Program-made: the position numbers and the translations under genes | Shown: positions 1 through 64,000 of the stretch, in pieces | How the letters are laid out: each line of letters starts with the position of its first letter | How positions within the stretch are numbered: the first letter of the stretch is position 1 | Notes under the pieces: generated by a model | Told to the model about the DNA's origin: nothing | The model's input: only the letters and a program-made list of their open reading frames with translations | Database searches by the model: none | NCBI RefSeq assembly: GCF_020085105.1 | Contig: NC_058052.1 | Location: 8,417,733-8,481,732 of the forward strand | Origin: Siniperca chuatsi | Lineage: Eukaryota; Chordata; Actinopteri; Centrarchiformes; Sinipercidae | Direction: 5' to 3' | Length of the DNA: 64,000 nt

Positions 1-615
1 TAAGTACATACAGTAGATACAGTATAAAGTACATTATATACAGTTCCATTTTTCTGTTGACTAATAGAGAAGACAATAAAGAACAAGATGCTTGCAAGAT
101 GCAATGCTTTTTCATACAAAATAGTTTTTTATTTTTGATCAAAAACTATAATTCAACAAAACAGAGGTCTGCATGTGAAAATAATGTGCATTTTTCAACT
201 CTACAAACACATACTTACACTTTGACAAAATAGTTACATATTGACTTTAACTAATGCAACTAAGACAATGATTTTCTCAGAATCCATTAAACATTGCACA
301 ACATTTTAGGGCCGTATCAAAATAACTGATAAAAATACACCATTGCCTGTATCTTCAGTACAATCTAGTGATCATTATAATGACACTACATTTCTTTCAT
401 TTCTATACTTTGAACAATACGCTGCTCAACATTGCTGGGTTTCCTAGCAAAAATAAAAAAGACTTCAAACTGAAATAGAAGCCTTTCTGATTGTCATACA
501 AAAATTAGATAAATACAAAAAGAAAATAATGCAATACAAATGTATTTACTGAAAAATATTCACATTGTCACTCACATCCAACAACATGACTGATTATCTA
601 CCAAATGGCAGCAGT
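1..615 (-). other. atoh7: atoh7 3' flank / probable 3' UTR
   Basis: AT-rich sequence downstream of the atoh7 stop codon with no open frame of note. An AATAAA on the minus strand (plus-strand tttatt near 128-133) would give a 3' UTR of about 500 nt. No other gene is seen here. Confidence 0.45.
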
Positions 616-1047
616 TTATGCATGGACCTGATGGCCATCGAACTGATATGAGAACGACGAGTGGATGTACTCCTCTCCGGTCGGAGAGTCGTACCTCATG
701 AAGCAGGGGTAGTTTTCAGGCTGCATGCAGTCAAACTGCAGGTCCAGCCACTGCCTGTGAGGAGCGTTGTGCCTCCTGGCGTCTGTCAGGATCCGGTTAA
801 GAGCCATGATGTAGCTGAGGGCCATCTGCAGGGTTTCATACTTGGACAGTTTTTTGTCCTGGCCCCACTGGGGGACCACTTTACGTAAGCGATCAAAGGC
901 TGTGTTCAAACCCTGCATCCTCTTCCTCTCTCTGGCATTGGCAGCCATCCGCCGCCTTGTGGCAGTCTCATATTTCTCTGGGCTCTTGGAGTCTGGTTCT
1001 GAGGACTCGGATCCAGAGTCAGTGCAGCTGGGTCGACGAGACTTCAT
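616..1047 (-). CDS. atoh7: Atonal bHLH transcription factor 7
   Basis: Single-exon proneural bHLH factor, 143 aa. In vertebrates Atoh7 (Ath5) is the nuclear competence factor for retinal ganglion cells and binds E-boxes as a heterodimer with E proteins. The protein begins [12 protein letters not shown], has an acidic/serine stretch, then the basic region ([18 protein letters not shown], about residues 32-50) and helix-loop-helix ([20 protein letters not shown], then a second helix ending ALNRIL). The C-terminus [12 protein letters not shown] is the Atoh7 signature. The open frame continues 101 codons upstream through the TATA box and E-boxes. That extension is not coding: the internal methionine at 1045-1047 matches the known protein start and lies about 220 nt downstream of the likely transcription start. 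Identity is certain on sequence recall; no disruption is seen. Confidence 0.97.
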
Positions 1048-1291
1048 GATTTTTGGTTGAAGAATCGAACCGGTGTATGTCCTCAGATCAGAAAGACTCA
1101 GCTTCGAGTCAACAGATTTATCAGAGAAGTTTCCAGTTTCAGCTTCAGGGTCCCTCAGAGGTCTCCTCAATGTTACAGCCTGGCTGATGTCCAAGCTGTG
1201 TGTCCTTTGGGCTGAAATATTTGTAACTCCAGATAGTGGGTAGCCTGAAGAGTCCAAGGTGTCTGTGTTCCTGGAGACAGTGAGGGAGCAG

Positions 1292-1351
1292 CTTTTATAA
1301 GAAGAAGCAGATGAACAGGTGGCAGCAGGTGGAGTTCCCCCCCCCACCAAT
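1292..1351 (-). promoter_or_regulatory. atoh7: atoh7 proximal promoter: TATA box, two CCACCTG E-boxes, CCAAT
   Basis: On the minus strand, TATAAAAG lies at 1299-1292. Two identical CCACCTG E-boxes lie at 1322-1316 and 1332-1326, exactly 10 bp apart. A plus-strand CCAAT is at 1347-1351. CCACCTG is the E-box form reported for Ath5 autoregulation and Ath5 targets, so this is probably the autoregulatory core promoter. Confidence 0.75.
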
Positions 1352-1410
1352 CCTCAATATTACTCATAGAGAAACACACCCATGCGGACTCATAAACACC
1401 CACACCCACT

Positions 1411-1412
1411 CT

Positions 1413-1454
<42 letters not shown>
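1411..1454. repeat. (CA)n microsatellite
   Basis: About 20 uninterrupted CA dinucleotides just upstream of the atoh7 promoter. The histidine/threonine and cysteine/valine runs in frames here come from this repeat. Confidence 0.97.
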
Positions 1455-1459
<5 letters not shown>

Positions 1460-2179
1460 AAACCTTAATGAAATTCCAATTATCTTGGGCTGGCCTATCT
1501 GGCCGTGGCTTCACTCAGAGCCATGTGTCACAAACACCAAAACTCTACCATCTGGTAGCACAACTCACCACAGCTGATGGTGCAAACAAACTTTTAAAAG
1601 GCTAACATTGTGGATATTTCCCAATTAAGCTTACATTTCCACCAAATATGTAAAATCACGAAAAACCTAATCATTAACTATCAAGGATTGAACTCTTAAT
1701 TAAGATTTAATTTAAACAGAATATTAACAAATTATGGAATATAAGTACCGTCAGGTATTAGGAAATAAATGAAACGACATCACGGATGTTGCTAAAATGG
1801 CAATAAAAGCATGAGTATCATTTTTATCTAATTTAAACTCATTTCACTATACTGTGTCAAAGAAAGGACTTAAAATTGTACTCATTGAATGTGCCAACAT
1901 ACAGTATCTCACCTCATTGTATAGTAAAAGGTTTTCATTTCTTAATCAATATTTTAAGTTCAAATGTTTTCTCATTCTAAAATTTAACATTTTTGAAGTT
2001 TTAATACATTTCAGTCATTGTTATATTTAGCTGCTGTGTGTCTCAGAAGTAAATCTGTAGGTATCACAACTTAATATCTCATTTATTTATTATTTATTAT
2101 TAAAAAGGAAATATTTGGAAGCACCTTGGCTATAAGTCCATTAGGTTTTACTAAGTTACATAAGCCACCAAGAAGTCCC

Positions 2180-2370
2180 CTTTCACTTCTCATGTAACTG
2201 GTCTCCATGTGATAATAGCCATAATCTGAGATTAGCCCGAGGCAACAGAAGTGGAAGTGTGGCCTGCAACCTGAGGGATTTTAACAGCAAATCGGGGGAT
2301 TATGGCTCTCAAACAATATGGGCCAAGATGGTTTACAGATTACTGCACCATCTGAGATTTGGAGAGCAGT
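2180..2370. promoter_or_regulatory. Possible atoh7-linked enhancer with clustered Otx/Crx-type sites
   Basis: Within about 130 bp there is a perfect inverted pair TAATCTGAGATTA (2222-2234), GGGGATTATGG (about 2294-2304), AGATTA (about 2337-2342) and a CATCTG E-box (about 2349). TAATCC/TAATCT sites bind K50 homeodomain proteins such as Otx2 and Crx. The position, about 1 kb upstream of a retinal gene, makes a regulatory role plausible, but this is inference from motifs only. Confidence 0.25.
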
Positions 2371-2699
2371 TTGTGAATAGGTAAAATACAAAATTCTCCA
2401 GAAATGTCTTCTACTTTATATATTAAAAGTACATTAGTCTGAAAGGGTGTTTATCAGTGCTTTGGTCTTAATGAATCACAGTATGTGGGATGCATTAATG
2501 TACCTGGGACCACATGAGAAATAAATAATTGATCTGTGTAGTGGTCCGAGAAAATGAGACAGACAGAATAATTTGTCTGTCTGTCCTTCCCATCTGCCAA
2601 CATAGAATTCTGTAATTTAGGAGGATGGATCTGAGCACGTTCCTCCATTACACACACACTTAAACACACTGCTGACTGTCACCTAAAAGCCACAGAAAA

Positions 2700-3332
2700 A
2701 AACACTTGACTCTATTTTACCTGTACTCTGCTTTTACTCTATTTTAAATTTAAAATAATGATCTCTCAGTTGTGCTTTGAATCACATTAAATTGTTTAGT
2801 TTAGAAAAAGATGCACAGAATGTGATTCATTTCTTGTAAACAACTTCAGTACTTTGAGTATTTTAATCTTATTCTACTTGATACTTCTACTCCACTGCTT
2901 TTTGGAGATAAATATTGTAGTTTTTACTCCAATACATTAACCGTTCAGCTGTAGTTACTGTTGCATTGCAGATTCATTTTTACATACAAAATAATGAGCT
3001 AGTAAAATATGATGTATTGTTATAAACTACCCAACAATATACAACTTAGTTCAAATGTGTTCAATCCTGACCAGCTTCCAAATTAAAATACTGTTTACAC
3101 ATTAATGCATCACTAATAATACATAATAATATACAACAATTTTGCACTGTAAAAATAAGCCATTCTACACAATGAGTACTATTGATACTTAAATACATTA
3201 TGATTAATACTTATATACTTGTAATTAAAGTAAAACGTGAGTGCAGGACTTTTACTTGTAATGGAGCACTTTTACACCATGGTATTGTTACTTTTACTTA
3301 AGTAAAGGATCTAAATATTTCTTCCACCTCTG
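2700..3332 (-). mobile_element. Non-autonomous hAT-like MITE of the teleost AAGTAAAAGTAC family
   Basis: Read on the minus strand it starts CAGAGGTGGAAGAA at 3332, followed by the characteristic TTACTTAAGTAAAAGTAAC and several further AGTA/TTTTACT blocks. The opposite end decays near 2700. The CAGNGGTGGAA terminus and sequence style match a very abundant fish repeat. No coding capacity. Family assignment is from memory of the terminus. Confidence 0.6.
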
Positions 3333-5958
3333 CTGCTTTATTTTCTGGTGTCATCCTTTGTCAGGAAGGACATGTAGCTCCTGTCACTGTGTATTGACAA
3401 ACTCAAAGTGTGGGTGTAGAGGCAGGTTATGAATGATTAATCACCTAGAATAATGACCGTCTCTGGTATTGGGTCATGGACACAAGCTGATGCTGTCTGG
3501 TCATTTTGGGATGGACTGGTTAGCTGTGCAATTAGGCATATAATCCCATCTACCAGTTGGTTCATTGATTACAGATTGATGTAGTTTGCCAGCTGCTGCT
3601 TGTCTTGTCTGAGGGCCTTGTCTCAGTCGTGGCCCGGCCCTTCCGTGTCTTTTTTTTTTTTTTTACAACCCCTCACACGATTGGCTTGTCTGAGCCATGC
3701 CCTCTGTCAAAAGCCATATGTCACAACTGAGGAGTGACCCGTCTGCTCTGACAGAAACATGTACCCTCATAAATCCAGCTCTCCTTATGGAGAAATGGAG
3801 ATTAGAGCACAAAGCGTATGTTTCAGTACAGGAGAAAGTGTAAGAAAGGATTCCCACTGCATGTGTGGTTTGACTTGATAAATCTCATTATCATCACAGG
3901 ATTACTTTTAAAGGAGCAGTGTGAATAAGCTCATACTTAATTTTAATGAGCTTAGAGAAACACATCACAAGCGTGCTAAAACCTTTGGCATCTATTGTGT
4001 GGACTTTCATTGCTGGTTTTGTAACAAACTTTGAGAACTTTAACATTACTGTTATTATTGTGTTGATACTGCAGCAATCAAGGTGAGTACACTTAGAAAA
4101 TGTAAAACATCATTTGAAACATCATGGCAATTTTCAATTTTCAAAGTGAGCTATGAGTGGAATAAATGAAATAAATAATTAAAAAATGTTCCAAAACATT
4201 GGGACCCCCCCCCCAAAAAAAACATACCCAACTCATTCAAAGCCCTCATATATTTACTACTTAGCAACACATACAGCACCCAGTTAACAAGTAGGCCTGG
4301 CAGCTGGTCAGATGAAGCTGGGAGTATAATTAGGTCACGTAAGGTGAATGTAATTTTATGCCTATTTGAACTCTCTTCCCCTCTAATTGGACTGATTAGC
4401 AATGCATAATTGGCTTCTGAGCTTTCCTATTTGTTTTGAATTTGGCATCAGTTTAAGCCAATAGGGCTCTGATTACAGCATAGTCACAACAAGCTCTCAG
4501 TAATAACAGCAGAAATTTAGGTTTTAACCCACACTAATGTCAGAGGTAGCAGAATAAACTACCCATTAGCCTTTTTAAATACATGCTACATAAAATTATG
4601 AAAAAGAGGGATGAAACCACAACATATGAATGATTTTCATATCAACCACAAGACCGTAAACTTCATCAGATGCGAAGGAGCACTAAAAATAGAGCAGAAT
4701 GATTTCAGGTGCTGTCTAAGCAGCATGCAGAATTATAACCACCTGTTCCAGCAAAGCAAACACATCACTCATATGAATAAATATAACTTTATTCCGAGAA
4801 GGACAAAAATATTTTACAATGTGCAACTTTACATCAGTTGAGTATGTGCTTTCAAACTTTTCTTCAATATGTTTTCAAACTGACTTGAATTTATCTTAAT
4901 CAAAGTTCAATAATAATAATAATAATAATAACCTCTACAGGATGCATTTGACTTGTTGGTGTCATTTTAAAGCAAAGCCAACAGTCTTACCACAAAACAG
5001 AAACAAAAAGACTTTTCTGATAGTTTTTAGTCTAATCTGATAAAATAATCAAATCTGATATAATACAACTGAAACAAATCTTTGTCATTACAAAGAAGAA
5101 TTAAATCACCTGAAAGCAAAACAAAATTCAAACAAAGTGTGTACTAACCATGACTGAGACTCACCTAACAGCATATTATTATTATTATGACTATGAGCAG
5201 ACACAGCGTGTTTGTTAAGTTATACAATATTGCTTCGTCAGCCATTGGCATGCATGCACATGAAAAAAACATGGTGCAAAAATGTGAACCAGTGATGAAC
5301 GTCCAGAAATTATTTAGCTAAATGTAGAAAGAATCCCACCTTGCTGGAGCCATTTAAATAAACTTATCTAAATGGCACATTCAAATGTCTATTAATATAC
5401 TCTATAACTATTTTTGATGATTAATAAACAATAGCTACTTTTTATATAAACTTTAAAATAAACTATTACTACCAGTACAGGTATATATGATTTGCAATAA
5501 AAATAAGTGGTGCTAGTACCACTTTGAGAATTGGACTAACAATTAAGAACATATGTTATCACCAATATTCAGCAACAACCTCACTATCGTAGCTAAATAT
5601 GATGTAGAAAACAAACGTGAGTCATTCAAACCTGTCAGAAAACAGTATTCAACTCCACTGATGGCTCATGAGCTAAGACTTTGCAAATCTGTAATTTTTC
5701 TGTATGTGAAACACTCTTCATATGACTTGAGTAAATAGGAATGGTGACAAACTCACTATCAGTGCTGATAGCTTTAACACAATAATTCTTTGCCATTCTA
5801 TTCTGAATGTATCACTTCAAATGCATCACACAAATCACATGACAATCTGCTCAGATCATCATTCTCCTTTTAGCCCGCTGCTGTTTTGACCTCAGGCAGG
5901 TCACAGAGCATGCTGGGAGGCCTCTGAGGGTCACCTTGCTGGAGTGTTTGCAGGCCGC
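3333..5958. other. Intergenic region between atoh7 and mypn 3' end, plus mypn 3' UTR
   Basis: No convincing coding exon. It contains poly-T and (AAT)n tracts (about 3650 and 4907-4932) and an AT-rich block at about 4380-4440 with two TAATTGG motifs flanking TGATTAG. The part nearest 5958 is presumably mypn 3' UTR. Confidence 0.5.
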
Positions 5959-8900
5959 TCACAGCTCCTCGCTCTCCAGATGGGCCTCAGGAGGGGAGCT
6001 GGAGAACAGGATGGGGCTGGTCTCCGACGTGGGGAAGGATGACTTGATGTCAAGCCCCTGGCCTGTCAGAGCTGCATAGCGGCTGCCTGTGCGCGGAGCC
6101 TTCTTCATGGGTGCAGGGATGCTCTGATGCCACTGTGCTGAAGGTGCAGCAGATAGCTAGTATTACTACTTAGAGGGACATGCAAAAAAATTAGGCACAT
6201 TTCTTATAAAAACTGATAGTTACACAGCTATACAGAATATTAACCATAGATATCAAGCCTGCAGGTGCAGGATACAATTCCAGCCTCGTTTTTTGCTGAC
6301 ACCGTGTACCAGCCAGCATCGTCTTTTGTTGTTGGCTGGATAAGGAGACACACATATCCTGTTGCATCCTGGGTTATGCTGAAATAAACAGATAATGGAG
6401 AATTCATTCAAATTCCAATAGTTTCCAATCTTGGAAACTATTACGTTGCAAAATATGGTACAGAAACAGCTACGTGGAAAGGCACAGAACGCCTTCTAAC
6501 CTGATTCTGTCCTTAGTTTTAGGAATGGTGTCATTGTCTTTCTTCCAGAAGATGACTGGAGGGGGCATACCCACCACCCGACACTCCAGCCTGACTGGAG
6601 TTCCGTCAGGAATACCCATGTTCTGCAGCTTCTCCAAGAACTGGGGAGGGTGCTTCATCGCTTTCTCTAAAGTAAACATGACTTAGATTACTAGAACTTC
6701 CAAACAGGGCATGGGACATCGCACTAAAGTATTCAACTGATTTGCATACAAGTAATTCATTCCTTTTCATCATCGAAAAGCAAGATCATTGATTGTATCC
6801 AGTCCTTACCCACAACTTTCAGTTCTAGACTAAAGGAGCTCTGCCCTGCTTTGTTGCTTGCAATGCACGTGTATGTGCCAGCGTCATTCTGCTTCAGAGG
6901 ATCGATGACCAGAGAATGGATGCCATTCTCCCTCACCAACATCTTGTGGTAAAGGTCTGGATAGATTGGCCTCCCGTTGACCAACCACATCAGCTCTGGG
7001 TTGGGTAGGCCACTCACCTGGAAGACAAAAAAAGGTTGAAAGTAAGGTGAGGCAAAAATACAATATTTTACTGATTGTATTGCATGCCAGAACCTGCTGC
7101 CTACCTTACAGTCTAGTCTACACAGTCTTCCCTCGTGAGCCAGCATGTCCCCCGGAGCCTGGAGGAAGTGAGGCCGAAAAAAGCGCTCCTGGGTTTGCTC
7201 ACCTTCAACTTCCTGTATGCGGGCTCGCACCCTGAAGAACATGAGCAGAGCATGTTATGGGGCACAAACGCACACTTTGACATTAATCCATGTCAGCCTT
7301 TGTCATGGTGCATGTTAGCGTTTTAGTACAGATAGAAACACATGATCCCAAAATATCATTATTGTCAGGAAGGGATTCTTCTTGCTGCAGAGGGATTCTT
7401 CTTACCTCTGCAGATCACACTGCACACTCAGTCCTGCTCACCTCTGAGAGTGAATAGGTGTCAGTCGATTTCGGGGAGGTCCTGTTTGGACTATCAAATG
7501 TCCTGAGCAGCTGATTCGTCCCTGATGGTCATTAAATATCAAATAGCAAATCAGATCGTGTAACCGGAGAGAAGGTGTTGACAACATGAACAGGAAGCAG
7601 AGTGTGAAGTATTACCTGTGGATTAGCTGCCATGATGGTATAGTTGCCATCGTCATCATTGGTTGTGGACTCTATATGTAAAGCACAGGTCCCATCCCCC
7701 TCTCTTATCTTCTTGTAATGGATGTTCTTCCTCAAGATCTGCTTGCCATCCTTGAACCAGTAAACCTGATGAGAGACAAAGATGTGAAGGATAAATGTGA
7801 GGGATGACACAGTGAAAGATCATGCTGTCATTTGTAAAGCACAGTTGTTGACCTCTCACCTTTGGAACAGGGATTCCCACTACTTTACATGAGAAAGTGA
7901 CAGGCACGCCTTCCATGGCTCGGAAGTTCTTCAGTTTCTTGTCAAATATGGGTGCGATGCATTTTCCTGTGGGGACGTCATCGTGCTGCACCTCATCATC
8001 CGACTCCTCCACTGGCGTTCGCTCCAAGCGGAATTCAATCTCGCTCATTAGTCTCTGCTCAAAGCTGGACACTTTGTACTCCTGGAAAAGAAAAAAACCA
8101 CCACATAAAAGTACTCGCCACAGTCGACATCGCATGCATATATTATACATGGACGCTTCACACATTGAGATAAGCAACAAATGCTCTTAGACAGGTATGC
8201 AATAATCAGGAACATGAGACAACATGCATCTGTTTACTATGTAGCAACAGTGGTATTAAAGTCACAATCTATAACTCAAATCTCAAAACAAAATGGTACA
8301 GACTGTGACTTTAAACCACTTGATGATAAGGACCATGCAGTGGCATCTGTCTGACAGTATCACTCTTAGTTGGCAAAAATATTTTGCTCATCCAACCAAA
8401 CAAAATAAGGCTGAAGTTAAAACAGAGAACAGAGGAAGATGAACTGTAGAAGTGAGCTGCAGAGTTGAAAAACATAATTTCTAGACATTAAAACACCTCA
8501 TTTGATTCATATTAAGAACCTCTTGATAGCTTTTTCATCTGTGGGCTTGCAGTAAGACAAAACTAGCAGGAGATTGTTAAAGTGTGTGAAATTTAAGGAC
8601 AATGGGCAGGTTTGTGAGTTGAGTTTCTTTTTTTTTTCAGAAAAGTGTTTTGCGAAGGACTGTTTCATGTTGGCCTTTTGGGAAAATCTGAAATGCAAAC
8701 AGAAAAAAGGGGCTGCAAGCTTCAGTGGGAAACATGTAAAATGGGTTAACTGAAAACTGGAGAATACAGCACTGCACAACATTAGAGTCGTTATATTTCA
8801 TTAGCTTAATGAATTTTAATCCTAAAATGTGTTTTTCAGATTATTAGTTCAAGCTATATATTAGTTAACAGAATATTGAATGCTTGATTACAGATATTAA

Positions 8901-11900
8901 TTAACCATGGTATTTAGATAAGTGTATCAGAATATCTTAAATTTTGTAATCTCGGTCTGAAACAGTTAACCCAAACAGCCTTGAGCAAAGCAGTGCTTGG
9001 GACGGGAAGATCCTTGTACCTCATCATAGTTAATGACAGTAGCAGGAATGTTTGGTCCAAGGGGTCTGCTCGCTGTTTTCCCCTCATTACTCAGCTTCTA
9101 TGAGAGGATAGGGATGGATGATGAACACCAACAAAGACACACATACTGTACATAACACACAAGCTATTGTTATTAGCATGCGTATATTGTTACGGCACAT
9201 GGACACACAATGATGAAGAACCGTGAATGACTTGGGGGGGGGGGTCAACAAACTGATCTATTTATTGACATTCATATTCACACAGTAGTCTAATGTCTAA
9301 CTGAGCAGGGATGTAATGGAGGCTGAAATCAACTTTATAGTTAAAGAATCCAATGGACCCACCTTTTGGGTCTTGTGAAAATAATTATTGTTTATGCAAG
9401 TAGTTGTTTGCATTATTATATTTATTCACCACTACATCACTGCAGTTGAAGCAGTCAATAAAGGAGGAATCAATCAGAACTGCAGAGCTGGAGACTACTT
9501 AGTACCTGTTGATGTGCAAAATGTGGAGTATCGTCTTTGAATCGAAGCTTTTTCTCAATGTCATGGAGGAGAATTTCTTTGCTTTCACGAATGTCTTCAG
9601 TTGACGGGAGGCGCATCTTTGGTACGTTCTTTTTTAGCCTGAAGAGACAGAAGGGAAAAATGTATCAGAGCACGTGACAGTTCACCAATCTCATGAGCAC
9701 TGTAGTCTGTCAGAAAGGGTGTACCCTAAAGGAGCTCCCTTGGGCAGGCCCATTGAGTTGGTGGGCTGACTCGGGGTCAGGGACGGCAGGACGGAGCTTA
9801 GGAACGCCACAGGGTTTTGAATGGGGCTGGGGGTGGAGCTGCTGGAGGTGGGAGAAGAGGCCTGGGGAGGCGATTGGGCTCGTATGGCGAACATGCTGTT
9901 CAGGAACGACGCCGACCCCGGCGTGGGTGAGGACACAACGGACGGAGGGCTGGTGGGCGACTTGAGCACCCTCGTGGGAAAGATCCTGGGTGGCGGGGAA
10001 AATGGCGGGAGAGTAGGGGAGCTGGCTGCAGAGGAGTTGAGCTCAGCTGCCAGCTCGTGGAGCAGAGGGACTGGTGATTCTGTTGGGGAAGGACTCCTGA
10101 CTGGTGAGAAGGTCTGAGCAGCTATGAACTCTTTAGGCCGTGCGTAGTTGAAGGTGTGGGAGGTGGCGGTGAGGTTCATGAGGGAGGCATGGGTGCTTCT
10201 CAGAAGAGGAGCAGGAGATACGATCTGCTGTAAGGCCAGGGGTGAATCTGTAGGGGCTGTACTAAGCTTTGGTGCAGGAGGAGAGGAAATTTGGGGTGTG
10301 GGTGCAGTTCTGGGAAGAGCTGCGGGGGACAGGTTGAGGTGGGAAGCATGGATGGTGTTCATCTGGGTTACAGGAGCTATACTGAGAGGAGGAGCTGTTT
10401 TCAGCTGTGGGGCAGGTGGAGGGGAGGTCACCAGTGAGGAAGTCTTTAGCTGAGGAACTGAAGGAGGGGAGCTCAGAGGAGGAGCAGGAGAAGTGTTGAG
10501 AAGAGGTGAAAAGGTGGTGTTGAGAGCTGGTGCAGCGCTCAGAGAGGGAGCCGGGGGGGCGGTGGTCACTGGAGGTGCAGAGTGGGGTGTCTGCTGCGAG
10601 GCTGTCGTGGTGTTAAAGTAGGGCGGGATAGGTGGTGGATGGGGTTCATGGTGCATTCTGGGTGACCACAGCGGACCTTTGTGGGAGCTTTGGACCTCGG
10701 ACTGGATCTGGATCTGGAATGGGGGGTGGGACTGAGGCTGGGTGTGGGTTTGGGTCTGAGGTTCAGTCTCCTGCTGCTGCTCCATGAGGACCTGGTGGTG
10801 CAGAAGCTGGAGCTGCGCTGGGTCCCTGTTGATCAAAGCAAAAGCAAAATTGAAGAACATCTACGAAAAAAATGACACTATACATGGTGAAAATGAGAGA
10901 GGCTCAGTGCACTGCTCTCATAAATTAAGTCCATGCAGTCAGCCCCAGCAGGAATGAGCCAAAGTCAGCATGATGAATACTCTGCCCTTTTATGGGCTAC
11001 CAACAAGTAGCCTACAAACAAAACACTGTCCAAGATCTAGACACTTTCAGCTGTCATTCTAAACTGTTCTCTAATCAAATCACTGCAAAGTTAGACTAAA
11101 CTTAACTACTTGTCTTTGTGTTTTAAGTCTATGATACCACGTACGAAAACAACAGCAAAGAGCTAATCAAACCATACAAGATTTCATTTACAGCATTATC
11201 TGAAATATCAGATGAACATAAATGCATAGAAGCACACTTACAAATAGAAAATGCCATCCTTTGTTTTAGAAAGCGGGAAGGTCCACATTTGAAGTCTGCA
11301 TGCGTTCATTTATGAATTGCAACTGATTACAGCTGCTAGTTGAGCCAGTGGAGGAGGAACCTCCCACCTCCCAATACAGCCCATCTAATTCACTTTGACA
11401 AACTAAGGACACGATTTGGATAACCCATCTACAAAATCTCTTTTCATCATAGTACACTGTTGCAGACCATCCCGACAGCCTTGTTTCAGTTTCAGAGTTA
11501 CAACATTGTTGTGACATTTCTGAGACCTGTTTACTTGGACTTGTTTTTTATTTGCTCTACTCACAGTTTGGGTTTAGCCAGCACTGGTGGTGGTTCTTTG
11601 CCCACTGACGTCTGAGTGGTGTCTTCATCAGACTGACTGGATGTGTCACTTTGTTCATCCTCCTCATCCTCAGGTAGTTTGAAGTGCACACGCAGACCGA
11701 CTCTGGAGCTGGAGCGTGAGTCCTTGTGGTTCGTCAGGGCGCCTGTCTTTAGGCAGGAGTTAGGAGGGGGATCGGGGAGGGGCACCACAATGGGGCTTCC
11801 ATTCTGGGGGGTCCCCTTAACTCTGGGGCTCGTGTCTGGTGATGTGACTGAGAGTCTGGACACTTCCTGCTCAGCTAATGTCTCAGATGCAGATGGGGAA

Positions 11901-14900
11901 ATGAAGGGTTTTGGGTATGAGAGCACTTGTCCACCGTTCTGTGGTTCTAGATGTGTTCTACTGGATCCAGGAGGGTCCTGGTGGAGGTAGAAAGGATCTA
12001 AGTTTGGGGTGCTCGTGCTGCGAGAGCTGAGGCTGAAGCTGCTGCTCAGGCTGGAGGGTTCCAGACTGGGTAGACTAGTGCGGAGGGGGTCTGGACGCAA
12101 CATGCTGGAGCTGTGGGGGTCCAGACGGAGGGTGCTGGTGTTTAGGGGGTCCAGGCGTAAGGTGCTTGAGACGAGCGGGTCTAGGCGAATGGTGCTGGAG
12201 TGGGGCTTGATGCTGTTGGTCACAGTAACCTCTGGTTGAGGGTTTACAGCAGGAGCTGATGGGGAAGGTTCTTGGATTCGACTGGGCTCCACCGTTAAAC
12301 TGCTGAAAGGCCTCACGTGGTTGCTGTTGCTGCCATTGCCTGATGAAAATCAGAGAGATAGATATCAGTAATTTCATGTACTTTTATAAAAATACATGAT
12401 AGCTGTTGATGTTCTTGTAAAGTGAAACAGAAATGTTACCTTTGACCCTTAGTGCAGCAGTGCTGGACACAGTTCCATACTTGTTGCTTGCTGTACAAGT
12501 AAACATCCCCGAATCTTCAGCAAAGACCTCAGCAATGACCAGAGTGCATATTTCCTCTAGAGGTAAAGAAGTGATACTCACATAATCAATTTGGTTTGGT
12601 ATGACTGCATCATATTAATTTCTCAACTAGAGAGAGTCTTAATACACTGAGGAAAGATACATGACTTGTGTTTCAAATGCCCAGCAGTGAGGTTGCTTTT
12701 TGTCACTGGGGCTGAGAGTCTATCTTCAGTAAAGGCAGGTTGAAGTGATCTGCCATGGTGGTTTGACACAGGATGAGAGACTACCTTATATGGTCTACAG
12801 TCAGGGAAAAGCAGCCCTGGCTTATGTACAGAAGAAGCGCTGAAGCCTTAGCCAAGGACTATAAACACTTCAGAAGAGTAATATGTACACACTGCAGCAT
12901 CATATACAGACAGGCAGTTGCTCTGGTGCAGTCAACACTTGTGTTTTTGACTGATGAGGATTTAATGAAATGCGTACCTGATTCAGCCGGAGATCTGGGC
13001 TCTGAAACGGAAACAAGTAACAAAATCATTATGAAACTGCAACAGCTGAAGTTAATTAGCACTTCTCTGAGACTCATTAACACTGATCATATACTACAAT
13101 CAGTTCATGCAGGATGACTTTTATTTGTCATCTTGTTATATTTCCTTTAAGAAATATATTTAGTATATTTACGCTGCTGAATTCCACTACAGAAAACATT
13201 TAGAGAGGAATATCAAAAATGCTCCCAACACTCTGTTTCATGAGATGATACCATTTACAGTATTTAAACTGTATAGATCTATGCATGTAAACACAGCCTT
13301 AACCTTAACATCTTTTACAGCAATGTCAGCATTTTATTATAGGATAGGATTTGATATAAAGATTTTTTTTAAGATAAAGGACTATGTTTTTATGTATCAG
13401 GACATTTTCAATAGACAATCAATGGACATACAGTATATTAAAGTTACTACTAAAATGTAAATCTTAAAAACTCAATAAATTTTTGTGGGTTTTATTTGCA
13501 CTGAAAGTAATTTCTTACACTAAATCAGGCTATTTGAAGACAATACTGATGTTTTTTTATTGTAGCATTAGCGCTTTTATTTTCTTGTCTGCACACCAAG
13601 GTTCTCAAACTATGAGATTACAGGAATATATTTGAATTAAACTGAATTAAATTGACTTATTCAAGATGCAATGAAGTCTTTAAATCTTGCATTTCCAAAA
13701 ACTCCTATTCTTAATGAAACACAGCATGTCAAAAGTGGCTGCAGCATAAATCCAGAAGACACAACTCAAGACACACAACTCTCTCAAAAATACATGAAAC
13801 TCATTTGCACTTTCAATATGACAGTAGTTGGGCAGCAGCAGAGCTTACTTTTCTGCAGGATCCTGAAATCAGGAGAGTCCTCTATGATTTTTCCCTCTCT
13901 GTACCAGTCCACTCGGGGTGAAGGCACCCCTTTCATGCGGCACTCTAGCACCACCAGCTGGCCTTCTGATGCAAGGAGATCCTGCAGGCTCTGGTGGGAC
14001 AAGACAGGCTCTATGTTGCATCAATAAACACATAATAGACAGTAGCAGTACACATCCTTTTGAGAATGACTCTACCTTTGTGAATACAGGGGCAGCCATG
14101 ATAGGTTGTCCGTTCAACGCTTGTAGATAGTTGTGGTTGGAGGTTTGACTCTGAAGATAAAAAACCCACATGTTGATTAAAATATACAAAACTGATCATT
14201 GAACAAAAATTAGGGTGGAAGGAAATAGCTCTTCTACCTTAGGTCGGGGTGTTTGTGTTGGATTTGACAGGACTGGCAGCACAGACGACACCACCGAGTT
14301 CAAAGGCAATAATGTAGCTATCGCTGTAGCTGTCTGCACAGGCGGTGGTGTGGATATGACTGAGACAGATGTTGACACCTCCTGGGCTTCTGGAAGTTCT
14401 GTATCGCCAGGTGACAAAGTAGGAAACACCTGCACAGGTAGCATGGTTGTCTCCTCCTGAGCAGGGTGTGCTGTGGATGCTACAGATGTTTTAGAGAGCT
14501 CTGGGACTGGAAGTATGGTGCCTGATTTCTGGACTGGTAGAAGAGGTTCAGGGATTGTTTGGTTAGTTGGTGGAGAGGAGAGCTGCTCTGCTGGCTCCTC
14601 AGTGGCTGCTGCAGGTTGGGATGACAGAGAGTCTTCCTCTTCTGCAGAGAGAGTTTGGCTCGATGATGGAGGTAAAGATTTCCTCTGCAGCCTTTGAAAG
14701 TCACAGAAGGAAGAAATGAATGGTCTCATTTAGTGTTGCAATAGCTAAAGGTGCACATCAATTATTTTTTGAAGTGGATTTTAATGACAATGCGGTAAAA
14801 GCTCACTGGGCTACATGTTCAAAGTGCTGTTCTCCCTCAGAGTCCGAAGAGGAGGCACCTGTCGGTTTGAACAAACAAGCATACACACTCCATCACTACA

Positions 14901-17900
14901 AGTGTTTAACTTAACTGTAAAAGAGTCAATAAGAAAGAGAGAAACATGAGAACCACCTTCGACATAGATCTCAGCTGACGTGGAGTCAGTGCCATAGAAA
15001 TTAGATGCGAAGCAAGAGTAGCGTCCAGTATCTTCCTCGAACGCCTCTGCGATGATTAGAGAGTGCAGCTCGCCGTTAGTGATGACCTGAATGTCAGGGC
15101 TGTTCTCCAGCTCCTTGCCCTCACAAAACCACCTGTAAGTAAACACAGACAGCAAAATTCTCAGTACAGCTTAGCACTGTAAGCTTCTTCCAGTGCTACA
15201 ATTTTTTGTTATATTTTCAATGATTTTCTGTTATTATTAAAGCATGTTTGATATGCAAATATGTTGGAGAAAATCACCTTTGTGTAAATTGTGTACCTAC
15301 CGTTAACTTTAAAGGTACCCTATGGAGTTTTTTTTTTTTTACCACTAGTACTGCTATGGAGTGATGTTTATAAGATGAGTTTTGTCTTGTTTGCACAGGC
15401 ATGCGCACAAGCATGTGGGCGGCAGCTAAGAAGAAGACTGCTAGTAAACATGAATGTAAACAATGCACACTTTAAAATATTAAAAAAGTTGCTTTGCAGA
15501 TGTTTTATGAGGAAGGAGATGCATTTATGTTTGTTAGACCTCAAGGATACACATAATTCATTTTGGTGAGAAATGCTTAATGTAAACATGGGCGCCACAG
15601 GGCGCCACAGGGCGCCTTTAATGTGGTTTAATGGAGAAATTACAAAATAAAACCTTATGAAGGAACTAAGAAGGCCATTTATTTCTTTTTCAAAGACCTT
15701 GTTGCCTTTTGGTGCATCAAATAGAAATTGGAACCACTCCAGACCTATTGGTCAGGGGTGAAAAGTAACTAAATTAAAGTGCTCTCATTTCAGTCACTGA
15801 GTAGCTATTTCATGCACTTTCCTCTGGTTTTGGAAATGCAAGAATTAGAGTATCCTATGATTACAGGACAATCGTAGTGAGCTTCAGTGCAACTGGACAT
15901 GGATTGGTTGGTAGTGTGTATTTGTATGAAATGGTTACATTCACTCATTGCCACGTTGGCACTTTCACCCTGGCCATACTGTATGTACAAATGGGTGATA
16001 AATTAAAGGAAAAAACAACATGTTTAGTGTCTTAGTGTCTTCGTTGGACCACTACAGCTTCACTGCTCTTGAATAAGCATAAATATATACATATTCTCAT
16101 TTACACATATACTTATTTAATAGGAGTTCATATAAGATCAGATCTGGTAACTGTGACCACACAAGCACATGATTCACATCATTTTCATACTCATTCAAAC
16201 CCTTTGTTGTGTTTCTCCACTCATTTATTCAGGTTTGTCCTTTAACGTGTCACCTGTCTGTAACTTTACTTTTAAGATTCTCCTGCCCTATGCCCATCTT
16301 TACACAATTCCCATTTTTTCTTTCTATTAACCTTCTGACACTGTTTCTATGAGGGTGGTATCATGTGGTGTCTTTCTCAGTTCCCTAATAGTGCTTCTGG
16401 CTTGGTGCCATTTAGTAGAGTTATGCAGGCCAAGAAGAAAATGTTTTGATGAGCAAGCCCTATCCCTTTCCCTGTAAGACAAGATGAAGCAACACCAGCG
16501 TGCCATGCCAGTTTAGAAGCTGCTTCAATGCACTGTTGATGTTATGAAGATGAGGAGAACAAAACAATTGATATACAGCCATCTAGAGTGTTACAGCTAA
16601 TGAAAAGTGTATGCACTTTATTATCAAATCTGGGATTCTTTAAAGTTTGTTTTGTGTTGCCTTTATTAATGAGAGATGGGATATGACATGCAACAAAGGT
16701 CCCTGGCTGGACTAAAACCAGACTTACATCAGGTCAGTGTCCTAAAGACAATAATCAATATTGTAATGTATAATGTTATGCTGTGAAATGAGGAGCAAAT
16801 GGGCCAAAATACTTTTTAAAATGTGATAAATGACAATAAAAACCTCCTACCTGGCTAATATTATGTACCTGGCATTATTCCTACCTAGAATCATCCAGTA
16901 CATTAGAGTCGATTTATTCAGTGTAAAACTAGAATAGTAAACCTCTAACTTTCCCTGTCCTGACCAGCAACATTTGCAGCAGCCTCTACGTTCAAGTACA
17001 TCTATTTTGAGCAGGTGAGGCCTTGATGCTTTATAAAATTCAGCCAATAAACAAACAGGGATGAGGTGATGTATTACTCATATCAAGTGCTTTCACCAGG
17101 CTCACAGATCATATGTATATATATGGAACACTTTTTTAAATAAATATGCAGACAATTATGCTACTAGCCGAAGATGTCCCAAACTCAAAAAAACACTTCA
17201 AAAAGTGTTTCAAAAAGCAGTTTACACAAAAAACTATTCCTCTGAACACAAACTAAGCTTCCCGTGGCTTCTCAACTAGTCTGATATATGGGGAGGAATT
17301 CATTTAAGCTTTGGTATCTAAAAAAAGAAATCCTGGCGTAGTTTCCAGCGAAAACACGAAGCTACACTGAAGATCTGTTCCCGATACTTGGACACAACAC
17401 AGGCTGGAATATGCTGTCAATGTTCTGCCTGAGGCGAGCTATGTCATTTCTAATGAGTAAGGGTCTAAATTGAAAGCATGAGTAGTAGAGGAGGTGGCTT
17501 GTCTGTGAGGCAAAGACCCCGCTCACTGCACCTGTCAGGGCTATTTTCCCTCTGGACTTCAGAACCAGAGAGGAGATTCCCTCTGGAGCCTGGGAGCTCT
17601 GACTGGCTGACCCAATCGCATACGCACAACGCTAAACATAGACTCAGAATACACACAATGCTATACCCTAACACACCAGAGACAGTACACCACAGCAAAC
17701 TGATGGGAAACCTGACAACTCTATTTTAACTCCTTTAAGGCATAGTCACAAACACAGTAGCTGCATGGGCTGGAGAAACAAGCACAAACATCAGCAATGA
17801 AAGGAGCTTTATGTTAACAGAATACGCAAAATAAGAGCCAAGCTTGAACACAATGTTAAGGAAGTAACATATTTTAAGTAGAAACCACTGAAACAGAACT

Positions 17901-20507
17901 CAAATCTTCAGACTTTTGTAAGACACTGAGACCAAAGATAAACCATATAAAGATATCCACCAAGCAATAACTGTATAAATCATCTTACCAAACTCCTCAT
18001 GCCTCTGTCCAGAGCTCATTCAGTTCCATTATCAGAAGTGACTACAGCTCGCTGTGCCAGTCCAGTCTAAAAATGGCTGAGAGCTATATTCTCCCTGGAC
18101 AAATATATGTTAGTGGCTCAACAATGTTCAGTAGGGCTAACAAGCCCATGCCCCCTATAGTCTGACACCTCAGCTTCACTTCAATTCGAGGCTTTGTTGT
18201 CCAGCCAGGATTTTAAAACATGTCTAACAAAACTGCCATAAAAAGCACAAGACAAGCATTAACAATAGTGTACATTAGTTAAGTACTGTCATGTTAGTTT
18301 TCAAAATATATTCTGCTTTACTCTGATACCAAAGGCAGCTGGCTGAATGCAATGAGAGGTGTATGTTCCTCTCATATTTTGGCACATTTTGACTGTAGAT
18401 GGTCATTACACCCTCATCAGAATTTGATGGTGTTCTTCTCGAGAATGACAGAAAGCCTGATTGGTGATTATCTTTTCCCCCAGGCACAACCCTGACCACC
18501 AACGAACACACACTTAACACAAACACACACTTACACCATTCAGAATCAGCTGTTGGCTATCATCACATGTCACTTCTGTCTGGAAGTGCCAAGAAAAAGC
18601 AACATCATTCATCTTAACTCACACTTTTCAAAACACTTTATTGTTATTCAGTATTGACTGAGGCTCAGGCACAGACATGGCTAAACAATATATATACTAG
18701 AGTTTGACTGATTCTGGATTTTTGGGGCTGATTACCATATCAATATATCAGAGTTAAAAACTCTGATAACAATAAATTGGTCAATATATATTTTGCATAA
18801 TGCATAAAACACACAAACAAAAAACACATTTTTGATCCCTTAAATTTGGTTATTAATGAATATAGACCAAGCTATATCCTGAGTGGGATATTTTACAGTT
18901 GAAAAATAAACTCATCAGTGCTCTCTGGAGGACAAACTGACAGTGACACCGTTCCTAAATTACCTCAAACATATGGGCACTTGAAAGAGGAAAGAGTAAA
19001 AATCATTGAGAGATATTCAACTCTCCAGTGAATCCAGAGAAGCTCTGAGAGTTCGGGTGAAAGATAAACTTTTTCTGGAGGTTGTCTCTGGTGTGTGTCT
19101 GAGTCTTTGGCACTTCTCTACTGCAATTTCATGTCTCCATTCCCTGCTCTGACACCTTACCCTAAACTCTTGTTCTCGTAACATCTTCCTCAAACAATAA
19201 GGTCATCCAAATGGACCCAGATCCTTCAGCACACTGCAAATCTCCACTGACACTACCTCACAGCACACTGACCTTTCTGCGTAGAATTACATTTTTACAG
19301 AGAAACTGTAGCATCATTTTAAAAGACAATGGAAGCAGAAGGTTTTACTGTATCTCCTGCTAACTAAGAAATAAACTAATATCAGCACTTGTTTTAGTTT
19401 GCCTTACCGGACTTCAGGCACGGGGAGTCCTCTTACAATGCAGTCTAATTGGACCTTGCTGCCCTCTGGAACCTCCCTGCTTTTCAGTTTCTGGATAAAA
19501 TGAGGAGGCTCACACACAGGCTCCGCTGGGTATGGAGTTTCTGTCAATGCACAGCTATCAGCCTCCACCACCTCCTGGGAAACAGAGTCATACTGCTGCT
19601 CCACAGTAATCCTGCTGTCCTGAAACTCCACGTGCCCAATCCCTGAGTCCAGCTGGACCTCTGGTTGGTGGCTTACAGCAGGGCTGGGTCTCTCCTTCTC
19701 CACCTCCACAGGCATGACAGCACGCTCCCTGTTGTCCAGGCTGAGGGGATAAACTGTCCCATCGTTCTGGCTCTTGTTCTGGTTCCTACTCCTGTGGGTT
19801 TTGCACGCTCTCGGCCGTACCCGTTTGGAGCTGTTGGCCTTGAAGAGAGAGGAGAGCTCCTCAATGAAGTCCGCTGCTTTGTTGAGGAACTCCTTCTTGG
19901 ACTGGGTCTCTGGACCGTACGGAGCGTTCCTCGCTGACCTGTTAAAGTCGTTGAATCCTTCACTGGAGTCCCTGCTGTTTCTGATCATGTTTTCCTGCTG
20001 CGTTGATGCTTTGAGCATCTTTCTGTCTGATGTGAATGTTGTGTGTGTTGCTGGCAGTTCTTTGAATTCAGGGACTGGCTGGGTGAAGGGCACAGTGGAG
20101 GGGGCAGCAAAAAGAACAGGAGCGGGGTTAGCCAAGGGAACAGATGGGGGTTCAGAGGAAGAAACTGAGGCTGAGGAGATGTTGGAGGGGGTTAATGGTG
20201 TGACAGAGGCCTTGACCTCTGCCCTCTCCTCACGTGGCTCATGTCCGATGGCCTGGCGGGCCAAGTTCACACTCTTATCCAGCTCCTCTTGGCTGAGGAA
20301 GGCTGAGAGGTCTGGGAGTTGGGGGTCATTGTGGCCCACAGAGTCCTCAGCCTTGCTTTTAAGCGACCCGTAGATCTGAAGGCGTGAGGAAGAAGCGTCT
20401 GAGCGGCTCATCTCGCTGTGGCGCTGCTGGGCTCTGGCCTCTGCCAGGTAGCTCTCTCTTAAGAGCTGAGACAGTGACGGTGGCTGGTCAGTGTTGTTCT
20501 CTTGCAT
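5959..20507 (-). CDS. mypn: Myopalladin, 20 coding exons
   Basis: Sarcomeric Z-disc and nuclear scaffold that in mammals binds alpha-actinin, nebulin/nebulette and CARP. Coding exons in transcript order: 20507-19408, 15132-14957, 14858-14807, 14691-14238, 14150-14076, 13990-13849, 13001-12978, 12556-12440, 12339-11565, 10825-9725, 9638-9506, 9097-9020, 8081-7860, 7765-7616, 7521-7442, 7231-7105, 7017-6810, 6666-6501, 6378-6245, 6137-5959. All junctions use GT/AG and the sum is 5493 nt, 1830 codons plus stop. The start is MQENNTDQPPSLSQLLRESY. The first Ig domain spans exons 1-2 (FIQKLKSREVPEGSKVQLDC), a second lies in exons 5-8, and three C-terminal Ig domains in exons 13-19. The tail ends HLESEEL. 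Human MYPN is about 1320 aa; the excess sits in the Pro/Ser/Thr-rich exons 9 and 10. No frame break seen. Confidence 0.93.
9231..9243. repeat. Poly-G tract in a mypn intron
   Basis: A run of about 11 G residues in the intron between coding exons 11 and 12. Likely length-polymorphic. Confidence 0.8.
12046..12196 (-). repeat. mypn: Tandem 30-bp repeat inside mypn exon 9
   Basis: Encodes about four to five copies of a decapeptide of the form STLRLDPLxx (STIRLDPLVS, STLRLDPLNT, STLRLDPHSS, SMLRPDPLRT, then degenerate). It lies in the disordered linker between Ig domains and preserves frame. Confidence 0.85.
15309..15621. mobile_element. TTAA-flanked MITE in mypn intron
   Basis: The left end TTAAAGGTACCCT (15309 on) and the right end AGGGCGCCTTTAA (to 15621) form imperfect inverted ends that include TTAA. 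The interior is non-coding with a poly-T run and a GCGCCACAGG duplication near the right end. TTAA boundaries suggest a piggyBac- or Kolobok-type non-autonomous element; the exact family is not determined. Confidence 0.55.
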
Positions 20508-20617
20508 GCTGTGGAAATAATCACAAGGTATTCAATTACATTCGACACACAAATCAAGTATTTGTGTTGAAAAATATTCCAACACATACCATAGGTTTTT
20601 AGAGTGATTTCCTACTA

Positions 20618-20692
20618 TGACCGTCTGGTCCTCAGACTTTCGTCAGCTATGAATTTTATCTGACGAAAGTCTGAGGACTGAAACGTCATAAA
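20618..20692. repeat. Perfect 19-bp palindromic hairpin in mypn 5' intron
   Basis: Arms at 20628-20646 and 20660-20678 are perfect 19-bp reverse complements separated by 13 nt. Outside them, TATGACC and ACGTCATA extend the symmetry imperfectly. It lies about 120 bp upstream of the mypn start codon, in intron sequence. It could be a tiny palindromic MITE or a structured RNA. Confidence 0.85.
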
Positions 20693-22259
20693 TCAGAGTG
20701 TGAGAATCTTTTACGGTCAGGATTTTTGATCCAACGCACCTGTCAAGACTCTCTGGTTTGTCAGAACTATGTCAAATGCGTTACTTGCAGAGAATTGACA
20801 CTTTACATAGGTAATCTATGACAGTGAATATTTAGCCCACTTTTTTTGTCACACTCAAGCAGCCGCTCTTCACTAAGATTTAAAAGTCCCCTGTTGAAAA
20901 GCTGTACATTCAGAAGATCAAATCTTTCCCGAAAAAAAAATATGAAGACTGCTTTTCTTTGTCTTCTTTGATAGGAAACTAAATATCTTTGGGTCTTGGA
21001 CTGTTTTTCAGGCCGTCAAACAAACAAGCAAGACGTCAAATTGGACTGTGGGAAATTGTGAAGGGCGTTTTCAACTATTTTCTTATATTTTACATAACAA
21101 ACTATTTATCAGTTAATCGAGAAACTAATCGGCAGATCGTTAGTTACAGCCTTAATAAGCAGTAATGTAAAGTATACGCAACTTGCAGTAAAGAGGATAA
21201 AACATACATGGTCCCTTAAGTCACTGTCTAACAGACCTTTATTATGACTACAGTAACTGAAGGAGGAATGACTAGTGGTCAGAAGTCACTTAAATTAATG
21301 AAAAGCTTGTTTTGATCCCTTTAGATATTTATCAGATACATTCAGTAAAGAGTTCATGAAAACAGATAGTGATATGCACCTCAGATATAACTCACATTAA
21401 TATTACACTTAATGTTATGTTAAAACAATCCCTGAAATAGTGAAATATTTGGTGCAGAGACAGAAATAGTGAAATATTTGGTGCATGAATACAGACCATC
21501 GTTAAAAGCTGGGGATATGTGATAAAAATAGCTTTTTATTTTAGCCTAATTTCAGCGTTCCTCTAGCCTCGACAAGGTATCAGGTTCATGCACTGAAACC
21601 AGATCTGATGGGATACAGACAGGCTTTATTGCTCCTGCCCACCTCAGACCAACACTTATATGACGTTTAGTCTTTGCTCAACTTTTTGACACTAGGCATG
21701 AGCAAGTTATTGAATACAGACATGAGATAGGGTACACATATGCTACTGACACTCAAATCAGCGAAATTAAGAGAGCCAGCAATGCCCTTCCAACAGACCT
21801 GAAGCTGCAGCTGTTGTGTACATTAATCCTTTGCAAACAGGCTCCAAACCCACCAAGTCATATCTAATAATAGCGAGGGGTCAGTTTACATGAAGAAAAT
21901 CAACACAAAAAAAGCAGTCCCCCTCATCCTGTGTGCACTTGCTATAGTGATTTTGATCAGTCACAACAACCATTAATCAAACTACACAAACATCTATAAC
22001 TACGATAAATGGGACACTGCTCAGTGAGATAATACACAGTCACAGCCCACACAGATGGACGGGCCCCTGGCTAAACACAGCACCGCACATCCAGGCAGGT
22101 TAAGATAATTCAATTACACATTCAAACAGAAATAGACTCAAGCCTGTCTGAGGCTCAGTGTCAGAGATTTTCTGAGGCTATACACAGCATATGAGGCTGA
22201 TGCCAAAAGACAGTCAACAGGACACTGAACAACAATTAAATTAGGGGGTGGTGTGTTTT

Positions 22260-22600
22260 TACCTTCAGAATAAACCCAGCTGGCCCCCTGTGAAGGACTT
22301 GTAAATCCTCAGAGTGCACCTGTGCTCAAAGAGGGAGATTCCGGTCTTCTGGTTGCTGCCACCTGGGGAAATCTTGGACACAGGCAGCTGCCCAGCCTTC
22401 CCGGTTTTATCGCAGAGTTAACCTTGGAGTTTACGGGAAAATATGGAGCAGAGTAGCTAGGGTAACCTGTCACCAGTACAAGTAGCAACATTTGTCAGCG
22501 CAGTAATAGCAGGTTATTTTAGGGAGGCCTGGCCCATGTGTCTGGGTTGCGTCCCTGCTCATTGGCCGGGGGGGGTGCGCATGCTGTAAAGGGATTCCAC
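22260..22600 (-). promoter_or_regulatory. mypn: Candidate mypn promoter and 5' non-coding exon
   Basis: The mypn start codon is preceded directly by a 3' splice site (TTATTTCCACAG, then C-ATG), so a 5' non-coding exon must lie upstream. Here a minus-strand donor GAAG/GTAAAAAC sits at 22262-22260. Four muscle-type E-boxes occur within about 115 bp: CAGCTG at 22277-22282 and 22385-22390, and CACCTG (CAGGTG on the minus strand) at 22317-22322 and 22360-22365. A GATAAAACC TATA-like string is near 22410. Position and motifs fit a muscle promoter; the exon itself is inferred. Confidence 0.35.
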
Positions 22601-22759
22601 CAGTGGTCTGTCAGAGAACTCCATCCTACAGAATTAGAAGCCCCTTGTTGAGCCTCTCTCGCACACACACACACTAATGTTAACACAGCAGATCAAAGCA
22701 CTGATGTGTGCATACTGTAAAAAAATGCAGGTGGTAAAACATCTAGGCAGTAGTGTGTG

Positions 22760-24359
22760 ACTGGATTCAAGGATTTTATTGGTTTGGGGGAAAAAAAGAT
22801 TTCTTTGCAACAGATTTCTGAAACAGCATTTGAGCCAAGTGGAATTTTATTCACAGTTGTTTTAACATGGATATTTTTTTGCAGAACGGTAGAGAAAAAG
22901 TGATATAATCTCAGCAAGTTGACATAGTACATCCAGTGTGTGGCATCTGCAATGACTCTGATTTTCTTCTACTTCATTGGATTTATTATAATGCCTTTAA
23001 ATCTTAAACATTGAAAAAAAATCATCTCTATATCCCATGATTAATGAAATTAGTTTATTTGAAAGCCAATGAGAACCATTTCCAAGACCCACAGACAGAA
23101 ATGAAAAGCAAGCCTGAGCATCTATTTACACTTAAAACAGTGTAAGACCTTGTATGAAATACTTCTTTTCAATTGAATCATTTAACAAAAATGCATCTTT
23201 GACAAAAGCTAATACATACTGACCACTATGCAAAAACACAAAAAACATTTGCATCATAAACAGGCTTATACATGATAGGAACATTTAATGCACGAGTACG
23301 CCAGACTCAGGCCAAACAATATTTGCATATCATTAATTTTGTAAAATCCATCAGGCATCAGGTTCGATATATTTACAGTTGGGACGATTTAGGTAAGTTG
23401 TCAAACAAACTGAAGTGAAATTAGAAAAGTTGTCTAAGCTGTCTGACAAACAGTGCGATGTCTTACATGGCAATCCCTGCCAATCCTACATGCAAGGCTA
23501 AAACAGACAAGTGACATTTAAAGTAAGAATTTGACTCGAGCCTAACAAACAAACGGGTCAACCAATGCTCAAAACTTGTTAGTATAAAAAAAATTAAATG
23601 GCTCAGTGACTCAGACAGCATACAACATTAACTCAGCTCAAATCCAATGCATTATATATAAAGAAAAGAAAAAAAAAACACAAGTACTGCAAATCCTCTT
23701 TGGCGTAACAGGAAAATACAATCCGGTTTACCAACACAGTAAAGGCAACATGAAGAAGAGATCAACGACTTAGTTCCCCTTGTTCTCATTTCTTTCCACA
23801 CTCATTTGTGTTGAGTGAAGCCACTGGGCTACAGACACAGTGGGTGAAACCGTGGGATTTGTAGTATCATCACATGGATAGTATTATTAGCAGCAATAGA
23901 AAGTCTTGATTAGCCCGGTCTATCAAAAAAAGACACTTCAATGTTAAAGGTTAGGAATGAAATACCCATCATCAGCCTATCCCTCGCTAGGATATCCGAT
24001 CAGAACACACACCACTGAAGGCACTCTTCAAATGAGGAGAACGTAAGGAAAACCATCTCAGCGCACAGAGCAGCATCCCACGAATACGGAAGCTGGATGC
24101 ATCATAATCACAGAGGAAAGCACCATAATGGAAGTCTGTGTGCTTTTTTTTTTTTTTTAGTGCAGTGAGATTAAGCTTCTGCTCAGCAACTCAACATCGT
24201 GTTCTCTTTGTTGTTCACAGTGTTTTGTGACCTTGAGTCGACAGAGATGAAACTGACACATTGTCAACATTGTACCCAGTGCAGTAAGCCAACTTGTGAT
24301 AAAGATGCGGGAGGCACAGTAATAGTTCTGCAACAAGTCTAGTGACGGCGGCTCTGCTA
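22760..24359 (-). other. cacul1: Probable cacul1 3' UTR
   Basis: About 1.6 kb of AT-rich sequence downstream of the cacul1-type stop codon with no coding potential. Minus-strand AATAAAA signals occur near 22850 and 22775, giving plausible cleavage sites. Confidence 0.45.
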
Positions 24360-26613
24360 TCAGGAGTCATCGCTGGCCCGTTTGCGAGACTGGTCGCCTC
24401 TGGGAAACAAAAAACACACCACATCAGTGACTTAAAGTGAAGTGCACACCCAAAAGCTGTGTTTATATTCACACTGCGACCATCTGAGACTGCAGCCTCA
24501 GAAAACTGACCGTGGGAATCCGTTCATGGAGAGCTCCATCTGTAACTTCTGGTCACGAGCGGCGTAGTCGGGCAGCAGAGACTCCACAGCAGGAGGGTTG
24601 ATTTGGGGAATAAACCCAGAGAAGAGAGCCGGGGCTGACTGGGCCAAATCTGAAAGAGGGAACCACAAATCTATGAAACAGAAGAACATGTGTAGTGCAG
24701 CTTATTCTGAATGCTGGTGGAGAAATAAACTAATATGTCTGTTTTGTTTGCTGTAGTTGAGGCAAAAAGATTACATTAGCTTGCAGCAGAGACGCACGGA
24801 AATGCAATAATACACACAAGATCTTTCTGGCAGCAGAACAGGCAAGGACAATGAAAATAGCACACCTGGTCGGAGGCTGTAGAGGCCTTTAACCACACTG
24901 GCCATTGTAGATGGCTGCACTTGAAAGGGCATGGAATGAGCTTTGATGAGAAGAGCTGAACAAGAAAAAAATAAATAAGTATTTAAGAAGTAATTTGTGT
25001 TAGCAAGGAATCAAGTCTTCTGTAGGTGCAGCTTCCACGTCCCGAATCACAAATCCTGTGCTTTCCAGGATGACAGACAGCAGCACAATTAGCTGAGTTG
25101 CCCTGGATTTGGGCAAAGGAAGGTTTTTTTCTTAACCAAGTGTAGGTGACAACTTTTGTTACACATTCACAATTACAACAATTTTCAAATGTCATGACAG
25201 CCATCAGGGCTTCAAATGAAGCAATACACTCACGCATCAGTGTGTTCACATGTTTTTCTGCAACGTGATCAGCAAACAGCTTCATCAGATCCTCTCTTAG
25301 GTCTCTGTTCAGTTTTGACTCGATGTAGAACTTGTTCTGAAAACATTTATACGAAAGTGAATACATATACACCCCAGCACACGGCTATGCTTGGTTTCAA
25401 GGAATGTGCTAGAAATTTCACTTAATATGTAGACCAAGTTCTACATTGTCTTTAAAACAGATATTTAACGAAAAAAGACTTATGAAAAATATTCCTACCA
25501 AGTACATAAATACAGGAACTATACATTGAAGAGAAGCCGTGTATTGTGTCAGCGCAACGTTGAAGTTCTCAATGAAGATCTCAGGCGGGCTGGCCTGGAA
25601 ACCAATAATAAAAGTGTTTTTTTTAATTTTATAGTTTCTGTATGCGCCGTATATAATTTTTTCTTTGTATTTGTATTTCCTTACTTGTAGATGGGAGGAA
25701 ACCTGTTGCAGATGACTTGTTATTTTTAATGTCAAATCATTGTAGAGCAGCTCAGAGTGCTGCTGACAAACACACTTGTAGACGTAACTAGGAAAACAAA
25801 GCAGAAGAGAAACTCAGACCAGTACAGAACCACAGTATTTCAGATTAACTAAGATTACCAGTGAAGCATATGGAAACTTTATGGGGGCTCCTCAGTGCAA
25901 CAGAAATCACATACTGTAGATCAATCTGGCTCAGCTCAGGTGTGTTTTTCAACATCACGTTACCTGTATATCTGTGCATAAGAAACAGAGATGTGGTCTG
26001 TGGGATTTTGAATCAACAAACGGTCGATTGCCTTCTCCAGGTTTGGCCAGTGGTTTTTTCGGTAGTCTTCTACAGCCATTGCATTCAGAACTAAGTGAAA
26101 AGAGGAGACCTGGTTAGGTTTCAATGATCTGTTATCAGGCCCTTGATTCTGGTCAAAACCATTAGGCCTAACAGACTGTCGGTCTGCTGCCAAGAGCACC
26201 AGTCTTCACACATTAGTAATATTGCAGCAGGCCGAGCTGCTGAGTGACTACAGGATACAGGCCCTGCTGTCACGGTGTCTGCTTTAAGAGAACTTACGGA
26301 ACTTGGAAGTAGAATCGAGGGTGAATTTTCCCTCGACAGCGACTGGCGGAGCCGTGCAGTCAGTCTCGCTGACTTCGCTGCTCTCACTGCCTGAATCCGA
26401 GTCCATGAACTTTGACCCCCCGGTGCTGCCTGACCACACTTTTGCTCGTCGAGTCAAAGGTTCTCCTCCCGGCACCGGTAGACACACGGGCTGCGGGACC
26501 GACAACTGGCTTGTCAGATACGTGCGGACTTTACTACTGCTGCTCGCACAATAGTTGTGGTTATGGTCGTCTTTTATGTCCAAACTATCATCTTCCATGG
26601 CCTCCATTTTCAT
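24360..26613 (-). CDS. cacul1: CDK2-associated cullin domain protein 1 (CACUL1-like)
   Basis: Cullin-repeat protein; mammalian CACUL1 associates with CDK2 and promotes G1/S progression. Eight exons: 26613-26298, 26090-25964, 25787-25685, 25594-25499, 25336-25234, 24955-24866, 24649-24511, 24399-24360. Phases agree throughout and total 1014 nt (337 aa). The acidic, poorly conserved N-terminus [20 protein letters not shown] is followed by the cullin-like region: [89 protein letters not shown], and the terminal [12 protein letters not shown]. The conserved blocks match human CACUL1 (about 369 aa) closely. Start: the first methionine of an MKMEAM cluster; the frame is open further upstream without support. 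Human CACUL1 lies at 10q26, not next to MYPN, so linkage here is notable. Confidence 0.9.
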
Positions 26614-26759
26614 AACCGGTCCAAGCCTGGCGTCACTAGATAAACATTTCGGATAACAAATAAGGATAAAGACAGAAACTGTCAAACATCTTTGGTGGTG
26701 TCCATCTCGGTTTTGCTGTTAGTAACTCTTATTTTACGACACGTCGTATCACCGGAAAG

Positions 26760-28481
26760 CTGAGGGGAAACAGGGAAATGTAGTTTTAAAGACTTTGGCT
26801 AAACAAAGTCCCTAGGCTTTGTTTATGTAAACCTTATTCAGCTGGACCGTGTACAACTGTTTAAAGAGTAAATATTAATGAACCAACTGTTAATAGACTC
26901 ACTAGCTTGATATTTCAGCTAAATTAAAGGTAGAAACCTCATATTACTGTAATACGCATGCGCAAAATAGGACCGCTTAGCGACAGTATTCCAAAATCCG
27001 TCCCCTTTTAACGTTAAATCAGTACAAACTGTACTGTATTTCTGTTATAAAGACACTTTTCTTCAGAATATAACAATGTTGAAGTGTGACTCGTCTCTCA
27101 CAGAAACCCTCTCACTCTAGTTACACACTCTGTAAAGCGGAATGAGGAACAGGGTGAGTTCAGCGGCGCTAGGTGGCGCACTACTCGCGTCTGCACCATC
27201 AAATTGAAGATGGCAAAAGTGTGTATGAAATAACAGAAATGAGTGGTCAGTGTTGGTTTTTTTTTTTTGGTTTTTTTACTGAGAACCCCAGAAGAAATAA
27301 CAACTAATATGATGTAAAAAAAAATCTTATTTCTTAAACAGTAAACAAAACATTACCTTGTAAATGGTATGTGAATTATGTTGGTGTAGACATTTATCCG
27401 TTACATTGGCTCAAATATGTCTATCTACCAACACTTAATCTTTACAGGCACCAGACTCCTCTGTATAATAAAAGAAATTGCTTTATATTCTATGAAAAGT
27501 GACATGGGCAACAAAACCTGTTTTATATATAGGGAAAAAAGTGCCATTTGTCAATGTAAATTCACTGAATATATTCCTAAGACTTAATATTACAACTTAG
27601 TATAACTTTGTACAGATAAAAACTATCATCTACTCTTTGATGAGTATGTCTCACATCGAAGTATAAAAATATGAGGCTTGACCGTAAAAAGTAGCTGCCA
27701 CATGTCAGAAGGAACACCTTGTCAATTGTTGTATTTTTTCCAAGATTGAAATGACAGGTTAAACATACAAAGCTTATGACAACGTAGGAGCGTGTTGATA
27801 AAGTGTTCTTTGGTCTAAAATTAAAGAGTACTGTTTTTCTAGCATTTACCCCCATGAAAGGGCAGAGCTGAGTTTTTTATATTGCAAGTTAGACAGTGTG
27901 TTCAAGTAAACCATCTGAAGACATATGTATGTGTCTGAAACTCATAGTACCCACTATTTAGCAGGCAGTAGGCTTACATATTTACGTTTCCCAATGGTAA
28001 CATGAACCAACTCTAAAACACATCATTAGACCACAGCTGACATGACACTATGGACCGAGACATTTGATGTCTTTGCTTAAAATGACTGCAATTAAGGAAT
28101 TAAAGCTTAATCTAGTGTTGCATTCATGGTACGCTGCAGTAGATGAGAGCTTCAGCTGCATTTCTGAAAATGTGAATGCAAAATGAGAGAAGCACATGGA
28201 AAGACATCCTAAAAAAGAAAAAACAACTACTGCATTCTATTTAGTAAGTAGTATACAGTATGAGGTTTCAGACACAATGCATGTGACCAAACTGGGCATA
28301 GAAAGAAAAAAAGAAAAACAAGGAAAAAAATACTTCCTGCATATTCACACAAAGTTGTCACGCAATTTCATCTTTATGAAAAATAATAGTAAGGTTGATG
28401 AGTCAAAAATATACGAAACATATATATATATATATATATAAAAAAAGACAATTAGTGCTTTGTCGACTGGGTACTTTACAT
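26760..28481. other. Intergenic region between cacul1 and sirt1, including sirt1 3' UTR
   Basis: No coding exon found. The first few hundred bases are the upstream flank of cacul1. The part adjoining 28481 is presumably sirt1 3' UTR and includes a (TA)n run at about 28421-28440 and A-rich tracts. Confidence 0.4.
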
Positions 28482-31400
28482 TTAAAGGTGTGTGGTGCTC
28501 TGAGTCTTTTCAGAAGTATTGTCTGTCTGCACACTCGATGTGGCTTCATTGGCTAAAGTGTGTTGTATTGTGTCTCTGAGGCATGTCTCTTCATCCGCTG
28601 CTAGCGTGCCGGCTTCCTCCGGCTCGCTGTCTTCTTCTACCCCATCTGCACTGCATTCAGACTCATCACTGTCACTCCCACAGGAGCTCGACGTCTCATC
28701 TTCAGAGTCAGAGTAAACCTCCGCCCCATGGAAGATATAGTGATTTGGTGCTTGAAACAGGTACTGGCCTGCTGTGGGAAACAATACAAACAAGTTACAG
28801 TGCAGAAATCAATATCTGGAGAAATGCTATCATTGTATATCTATGTGCTATCTACTCTATGTCTTTGGCATTTATAATTATTTGGATTAGCAAGTATTTG
28901 CATGTATGAGGGGAAAAAAAACAATATTGTTGAGCGTTGATTAAACGCACCTATGTCTCACTTTCAAATATATCAAAATATATTTGTTAATTATAGTAAA
29001 CAGTGTTGTTCTCTCTACCATGGTCTAAAGCTTACTCTCAAGGCGTTTGCTGATTGGACTTCTGTTGATTCGACTCATCCAGCATCGTCTACGAAATTCA
29101 AGGTTGGAGGTTTGGCTCTTTACTTCAGAGGCCTCCTCTTTTGGTGTATCTTCTGCTGATAACTCTGAAGGCTCAGCCGTCTCTTCACTGGGACACTGAG
29201 CATTTGGACAAGGCTCTGGAGGTGTAACATTATTACCAGCAGTCTCTGTGACATTCGGACTTTCTGTCTCCTCTGAAGGCTTAGTTACTGAGTCTGTACT
29301 GTGCTGCTTCTCCTGAATTGCATCGCTGGAAGCAGGCAAGGCCTCGCTTGGTGGCTGTTCTGGTAACCGAGGGGGTTTCTCTGTGATCTCAGTGAGTTTT
29401 ACAGTGTTGTAGCAGAGCTGCTCAAAATCTCCACCCAAGCGATGACAGAGCTCGTTGACAATGACATCACAGTCCCCAAGTAGCTCCACATCAAAGTTGA
29501 GGTGAGGCAGCTGCTCCCTATTGATCAGGACCTGAGGCACTTCATGAGGAATGGAGTCTGGATGGGATGAAGAGAAAAACGGTTACGTATTGTATGTTTG
29601 GATTTACTACAAGCACAACCGAAACATATTGCATGCATCTTACAGAAAACAAAAATCCATTTATCTGAATAAAACATACTTGGGATGAGGGCAACTGGTC
29701 GGACTTTAAGTGAAGAGCCAATGACAATCAAGAGGTCCACCTCATCTTTATCCTGCTTCATAGCTCTGTGGAACATTTCTGGAAGATTCTCTCCAAAGAA
29801 GACAATGTCAGGTTTCATGATTGCCAGGGGAATATCTGGACACCGTGGACAATGAGGGACAACCTACAGGACGAATTTATATTATTAGCATTATAACAAA
29901 ATGTTGTGTTAAAGGAATGCCATGCCAAATTTTATCTTTATTTTGATAGGGGTTTCATGTCTATAATATCCACAATACTAGCCAATGTCCTCAAAGTAGG
30001 CAGCTATACCACCCTGATTTACTCCCACAATCGACTGACAGTCGTACATTGATGGATGGTGCAAAATCTTTGGGGAATGATGCCTGGGGGTATTCACTAC
30101 AGTCAGTTTGTGCTGGAGCTGAAAACCACATGTCACATTTTAAAACATGTTCATGACATATAAAAAAACACCCAAATTACAAAAGAAATAAGGAAATTAA
30201 ATAAAAGAACACACATTTTCCTTCGTACACCTGGTGGTATCTAGTTAAGCAAATAGTTTTGGTGCTGAATGAAAAGGATTTCAAGTATCTGCTGCTGCAA
30301 CTACCACTGCAAACCCAATACAAGGGAGGTACGGTAAATGACATTTCAAAAAGTTTCTTATTTTTAATTTAGATGAACGAACTTGCTACAAGCATTATTT
30401 ACATTATGTTAATGAGAATGGACAGACTGCTTGAAACACCTTTTCACTATAATTAATACAACACGACCACTACGATCTCAAAATTGACTGTAGAGTTAAT
30501 GAAACTGGTTAATGCTTCCAGTCACAATGTTTTAACTGCAGCATGTCTGGACAATACTGATGACACTAATATAGATTTACAATATGTTGTAGTTGCATGA
30601 AAAACAATAAAGCACTACAAACACTACTGAAGTGATTCCCAAATGTTTTCTGTCACGCCCTTAAATGAGCATCAATTTCCTTTTTTTGCCATCAAAAGTC
30701 TGTCCATCTTGAACTTTGCACGTCTATTTGAAGTCAAAAAAATCTTGGCATCCTAAATCTTGACAACCTTGCTAGCATCAGAGCATTGTTGTTGTTTTTT
30801 TTTTTAATAATTCTTAAAATTCATAAAAAAGAGATTTTGACTTCTCTGAGCAGGAAAATTACAGGTGGAGCTCATAACAATGGCTCCCTTCCAGCAAATA
30901 ATGCAAACCAATGCAAATTAAAAATGTGTTTGCTGTGAAAAGGGTCAATTCATCTTTAGTTTTACTCCAAATTACTCCTCCTGGTCATATTTGCCCCACC
31001 CCTGGAATGACTCTGTACCGCTCCAGCTTTGGCACCAGTGCTAACACCAAGTTTCATACACAAGATCTCATAAACACAGCAAATGTACACAGATTAGCTT
31101 CTTGGGCCCTGCAAGATTCTTCACTGGAAGTTGCTTGTTAAAGTTGTTGATAAAAATCTCTTCACAGTGTCTTGTGATAATGCGGTATCCAATAGCGCAT
31201 ATAAATATGTTATCTTGGATCAGTTTGTAATGGATAAATACCTGGTTAAAGATGTCTTCCCTTATAGCCTCACAATCCTCTTTGTGTTTACAGACGAGAC
31301 AGGATGCAGTTGCAAACGACCCTGAAATAAAAGTTAGTAATGACCTTTCATCATCACCATGGACAGAACTATATAAAAAAAATAAGCAAGATCCATCTAT

Positions 31401-33670
31401 TGGCTGTATCACTTACCATGACACTGGATAATCCGCTGGACTCCAGCCACTTGTTCTAATGTATCAATGTTTTGTGTGTAATTGCGCAGCAGCTTCCTCT
31501 GCTTATCCAGCATAGATATGAATTTGTGACAGGGTGAAGGCTGGAACTGACCAGGGTAGATCTCCTATAACACAGAGAATGCATTCAGCACTTGTGGACT
31601 AAATCTAAAGCTTGCTATAGGCATGCATATCACCCAGTTTTATGCCAGATTCAAGTTAAACAAGATTCCTCTTAAAAACACATCGTAAACACCAAATATG
31701 TTTTCTACACACAAGGGTCTTGTGTACCATATATACTACAGACTTATTTGTTCATAGACCTTCTTCATGCAAAGGGCATATGTCTCATCTATGTGCTCAA
31801 GGGTAAACACTGTATCTCTGTATCTATGCATGATATTATCTCTGTAGCACCTTGCAAAGGTTTATGCGAGCATGTTTAGTTTTGAATACATATGTTTATT
31901 ATCTTATCACATCATACACCAGACACCAGGACCTTAGTTGGTGTTTTTGATGTATTGTTATCAACTTTGATTTGCACAAAAGCAAGTGGACACAATGAAC
32001 AAACCTTAGCAAACTTGAAAAAGGGTCTTGGGTCCCGTCTGAAGTATTCAATGTCAAACATAGCTTGAGGGTCTGGAAGATCGGGAAAATCTACAGCAAG
32101 CCGTGCATAAATTCCATCTCTGGAACGAAAGTCTGGTATTCCACATGAAACTGACACCTAAAAAAAAAAAAAAAGCATACAAGCATTCTGACTTAATAGC
32201 ATGAACACTGGTAATATGTCTTCACTCAAACACGTGGTAACTCAAATAGTACAACTGTATAATACTCTGTAAATGCATACCCCAGCACCAGTCAACACAA
32301 GGATCCTTTTACTTTCATGGAGTAGCCTGACCACATCTTCTAAGGTGTTGATATCCTTCCGCTTCTTTCTTTTTGGAGGTTCTGAGATGTTGATGATGAT
32401 CTGCCACAATGTCATGTCATCTAAATCTGGTGGGAGTACAGTCTCAGGCAGCAAATCCCTCAGAATGGTCCTTGGATCGGTCTCTCTGATGTGTTGCTGG
32501 ATGAAACTGTAGGAACCTGTCCAAGAATACAACATCTCAGCATGGGTTGTATTCCAAAATGTATATGCTGTGTCACTGCGTGCAATTATAACGTAGTTTA
32601 AACAATTTCCTACTTACTTAATACATAATATCAGAGGAGTAGCTAAGAAAAGCTGCTCCAGGCAAGGTTTTTGCCAAATGCTACTCAAATGCACTTAGTT
32701 ACCTATTTGCGGTTGAGGAGTCCAGTCGCTGGAGCTTGCATGTGAGGATCTGTCATCTTCGTCATTCATGTGGTCCGGTGTGACAGCCAGACCGTTGGAG
32801 GGGAGATCGTCATGTCTAAGAAAATCTGAGCACAGAAAATTTTGGAAAATTAACAAATAAAACTAGAGATAAGTGGCGTCTATCTCTAATAACCACTACG
32901 ATCAGTTACAATCAATACCCATGTCAACAACGTCAGTGTGGTAACTTTAACATTAACTTAAGTGAATGTTAGTGGGAAAGAGATGTAACGTTAACCCGGC
33001 TAACAAATGCTAAGTTGCTATCAAAGTTTATGTTTAACTTTGTGCCGTGGGAGAATGAAGTTAAATCCCCACAAGATGTAGGACAGGCAGTTTTCTCTTT
33101 CCTTCATAGCGTTAACTAAAGAAAAGTTAAAGCTGCCGTCTTGCGAAGCACACACCTCTCAACACCCACACGTCTTTACTGTGTTTACCGTTAGCTAACT
33201 AACGTTAACTTATCTTCGCTTTCAAACTCGCCGGCTAAGTTGGTAAAACAAGCACTTTAACTGTATGTCGCGTAACATTAGCTAACTACTTAAAGCTTTG
33301 TTAAATGTCCGTCTCATTTCATACCAGCACCCTCCTCAGTTGTCCCAAGTACAGCGCTATCGTCTAGTTTCACAACTGGTTTGTGCGGCTCGGAGACCAG
33401 CAACCCCAGTCCATTGTTGTCTCCGCCTTGCGCCGCTGGGGCCTGCTCTACCGCCATCACCGGCTTTGCTTCCTTCTCCGCTGGCTGCGCACAATTCCCC
33501 GCCGCCTCCCAGCTCTCCGTAGCCCCAGAGACGCATGAGAATTTATCTGCTTTTGCGACTTTGAAACCGTAGTTAGTCACCGGACTGATTTTCGATCTTT
33601 TCGCGGCAGGTTCTTCCATGTCGGAGGCGCCTGAAAAGGCCGTTCCGAGACTGTTCTCTCCGTCCGCCAT
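28482..33670 (-). CDS. sirt1: Sirtuin 1, NAD-dependent protein deacetylase
   Basis: Nuclear NAD+-dependent lysine deacetylase. Nine coding exons: 33670-33325, 32825-32703, 32516-32281, 32157-32005, 31564-31417, 31321-31242, 29863-29680, 29557-29036, 28771-28482; 2082 nt, 693 aa, phases consistent. Start [10 protein letters not shown]. The catalytic core contains [20 protein letters not shown] (NAD-binding GAG...GIPDFRS), YTQNIDTLE, the catalytic histidine in [12 protein letters not shown], two zinc CxxC pairs (CLVC in exon 6, CPRC in exon 7), and FGENLP and [14 protein letters not shown]. The C-terminal ESA-like segment [20 protein letters not shown] is followed by an acidic serine-rich tail. 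The C-terminus after the core is shorter than in mammals (747 aa in human). Exon 4's acceptor follows an unbroken poly-T run. No break seen. Confidence 0.96.
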
Positions 33671-34465
33671 CTTCAGCCCGCAGAGCCGCTGAGCAGATCC
33701 TTCCTCTCGGACAGCTGGCTCATTTGCATAGCGCACGTGACTCCTTCTCCACCAGTAGTCGCGGCTGGAACGTCCCCTTTTTACGTGGGTGACATAAAAC
33801 CATAACAAAATATTGCTGCCTTCAAACACTGTCAGGTGAATTTTGAGCAAAGGTACGCGCTAATTAAGGGCCGCACAAAGTTGTGAGTAAAACGCAGAAG
33901 TTACACTTTTCGATAATAGCATGTGAGCCATGCCAATCAATATCTTTTATAACATTTGTATTACATGTGGACGTTGAAGTTTTATTTACAACCTCAATTA
34001 CATGCCTCCTGCAAATTTATCATTTTCATTTTGCCTCATACGCTACATGATATGTAGCCCAGTCATCACAGTTTATCACAGAGTAATTTAATTTGTTTTC
34101 TAATTACTTAAGGCTACCTTTGCCTTTATTTTATGCTCGAAATTTCGACTAGAGTGGGAGCTTTAGTAAGACACTTGAATGCAGCACACGTCATATGATG
34201 AAAAGGGACCACTGAATTTCCCCCATAACTCAGGAGAGATCTCCCTTGACAATGTTAACCATTTGACAGTCTCGCCATTGATTACCCAAAGCTAGCTGAA
34301 AAAATAACAAAGAGATCAACTTTGAGAATAGTGTCAGTGAGTGACCCGCAGCAGCGAGGGGGAGCCCATCAACGACCCTTGAACCGACAGCTGTTATCCA
34401 GGAGGATTGCAGATATTCAAGCGGCTCCGTTACAAGAAACCATACACATTTCATAACAGTTTTTT
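33671..34465. promoter_or_regulatory. Divergent sirt1-dnajc12 intergenic region
   Basis: About 800 bp between the divergent start codons of sirt1 (minus) and dnajc12 (plus). It must contain both promoters and 5' UTRs. GC content is raised next to sirt1 and falls towards dnajc12. No individual element is called with confidence. Confidence 0.5.
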
Positions 34466-37400
34466 ATGGAGGCTGTTTTGAACTGCAAACCAGAGGACTT
34501 GGAGGATTACTACGGGTTATTAGGATGTGATGAATTGTCGTCGGTAAGTTCTGGCCAGTGTGTTTAAGGATCGGCCTATTTGCTGGGTGACATAATGATT
34601 GTTTAGATCTACAAAACCAAAACATCAGTGCTTCAGAAGTGGAAGGTAACATAAAATGCTGGATGTACGCCAACGATCAGCAACCTGTAAGTTGTACAAC
34701 CAAAAGATTCATGAATTATATATCCTCCAGTGGTTAGTCTGAACCAACAGATACCTGTTGATGCTTCAGCAAAAGATGTCAGAGTCGTGCGTCATCCAGT
34801 GTCTGTGTTGGTTGCGTCACAGTATTTGTACTTAATAATTAATTCTTCAACATGTCTACATGTATAACTAAGTGTAATACACGCTAAGCAGAATAACCTA
34901 TGTTCATGTCGCTAACAGTACAAAGTCTGACAACAGTAACATTAAAAATGTATACATTGTCAAAGCAACAATAAGAACAATATTTGTGTCACACCAGCAG
35001 TAAGCTAATGCATGTTAAGGCCTCAAAATAAACTGATCAGTATGAATTTCAAGATAGCATAAAATAGACCAGGTTCAGAAAATCACTGTTATATTTCCCT
35101 TACATACTGTATGTAAGACTGATTTGTTTTGTGGCCTCTTAGTCACACAGAAATGTGTGTAAATTTGAAAGTGTTTTACCACAGTGAATAATGTCCTTTA
35201 AAAATACAATAAGTGACTGATTCCTAAATTTCAAATATTTAGATTGGCAAAAGTAGACCTACATTATATTTATTTAATCTTTTGCCTTGCAGACTGAACA
35301 GATTCTCAACGAATACAAGATCCGAGCCTTGGCATGTCACCCAGACAAACACCTAGACAACCCAAGAGCCGGTAAATATGTGGACCATTGCTGTGACACA
35401 AGTGTATATTTAACAGGAACTTTCAAATGCTGACAAATATAAAGAATGTATCATAAAACATTTTCTATAGCCAGAAGTGTGATTTTATTTTCACTACCTT
35501 TTTTGAATGATTTTTTGATTTTCTTACTTGTGTACCCACAAACAGTTAATGCCTCTTTCTGATGTTGTGACTTCAAAGCAAATTATGTTAATGGAGAGCT
35601 GCTTACAAGTGCATGCAAAGAAGAGGGTATTTACTTCTCCTAATTCGGTAAGCATAATGTTCCATCTTAGACCCTGCTATTTTCTTTCTTTCTGACAGTG
35701 GCAGATTTCCAAAAGTTGCAGGAAGCCAAAGAGGTTTTATGCAATGAAACCAAAAGAAAAAACTATGACCTCTGGAAAAGAAGTGGAGTTACTATTCCAT
35801 TTCATGACTGGCAAGCCTTGAATGACTCTGTAAAAACTGTATGTAATGTCTTTACTTTTGTATTGACTTTTCAAAATACGGTGTAATCTGTGTAACTTAG
35901 AAAGCCTGGTGATATATATTGGTCATCTGTTTGCAGTCAATGCACTGGGTTGTGAGAAAAAAGACGGAACCGATGTTGGAGGCCTCAAAAGCAGAAATCC
36001 CTGACACTTCCCAAGCAGAGGACCTTCATTCTGAGCAAGAAGCACCAAAGATCCCTTCATATGATGCCATGCCATCCTCAAGTAAGCAAATTTCAAAATG
36101 TTCTCAAAGTAATGGAAAATATGGAGACCCAATTTCTTTTAATTGTTGCTTCTGAAGTGCAAAACACAACATCTAAAATAAAATAAAAAATATGAGCATG
36201 GAAGTGGCCAATTAGGGCATAGAAATCCTGGTTTTTAACAGTGCCTCTAGCATCCTTATTGCTGTAGGATTCAAAAATTCACTGCCTTCTATATTCAGTG
36301 ACAGTATTTCATGGGCAGAAAAAGACATTCTAACATTTGCTAACTTGTTTGACAATGGAGCACTTGAGGTACCCAGCTCACAATTCTACAGATTTTTGCA
36401 ATTAAGAAGCTTTATTCTGTCGACCCAGCAAACTCTGGAGGAACCAAAGTCCTCTGTAATAGAAAAAAACTTGTCCTCTGCCAATACTGAGGTGCTGTAC
36501 GGGGAATTTTTGGTGTTTGGGGGTAGACTTGCCTGTGGAGTGACCCCATGCCATGTATTGCTTGTGGAGTGTCCCCACTGTTTGCAGACTTGTTAATATT
36601 CATTTACTTTTGTAATTATTTTTGTCTGTAGCTGCGCCCCTGGCATTGTTTTGTTTTTATTTTTGTTTTGTTTTTTTTGTCCTGTTTGTCTTGCCCTGCC
36701 CTGTCTGAGGGTATCCCACATACATATAAAAAGCGTACACATAGTACTGATTCTCACTCCGTGTGGGAGGGTTTGGGAGAGGGCGCGGTCCTCACAGCGA
36801 CCCAGCCCCACCTCTGTCGGAGAGAACACCTTTGCAAATCCAGGGGTGGGTGGTAATGTACTGTATCACACTATATTGTGTCTCTTGCACAGTTCAAAAA
36901 ATAAAAACTACTATATACAAAAAATAAATAAAAATTCACTGGCTATGCAGAACTGGTGCCTCTTCCATTCACATAGGTAGGCTATGTTTCTGCCCTAAGG
37001 TCACACCAGAAAAAGCAGTCCCTACTGGATGGCTAGGAGGGAACACCAAGCAGAAACCACATGCAAAAATGACAATTATACAATGCTGCATTTCCATAGT
37101 GTCAGGAAATCGCCTGCAACTCTAGATGTAACCAGCTCACTATGACTACTTTTTTTCTTTTGACCAACCCTCCCTTGATAAAGCTGATTCACCAACAAAA
37201 TGCACTATAAGGTTGCCTGTGTAGACAAATGTGCAAAGTTCGAAGTCAGTCGAAACCTTGGTGACAAGCAGGATAATGTGGGCCTGGTGAGGCCATTTAG
37301 CCATTGAATAACAACCATTTATGAAGTCTTAAGTCTTTTATTAAAATGTTATTAAATGAGCCTCTAGCTGGGCTGTTGTGGTAAAAATCCCAGTCATGAC

Positions 37401-37699
37401 TTCATGAGAGGTTCGTCACTAGTATATTATTATTGTTAAGCAAATACTTGTTATATAATGTGTATTACACTCTAAAATGTTAATTTTGTATTTCCTCAGC
37501 AGGTCTGAACTATTTCTTTTCCATTCATTATTTGCTATGTACCACCAAGGAGCATGTATTGTTTACACAGTATTAAATCCGATAAAATTAACGGACTTTT
37601 TATCATCACTGTTTAGGTGATTACTGCCATCGACGTTTCCGTTGGGCTGCTGACTCGCCATCTAGTCTGCTGCAGAGGTTTAGAAATTATGAAATATAA
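34466..37699 (+). CDS. dnajc12: DnaJ homolog subfamily C member 12
   Basis: J-domain co-chaperone that in mammals acts with HSP70 on the aromatic amino acid hydroxylases. Five exons: 34466-34543, 35293-35371, 35699-35838, 35937-36081, 37617-37699; 525 nt, 174 aa. Start MEAVLNCKPEDLEDYYGLLG. The J-domain has the HPDKH motif in exon 2 and ADFQKLQEAKEVL in helix III. Then WQALNDSVKTSMHWVVRKK and a variable acidic linker. The last exon is only 83 nt: it enters in phase after TTTAG and encodes HRRFRWAADSPSSLLQRFRN then YEI-stop, matching the human C-terminus RFRW...FRNYEI. The last intron (1.5 kb) contains a collapsed unit of the 7SL repeat. Slightly shorter than human (198 aa), mainly in the linker. 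No break. Confidence 0.93.
36330..36910. other. Unassigned segment in dnajc12 intron 4
   Basis: Non-coding sequence with a TATAAAAAG string near 36725 and an AATAAA near 36900. It differs in base style from the surrounding intron and could be a repeat fragment; no family recognised. Confidence 0.3.
36936..37491 (+). repeat. Collapsed partial unit of the 7SL tandem repeat, inside dnajc12 intron
   Basis: Bases 36936-37010 match the unit at about 40565-40635, and 37007-37491 match about 41024-41503. The roughly 400 bp between those blocks in the full unit is missing, as is the 7SL gene itself. The junction lies at a short shared CAGAAA. Same orientation as the array. Confidence 0.85.
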
Positions 37700-39677
37700 A
37701 TATATCAACAGTTTAATTTTGTTGAAATGTTTGTGTTTTGTGCCTTGTTGTTGTCCTTCTTCAGTTGGGAATCTGTTAACTGTGGTGTCAATGTTGTGAA
37801 TTGTGAATATGTTCTGGCTGTAACTCCACTAAACTTCTCGCAGAAACTGGAAATCGTGAGCTCTGAATGTTTCTGTTGCAAGTGTGAAATACTTTGTCAA
37901 ACAAACATCAGACACATTAGATTATGTGAATCATTTAATTTGTTATTAGTCTTGCTCATTTGTTAATTATGTTCACTACCACACAATGGAGAAATGATCT
38001 GAAACTGGAGTTAATGCTGTAATGTGTATTTGTGTTGTTGTCAAGTTCATAATGTTGGAAACATAAAAGTGAAACTTGCTTATGTGTCTTATTTAATGTC
38101 TTCAACGTCAATGTCTTCTAATTGGAAACAGAACATTCAATTTGCCACTGTTGTGCATTTGCGTGGCATCATTACACCTACAGTGATTTTTGCTTTAAAT
38201 AGAGTACCAGTGACTTCCATTTTTGCTTGAGTGGGGTGGGATTTTATCAGAAGTAATTCAAAACATCTAACCAAAAGAGAGGCACAAAATTAGATTTTGT
38301 TTACATTTGTGGAAACAAATGATTTCCCTTATTTTCAATGTAACTTGAGTTATTTTGAGTTTAGGAATGCATGTTATTTGGCTACTACCATCATGTTGAT
38401 ATTATAACTGTAAAGGTCTTTCAAAAAATCAAACAAGTGTAGGTAGATTATAAATGAGTGAAAATGTTTCACCCCGCTGGCAGATGACATGTCAAACTTT
38501 TTCTATAATTAAAATGTATTTAACAAGGCATATGAAGTAGAGGCTGGGTTCCAAATGTTAAGTGTATGCAGGTGTCAGGAAGTGATTGATGACTGGAGTT
38601 ATCTCTATAGATCTCAGAGCAAACGTGGAAGTAGTATCACCTCCTGGGGAGGAAGGAATAGCAACCAGGAAGGAATCAGGTCCTGCAGTATGTCCACAAA
38701 GCGTTCAAAGAACGATGTGAACAGTCTGTGAGAAAATGGCTAACTCGTATGCTAAGTTTCTTTAGTTCCTGTAGTGAACAACACATCACAAAATTCATTA
38801 GAGAATTTTATCAATTGCAGTCTTGAGAGGTTGGACCTTTTCCACCTTGATATCCCTTCACTCGCCAACCTAAGCTACAAAATAATTAGAGCTGGAATTG
38901 TTATTAGTGTCTGTATCAGATATTTCATAATAAGGAAAATGATCATCATTTTGAGTATATACCTTCTCCATATTAGCTGTAATGTAAATGGTCTTAAATG
39001 CATAAAGGTTAGCTCCATACTTTAAATATTACTCAGGCTGTTATCTTCAGTCATCCATGTCTTCAAATATTAATTACAAGATAAGGACTGGATAAGGTAA
39101 GATAAGGGCCGGATCAAAAACGGTAAACAAAGAAGAGGGCAAATACAAGAACAGAAAATGTAAAAACAAGCTGTAATGATAAAAAAGTAGATTAGATCTG
39201 AATATTAATCATGGACAACTGATATATTTTATCACCTAACCTATCTTATCTGCATTCGAAGGTTAAACTCCAGCTCAGCTTATTAATGAATAACTCTGCA
39301 GTACTCTGTCTAACCCTTCAGCCTAGAAATGAATTATGAAGATAGGAATAAATTGAAATAAATCTGTACCCAATATAAACTGACATTAATCTGTGTTCAC
39401 TATAATTACAATGGCAATATTTGTAGCAGTGCACTTATTTTTTTAAACTTCAACAGCATTTGTATGATTCCTCGCTGTCCTACAGTGCTTATACTGTAGT
39501 GCTTAACAGACACCTCCCATATCCAAGAGGCCTGCTTACTTAGTAAATGGACCTCTGAGGAACCTTTTGTTTTCAGAGTGAGCAAGGCCTGAGGAAGAAG
39601 AGGAACCCTGAAGAATTAGCAGAAAAATGTCCTTACATTATTTAAACTACAAATTCTAACTACTTATTACAATAAGA
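37700..39677. other. Region between dnajc12 and the 7SL array
   Basis: dnajc12 3' UTR followed by AT-rich intergenic DNA with no coding exon found. The last roughly 80 bases (from about 39600, with TTAGCAGAAAAATGTCC) belong to the AAGTAAAAGTAC-type repeat that also precedes 7SL copies 4 and 6. Confidence 0.5.
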
Positions 39678-39827
39678 ATAATGCATCATATTATAAAGGG
39701 ATCATATAATCGGATGTTATGTTGCCGATCCAAATTAAATGAACTTTAGAAAATGTAATATGCTACATCAGCTCTCAGCACTGCAGCCGCAACGTTTCGT
39801 CACTAGATGCCGCTGTGCGTGCTCAGA

Positions 39828-39835
39828 TGACGTCA
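39828..39835 (+). promoter_or_regulatory. ATF/CRE site of 7SL copy 1
   Basis: Consensus TGACGTCA at -50 to -43 relative to the 7SL start. A similarly placed ATF/CREB site drives RNA polymerase III transcription of the human 7SL gene. Confidence 0.8.
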
Positions 39836-39877
39836 CGTTTGCAGAAGCTAAAAGCCCGATGAGTGCAGCAGTCTCTC

Positions 39878-40175
39878 GCCGGGTGCGGTGGCGCGCGCCT
39901 GTAATCCAAGCTACCGGGAGGCTGAGGCTGGCGGATCGTTTGAGCTCAGGAGCTCTGAGCTGCAGCGGACTATGCCGATCGGGTGTCCGCACTAAGTTCG
40001 GTATCGATATGGTGCTCCTAGGGGAGCCCGGGACCACCAGGTCGTCTAAGGAGGTGCACCGGCCCAGGTCGGAAACGGAGCAGGTCAAAGCCCCCGTGCC
40101 GCTCAGTAGTGGGATCGCGCCTGTGAATAGACGCTGTAGTGCAGCCTGAGTAATACAGCGGGACCCAGTCTTTTT
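39878..40175 (+). ncRNA. rn7sl: 7SL (signal recognition particle) RNA, copy 1
   Basis: RNA scaffold of the cytosolic signal recognition particle. The sequence begins GCCGGGTGCGGTGGCGCGCG (Alu domain and internal A-box region) and continues with the complete S domain: GATCGGGTGTCCGCACTAAG, the helix 6 GGAG loop area, and the SRP54-binding helix 8 with GGAA loop (GTCGGAAACGGAGCAGGTCA). It returns through GTGGGATCGCGCCTGTGAAT to GCAGCCTGAG and ends in T5. Presence of the S domain distinguishes it from Alu-like SINEs. This copy lacks 2 nt (AGGAGGTGCACC instead of AGGAGGGGTGCACC), making it 298 nt including terminator. Confidence 0.95.
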
Positions 40176-41757
40176 ACACTCCTACTGCTGTTCAGCCCAC
40201 CGCTGTGACGACACACACGCTCAACAACTGTGTCTTTACACCTTACCACTGCTGCTTTGTTTTCTTGTTGCCCTGAAAAACCTTCACAAACCACTTGCGT
40301 TTGTTTGTCCTACAGCGCCTCCACCTGGAGGAGAGCAGCAATGACCATCAATCACAGCAGGCAATGCAGCGCCACAGATACAGGAAGCTCACAGGGGTTT
40401 CTTTCACTGGTTGAATTTAGTTGACCGGGAGAAGAAATTCCTCCAGGAATGATAATCAGACACACAGAACATCAGGACTGCAAACATTTAACACTGTCTC
40501 TCTGTCTTTTTTCTGTCTTGCCTTTAAGGTTGGAACAGCCCTCCTGTTAACAACAATTCACAGCCTATGCAGAACTGGTACCTCTTCCATTCACATAGTT
40601 AGGCTATGTTTCTGCCCTGAGGTCACACCAGAAAGGCTCGTGATACTCAGAGGAGCACCAGAGGGTGACTAGAGGAAAGACCTGTGCCTCTGCTGTGACA
40701 TCAGGGCAGTTGAATATAAAAAATCTCATATTAAAAAGGACTGTGTGCCAACCTCCTTTTTTGCAAAGTGTTGTGTTTTGCACTTCGAGGCAACCACTTT
40801 AAAGCTCTGAAGTTCATGGATTGAACAGAAAAGCTGACTGTTTGTCCATTTCTCATTTGCATACTGTATGTCACATATTTATTGTACTGAATGATCATCT
40901 TCTGCTGTAGCTGTGGTTCCAAACTGGTCTGTGGGACCCTGCTGTTAGTTTTCATTCTTTTCATCTAGTTTTCAGCATCAGTCCAGAGGCCCACAGGTGT
41001 TTTCTCTTTTAGTTAACCGGGTTTGCAGAAAAAGCAGTCCCTACTGGATGGCTAGGAGGAAACACCAAGCAGAAACCACATGCAAAAATGACAATTATAC
41101 AATGCTGCATTTCCATAGTGTCAGGAAATCGCCTGCAACTCTAGATGTAACCAGCTCACTATGACTGCTTTTTTTCTTTTGACCAACCCTCCCTTGATAA
41201 AGCTGATTCACCAACAAAATGCACTATAAGGTTGCCTGTGTAGACAAATGTGCAAAGTTCGAAGTCAGTCGAAACCTTGGTGACAAGCAGGATAATGTGG
41301 GCCTGGTGAGGCCATTTAGCCATTGAATAACAACCATTTATGAAGTCTTAAGTCTTTTATTAAAATGTTATTAAATGAGCCTCTAGCTGGGCTGTTGTGG
41401 TAAAAATCCCAGTCATGACTTCATGAGAGGTTTGTCACTAGTATATTATTATTGTTAAGCAAATACTTGTTATATAATGTGTATTACACTCTAAAATGTT
41501 AACATTGCTTACTGTTTTGTCAAGTTTGAAACATACTGACATTTAGTAGCTTCTATCAAGCCTGTTTAGAGTCTTATTGCTAAATCCTTGGTATAGTTCA
41601 ATCACTAATAATGCGTCATATTATAAAGGGATCATATAATCGGATGTTATGTTGCCGATCCAAATTAAATGAACTTTAGAAAATGTAATATGCTACATCA
41701 GCTCTCAGCACTGCAGCCGCAACGTTTCGTCGCTAGATGCCGCTGTGCGTGCTCCGA

Positions 41758-41765
41758 TGACGTCA
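41758..41765 (+). promoter_or_regulatory. ATF/CRE site of 7SL copy 2
   Basis: Perfect TGACGTCA at -50. Confidence 0.8.
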
Positions 41766-41807
41766 CGTTTGCAGAAGCTAAAAGCCCGATGAGTGCAGCA
41801 GTCTCTC

Positions 41808-42107
41808 GCCGGGTGCGGTGGCGCGCGCCTGTAATCCAAGCTACCGGGAGGCTGAGGCTGGCGGATCGTTTGAGCTCAGGAGCTCTGAGCTGCAGCGGAC
41901 TATGCCGATCGGGTGTCCGCACTAAGTTCGGTATCGATATGGTGCTCCTAGGGGAGCCCGGGACCACCAGGTCGTCTAAGGAGGGGTGCACCGGCCCAGG
42001 TCGGAAACGGAGCAGGTCAAAGCCCCCGTGCCGCTCAGTAGTGGGATCGCGCCTGTGAATAGACGCTGTAGTGCAGCCTGAGTAATACAGCGGGACCCAG
42101 TCTTTTT
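41808..42107 (+). ncRNA. rn7sl: 7SL RNA, copy 2
   Basis: Full-length 300-nt copy including a T5 terminator. It has the intact AGGAGGGGTGCACC segment, matching the human AAGGAGGGGTG context, and the consensus CRE at -50, so it looks functional. It is identical over the gene to copy 3 as read. Confidence 0.96.
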
Positions 42108-43687
42108 ACACTCCTACTGCTGTTCAGCCCACCGCTGTGACGACACACACGCTCAACAACTGTGTCTTTACACCTTACCACTGCTGCTTTGTTTTCTTGT
42201 TGCCCTGAAAAACCTTCACAAACCACTTGCGTTTGTTTGTCCTACAGCGCCTCCACCTGGAGGAGAGCAGCAATGACCATCAATCACAGCAGGCAATGCA
42301 GCGCCACAGATACAGGAAGCTCACAGGGGTTTCTTTCACTGGTTGAATTTAGTTGACCGGGAGAAGAAATTCCTCCAGGAATGATAATCAGACACACAGA
42401 ACATCAGGACTGCAAACATTTAACACTGTCTCTCTGTCTTTTTTCTGTCTTGCCTTTAAGGTTGGAACAGCCCTCCTGTTAACAACAATTCACAGCCTAT
42501 GCAGAACTGGTACCTCTTCCATTCACATAGTTAGGCTATGTTTCTGCCCTGAGGTCACACCAGAAAGGCTCGTGATACTCAGAGGAGCACCAGAGGGTGA
42601 CTAGAGGAAAGACCTGTGCCTCTGCTGTGACATCAGGGCAGTTGAATATAAAAAATCTCATATTAAAAAGGACTGTGTGCCAACCTCCTTTTTTGCAAAG
42701 TGTTGTGTTTTGCACTTCGAGGCAACCACTTTAAAGCTCTGAAGTTCATGGATTGAACAGAAAAGCTGACTGTTTGTCCATTTCTCATTTGCATACTGTA
42801 TGTCACATATTTATTGTACTGAATGATCATCTTCTGCTGTAGCTGTGGTTCCAAACTGGTCTGTGGGACACTGCTGTTAGTTTTCATTCTTTTCATCTAG
42901 TTTTCAGCATCAGTCCAGAGGCCCACAGGTGTTTTCTCTTTTAGTTAACCGGGTTTGCAGAAAAAGCAGTCCCTACTGGATGGCTAGGAGGAAACACCAA
43001 GCAGAAACCACATGCAAAATGACAATTATACAATGCTGCATTTCCATAGTGTCAGGAAATCGCCTGCAACTCTAGATGTAACCAGCTCACTATGACTGCT
43101 TTTTTCTTTTGACCAACCCTCCCTTGATAAAGCTGATTCACCAACAAAATGCACTATAAGGTTGCCTGTGTAGACAAATGTGCAAAGTTCGAAGTCAGTC
43201 GAAACCTTGGTGACAAGCAGGATAATGTGGGCCTGGTGAGGCCATTTAGCCATTGAATAACAACCATTTATGAAGTCTTAAGTCTTTTATTAAAATGTTA
43301 TTAAATGAGCCTCTAGCTGGGCTGTTGTGGTAAAAATCCCAGTCATGACTTCATGAGAGGTTTGTCACTAGTATATTATTATTGTTAAGCAAATACTTGT
43401 TATATAATGTGTATTACACTCTAAAATGTTAACATTGCTTACTGTTTTGTCAAGTTTGAAACATACTGACATTTAGTAGCTTCTATCAAGCCTGTTTAGA
43501 GTCTTATTGCTAAATCCTTGGTATAGTTCAATCACTAATAATGCGTCATATTATAAAGGGATCATATAATCGGATGTTATGTTGCCGATCCAAATTAAAT
43601 GAACTTTAGAAAATGTAATATGCTACATCAGCTCTCAGCACTGCAGCCGCAACGTTTCGTCGCTAGATGCCGCTGTGCGTGCTCCGA

Positions 43688-43695
43688 TGACGTCA
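43688..43695 (+). promoter_or_regulatory. ATF/CRE site of 7SL copy 3
   Basis: Perfect TGACGTCA at -50. Confidence 0.8.
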
Positions 43696-43737
43696 CGTTT
43701 GCAGAAGCTAAAAGCCCGATGAGTGCAGCAGTCTCTC

Positions 43738-44037
43738 GCCGGGTGCGGTGGCGCGCGCCTGTAATCCAAGCTACCGGGAGGCTGAGGCTGGCGGATCGTT
43801 TGAGCTCAGGAGCTCTGAGCTGCAGCGGACTATGCCGATCGGGTGTCCGCACTAAGTTCGGTATCGATATGGTGCTCCTAGGGGAGCCCGGGACCACCAG
43901 GTCGTCTAAGGAGGGGTGCACCGGCCCAGGTCGGAAACGGAGCAGGTCAAAGCCCCCGTGCCGCTCAGTAGTGGGATCGCGCCTGTGAATAGACGCTGTA
44001 GTGCAGCCTGAGTAATACAGCGGGACCCAGTCTTTTT
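43738..44037 (+). ncRNA. rn7sl: 7SL RNA, copy 3
   Basis: Full-length 300-nt copy with T5 terminator, in the third unit. The 3' flank matches copies 1 and 2 until 44304, where it changes abruptly to a segment with an L2 LINE fragment that leads into copy 4. The flank has one fewer A (CCTGAAAACC) than copies 1, 2 and 4. Confidence 0.96.
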
Positions 44038-44519
44038 ACACTCCTACTGCTGTTCAGCCCACCGCTGTGACGACACACACGCTCAACAACTGTGTCTTTA
44101 CACCTTACCACTGCTGCTTTGTTTTCTTGTTGCCCTGAAAACCTTCACAAACCACTTGCGTTTGTTTGTCCTACAGCGCCTCCACCTGGAGGAGAGCAGC
44201 AATGACCATCAATCACAGCAGGCAATGCAGCGCCACAGATACAGGAAGCTCACAGGGGTTTCTTTCACTGGTTGAATTTAGTTGACCGGGAGAAGAAATT
44301 CCTCCGTACTCTTTATAATATTATTTACAGAGACCCAACAAATCCCACCATGAGCAAGCATTTGGCAACAGTGGCAAGGAAAAACTTCCTTTAAGAGGCA
44401 GAAACCTTGGACAGAACCAGACTCAATGGTGGGGGGCCATCCACCGCTGCCGTGTTAGGTTTGGAGAGAGAGAGAGAGAGGTCTGGAGAGAGTCGGATAA
44501 TAATGAAATACAATATTTG

Positions 44520-44725
44520 TTAAAAAGTAACAAATGCATGCAATAGTTTGTCGGCATCATTTTGATTCAGGATGGGCCTGATTTTTGCAATGTTGCATAG
44601 GTGACAGAAGGCAGTCCTTGAAGTTTGTTTCATGTGGGAGTTAAAGGATAAATCCTGATCAAAGATAACTCTGAGGTTCCTTAAGGTGGTGCTGGAGGCC
44701 AGGGCAATGCCATCTAGAGCAACTA
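44520..44725 (-). mobile_element. L2/Rex-like LINE reverse-transcriptase fragment (first copy)
   Basis: The minus strand encodes NLRVIFDQDLSFNSH, TRTAFCHLCNIAKIRPILN and DADKLLHAFVTF with a few changes, the well-known C-terminal RT segment of fish L2-type LINEs. It is a short fragment between 7SL copies 3 and 4. The flanking stretch (about 44330-44450, with GGCAAGGAAAAACTTCC) is another dispersed fish repeat. Confidence 0.75.
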
Positions 44726-44734
44726 GTAATAATA

Positions 44735-44905
44735 GCACAGTGTAAAAATACTCTGTTACAAGAAAAAGCTCTGCAATCAAAATATCACTTAAGTAAAAGT
44801 ACATACGTATTAGCAGAAAAATGTCCTTAAAGTATCAAAAGTAAAACTACAAATTCCAACTACTTATAATAATAATGCATCATATTATAAAGGGATCATA
44901 TAATC
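44735..44905 (+). mobile_element. AAGTAAAAGTAC-family MITE fragment upstream of 7SL copy 4
   Basis: Contains CACTTAAGTAAAAGTACATA and TTAGCAGAAAAATGTCCTTA, the body of the fish MITE also seen at 2700-3332. It runs straight into the shortened 5' flank of copy 4. Confidence 0.6.
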
Positions 44906-44920
44906 ATGCTGTGCTGCCTA

Positions 44921-44928
44921 TCACGTCA
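44921..44928 (+). promoter_or_regulatory. Variant CRE of 7SL copy 4
   Basis: TCACGTCA at -50: one base differs from consensus because the upstream flank was replaced right up to this site. Confidence 0.65.
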
Positions 44929-44970
44929 CGTTTGCAGAAGCTAAAAGCCCGATGAGTGCAGCAGTCTCTC

Positions 44971-45269
44971 GCCGGGTGCGGTGGCGCGCGCCTGTAATCC
45001 AAGCTACCGGGAGGCTGAGGCTGGCGGATCGTTTGAGCTCAGGAGCTCTGAGCTGCAGCGGACTATGCCGATCGGGTGTCCGCACTAAGTTCGGTATCGA
45101 TATGGTGCTCCTAGGGGAGCCCGGGACCACCAGGTCGTCTAAGGAGGGGTGCACCGGCCCAGGTCGGAAACGGAGCAGGTCAAAGCCCCCGTGCCGCTCA
45201 GTAGTGGGATCGCGCCTGTGAATAGACGCTGTAGTGCAGCCTGAGTAATACAGCGGGACCCAGTCTTTT
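44971..45269 (+). ncRNA. rn7sl: 7SL RNA, copy 4
   Basis: Full-length gene body with intact AGGAGGGGTGCACC segment. The terminator is T4 rather than T5. The roughly 140-bp distal 5' flank found in copies 1-3 is absent, and the CRE is altered at its second base. The 3' flank matches copies 1-3 up to about 45617. Confidence 0.94.
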
Positions 45270-45617
45270 ACACTCCTACTGCTGTTCAGCCCACCGCTGT
45301 GACGACACACACGCTCAACAACTGTGTCTTTACACCTTACCACTGCTGCTTTGTTTTCTTGTTGCCCTGAAAAACCTTCACAAACCACTTGCGTTTGTTT
45401 GTCCTACAGCGCCTCCACCTGGAGGAGAGCAGCAATGACCATCAATCACAGCAGGCAATGCAGCGCCACAGATACAGGAAGCTCACAGGGGTTTCTTTCA
45501 CTGGTTGAATTAAGTTGACCGGGAGAAGAAATTCCTCCAGGAATGATAATCAGACACACAGAACATCAGGACTGCAAACATTTAACACTGTCTCTCTGTC
45601 TTTTTTCTGTCCAGTAA

Positions 45618-46709
45618 AATAATTCATCATGTTAGGTATGCATGATGACCTGATGAAATGTCACCAACACAAGGATAGATGTAGGCAGAATGCTCCATTT
45701 CTCTCAGATAAATACAATTTAGCTCCTTATATTGTATCATGCCCATGCAGTCATGGTCACCTCCACCTCCTGACCTCTCTGCATGTTTATGTACCTACTT
45801 CCCATCAAGTACCGAGCACACAGCAGAATTCACATGATAGCTTCATTGTTTTCCCTCACACCCACTCAGAGCTGAGCAATGTAGAAATATGGATAAAACA
45901 TATTTAGCCACGTATAATATATATATTATTATATAATATATTAAACAATATAGCCCAGGTTCTTAAGCAAAATGGCGTTAAAATGTTTCAAATTTAAGGC
46001 AAAGTTTTGGCCCATTTTCCACCGTACAAAAGATAAACAAGTGAACAATTTAATGGAAAAAATAACAAGAAATATTTTAATTAAAAGTATAATAATCCAA
46101 AGTCATTATTTGACTCCAAAGTTAGATCAATTTAAATGATGAATATTGAGGAAAAACATAATATTTATAACAATGTTTAAACTGTACAACCACACCAACA
46201 GATGGAAAGCCATTGTAAAAACGAAAAGGTATAATATAATATAATTCTTACACCTTTTCTCCTCTGTCCTGCTGTGTTCAATGTTGTAAATATAGTGTTA
46301 ACTGTAGAGAAACGTAGAAATATCTATGGAAAAATCCATTCAGATTCAGATACAATTATTATTATTTTTATTATTATTTAATATTTTGCAACAAACAGAA
46401 GGAAAGGAGGGTTGAGGATTTTTGAGGATGAGGGAAATTTAAAAGAAGTTATTGCCCAAAAGTTACATACAATGTCTCAGAAGGCTACAGGCCCTCTGAG
46501 ACATTGTATGTCCAGCCCACGCTCTCTAAGAAGACAAGGAAAACTCCCCAAAAGGGAAGAAACCTTGGGGGAGGCAATTCAAAGAGAGATCCCCTCTCCA
46601 CAGATGGCTGGAAGAGCAATAAGAGATGGAAAATAGGGATGGGGTAGCGGGAGCTAGGGATAGGTGGTGGGAGTTGGGGGTTAGCCTGTAGGATGAATTC
46701 TCCTCCACT
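45618..46709. other. AT-rich spacer between 7SL copy 4 and coiled-coil gene
   Basis: No gene seen. It includes a hairpin (annotated separately) and a dispersed fish motif at about 46530-46610 (AAGGAAAACTCCCCAAAAGG, related to that at 44380). Confidence 0.5.
46465..46511. repeat. Perfect 17-bp inverted repeat (hairpin)
   Basis: Arms 46465-46481 and 46495-46511 are perfect reverse complements (ACATACAATGTCTCAGA and its complement) around a 13-nt loop. It lies about 200 bp beyond the stop codon of the minus-strand coiled-coil frame and abuts a dispersed repeat. Confidence 0.9.
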
Positions 46710-48512
46710 TCACTTGAATAACTGGAGGAATCTTCTCCTCAGAGAGGGTCTTTTAGGCTTTTTGTCGATCTTTTTCATCTGCTGTTCTAGGTCGACAATC
46801 TTGTCCGTCATCCCATCCCATCTTGTCTTCTGAGCTTTCTCCTCCTCCTGCAGGGTGTGGTGGATGTCGCTGAGGGACTGGAGGAGACGGGACCGCTCCT
46901 CCTGCCACTGCAGCTGTTGACTCTCCAGCTCTCTCTGTGTCAGGGTCAGCGCAGCCGTCAGTCTGTTGTTTTCCTCTGTTTGCTGGGCCAGGCACACGTC
47001 CAGTTCTTTCCGGCTCTCCTTTTGCCTCTGAAGGTGTTTCTCCATCTGCTGCAGCTTCTGGAGAGCCTCAGCTTCAGTGGTCTTCGTCGCTAAAAGCTGA
47101 AGCTCCAGGTCCATGATCTTGTTCACCCTCTTCAGCATAATGTCATCATGGAGAGCGTTGTTTCTTTGGAGCGTTTCCTTTAACTGCTCCATCTCAGCTG
47201 CTAAAGCTCCATTCTCCTTCTTGAGCTTGGTGGTCTGCTCTGTCTTTCTGCTTCTGAGCTGCTGAAGCTCGAGCTCAGAGACGTAAATTCTGGCCTCCTG
47301 GGGGGAAGCCTCTACCCCATCACAGGCCTTGGCCGGCGTTTCTTGTAACTGCTCCAGCAGAGCTGCTAAAGCCTCGTTTGCCCTCTCGAGCTCGGTGGTC
47401 TGCTCCGTCTCTCTACTCCTGAGCTGCTGTGGCTCGAGCTCAGGAACGTGAATCGTGGCCTGCTGGGGGAAAGCCTCAACCCCATCACAAGCCTTGACCC
47501 TGTCTGCCTGCTGTGGTTTGGCAGGTGCACACTGAGGGGTGTGGTGGCGTGGTGCTGTGCAAAGCTGTTGGACAGGACCCCTTTTAAAATCAGTGGTTTT
47601 AACCCGGGTGTGGTAGGGTGGTGGAGGTGTCCAAAGCTTTTTCTGTTGGACAGGGCCCCTTTTAAAATCAGTGGTTTTAACCCGGGTGTGGTAGGGTGGT
47701 GGAGGTGTCCAAAGCTTTTTCTGTTGGACAGGACCCCTTTTAAAATCAGTGGTTTTATCCTGGGTACGGTACGGTGGTGGTGGTGTCCAAAGCTTTTTCC
47801 TCTGGACAGGGCCCCTTGTCAATTCAGTCTGCTGTGTAGCACCTGAAGGTGTACCCACTTGTTGTGGTACACCCTCAGGTGCAGCAGCCTGCTGTGGAGC
47901 ACCTTCTGGTATAGCAGCCTTCTGTGGAGCACCTTCTGGTGCAGCAGCCTTCTGTGGAGCACCTGTGGGTGTAGCAGCCTTCTGTGGAGCATCTTCGGGT
48001 GTAGCAGCCTGCTGTGGAGCATCTTCTGGTGCAGCAGCCTGCTGTGGAGCACCTTCTGGTGCAGCAGCCTTCTGTGGAGCACCTCTGGGTGTAGCAGCCT
48101 GCTGTGGAGCACCTTCTGGTGCAGCAGCCTTCTGTGGAGCACCTGTGGGTGTAGCAGCCTGCTGTGGAGCATCTTCGGGTGCAGCAGCCTGCTGTGGAGC
48201 ATCCTCAGGTTGCCTTTGGAGGATGCAAAATTTGGGCACTGTCTCCGACTGTGTGCAGTTTAGGTCCCCTTTCCCTGCCTGGCCCTTTTTGCGGACACCC
48301 TGACGGGTTGGGGCCTTGACAGACTGCTGATGTTTAGCAGTCTCTGGAGGGTTAACCTGTGCAGACATAGCTGCCTCGTTCTGCCTGCGGAGAGTGGAAA
48401 TCCTTTTATTCCAGGAACCAAAGGTGATTGATACCTCCTCTGCTGGCTGGATAAAGTTTTCCTTCACTTTGTTCTTGCCTTTTTTTCTTTGTTTGTCTTT
48501 GGTTTTCTCCAT
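46710..48512 (-). CDS. Intronless repeat-rich coiled-coil protein, not recognised
   Basis: A 600-codon uninterrupted frame starting MEKTKDKQRKKGKNKVKENF. Residues about 1-100 are basic. Residues about 102-231 are 13 tandem decapeptides of the type PEGAPQQAAA / PEDAPQKAAT. Residues about 232-330 carry three and a half 26-residue units with RGPVQQKKLWTPPPPYHTR. Residues about 370-590 are a strongly charged Glu/Gln/Lys/Leu region with coiled-coil character, with an internal duplication (KACDGVEAFPQQA and KACDGVEASPQEA). The end is basic (RRRFLQLFK). No catalytic motif, signal peptide or membrane segment. Lack of introns, mobile-rich surroundings and clean internal repeats suggest a retrocopy or a young lineage-specific gene. 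The coiled-coil part argues against a chance frame, since length and codon periodicity are kept outside the repeats. Function unknown. Confidence 0.65.
   Translation of the reverse strand: MEKTKDKQRKKGKNKVKENFIQPAEEVSITFGSWNKRISTLRRQNEAAMSAQVNPPETAKHQQSVKAPTRQGVRKKGQAGKGDLNCTQSETVPKFCILQRQPEDAPQQAAAPEDAPQQAATPTGAPQKAAAPEGAPQQAATPRGAPQKAAAPEGAPQQAAAPEDAPQQAATPEDAPQKAATPTGAPQKAAAPEGAPQKAAIPEGAPQQAAAPEGVPQQVGTPSGATQQTELTRGPVQRKKLWTPPPPYRTQDKTTDFKRGPVQQKKLWTPPPPYHTRVKTTDFKRGPVQQKKLWTPPPPYHTRVKTTDFKRGPVQQLCTAPRHHTPQCAPAKPQQADRVKACDGVEAFPQQATIHVPELEPQQLRSRETEQTTELERANEALAALLEQLQETPAKACDGVEASPQEARIYVSELELQQLRSRKTEQTTKLKKENGALAAEMEQLKETLQRNNALHDDIMLKRVNKIMDLELQLLATKTTEAEALQKLQQMEKHLQRQKESRKELDVCLAQQTEENNRLTAALTLTQRELESQQLQWQEERSRLLQSLSDIHHTLQEEEKAQKTRWDGMTDKIVDLEQQMKKIDKKPKRPSLRRRFLQLFK
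47540..47819. repeat. 78-bp coding tandem repeat (about 3.5 units)
   Basis: Period 78 bp measured from equivalent bases at 47583, 47661 and 47739. It encodes the 26-residue WTPPPPY units. The two central units are nearly identical, indicating recent unequal exchange. Confidence 0.93.
47820..48209. repeat. 30-bp coding minisatellite (13 units)
   Basis: Plus-strand unit resembles GCAGCAGCCTGCTGTGGAGC plus 10 bases, repeated 13 times with small differences. Because 30 is a multiple of 3, all frames stay open on both strands, giving spurious antisense frames. Confidence 0.95.
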
Positions 48513-48769
48513 CGTGAAAACTTGACGCTTTCTGTTTGCTGTCGATCTCTGTGTCTTTGTATTTGTGACTGGTCTGACAGTTTGTGGGAGTCTTGTAGAC
48601 TGAAGATTCTAGAATGTGTCTCTGATGATGTATCATGGGAAATAGAATGGAATGTTTCTCTTTTATGTTTTTCATTTATTTTTAAATGTTTACCATGGCA
48701 ACCATGTGAGAATCTGAGAATCATTTAACAGAGTTTGTGTTCAGAATCACATGCTAACGTACTATTCAT

Positions 48770-48975
48770 ACTAGTATGACGTCAAATTGAATATGTATTG
48801 CGTTTCCAACCATAAAAGAAGTGGATGTAGTCACCGTGACGTCACCCAGCGGTTTGCTGACTACTGTTTTGAAGCCTTGAGATTGGCATTTTGGCCATCG
48901 CCATCTTGGTTTTTGCAACCAGTGAACGGATATGACCATATTTGGAGGAGGGGGTGGAGCCGGGGAACATAGCAA
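48770..48975 (+). mobile_element. Dispersed non-coding fish repeat
   Basis: Contains CCGTGACGTCACCCAGCGG, TTTGAAGCCTTGAGATTGGC and CATTTTGGCCATCGCCATCT, a combination that recurs widely in teleost genomes. A CRE-like TGACGTCA occurs here by virtue of the repeat and is unrelated to 7SL. Confidence 0.5.
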
Positions 48976-48992
48976 TCGCTAAGTTCGCTACT

Positions 48993-51900
48993 TTAACCAA
49001 AACCATTGAATAAAGTTAGAAAGTTGTGTTTTACAGTAAGGCCTGCCACACAAAAACAACATAGCCAAAGTGCATTCTTAGATTTACAAAAATTCAAAGA
49101 CTCTTTTAAAGATGACATATCATGAATAAAAACATTAAATAAAGGTTTAATGTTGCCAAATTTACATTTATGAATGAAAACAATTGCCATAACAATCATA
49201 CTATTAATTGTTAAATCTTTTGATTTGTCCTCCAGTACAACGCCAAATTTAACATCATTGTAATCGAAAGATCGGACACCCAAGTTGTCTTGATAAGCCC
49301 AAATACAGAAACTATCCCAAAATATCTTTGAATAAACACATGAGAAAAAGAGATGCTCATCTGTTTCAATGTTAGCTAAACAAAAGGTACAAACATTGTC
49401 CTCAATATTAAATTTTGAATGTAAAAATTCTTTGCATGGGTAAACATTATTTAACAATTTGAAACGTACCTCTTTAGCTTTTGGTGGGAAAGGAAGTTTT
49501 AAATAGTTACATCTAAACTTTTGTATATTTTGACTGGTGAAACCCTCCATAATATTTCGTCTTCTTAAAGGCAAAGGAAAACATTCATTAGACAATACGG
49601 ATCTTAAGAACTTGTAACATTTTTTGTCTAAAAAGGAAATGTTTTGAATAGTTAAGGGAAACAGTTGTGGAACAGAGTGTGTGTACATCAAGAAACCTTT
49701 AACAGAACCAATGATTGCTTGTGGAATCGCATTGATGACTTGTGTAAATTGTTGATTAGAACAAATAATATTATATTTGTGAATGTCTGAATAGTTAAGT
49801 AAATTACCCCTGTCATCCAGTAAATGTAAAACCAGCATTACACCCTGTTCAGCCCAGTGTTTGTAAAAGAAGGATTTTTTTCTAATCAGTATATACCTGT
49901 TATTCCATAAAGGTGTATCATGGGGCGAAAAATTATGATTATAAATTAATTTCCAATACTGGAGAACTTGTCCATGAAACTTAGACAAATTAATGGGTAA
50001 TTTGGATAACTCAAAATCACATTTAATAAGAAATTCGACACCACCAAAACTAGAGAATATTTTAGCGGGGAGATTGAACCAGAAACTGTCTAGATTTGTT
50101 ATAAAATTTTGTAACCACCGTAATTTGGGTCGAAATCAATGGCATTTAGGCCGCCTTCTTCTAAAGATTTAACAATATCATTTTTCCTTATATAATGATG
50201 CTTATTTTTCCAGAGAAAACTGAAGTTATTTTGATTGATTTGTTTGATCACTTTTTGAGGTATGTTTAGGGAATATGCTGGATAAATAAGTCTCGAGAGA
50301 CCCTCCATTTTAGAGAGTAGTAATCTTCCAAAAATAGATAGTTCTCTCTGCAACCACATGTTCAGAATTGCTTTACTCTTCTTTAAAACACCATCAAAAT
50401 TATACTTCTCTCTATCTATTTCACTTTTCGTTACAATAATACCTAAATATTTGACTTGATCCTTGACAGGTATACCATATAACGGTATTTGCGGGTGATC
50501 GTGGATGGCCATCAGCTCACATTTACCCACATTTAGATAAAGACCAGATGCTTCTGAGAAACGAGCAACAACTTGCAGAGCTATTGGTATTTGAGTCTTG
50601 TTTTTCAAAAACAGCGTGGTATCGTCCGCTAACTGACTTATCGCAAGTGGATATCCCAAAACATCTACTTTCTTTAATTCTTCACGTTTTTATCATCTTC
50701 GATATTGTCACTATAGTCCAATAAATCAAAAACAAGCCTAATATTGTCATGGATTGACCGACCTCTGAGAAAACCAGACTGAGATTCACTGATAATTTGC
50801 GAGATACCTACCTTAAGCCTATTTGCAACGGCATGAGTCAACAATTTATAATCTACATTAAGTAGTGTTATCGGTCTTAGATTGTCCAAATATTTCTTAT
50901 CCTTTCCAGTTTTTGGAATAAGTGATATGAGCCCTTGTTTCATAGTAGTCATCAGAGTTTTGTTTTTGATACTTTCTGTTATGGCAAGGAAGAACAAATC
51001 CTTAAGATCCTCCCAAAAGTGCTTATAAAAGTCAGAAGAGAGTCCATCCTGCCCGGGAGACTTCCCAAGAGGCAGCTGTTTAACAGCATTGTCCAGTTCA
51101 AACATTTCACTGTCTGAGTCACACAAGTCCTTAAAGTCTGAGCTGATGGAGGGAATGTGATGTTTAATACTTTCCAAAAGTGATAAATCTCTGCCTCAGT
51201 CAGAAGGAGTGTATAAGTCGTTGTAGAATCTGTAGACCTCCTCGGGGATTAATTTTGGATCTGTGCATTCAGAGCCATTTATCATCAGTGTGTTAATATT
51301 TCTCTCCTGTCTCCTCTTCTCAAGACCGCAGAAATAAGCTGTATTACGTTCACCTTCTTCGATCTATTTCGCCCTCAACCTTATGAAAGCTCCCCCTGCT
51401 CTTCTGGTACTTAATTCGTCCAATTGGGTTTTTAGATTGATGAAAGTAGCTTTATCTGAATCCAACATGGGGATCCTTTTGCAATAATCATCCAAATCCT
51501 GTATTGGTTTAAGTTCTTGTTCTCTCAGGGTTCTGGCCCTTTGTTTTCCAAATTGTATTGAGATCTGCCTAACCCTAAACTTAAAAAATTCCCATCTGCT
51601 GCAATAGTTACCAATTGACGTATCATATTTGATATTTAACTTAAGCTCCTTTATTATGTTGCAGTATTCCAGACATTTTAGAAAGTCAGCATTAAATTTC
51701 CAACAAACATTTCTCCTATTACCTCTTAGTTCTGGCTCCAATTTAAGAGACAGCAAACAGTGGTCAGTTAAGGGTGCACTGGACATGGCTACCTCCAATA
51801 AAAAAAATTGTTGAATGCTGGGACTGCCAGCCACAAACCAATTCTAGACCTAATACTCCCATTAGGTTTAAGCCAAGAGTATTGTCTAAGATTAGGATAT

Positions 51901-52335
51901 GTATCCCTCCATATATCTATCAAGGAAAAGGTGTTACAAAAATCAAGAAAGGTACCATTGTAATGAGTGTCTGTGAATTTAGTTGGGTATCTATCAAGAT
52001 ATTCATCAGGTGCTAGATTGAAATCTCCTCCAAACAATATTAAATCTGTGTGGTATGAACTTTTATATTGAGAAACAACCTCTGTGATTTCTTGTAACAG
52101 GGCCTTATTTTGATTGGTGTTATTGTAACCATAGACATGTTAAGATCAAGTAAATATTGTCCATATTAATGACAGCTGTCAGCCAGTGACCATTGTCATC
52201 TGACTTATATGAGACTACATTACCCAGGCACTTGTTAAAGCAGATGGCTACTCCTGCAGATCTGTTGCTCCCGTGGACATTGTGCAGAAATCACTGATGT
52301 GGGCATCTACGCACTCCTTACAGGAACCTGGATTC
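48993..52335 (-). mobile_element. Tx1/L1-clade LINE, ORF2 remnant, 5'-truncated
   Basis: Read 52335 to 48993. The APE endonuclease part has GAVAICFNKCLGNVVS-type sequence at about 52260-52140 and GGDFNLAPDEYLDR at about 52030. The reverse transcriptase has LGKSPGQDGLSSDFYKHFW, LISLIPKTGKDKKYLDNLRP, SQSGFLRGRSIHDN and the catalytic LADDTT at about 50630. The C-terminal region with CTFCLANIETDEHLFFSC (Cys/His segment) lies at about 49370. ORF1 is absent. The coding sequence is split into several frames by stops and frame changes (around 52137, 51360, 51180, 50670 and 50010-50100), so it is inactive. The clade is judged from RT motifs and gene order; an L1 sensu stricto is the alternative. Confidence 0.85.
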
Positions 52336-52339
52336 CTCA

Positions 52340-53354
52340 TTGGCCACAACCAGAAAAGCAACGTTAAGGTATCCATTTTTGTATTAACGTGTAGAAATAT
52401 TTCGTGTTAATACTACAAAACTATACATGTTAACATGCATTTTAATGTAGTCTAAACATGAAATCTCTGAGACGTTACTTGCGCAAATGGCTTTCCATGC
52501 AAACAAACACGCCCGCACCGCCGCGCTGTCGTCATGACACAGTAATTACTTAGTGACATTTAAATCAATGAAAAACATGTGGCTATAAATATTATTGTCG
52601 ACGCATTTTCAGCGTCATCGACTACTCGCGGCAGCCCTACTCTTAACCACTGGAGTTTGACTTAGGGACCATCAATAAATTACTGGTTGAATGACACAAA
52701 ACCAACGTTTCTCAATGGCAGTCCCCCCCCTCCATCGCTTCCATGTCATTCACTGACTCCAAATCAGTACCAAAAAGTATTACTTCACGGTACATGTAGG
52801 ACACATTAGCTTAAATTACAAGTCAGAAAAATCGTTCCTGCAGATCAGCCCATATACAGTTAGCCAGATTATGATAAAATGTAGCACAAATTCATGCACG
52901 CTTGTGTTCATTTCATGAAAACAGCATACAAGTTTTATCAGTAAAATGTACTCGAAGCATCAAAGGAAAGATCTCATTACACATTATGTTGACAAGGACA
53001 TTATGTACATTGGATGATTGATGTGCAAGCAACATTATACAACTGGAGGTGGTGAGTTTAACCAGCTGTTGGAAAGTAGTTGATTTCATCTACAGGAATT
53101 GTTTGTTGATCATATTTTGTTTTTCATAATTTATGCATCATGTGCAACGTAACTAAGCTGTCAGGTAAGTGCAGTGGAGTACAAAGTAACAAATACTCAA
53201 CTACCCCAAAAGTGTATAGTTCTTGAGTCAATGTACTTATTTCTTTCCACCTCAAAGCATAACACATTACATATCCTAAAGTAGTATTTAGCTTGTCACG
53301 ATTCATTTTATGGTAATCAACCTGCCATCACTGAAATAAAAACAAAGCCTCAAG
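52340..53354. other. Spacer with DNA-transposon remnants
   Basis: About 52600-52642 (GCGTCATCGACTACTCGCGG then CAGCCCTAC) looks like a hAT-type terminal region. About 53165-53260 contains fragments of the AAGTAAAAGTAC family (TTTCTTTCCACCTC). No gene seen. Confidence 0.35.
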
Positions 53355-53740
53355 TCCTTGTGTTGTCAACCTTTTATTTATTGGGGGGGAGAAGAGATGA
53401 TGGGAATGTATTGACAGCTACGAATGCTTCCATTTCCTGGATGACTTGACCATCTTTGAAGCTTGTAGCAGTCCCAAGTTGAAGCACCTGTGAAAGGACA
53501 GGGTTAATTTCTTTCCACCTTGGACTTCAGTGTTACTCATCCTAAAGAACAAGTCTTATAGCCTGTAAGTAAACTCCAAAGCCTCTTTACACGGTCCCAA
53601 TAAATACCAACCTGGTCCCTTCTTTGTGTCTGAATGTTATCCAGCCTGGGCTGCCACAGTCTGACCTGACAAGATAGAAATAGTGATTTCAAGAGTGTTT
53701 GGCATCACCAATTTCTTCAACAGAAACTCCAACTGTCTGA

Positions 53741-53812
53741 GTGTCTCAGTGCGCTGCGAGTAGACATCAGTTAAGATCAGTTGAACCAAATAACTGCATC
53801 ATCATTGACCAA
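53741..53812 (-). ncRNA. Box C/D snoRNA, possibly SNORD48-like
   Basis: Minus strand: C box ATGATGA (53805-53799), an internal CTGA followed by TGATG (D'/C' region, about 53780-53762), and D box CTGA (53749-53746). The guide before D is CTACTCGCAGCGCA; it shares CGCAGCGC with human SNORD48 as I recall that sequence. The terminal stem is short. Class is well supported, identity is not. Confidence 0.6.
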
Positions 53813-54899
53813 ACTCGTTGACACAAGTAATACGGGATAAAAGCCTCATTTGGATGGTCTTGATTCATCAAGAAGGTTGGATAAATTCAATATTACGTGT
53901 TTATCTTTGATTTTGGCCCAGTACAGTCCCAGATCCACTTTTTTGGCACACTCATGACTCCTCCCACAATTAAGTCCTGTCCAGACAGCCTTTTGAAATC
54001 AAAGATTGTCTAAGACCAATGGTGACAGCGATCACATGATTTAAACCCAGACCTCATTGCTGAGCCACATGCTGCACATCCTAATGGGGCTTTACTTCTG
54101 GAGAAGTTGGTACTTACAGCTGTGGAACGGTCACCCAATCTCCTTTCTGTCAATGTGTGGACAAGCTACAAGACAAATTTACATCATGAATACCACAGCA
54201 TGCCAAAACAAGGACAGGTTCAGGGACCACACCAGTGTTCTTTGGCTGTTTTAGCCTATTTACTGCACTCACTTCAAGCTTTGAAAAACTGCTGGTAAGA
54301 GTACTTTTAAGAAACAAAGAAACAGTCCCTATGAAAATTGTCCAATAATGTCCCAGATAACTGGGTGATTAGTTCTTCAAAGTAGTTTACCAATGCTTCA
54401 AAAACCTTAATTCACCTCCATTGTACTGAGGTGGCAGCAGAAATAAGCTGTACTTCTTATAACCAGAGTACATTATATCTAACTTGTCTGCAGGTCTGAT
54501 TATACTAGGGTAAGTTAAAAAGAAAAGAAAAAAGTTTTTGTAATTTAGTAGAGACACCTTTGAGTTAGGTAATCCAATGAATAATATGTCTGCCTATTCT
54601 ATAAAAATTACACTTAAGTGTATGGAGCACCAACTTTAAGCCCATCGGTCCATATTTGTATCACCGCACAATAATAACCGTGCTTTAAAAAAAGCAGACA
54701 TGTAATGATTAACCAACTAAAACAAGTTTCAGGTGTCTCCAAATTGATTTTCATGGTGATGTGGGATTTATTTAAAAAAAAAAAAAAAGCTTGTTGGAGA
54801 TAATAAAAACTACACAGCATGCTTTGAACAATGTCTAGCTGTAAAATGTCTACATGACTTGCAGTAAATGGGTTAAAACATACCATATCACTGGTGTGA

Positions 54900-54978
54900 T
54901 TATGTGGTCAGTGCACTGTGAAAACAACTTCATGATTTTCTCAGAGACTCTAGTCTATGAAATCATCATTCCACATAA
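54900..54978 (-). ncRNA. snord52: Box C/D snoRNA, SNORD52-like copy b
   Basis: A perfect 8-bp terminal stem (TTATGTGG with CCACATAA) encloses C box ATGATGA (54969-54963) and D box CTGA (54911-54908). The D' guide AGACTAGAGTCT precedes CTGA. It is complementary over about 11 nt to the conserved 28S rRNA segment GACUCUAGUCU, the SNORD52 target region. The D guide TTTTCACAGTGCA is shared with copy a. Confidence 0.8.
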
Positions 54979-55125
54979 CAGTATTACAGAACAGAGGCTT
55001 TGAGATGCCAGACTTACCTAGAAGAGCAGTCTCCATCTACTCTCCCTGTACACCTGGTGAGTACCGAGAAAACAGTATTAGAACCAGTTCTACTCTTTGC
55101 AGCTTGTATTGGGAATCAGTAATAT

Positions 55126-55200
55126 GCATGCTCAGTGCACTGTGAAAGAGCTTCATGGCATAATCAGAGACTCTAGTCTTGTGAATCATCATAGTAGCAT
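55126..55200 (-). ncRNA. snord52: Box C/D snoRNA, SNORD52-like copy a
   Basis: C box ATGATGA (55192-55186), D' CTGA (55167-55164), D box CTGA (55135-55132). The guide GACTAGAGTCT before D' and TTTCACAGTGCA before D are the same as in copy b, while the spacer and terminal stem (ATGC/GCAT) differ. It sits in the intron between exons 55369-55250 and 55053-55018. Confidence 0.8.
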
Positions 55201-55837
55201 ATTGGTTTTCACAGAATATCACTCTGTGGCATCACATCCTGACACTCACCATCAGCTCATGGCTGCAGACTCATGGTAGGAATACAGTACTCAGCCTGTT
55301 TTGAAACTGTGTTCCTTCAGTGCTCTGAGAAGCCTGGAGGTGGCCGCTGCATCCATCTTTAGTGTGATCCTGAAACAGTAGAGTGGGTCATTTTCCATTA
55401 CAGTTCATTTTTGTATGTTGTTATAAATATTTAATGTGTGTTAGTTCTGTTTAAGTCTCATGAACACACAGGAAGATCACCGTCACTGTAATCAACACTT
55501 TGATTGCACGCAGATGTTCACAACTGTAGCTACCAACCACACACATTTCACATGTATTTAAAGCCAGCCAATTGTATTTCAACACCATTCAGGCCATCAT
55601 GAAGTCTGAAGATATAATTTAGAGACTTTTCAAAAAGGTAAACATAAAATAAGAAAACAAAACAAATACTAGTGCCTAGTCACATTATTGGGGTGGGATT
55701 GCACTGGGTGACTATTCATAACCTCTGCATTTCTAAGAACTTGCCTGAGGTTGCCGCAAACACCAGTGCCTTTACATGCTATAAAGGAGGTGAGTTCACG
55801 TAGTTCTGTACAGTGACAGCGTGTTTTTACCACAGAC

Positions 55838-56317
55838 TGTATATCAAAAGATGGATGACATAACAGACCCCCCAAAATATCTCGATCGCCCCCTGGTGGC
55901 TGGCTGCAGTATAAGTCAAACACGATCCCCTCCATGTTAGTTGATGGGACAACTAAAAAAAAAAGTCAAAGTACACATCAAATTAATTTTCCTCAAAGAT
56001 AGTTTCTACCAGTGTAGGTAGTTCTTATCACGCTGATGTGTGTTCAACTGTTCGTTGTTTTTTTTCCTGTTTGGTTTTAATTAGTTATTTGATGCTATAA
56101 AAACGGGGTTTCACGTCATTATTGACAGCTGAGCTCTACTCGCGATTGAGTCAGCCGGGTGTATGGGCGGGACCTCGAGACAACTCCGATCACTACTGCG
56201 CAGACTCTGATTACAAATGATATCAAAAGCACAAGATGGCTGCTCCCGTATCCGGGATATTTTGGCTGCATTACTGTCTATGGAGACCACGCGTCGTCCA
56301 TCTATGTATACAGTTTT
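55838..56317. mobile_element. Dispersed non-autonomous DNA element with ACTGTATA ends
   Basis: It begins ACTGTATATCAAAAGATGGA and ends ATCTATGTATACAGT, so the termini are inverted copies (ACTGTATA). The interior (CCCCCTGGTGGCTGGCTGCA, TGGCTGCTCCCGTATCCGGG) is a common teleost repeat without coding capacity. Family not named. Confidence 0.55.
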
Positions 56318-57495
56318 TTTCTTCTTGTTTTGAGCTCAACTAATAATCTGTATAAAAACGTGTATTTTCATATTTATGTAATTTTATCTTGTTTATAATC
56401 ATAATGAATTATGGTACCCATTCTGTCACGCTGTTTTAAGCAAGACTAAGCAATAGTAGTTTCTAGGTGTAATTTATATTAAAATCTGCATCCAGTGAAA
56501 AAACGTTGTGTACTTTCCCAAAACTGCAGTTGCATCTCCTTGCCCAAAATGTCTGTAAATTCCCCTGGTCTAGGAACCACTCACCTTATTCATCCATCTG
56601 GAAACTTGGTTCTCCAGGAGTTCCTTAGACAACCAGTCTTCGACTTGGCAGACTCAACGAGGAGACTCATGCTACAGTCTGTGGGGAGAGCACCGAGCTC
56701 ACTGGTTAAAGTCAGGTTCTTTTCCCTCCATTACAGTGGCCTTATCGCCATACCACGTGCGGAGCATGGAAGAACCACCGCGGACGCTGCTGCTCGTCCA
56801 TTCAGTCCAATGACTACTACATAAGGCTAAAACACCCTTTAGGAAGCCACCCAAAAGCCATTTACTACATCCAACTGCGCAGAGAGCCGCCAACCAGAGG
56901 CTGAACAGCAGTCCGCCCATGGCTTATATACGCGGGTCCTTCACAACACAGCGTGCTTTTGGTGTCCTGAATATTGCCTGTTTCTGACGTTCACCGAAAT
57001 TGATAGGCTACAACAAATTATACAGCAAATAGGCTACCATGAATCAAATGTACATTTTAAGAAAGGGAAAGTTCAGGAACATCTTTAATACATGATGGGC
57101 ATTAATGTATAATTACTATGGATGTATGTTTTTCCTTTAAGGGCACTTAGGTTGGATTGATTTGAACAAATAATAAAGTAAACGACGTGTCATTTGAATT
57201 CATAAAATGTTCATTTAAGTGAATTTCTTATCAATTTTAGTACAATTTCATATTAATAGAATTAAATTGTCGAAAGGGAATACAAACGTTAAAGCTATCT
57301 TTGACTGTTGGTGAATATTGTGAACTTAACTGTACCTGTTATTGACTTACCCGAAAGAGTAAGAAGTAAGAAATTAGTGGTTTGTGGATGTTAGTAAATA
57401 ATACAGAAGAAGCTTTAGGAACATTGTACAAATACTGATCAGCCTTCAACACTGCAGCTGCAAGTCTTTTTGTCAGTCACGCTGAGCGTGCTCTG
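56318..57495. other. Spacer upstream of 7SL copy 5
   Basis: No gene established. 56500-56950 is more GC-rich and has a minus-strand TATATAAG near 56935, which could be the promoter of the snoRNA host gene or of an unknown transcript. The remainder is AT-rich. Confidence 0.35.
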
Positions 57496-57496
57496 A

Positions 57497-57504
57497 TGAC
57501 GTCA
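57497..57504 (+). promoter_or_regulatory. ATF/CRE site of 7SL copy 5
   Basis: Perfect TGACGTCA at -51, conserved although the rest of this copy's 5' flank has diverged from copies 1-3. Confidence 0.8.
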
Positions 57505-57547
57505 TGTTTGTAAAACCCCAAAACCTCTGTGAATGAAGAGCTCTGTC

Positions 57548-57847
57548 GCCGGGTGCGGTGGCGCGCGCCTGTAATCCAAGCTACCGGGAGGCTGAGGCTG
57601 GCGGATCGTTTGAGCTCAGGAGCTCTGAGCTGCAGCGGACTATGCCGATCGGGTGTCCGCACTAAGTTCGGTATCGATATGGTGCTCCTGGGGGAGCCCG
57701 GGACCACCAGGTCGTCTAAGGAGGGGTGCACCGGCCCAGGTCGGAAACGGAGCAGGTCAAAGCCCCCGTGCCGCTCAGTAGTGGGATCGCGCCTGTGAAT
57801 AGACGCTGTAGTGCAGCCTGAGTAATACAGCGGGACCCAGTCTTTTT
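57548..57847 (+). ncRNA. rn7sl: 7SL RNA, copy 5
   Basis: Full-length 300 nt with T5 terminator and intact helix segments; one visible substitution (CTCCTGGGGG for CTCCTAGGGG) near the helix 6 loop. The 5' flank is alignable but clearly diverged from copies 1-3, whereas the 3' flank is nearly identical to copy 3 including the switch into the L2 segment. This copy's body and 3' flank therefore share a recent origin with copy 3. Confidence 0.95.
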
Positions 57848-58330
57848 ACACTCCTACTGCTGTTCAGCCCACCGCTGTGACGACACACACGCTCAACAAC
57901 TGTGTCTTTACACCTTACAACTGCTGCTTTGTTTTCTTGTTGCCCTGAAAAACCTTCACAAACCACTTGCGTTTGTTTGTCCTACAGCGCCTCCACCTGG
58001 AGGAGAGCAGCAATGACCATCAATCACAGCAGGCAATGCAGCGCCACAGATACAGGAAGCTCACAGGGGTTTCTTTCACTGGTTGAATTTAGTTGACCGG
58101 GAGAAGAAATTCCTCCGTACTCTTTATAATATTATTTACAGAGACCCAACAAATCCCACCATGAGCAAGCATTTGGCAACAGTGGCAAGGAAAAACTTCC
58201 TTTAAGAGGCAGAAACCTTGGACAGAACCAGACTCAATGGTGGGGGGCCATCCACCGCTGCCGTGTTAGGTTTGGAGAGAGAGAGAGAGAGGTCTGGAGA
58301 GAGTCGGATAATAATGAAATACAATATTTG

Positions 58331-58536
58331 TTAAAAAGTAACAAATGCATGCAATAGTTTGTCGGCATCATTTTGATTCAGGATGGGCCTGATTTTTGCA
58401 ATGTTGCATAGGTGACAGAAGGCAGTCCTTGAAGTTTGTTTCATGTGGGAGTTAAAGGATAAATCCTGATCAAAGATAACTCTGAGGTTCCTTAAGGTGG
58501 TGCTGGAGGCCAGGGCAATGCCATCTAGAGCAACTA
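58331..58536 (-). mobile_element. L2/Rex-like LINE RT fragment (second copy)
   Basis: Practically identical to the fragment at 44520-44725; carried here by the block duplication and not an independent insertion. Confidence 0.75.
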
Positions 58537-58731
58537 GTAATAATAGCACAGTGTAAAAATACTCTGTTACAAGAAAAAGCTCTGCAATCAAAATATCACT
58601 TAAGTAAAAGTACATACGTATTAGCAGAAAAATGTCCTTAAAGTATCAAAAGTAAAACTACAAATTCCAACTACTTATAATAATAATGCATCATATTATA
58701 AAGGGATCATATAATCATGCTGTGCTGCCTA

Positions 58732-58739
58732 TCACGTCA
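58732..58739 (+). promoter_or_regulatory. Variant CRE of 7SL copy 6
   Basis: TCACGTCA at -50, the same one-base variant as in copy 4. Confidence 0.65.
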
Positions 58740-58781
58740 CGTTTGCAGAAGCTAAAAGCCCGATGAGTGCAGCAGTCTCTC

Positions 58782-59080
58782 GCCGGGTGCGGTGGCGCGC
58801 GCCTGTAATCCAAGCTACCGGGAGGCTGAGGCTGGCGGATCGTTTGAGCTCAGGAGCTCTGAGCTGCAGCGGACTATGCCGATCGGGTGTCCGCACTAAG
58901 TTCGGTATCGATATGGTGCTCCTAGGGGAGCCCGGGACCACCAGGTCGTCTAAGGAGGGTGCACCGGCCCAGGTCGGAAACGGAGCAGGTCAAAGCCCCC
59001 GTGCCGCTCAGTAGTGGGATCGCGCCTGTGAATAGACGCTGTAGTGCAGCCTGAGTAATACAGCGGGACCCAGTCTTTTT
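58782..59080 (+). ncRNA. rn7sl: 7SL RNA, copy 6
   Basis: Near-complete 7SL gene with T5 terminator. It has a 1-nt deletion (AGGAGGGTGCACC) at the same place where copy 1 lost 2 nt, and the variant CRE. The 3' flank carries private changes (ACACGCGCTC, TTTATTTTC) and ends at about 59251, the shortest of the set. Possibly a weak or non-functional copy. Confidence 0.93.
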
Positions 59081-59429
59081 ACACTCCTACTGCTGTTCAG
59101 CCCACCGCTGTGACGACACACGCGCTCAACAACTGTGTCTTTACACCTTACAACTGCTGCTTTATTTTCTTGTTGCCCTGAAAACCTTCACAAACCACTT
59201 GCGTTTGTTTGTCCTACAGCGCCTCCACCTGGAGGAGAGCAGCAATGACCATTTCCGTTTTTTGTTTTTTTTTTACACATCACCTTTCTCATCTGTGTTG
59301 TCTCATTCTACGGACACGTGTTAGTACAACAACTAAATAAACAAAATATTATTGTGATCATTTCTCCATGTCCAACAGACAGCATCACACTGTCTTTGTT
59401 TTAGCTTGTTGTAATGTAACTTGTGTACA

Positions 59430-59750
59430 GCGGTGGAAAGTAGCCTACATTTGCTCAAGTTTTCCTTAAGTGCAACTTTGAGGTATTTGTATGATCAGTT
59501 TATTAAATATGATTAATTAAAATAAATATAAAGAATTTAAAAGTAACTTTACTTGAACCATCTACAACATAAAATTCTGCATTCAGTAATGTAGGCTATA
59601 TCTGTAACAATAATACAATGATGATATCACACTGGCAGCGGTCTTCCTACGTTTATTTACTTTAATCATATACTTCTGTACTTTTATTTAAGTTGAATGT
59701 AGGACATTTACGTTTAGTATTTTTATCTGGCGGTATTGCTGAATATATAC
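59430..59750 (+). mobile_element. Diverged AAGTAAAAGTAC-family MITE
   Basis: Starts CAGCGGTGGAAAGTAGCC, a terminus typical of this hAT-like family, followed by degenerate ACTTT/AGTA sequence. The rest of 59253-60080 shows no gene. Confidence 0.5.
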
Positions 59751-60079
59751 TTAAATAAAATATGTTAATAATTCTTGCATCTCTCTCTCTGTGGATATCT
59801 GTATATCAAGACAATGGGAGGGTAAATGAAAACAGTATTCCTTTATATAATCTATATAATGTGTAGTAATTTCTGCTTCCTAATTCAGAAGTAGGGGTGT
59901 CAGGAAGAGGACAGTAGTAAAAATAATTACGGAAGTTGATCTGTCAAAATTTAGGTTTCAAATTAAGTATGAGGGCCAATTTGAATTTTAATATAATGAT
60001 TTTCATCTTATGTCTGTATTAAATAGGCCTACCAGTAACATTTACAACCTGTTCCCCCCTGTTGCCCGCTCTGCACAAT

Positions 60080-60212
60080 TTCATTGGTTAGCGCAGCCAC
60101 AATATTATTGGTCCGACCATCTGTCACTCAGACGGCTGTCGGGGGTCATTTCAGTCCAACTGGCAGTCTGATAGTTGTCAGGTCACTCTCGGTACCTGAA
60201 AGCGAGACCAGA
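60080..60212 (+). promoter_or_regulatory. cox5b: cox5b promoter region
   Basis: Two ATTGGT (inverted CCAAT) boxes at about 60083 and 60107 lie just upstream of the first coding exon, in a locally GC-richer stretch without a TATA box, as is usual for nuclear OXPHOS genes. Confidence 0.5.
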
Positions 60213-61386
60213 ATGGCGGGACGTCTTCTCCTTCGAGCGACAACACTGCAGCTGAGGAGCAATGTGGTGGCCAGACCGTTACACCGTGCCATGGCCACAG
60301 TGAAAGGTAAAAGTCTGTGTTTACAGTAGAACCGACGAAATGACTACTTTAGACCGTAAGATAGGTCCGCAGGCTTAACGTTACGGTGAAAGTGCAACCG
60401 CCATCGGTCATAAATGTAGCACTTACGTTGAGAGAGACATACTGGTAGTCATGTAGTATTAAAGCGATATTTGTAGTTTATTGCGCAGTTTGGTGGGATC
60501 CACTGTATCATACACGACGTCTGTAATGTGACGCTAGCTAGCTCCCACTGGTGTTTTATGTAGAGAGGATAAATAACATTGAATTTTGACACGTAATATT
60601 TATTCGCAGTAATGAAATGTCTGTTTGTGGTCCCTGTGTTCCCCTAAATGTGACTACAACGTTTGAATCAAATAATGAAGGTCATTTGGACTTTAATTCG
60701 TGAAGGCCTTTGATAGACCCACCTCTTCTGGCAGGCGTGTGTTGGTTTGATGCCAGTATCCTGATAGGGGACAGGAGCAGGTTGTTGTGGGTGGCGTCCA
60801 GTGCCGACGTGCAGTTTCACTGGCATACAACTAAAGTTAGAGTAACAGCCCGACTGTAATGTGCATAATCTGGCCAGATGACTTTCTAATTTCAGATGAC
60901 TCATTTGTTTGAATTAAAACCTCTGCCTTATAATTTTTCAGGAATACCAACAGATGAAGAACAGGCCACTGGACTGGAGCGACGCGCCCTGCAGGCCCTC
61001 AAACATGGAAAGGTAGGCTGCTGTACACAAGTATACAGAGCTTAAACCTTACATGTACTCATTTTCTTTAAATTCACATCACAGGATCCTTACAGTATGC
61101 TGAAGCCCAAGGAGTATGCTGGCACCAAGGAGGACCCTCACATTGTGCCATGCATTGGAACCAAGAGGCTGGTGGGCTGTCTTTGTAAGTGATGTGCATT
61201 AAAGGCAAAGTCCAGCGGCGTGTATCAATGTGTACATTACAAACCAGGTTAACCATAATATAATTCTCTGTAGGTGAGGAAGACAACACTGCTATCGTGT
61301 GGTTCTGGCTTCATGAGGGAGGTGCCCAGCGCTGTCCTTCCTGTGGTTCCCACTATAAGCTGGTCCACCATGAGCTGCCCCATTGA
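60213..61386 (+). CDS. cox5b: Cytochrome c oxidase subunit 5B, mitochondrial
   Basis: Nuclear-encoded zinc-binding subunit of respiratory complex IV, on the matrix side. Four exons: 60213-60306, 60942-61012, 61085-61184, 61274-61386; 378 nt, 125 aa. [20 protein letters not shown] is an Arg-rich amphipathic mitochondrial presequence. The mature part [20 protein letters not shown] leads to [20 protein letters not shown]. The zinc site is formed by CLC near residue 90 and CPSCGSHY near residue 113, both CxC and CxxC pairs present. It ends VHHELPH. ATTAAA near 61503 is a likely poly(A) signal. Intact, normal length. Confidence 0.97.
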
Positions 61387-62808
61387 AACTAACTTTAACT
61401 CAAGCTCTGTATAAAACGGGACAACACAGGCATCCATATGTGCCTCCTTCATGGCTATATATACTGCAATGTGTGCATATCATTTAACATGTACAGTTTA
61501 TCATTAAAATGTAAACCTGAACTGAACTGCCTGATAGAAATCTGTTGTCAGCTTTTTAATTAGGGAACAGATCGACACCCATCAGGCTGTGACAAAGGGT
61601 AAGATAAATTGTTAAAGCTAAACTGAGCTACTTTTAGCGTTACTACACTCATTGACGTTATAAAATAAAACACTGGAAATGCTCTCAGCAATCATGTTTG
61701 AATGCCATAGTAGAGCAAAATTGTGACGTGGCCTATAAGCTGGAGGGTACACATCACTTGAAGAGGGCTAGCTCGCCATGTTTTAAGTTGTGGTACTACA
61801 TTGCAAAAAAAGTTAAATGTTTCATGTTAAAATTACTTTTAGCTTTAATTCCCAAAGGCAAGATGTTGCATTAAATGATCAAATATAACCACCAAACAAC
61901 CAGTAATCCAGAAGACAGTACTTTAAAAATGCATAAAACAGGACAGTATTTTATCCCCAAATTAACTCACATTTATTTCAGTGGCTGCACTTTGTTTTTA
62001 TTTGTGGATTGTTTAAGGCTTACAGCCAAGAAAATCCACTCAGGATCTAAAGCAAACAATTTGCCCTGCTCTCAATCAAATGTTACAACAGAACTTATGT
62101 CAAACATAAAGAGAGTTAGTCTACATTGTCTGGGTTCAAACAGTTAATGCACAGAGGGTGGACACAACATCACTAACTCCTGTAAAATACACAGATTCAC
62201 TGCAGTAGCCATGCAGCAACTACTACCACAATGGAGCTTAAAATATCACATTTTTATTGAGACCCTTTCAGAGAGGATGTTGATTTAAATCTGGTCATTT
62301 TGAGGCCAGTGTTTGGATTACATCATATTTTGAAGTGTTTCAGATAAATCTCTCCACCAGTATAGACATAAGACAGACACATCTCACTATGCCGTTACAT
62401 TATAAGCTTCAGAAAGGTAGTGCTACTGCATTTCATTAGATTTTACAGGTGTTTATGTTGCTGTATGCATGCCCTGTGGTGTGTATACCAGTAGTTTGCT
62501 CCATCATACTTGTCATATCCAAACTTGAATAAAAGCATATCTACAAGAGCAATATCAAATGTGAATGGACTTGTAATAGGGCATTAAATATTGTGATGGC
62601 ATGGAAAAAAGCTGGAAAATCAAAGTCAAGATTAACGTGAAAGTCTAGACATCCAACTCTTAATCATTTCTAGTATCATGTGGCCTCCTCCTCTTTCCAC
62701 CCAGTGTTCAATTCTTACAGCAGGATTCAAGTCTGCGAAGCAAAACATTTGGGAATGTGGTTGCCATCAACAGTCTGGACATCGAGTTCTAGGCATTTCT
62801 GTGTACTA
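61387..62808. other. Spacer between convergent cox5b and herc4
   Basis: cox5b 3' UTR (to about 61530) and presumed herc4 3' UTR meet here. No coding exon found. Confidence 0.5.
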
Positions 62809-64000
62809 TCAGGCAAGATTAAAGCCTTGATTGTGATCTATAGCCTGTAGAAGTTTCTCACGGAGTGTTTCTAGACTCGTGTACTTGGGCAGGTCCAGCA
62901 GGTTGAAGCAGGTGTGGGCCACAGGTAAGTAATGCTCCCCTCCACCGGTGGGCTGGATCACCAGCTTCAGGCTTTTCATGCCCAAGATGGGTATGCGGTC
63001 ACTTCCTGTGAGGAACACTGTAGAGACGAGACATCGTTTCACTTTGCCAGCTGACCATAAAACATGTCAGTACATTCAGCTTGCCAAAACAACAGCTTCT
63101 CAGATATTTTCAAGTCATGCATGGTGGGCAGCACTTACACAGAAACTGTTTTTTCTTCTCTAAAGGAAGATCGTGGAACACTTCCCAGAAGAGCCTGATG
63201 GTGGGATGGTCTGTCCAGTACTCCCCTTTGTATTCAGTACTCTGAAGAGTGGACACAAGTTTTTTTTTTTAGGTTTTTTTTTTTTTTTTCAGTTTCTACA
63301 CAGGTAAGAGTGGACACGTCGTATTTAGTTATAGATACTTAATTTTGTTATCATGTTCTGTGATGCTGTTTTCATACAAAACCCAGAAAAATGCCCTCGA
63401 GGTTACATTACAAAGTCCAAAATGAGTTGATGAGATGACTTATTTTCATGAATTACTATTTGAAACAAGACCTTTTGGAGCTCCGTCCAGTCATAGTTGG
63501 TGTTGCCAATGACCATGGCTTGCAGTTCATTAGGCTGGAACAGCTCTAGAACCTTTCCACCGCACACCTTATGGAAGCCTGCATAGAAGCACTCAAACAG
63601 CGGGGCCACTGATGAGTTGAAAACATAGTCTACGTATGCACTGACAAAGTCCTGCCTAGAGGAAGAAAAAAGGAATTAATATAAAAGTAAAATGATTTTT
63701 GTAAACATGTAAAATACAGTGGGAAGACAGCAATATGACCAGATTTCTAAAACTGAAAGAGTTCAGCAAACAATAAAGAAGCTGATTCTAAAACAGATTT
63801 TTTCAGGTTTTGTCAAAACGATTTACTGGTTAAAGGTTCGGAACACTTCAGCAGAGAGACTTCACTAAACACAATAGTTTGACATTTTGGGCAATGTCCA
63901 GATTTCTAAAAACGTGTATTTTTGATACTTAAATCTAAGCAAACTACAGGGAATGTTTTAATTTGTGAGCTTTATAGGTGGTAGGTGGATTCTGTTACCT
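62809..64000 (-). CDS. herc4: HERC4 E3 ubiquitin ligase, C-terminal HECT exons (partial)
   Basis: The 3' end of a HECT-domain ubiquitin ligase. Exons read on the minus strand: the last 2 nt of an exon at 64000-63999 (donor GTAACA), 63655-63472, 63241-63139 and 63017-62809 with the stop. They encode QDFVSAYVDYVFN, GFHKVCGGKVLELFQPNELQ, IGNTNYDWTELQK, STEYKGEYWTDHPTIRLFWE, FLTGSDRIPILGMKSLKLVI and the catalytic-cysteine segment VAHTCFNLLDLPKY. LGMKSLKLVIQ and IDHNQGFNLA fit HERC4 better than HERC3 (which has YGMASLQIVIQ). Human HERC4 is in the same neighbourhood as SIRT1 and MYPN, which supports the call. Upstream RCC1-like domain exons lie beyond the window. Confidence 0.92.

Follow-up and report, generated by a model that had tools for sequence, protein, structure and literature searches.

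A cluster of six complete SRP (7SL) RNA genes in Siniperca chuatsi, probably grown by local duplication and sequence exchange

Results

Six complete SRP RNA genes and their neighbourhood

The window, which is the whole 64-kb stretch of Siniperca chuatsi DNA analysed here, was searched with the Rfam metazoan SRP RNA model (RF00017). This analysis revealed six + strand genes, each complete, with scores of 264-280 bits against a threshold of 70 and E-values ranging from 7.5e-72 to 1.8e-76 (Table 1). Every copy spans model positions 1-299 of 299, and no SRP match beyond these six appeared when the entire window was rescanned at a relaxed cutoff (E up to 0.05). The original prediction of six full-length 7SL genes within 20 kb was thus confirmed by the very model that it had proposed as a check, the matches being full-length, S domain included, and not truncated SINEs. 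The clustered, partly tandem arrangement was also recovered, from both the RF00017 positions and the shared flanks, consecutive RNA starts being spaced by 1930, 1930, 1233, 12577 and 1234 bp.

The Pfam domains detected around the cluster were HLH, I-set Ig, SIR2, DnaJ, COX5B and HECT, which we take to belong to atoh7-like, mypn-like, sirt1, dnajc12, cox5b and herc4 genes, respectively. The proposed atoh7-mypn-sirt1-dnajc12-cox5b-herc4 neighbourhood holds at the level of the domains tested, which match at the implied places, the gene names being assigned. The cluster itself sits between dnajc12 and cox5b. ARAGORN found no tRNA gene in the window, and mir-1268 matches below threshold were observed at the 5′ end of each copy. 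A conserved 25-base word of the SRP RNA gave no match in viral contigs. An 18-base word retrieved eight stretches in prokaryotic records of genome contigs; these were taken as chance matches, since Rfam assigned none of the eight to a family at gathering score.

Table 1. Features of the SRP RNA gene cluster (positions counted from the first letter of the window)
Feature	Position	Strand	Description
SRP RNA gene copy 1	39878..40174	+	297 nt, RF00017 264.4 bits
SRP RNA gene copy 2	41808..42106	+	299 nt, intact, RF00017 276.6 bits
SRP RNA gene copy 3	43738..44036	+	299 nt, intact, RF00017 276.6 bits
SRP RNA gene copy 4	44971..45269	+	RNA intact, RF00017 276.6 bits
SRP RNA gene copy 5	57548..57846	+	top-scoring RNA, RF00017 280.4 bits
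SRP RNA gene copy 6	58782..59079	+	298 nt, RF00017 266.6 bits
CRE TGACGTCA, copy 1	39828..39835	+	-50
CRE TGACGTCA, copy 2	41758..41765	+	-50
CRE TGACGTCA, copy 3	43688..43695	+	-50
Changed CRE TCACGTCA, copy 4	44921..44928	+	-50
CRE TGACGTCA, copy 5	57497..57504	+	-51
Changed CRE TCACGTCA, copy 6	58732..58739	+	-50
Copy 5 promoter	57438..57547	+	110 bp, 84/115 columns (73%) identical to copy 3 promoter
Tandem unit 1	39677..41606	+	1930 bp
Tandem unit 2	41607..43536	+	1930 bp
Partial third unit	43537..44305	+	ends ~44305
Inferred dnajc12 last intron segment	37007..37483	+	477 bp, recurring in both full units
Block of copies 3-4	43738..45442	+	~99.5% identical to 57548-59252, 9 differing columns
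Block of copies 5-6	57548..59252	+	counterpart of 43738-45442

RNA motifs and copy-specific variants

The RNAs of copies 2, 3 and 4 are identical, and nucleotides 1-142 are the same in all six copies of the alignment. Each copy carries TGTAA at +23 in the Alu domain, GGAG as the loop sequence of helix 6 and the GGTCGGAAACGGAGCAGGTC core, which correspond to UGUNR, the helix-6 GGAG loop and the helix-8 core, respectively. Compared with RF00017, whose whole 299-position length all six match, only small copy-specific changes were found, namely A143 in five copies and helix-8 deletions in two. The deletions affect a G-run, in both the RF00017 match and the alignment, removing 2 nt from copy 1 and 1 nt from copy 6, and may represent decay or sequencing error. 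At position 143, copy 5 alone has a G, which restores a helix-6 pair; the other five copies are mismatched relative to the Rfam consensus, their A forming an A.C mismatch three pairs down from the GGAG loop. The S-domain fold of copy 5 was about 6 kcal/mol better than that of copies 2-4 (-48.1 vs -42.3 kcal/mol, computed without a shuffled control), and a one-by-one C.C mismatch in helix 6 was present in the fold of all six copies.

Upstream elements and terminators

The internal Pol III promoter of 7SL genes is located within the Alu domain. Upstream, the CRE that had been predicted for every copy is perfect (TGACGTCA) in four of the six, but differs by one base (TCACGTCA) in copies 4 and 6, whose upstream region is also shortened in the alignment. 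The position of this element agrees with that published for the CRE TGACGTCA, at -51/-44 in the mammalian consensus and -50/-43 in human 7SL-1 (PMC7279448), which supports the assignment of these copies as real 7SL genes. At -31, an A-rich GCTAAAAG was found in five copies and CCCAAAAC in copy 5, unlike the mammalian CTCTAGTA consensus (PMC7279448). After the RNA, the predicted T4-T5 terminators are present as a T5 run in five copies and a T4 run in copy 4. Copies 2, 3 and 5 combine an intact RNA with a perfect CRE, and two (copies 4 and 6) or three (copies 1, 4 and 6) of the six look compromised in promoter or RNA.

Tandem units and dnajc12 intron sequence

The first three RNA starts are spaced exactly as expected for the proposed 1930-bp tandem units, but the units are not exact in sequence and the third is partial. 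Units 1 and 2 are identical in 1924/1932 columns, with four substitutions and four homopolymer indel columns, and these eight differing columns rule out exact sequence identity of the units. The partial third unit matches unit 2 in 769/772 columns when the comparison runs two bases beyond the break; before the break, the two differ by a single homopolymer base across ~770 bp. The four indel columns separating units 1 and 2 all fall in homopolymers, so some of the variation may stem from read error, including the deletions in helix 8. The segment of the putative last intron of dnajc12 (its last exon being taken to end at the stop codon near 37697) recurs with 474/477 identical positions in unit 1 (41026-41502) and with 98.95% identity in unit 2 (42958-43432).

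Copy 5 and the two-gene block

The block holding copies 5 and 6 stops where that of copies 3 and 4 continues. Copies 5 and 3 are identical at 298/299 positions of the RNA and 733/735 (99.7%) of the 3′ flank, but at only 84/115 of the 5′ flank, so that likeness breaks sharply within copy 5; over the 200 bp further upstream of the copy 5 promoter, it is no higher than for shuffled sequence. Judged from these alignments, copy 5 is a chimera, in which a diverged promoter is joined to a copy-3-like RNA and 3′ flank. Selection acting solely on the RNA would not account for a 3′ flank that matches between the two copies as closely as the RNA itself.

Discussion

The six copies are very probably genuine SRP (7SL) genes, a local family grown by local duplication and kept alike by recent duplication and exchange. 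The 1930-bp unit, including the dnajc12-intron-like sequence, would have been repeated in tandem and the ~1.7-kb two-gene block copied across 13.8 kb, in an order and direction that we infer, while exchange or conversion between copies would keep them uniform, most plainly in copy 5. Each copy would constitute a self-contained Pol III unit, with a CRE-like site, an A-rich TATA-like region, the internal promoter and a T4-T5 terminator, and is predicted to yield an RNA of ~300 nt scaffolding the signal recognition particle. Presumed transcription and relative output follow from the promoter and RNA sequences: most of the cluster's RNA would probably come from copies 2, 3 and 5, copy 4 should have a weaker output, and production from copies 1 and 6 is in doubt. 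Points against this reading are the helix-6 mismatch in five of the six RNAs, the possible share of read error in the variation and, in the miiuy croaker, the location of the most active 7SL gene outside the eight-gene cluster (PMC11893794), a parallel by which the main SRP RNA genes may lie elsewhere here too.

A 7SL-derived SINE has a body without S domain, an A-tail and no upstream elements. The 5′ part of the copies is Alu-like, as in any 7SL gene, and the sub-threshold mir-1268 matches lie at all six 5′ ends, which would fit SINEs or retropseudogenes; this origin is nevertheless almost certainly wrong. The S domain and a CRE-like site near -50 are kept in all six copies, an alignable promoter of at least 110 bp is retained by copies 1-3 and 5, hundreds of bp of 3′ flank are common to the copies, and the T run is not followed by an A-tail. 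Shared non-transcribed flanks would be absent from RNA-mediated copies; their presence refutes such an origin and agrees with the prediction of complete SRP RNA genes instead of Alu-like SINEs. An assembly artefact behind all or some of the tandem units, arising from false expansion or from haplotype copies placed end to end, is also quite improbable. The single homopolymer base separating units 2 and 3 before the break, and the homopolymeric nature of every indel column between units 1 and 2, speak for an artefact. However, the outer flanks differ (copy 1 vs copies 2/3, 4/6 and 5), diagnostic substitutions are present and the two-gene blocks end differently, a pattern that a simple haplotype join would not produce. 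The risk is real only for the number of 1930-bp units.

Adaptive dosage expansion, in which selection retained extra copies in a lineage needing more SRP RNA, is a rather unlikely explanation. The three identical RNAs of copies 2-4 and the combination of intact RNA and perfect CRE in copies 2, 3 and 5 are consistent with it, as are, in the miiuy croaker, the reported infection sensitivity of eight adjacent 7SL genes and the presence of TFIIIC on one of them, 7SL-16 (PMC11893794). Against it, the upstream region is shortened and the CRE altered in copies 4 and 6, and helix 8 has lost bases in copies 1 and 6; such promoter or RNA defects are what neutral birth and decay would be expected to leave. 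Copy identity is accounted for by recency and exchange, because the 3′ flanks are as alike as the RNAs. With copy number as its sole support, dosage expansion was considered and not adopted. Finally, it is highly unlikely that the cluster encodes two differently controlled SRP RNA variants, G143 in copy 5, with an extra helix-6 pair and a promoter of its own, and A143 in the amplified form, giving SRPs that differ in SRP19 binding or regulation. It would draw on the five-to-one distribution of A143 and G143, on the more stable S-domain fold of copy 5 (again without shuffled control) and on the mere 73% likeness of the copy 5 and copy 3 promoters. With the same small probability, there would be two promoter-distinct SRP RNA forms, the A143 mismatch lying near the SRP19-binding loop and copies 4 and 6 being partly freed from CRE control. 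If true, SRP RNA forms with distinct regulation would thereby exist in a vertebrate. Yet the variants differ by a single substitution, A.C pairs are often tolerated, a C.C mismatch occurs in helix 6 of all six copies anyway, and copy 5 may simply carry an older or back-mutated base.

The local gene family favoured here can be compared with two known systems. In human, PMC7073466 names three 7SL loci, and PMC7279448 describes a TATA-like box and a CRE near -50 upstream of 7SL. The present copies resemble RN7SL1, RN7SL2 and RN7SL3 as full-length 7SL genes with a CRE near -50, but six of them lie in 20 kb, three at 1930-bp steps, adjoining dnajc12 and cox5b. The arrangement, predicted to be unusual, is so relative to the three human loci (PMC7073466) but has a published parallel among fish. 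According to PMC11893794, the miiuy croaker has 24 7SL genes, of which eight (7SL-9 to 7SL-16) are adjacent on chromosome 12, forming a fish cluster that is likewise made of neighbouring 7SL genes and is reported to be infection-responsive; the most active croaker gene, 7SL-23, lies outside it on chromosome 19. This was the only report on fish 7SL gene clustering recognised among the open-licence papers retrieved, judged by title and abstract start. Given the croaker cluster, the arrangement is already known, and the present locus is a well-resolved example of it.

The general picture of the SRP is unchanged by this cluster. SRP RNA is essential, and a cluster in which duplication, sequence exchange and the loss of parts of promoters are caught in progress provides natural variants of its genes. 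The promoters of copies 3 and 5, being 73% alike, point to a control region of ~110 bp, and such variants are useful for learning which upstream elements a 7SL gene requires and how uniformity is maintained in an essential Pol III family.

SRP RNA gene cluster and tandem units

Analysis of the window with the Rfam metazoan SRP RNA model (RF00017, threshold 70 bits) revealed six whole-length matches, all on the forward strand and scoring 264.4-280.4 bits. This agrees with the original prediction of six full-length 7SL (SRP) RNA genes, whose cluster coordinates (39678-59252) were correct to within one base. A laxer search (E up to 0.05) of the entire window found no seventh SRP match. Along the window, successive RNA starts are 1930, 1930, 1233, 12577 and 1234 bp apart.

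Three exact 1930-bp tandem units had been proposed. The 1930-bp spacing was recovered in the sequence as assembled, but the third unit is partial and the two full units match at 1924/1932 columns, with four substitutions and four indel columns, all of the latter in homopolymers. Both full units also contain a segment with a single occurrence outside the array (37007-37483), which is identical to unit 1 at 474/477 positions and to unit 2 at 98.95%. Since it falls between the putative last two dnajc12 exons (read by eye, without a transcript; the second ends ...FRNYEI-stop near 37697), this segment probably lies within the last intron of dnajc12. An SRP RNA gene and dnajc12-intron-like sequence are thus combined in the 1930-bp unit.

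Chimeric structure of copy 5

Copies 5 and 3 are identical at 298/299 positions of the RNA and 733/735 of the 3' flank. In the 110-bp 5' flank, 84/115 columns match (73.0%; 50 base-composition shuffles gave a mean of 46.1 and a maximum of 52.0). Farther upstream, the following 200 bp match at 52.1%, no better than shuffles (mean 49.5, maximum 55.6). Copy 5 is a chimera. The sequence switch lies between -3, where the closest upstream difference falls, and +143, the first difference in the RNA. That the 3' flank is as alike as the RNA suggests that a duplication or conversion recently placed this sequence in a 7SL gene with a pre-existing promoter. Had selection acted only on the RNA, the 3' flank would not be equally alike, so that cause of the likeness was rejected. 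The copied block includes copy 6 and stops at 59252, where similarity ceases; from 43738 and 57548 onward, the two blocks differ at nine columns over about 1.7 kb.

Promoters and terminators

A CRE-type promoter element had been predicted at -50/-51 in every copy. The perfect element TGACGTCA was found at -50 or -51 in copies 1-3 and 5, but copies 4 and 6 carry the altered form TCACGTCA. The A-rich sequence at -31 is GCTAAAAG in copies 1-4 and 6 and CCCAAAAC in copy 5. In mammalian 7SL genes the CRE consensus is placed at -51/-44 and the TATA-like box at -31/-24; substitutions in these elements cut transcription of human 7SL in vitro 2.5-fold and four-fold (PMC7279448). The TATA-like consensus given in that source differs from both A-rich sequences. 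All copies are followed by the expected T4-T5 terminator, which is T4 in copy 4 and T5 in the rest.

One upstream stretch, which ends at 39711 in copy 1, is found again before copies 4 and 6, where it ends at 44905 and 58716. Its gap to the CRE measures 116 bases in copy 1 and 15 in each of copies 4 and 6, a shortening of about 100. Since copies 1-3 can be aligned with the diverged copy 5 over this region, the simpler reading is that copies 4 and 6 lost these upstream bases.

Both shortened-promoter genes are preceded by a segment with GGCAAGGAAAAACTTCCTTTAAGAGGCAGAAACC-like sequence, a possible mobile-element remnant, located in the copy 3-4 and copy 5-6 intervals. By eye, a stretch near 46536-46600 is somewhat similar.

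RNA variants and predicted folds

The six copies encode four distinct RNAs, copies 2, 3 and 4 being identical and copies 1, 5 and 6 each unique. Every copy retains TGTAA in the Alu domain, the helix-6 loop sequence GGAG and the core of helix 8, and variation is confined to the helix-8 G-run and position 143. The G-run is GGGG in copies 2-5, GGG in copy 6 and GG in copy 1, adding one non-standard RF00017 model pair in copy 6 and two in copy 1; as these deletions are located in a homopolymer, they may instead be read errors. Position 143 is A in five copies and G in copy 5. Counting down from the GGAG loop, it belongs to the third pair, which is standard in copy 5, as in the Rfam consensus, whereas the A of the other five is opposite a C. 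Minimum-energy folds of the S domain (no shuffled control) gave -48.1 kcal/mol for copy 5, -42.3 for copies 2-4, -40.7 for copy 6 and -38.5 for copy 1, and every fold has a C.C mismatch at another point of helix 6. Copy 5, outside the tandem series, is thus the best RNA by both model match and fold, owing to a single base.

Sub-threshold matches to the mir-1268 family (34.9 bits; gathering score 83) occur at the 5' end of all six genes (39876-39926 and equivalents), suggesting that this microRNA family is built on 7SL/Alu sequence.

Neighbouring genes and other elements

Pfam matches at E up to 0.001 were obtained for 4/10, 7/10 and 2/2 of the stretches submitted in three rounds, and their domains are consistent with the gene order atoh7-mypn-sirt1-dnajc12-cox5b-herc4. 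The interval between copies 4 and 5 holds a LINE-like reverse transcriptase, a repeat-rich open frame and two SNORD52-like snoRNAs.

Features of the window (window-relative positions)
Feature	Position	Strand	Basis
HLH	619-1353	-	Pfam
I-set Ig domains	7535-7819, 14814-15170	-	Pfam
I-set Ig domain	19407-20531	-	Pfam, below curated cut-off
SIR2	29528-29863, 31915-32157	-	Pfam
DnaJ	joined dnajc12 exons		Pfam
Tandem unit 1	39677-41606		
Tandem unit 2	41607-43536		
Partial third unit	43537 to about 44305		
SRP RNA copies 1-6 (starts)	39878, 41808, 43738, 44971, 57548, 58782	+	RF00017
GGCAAGGAAAAACTTCCTTTAAGAGGCAGAAACC-like segments	44306-44770, 58117-58581		
632-codon open frame, repeat-rich	46713-48608	-	
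Broken LINE-like element	48996-51195	-	zf-RVT (PF13966), reverse transcriptase (PF00078)
SNORD52-like C/D snoRNAs (starts 224 bp apart)	54905-54973, 55129-55196	-	
COX5B	joined cox5b exons, 60.2-61.4 kb	+	Pfam
HECT	62.8-63.7 kb	-	Pfam

No Pfam family matched the 632-codon frame at E up to 0.001; its internal repeats of 30 bp and 78 bp encode peptides resembling APEGAPQQAATP and GPVQQKKLWTPPPPY, and its C-terminal part is coiled-coil-like by eye. The LINE-like matches are spread over three successive open stretches. Of the two SNORD52-like matches, one passed the gathering score of 45 with 58.3 bits and the other, at 40.2, fell short of it; both may be intronic to a snoRNA host gene located between the SRP RNA copies.

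Relation to known 7SL genes and expected output

Three human 7SL loci are described (PMC7073466). An account of the miiuy croaker reports 24 7SL genes, including an infection-sensitive run of neighbours on chromosome 12 (7SL-9 to 7SL-16), places the most active gene, 7SL-23, on chromosome 19, and notes that 7SL copy number differs greatly between vertebrates (PMC11893794). By that account, a fish 7SL cluster is already known. This window adds detail at a finer scale: the unit that includes dnajc12-intron sequence, the chimeric copy and the shortened promoters. A lineage-specific dosage expansion of SRP RNA, as first proposed for this cluster, stands as a hypothesis. We infer that the SRP RNA copies are transcribed. 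The best-supported view is that copies 2, 3 and 5 serve as ordinary Pol III sources of SRP RNA, with copy 4 probably contributing less and the output of copies 1 and 6 doubtful.
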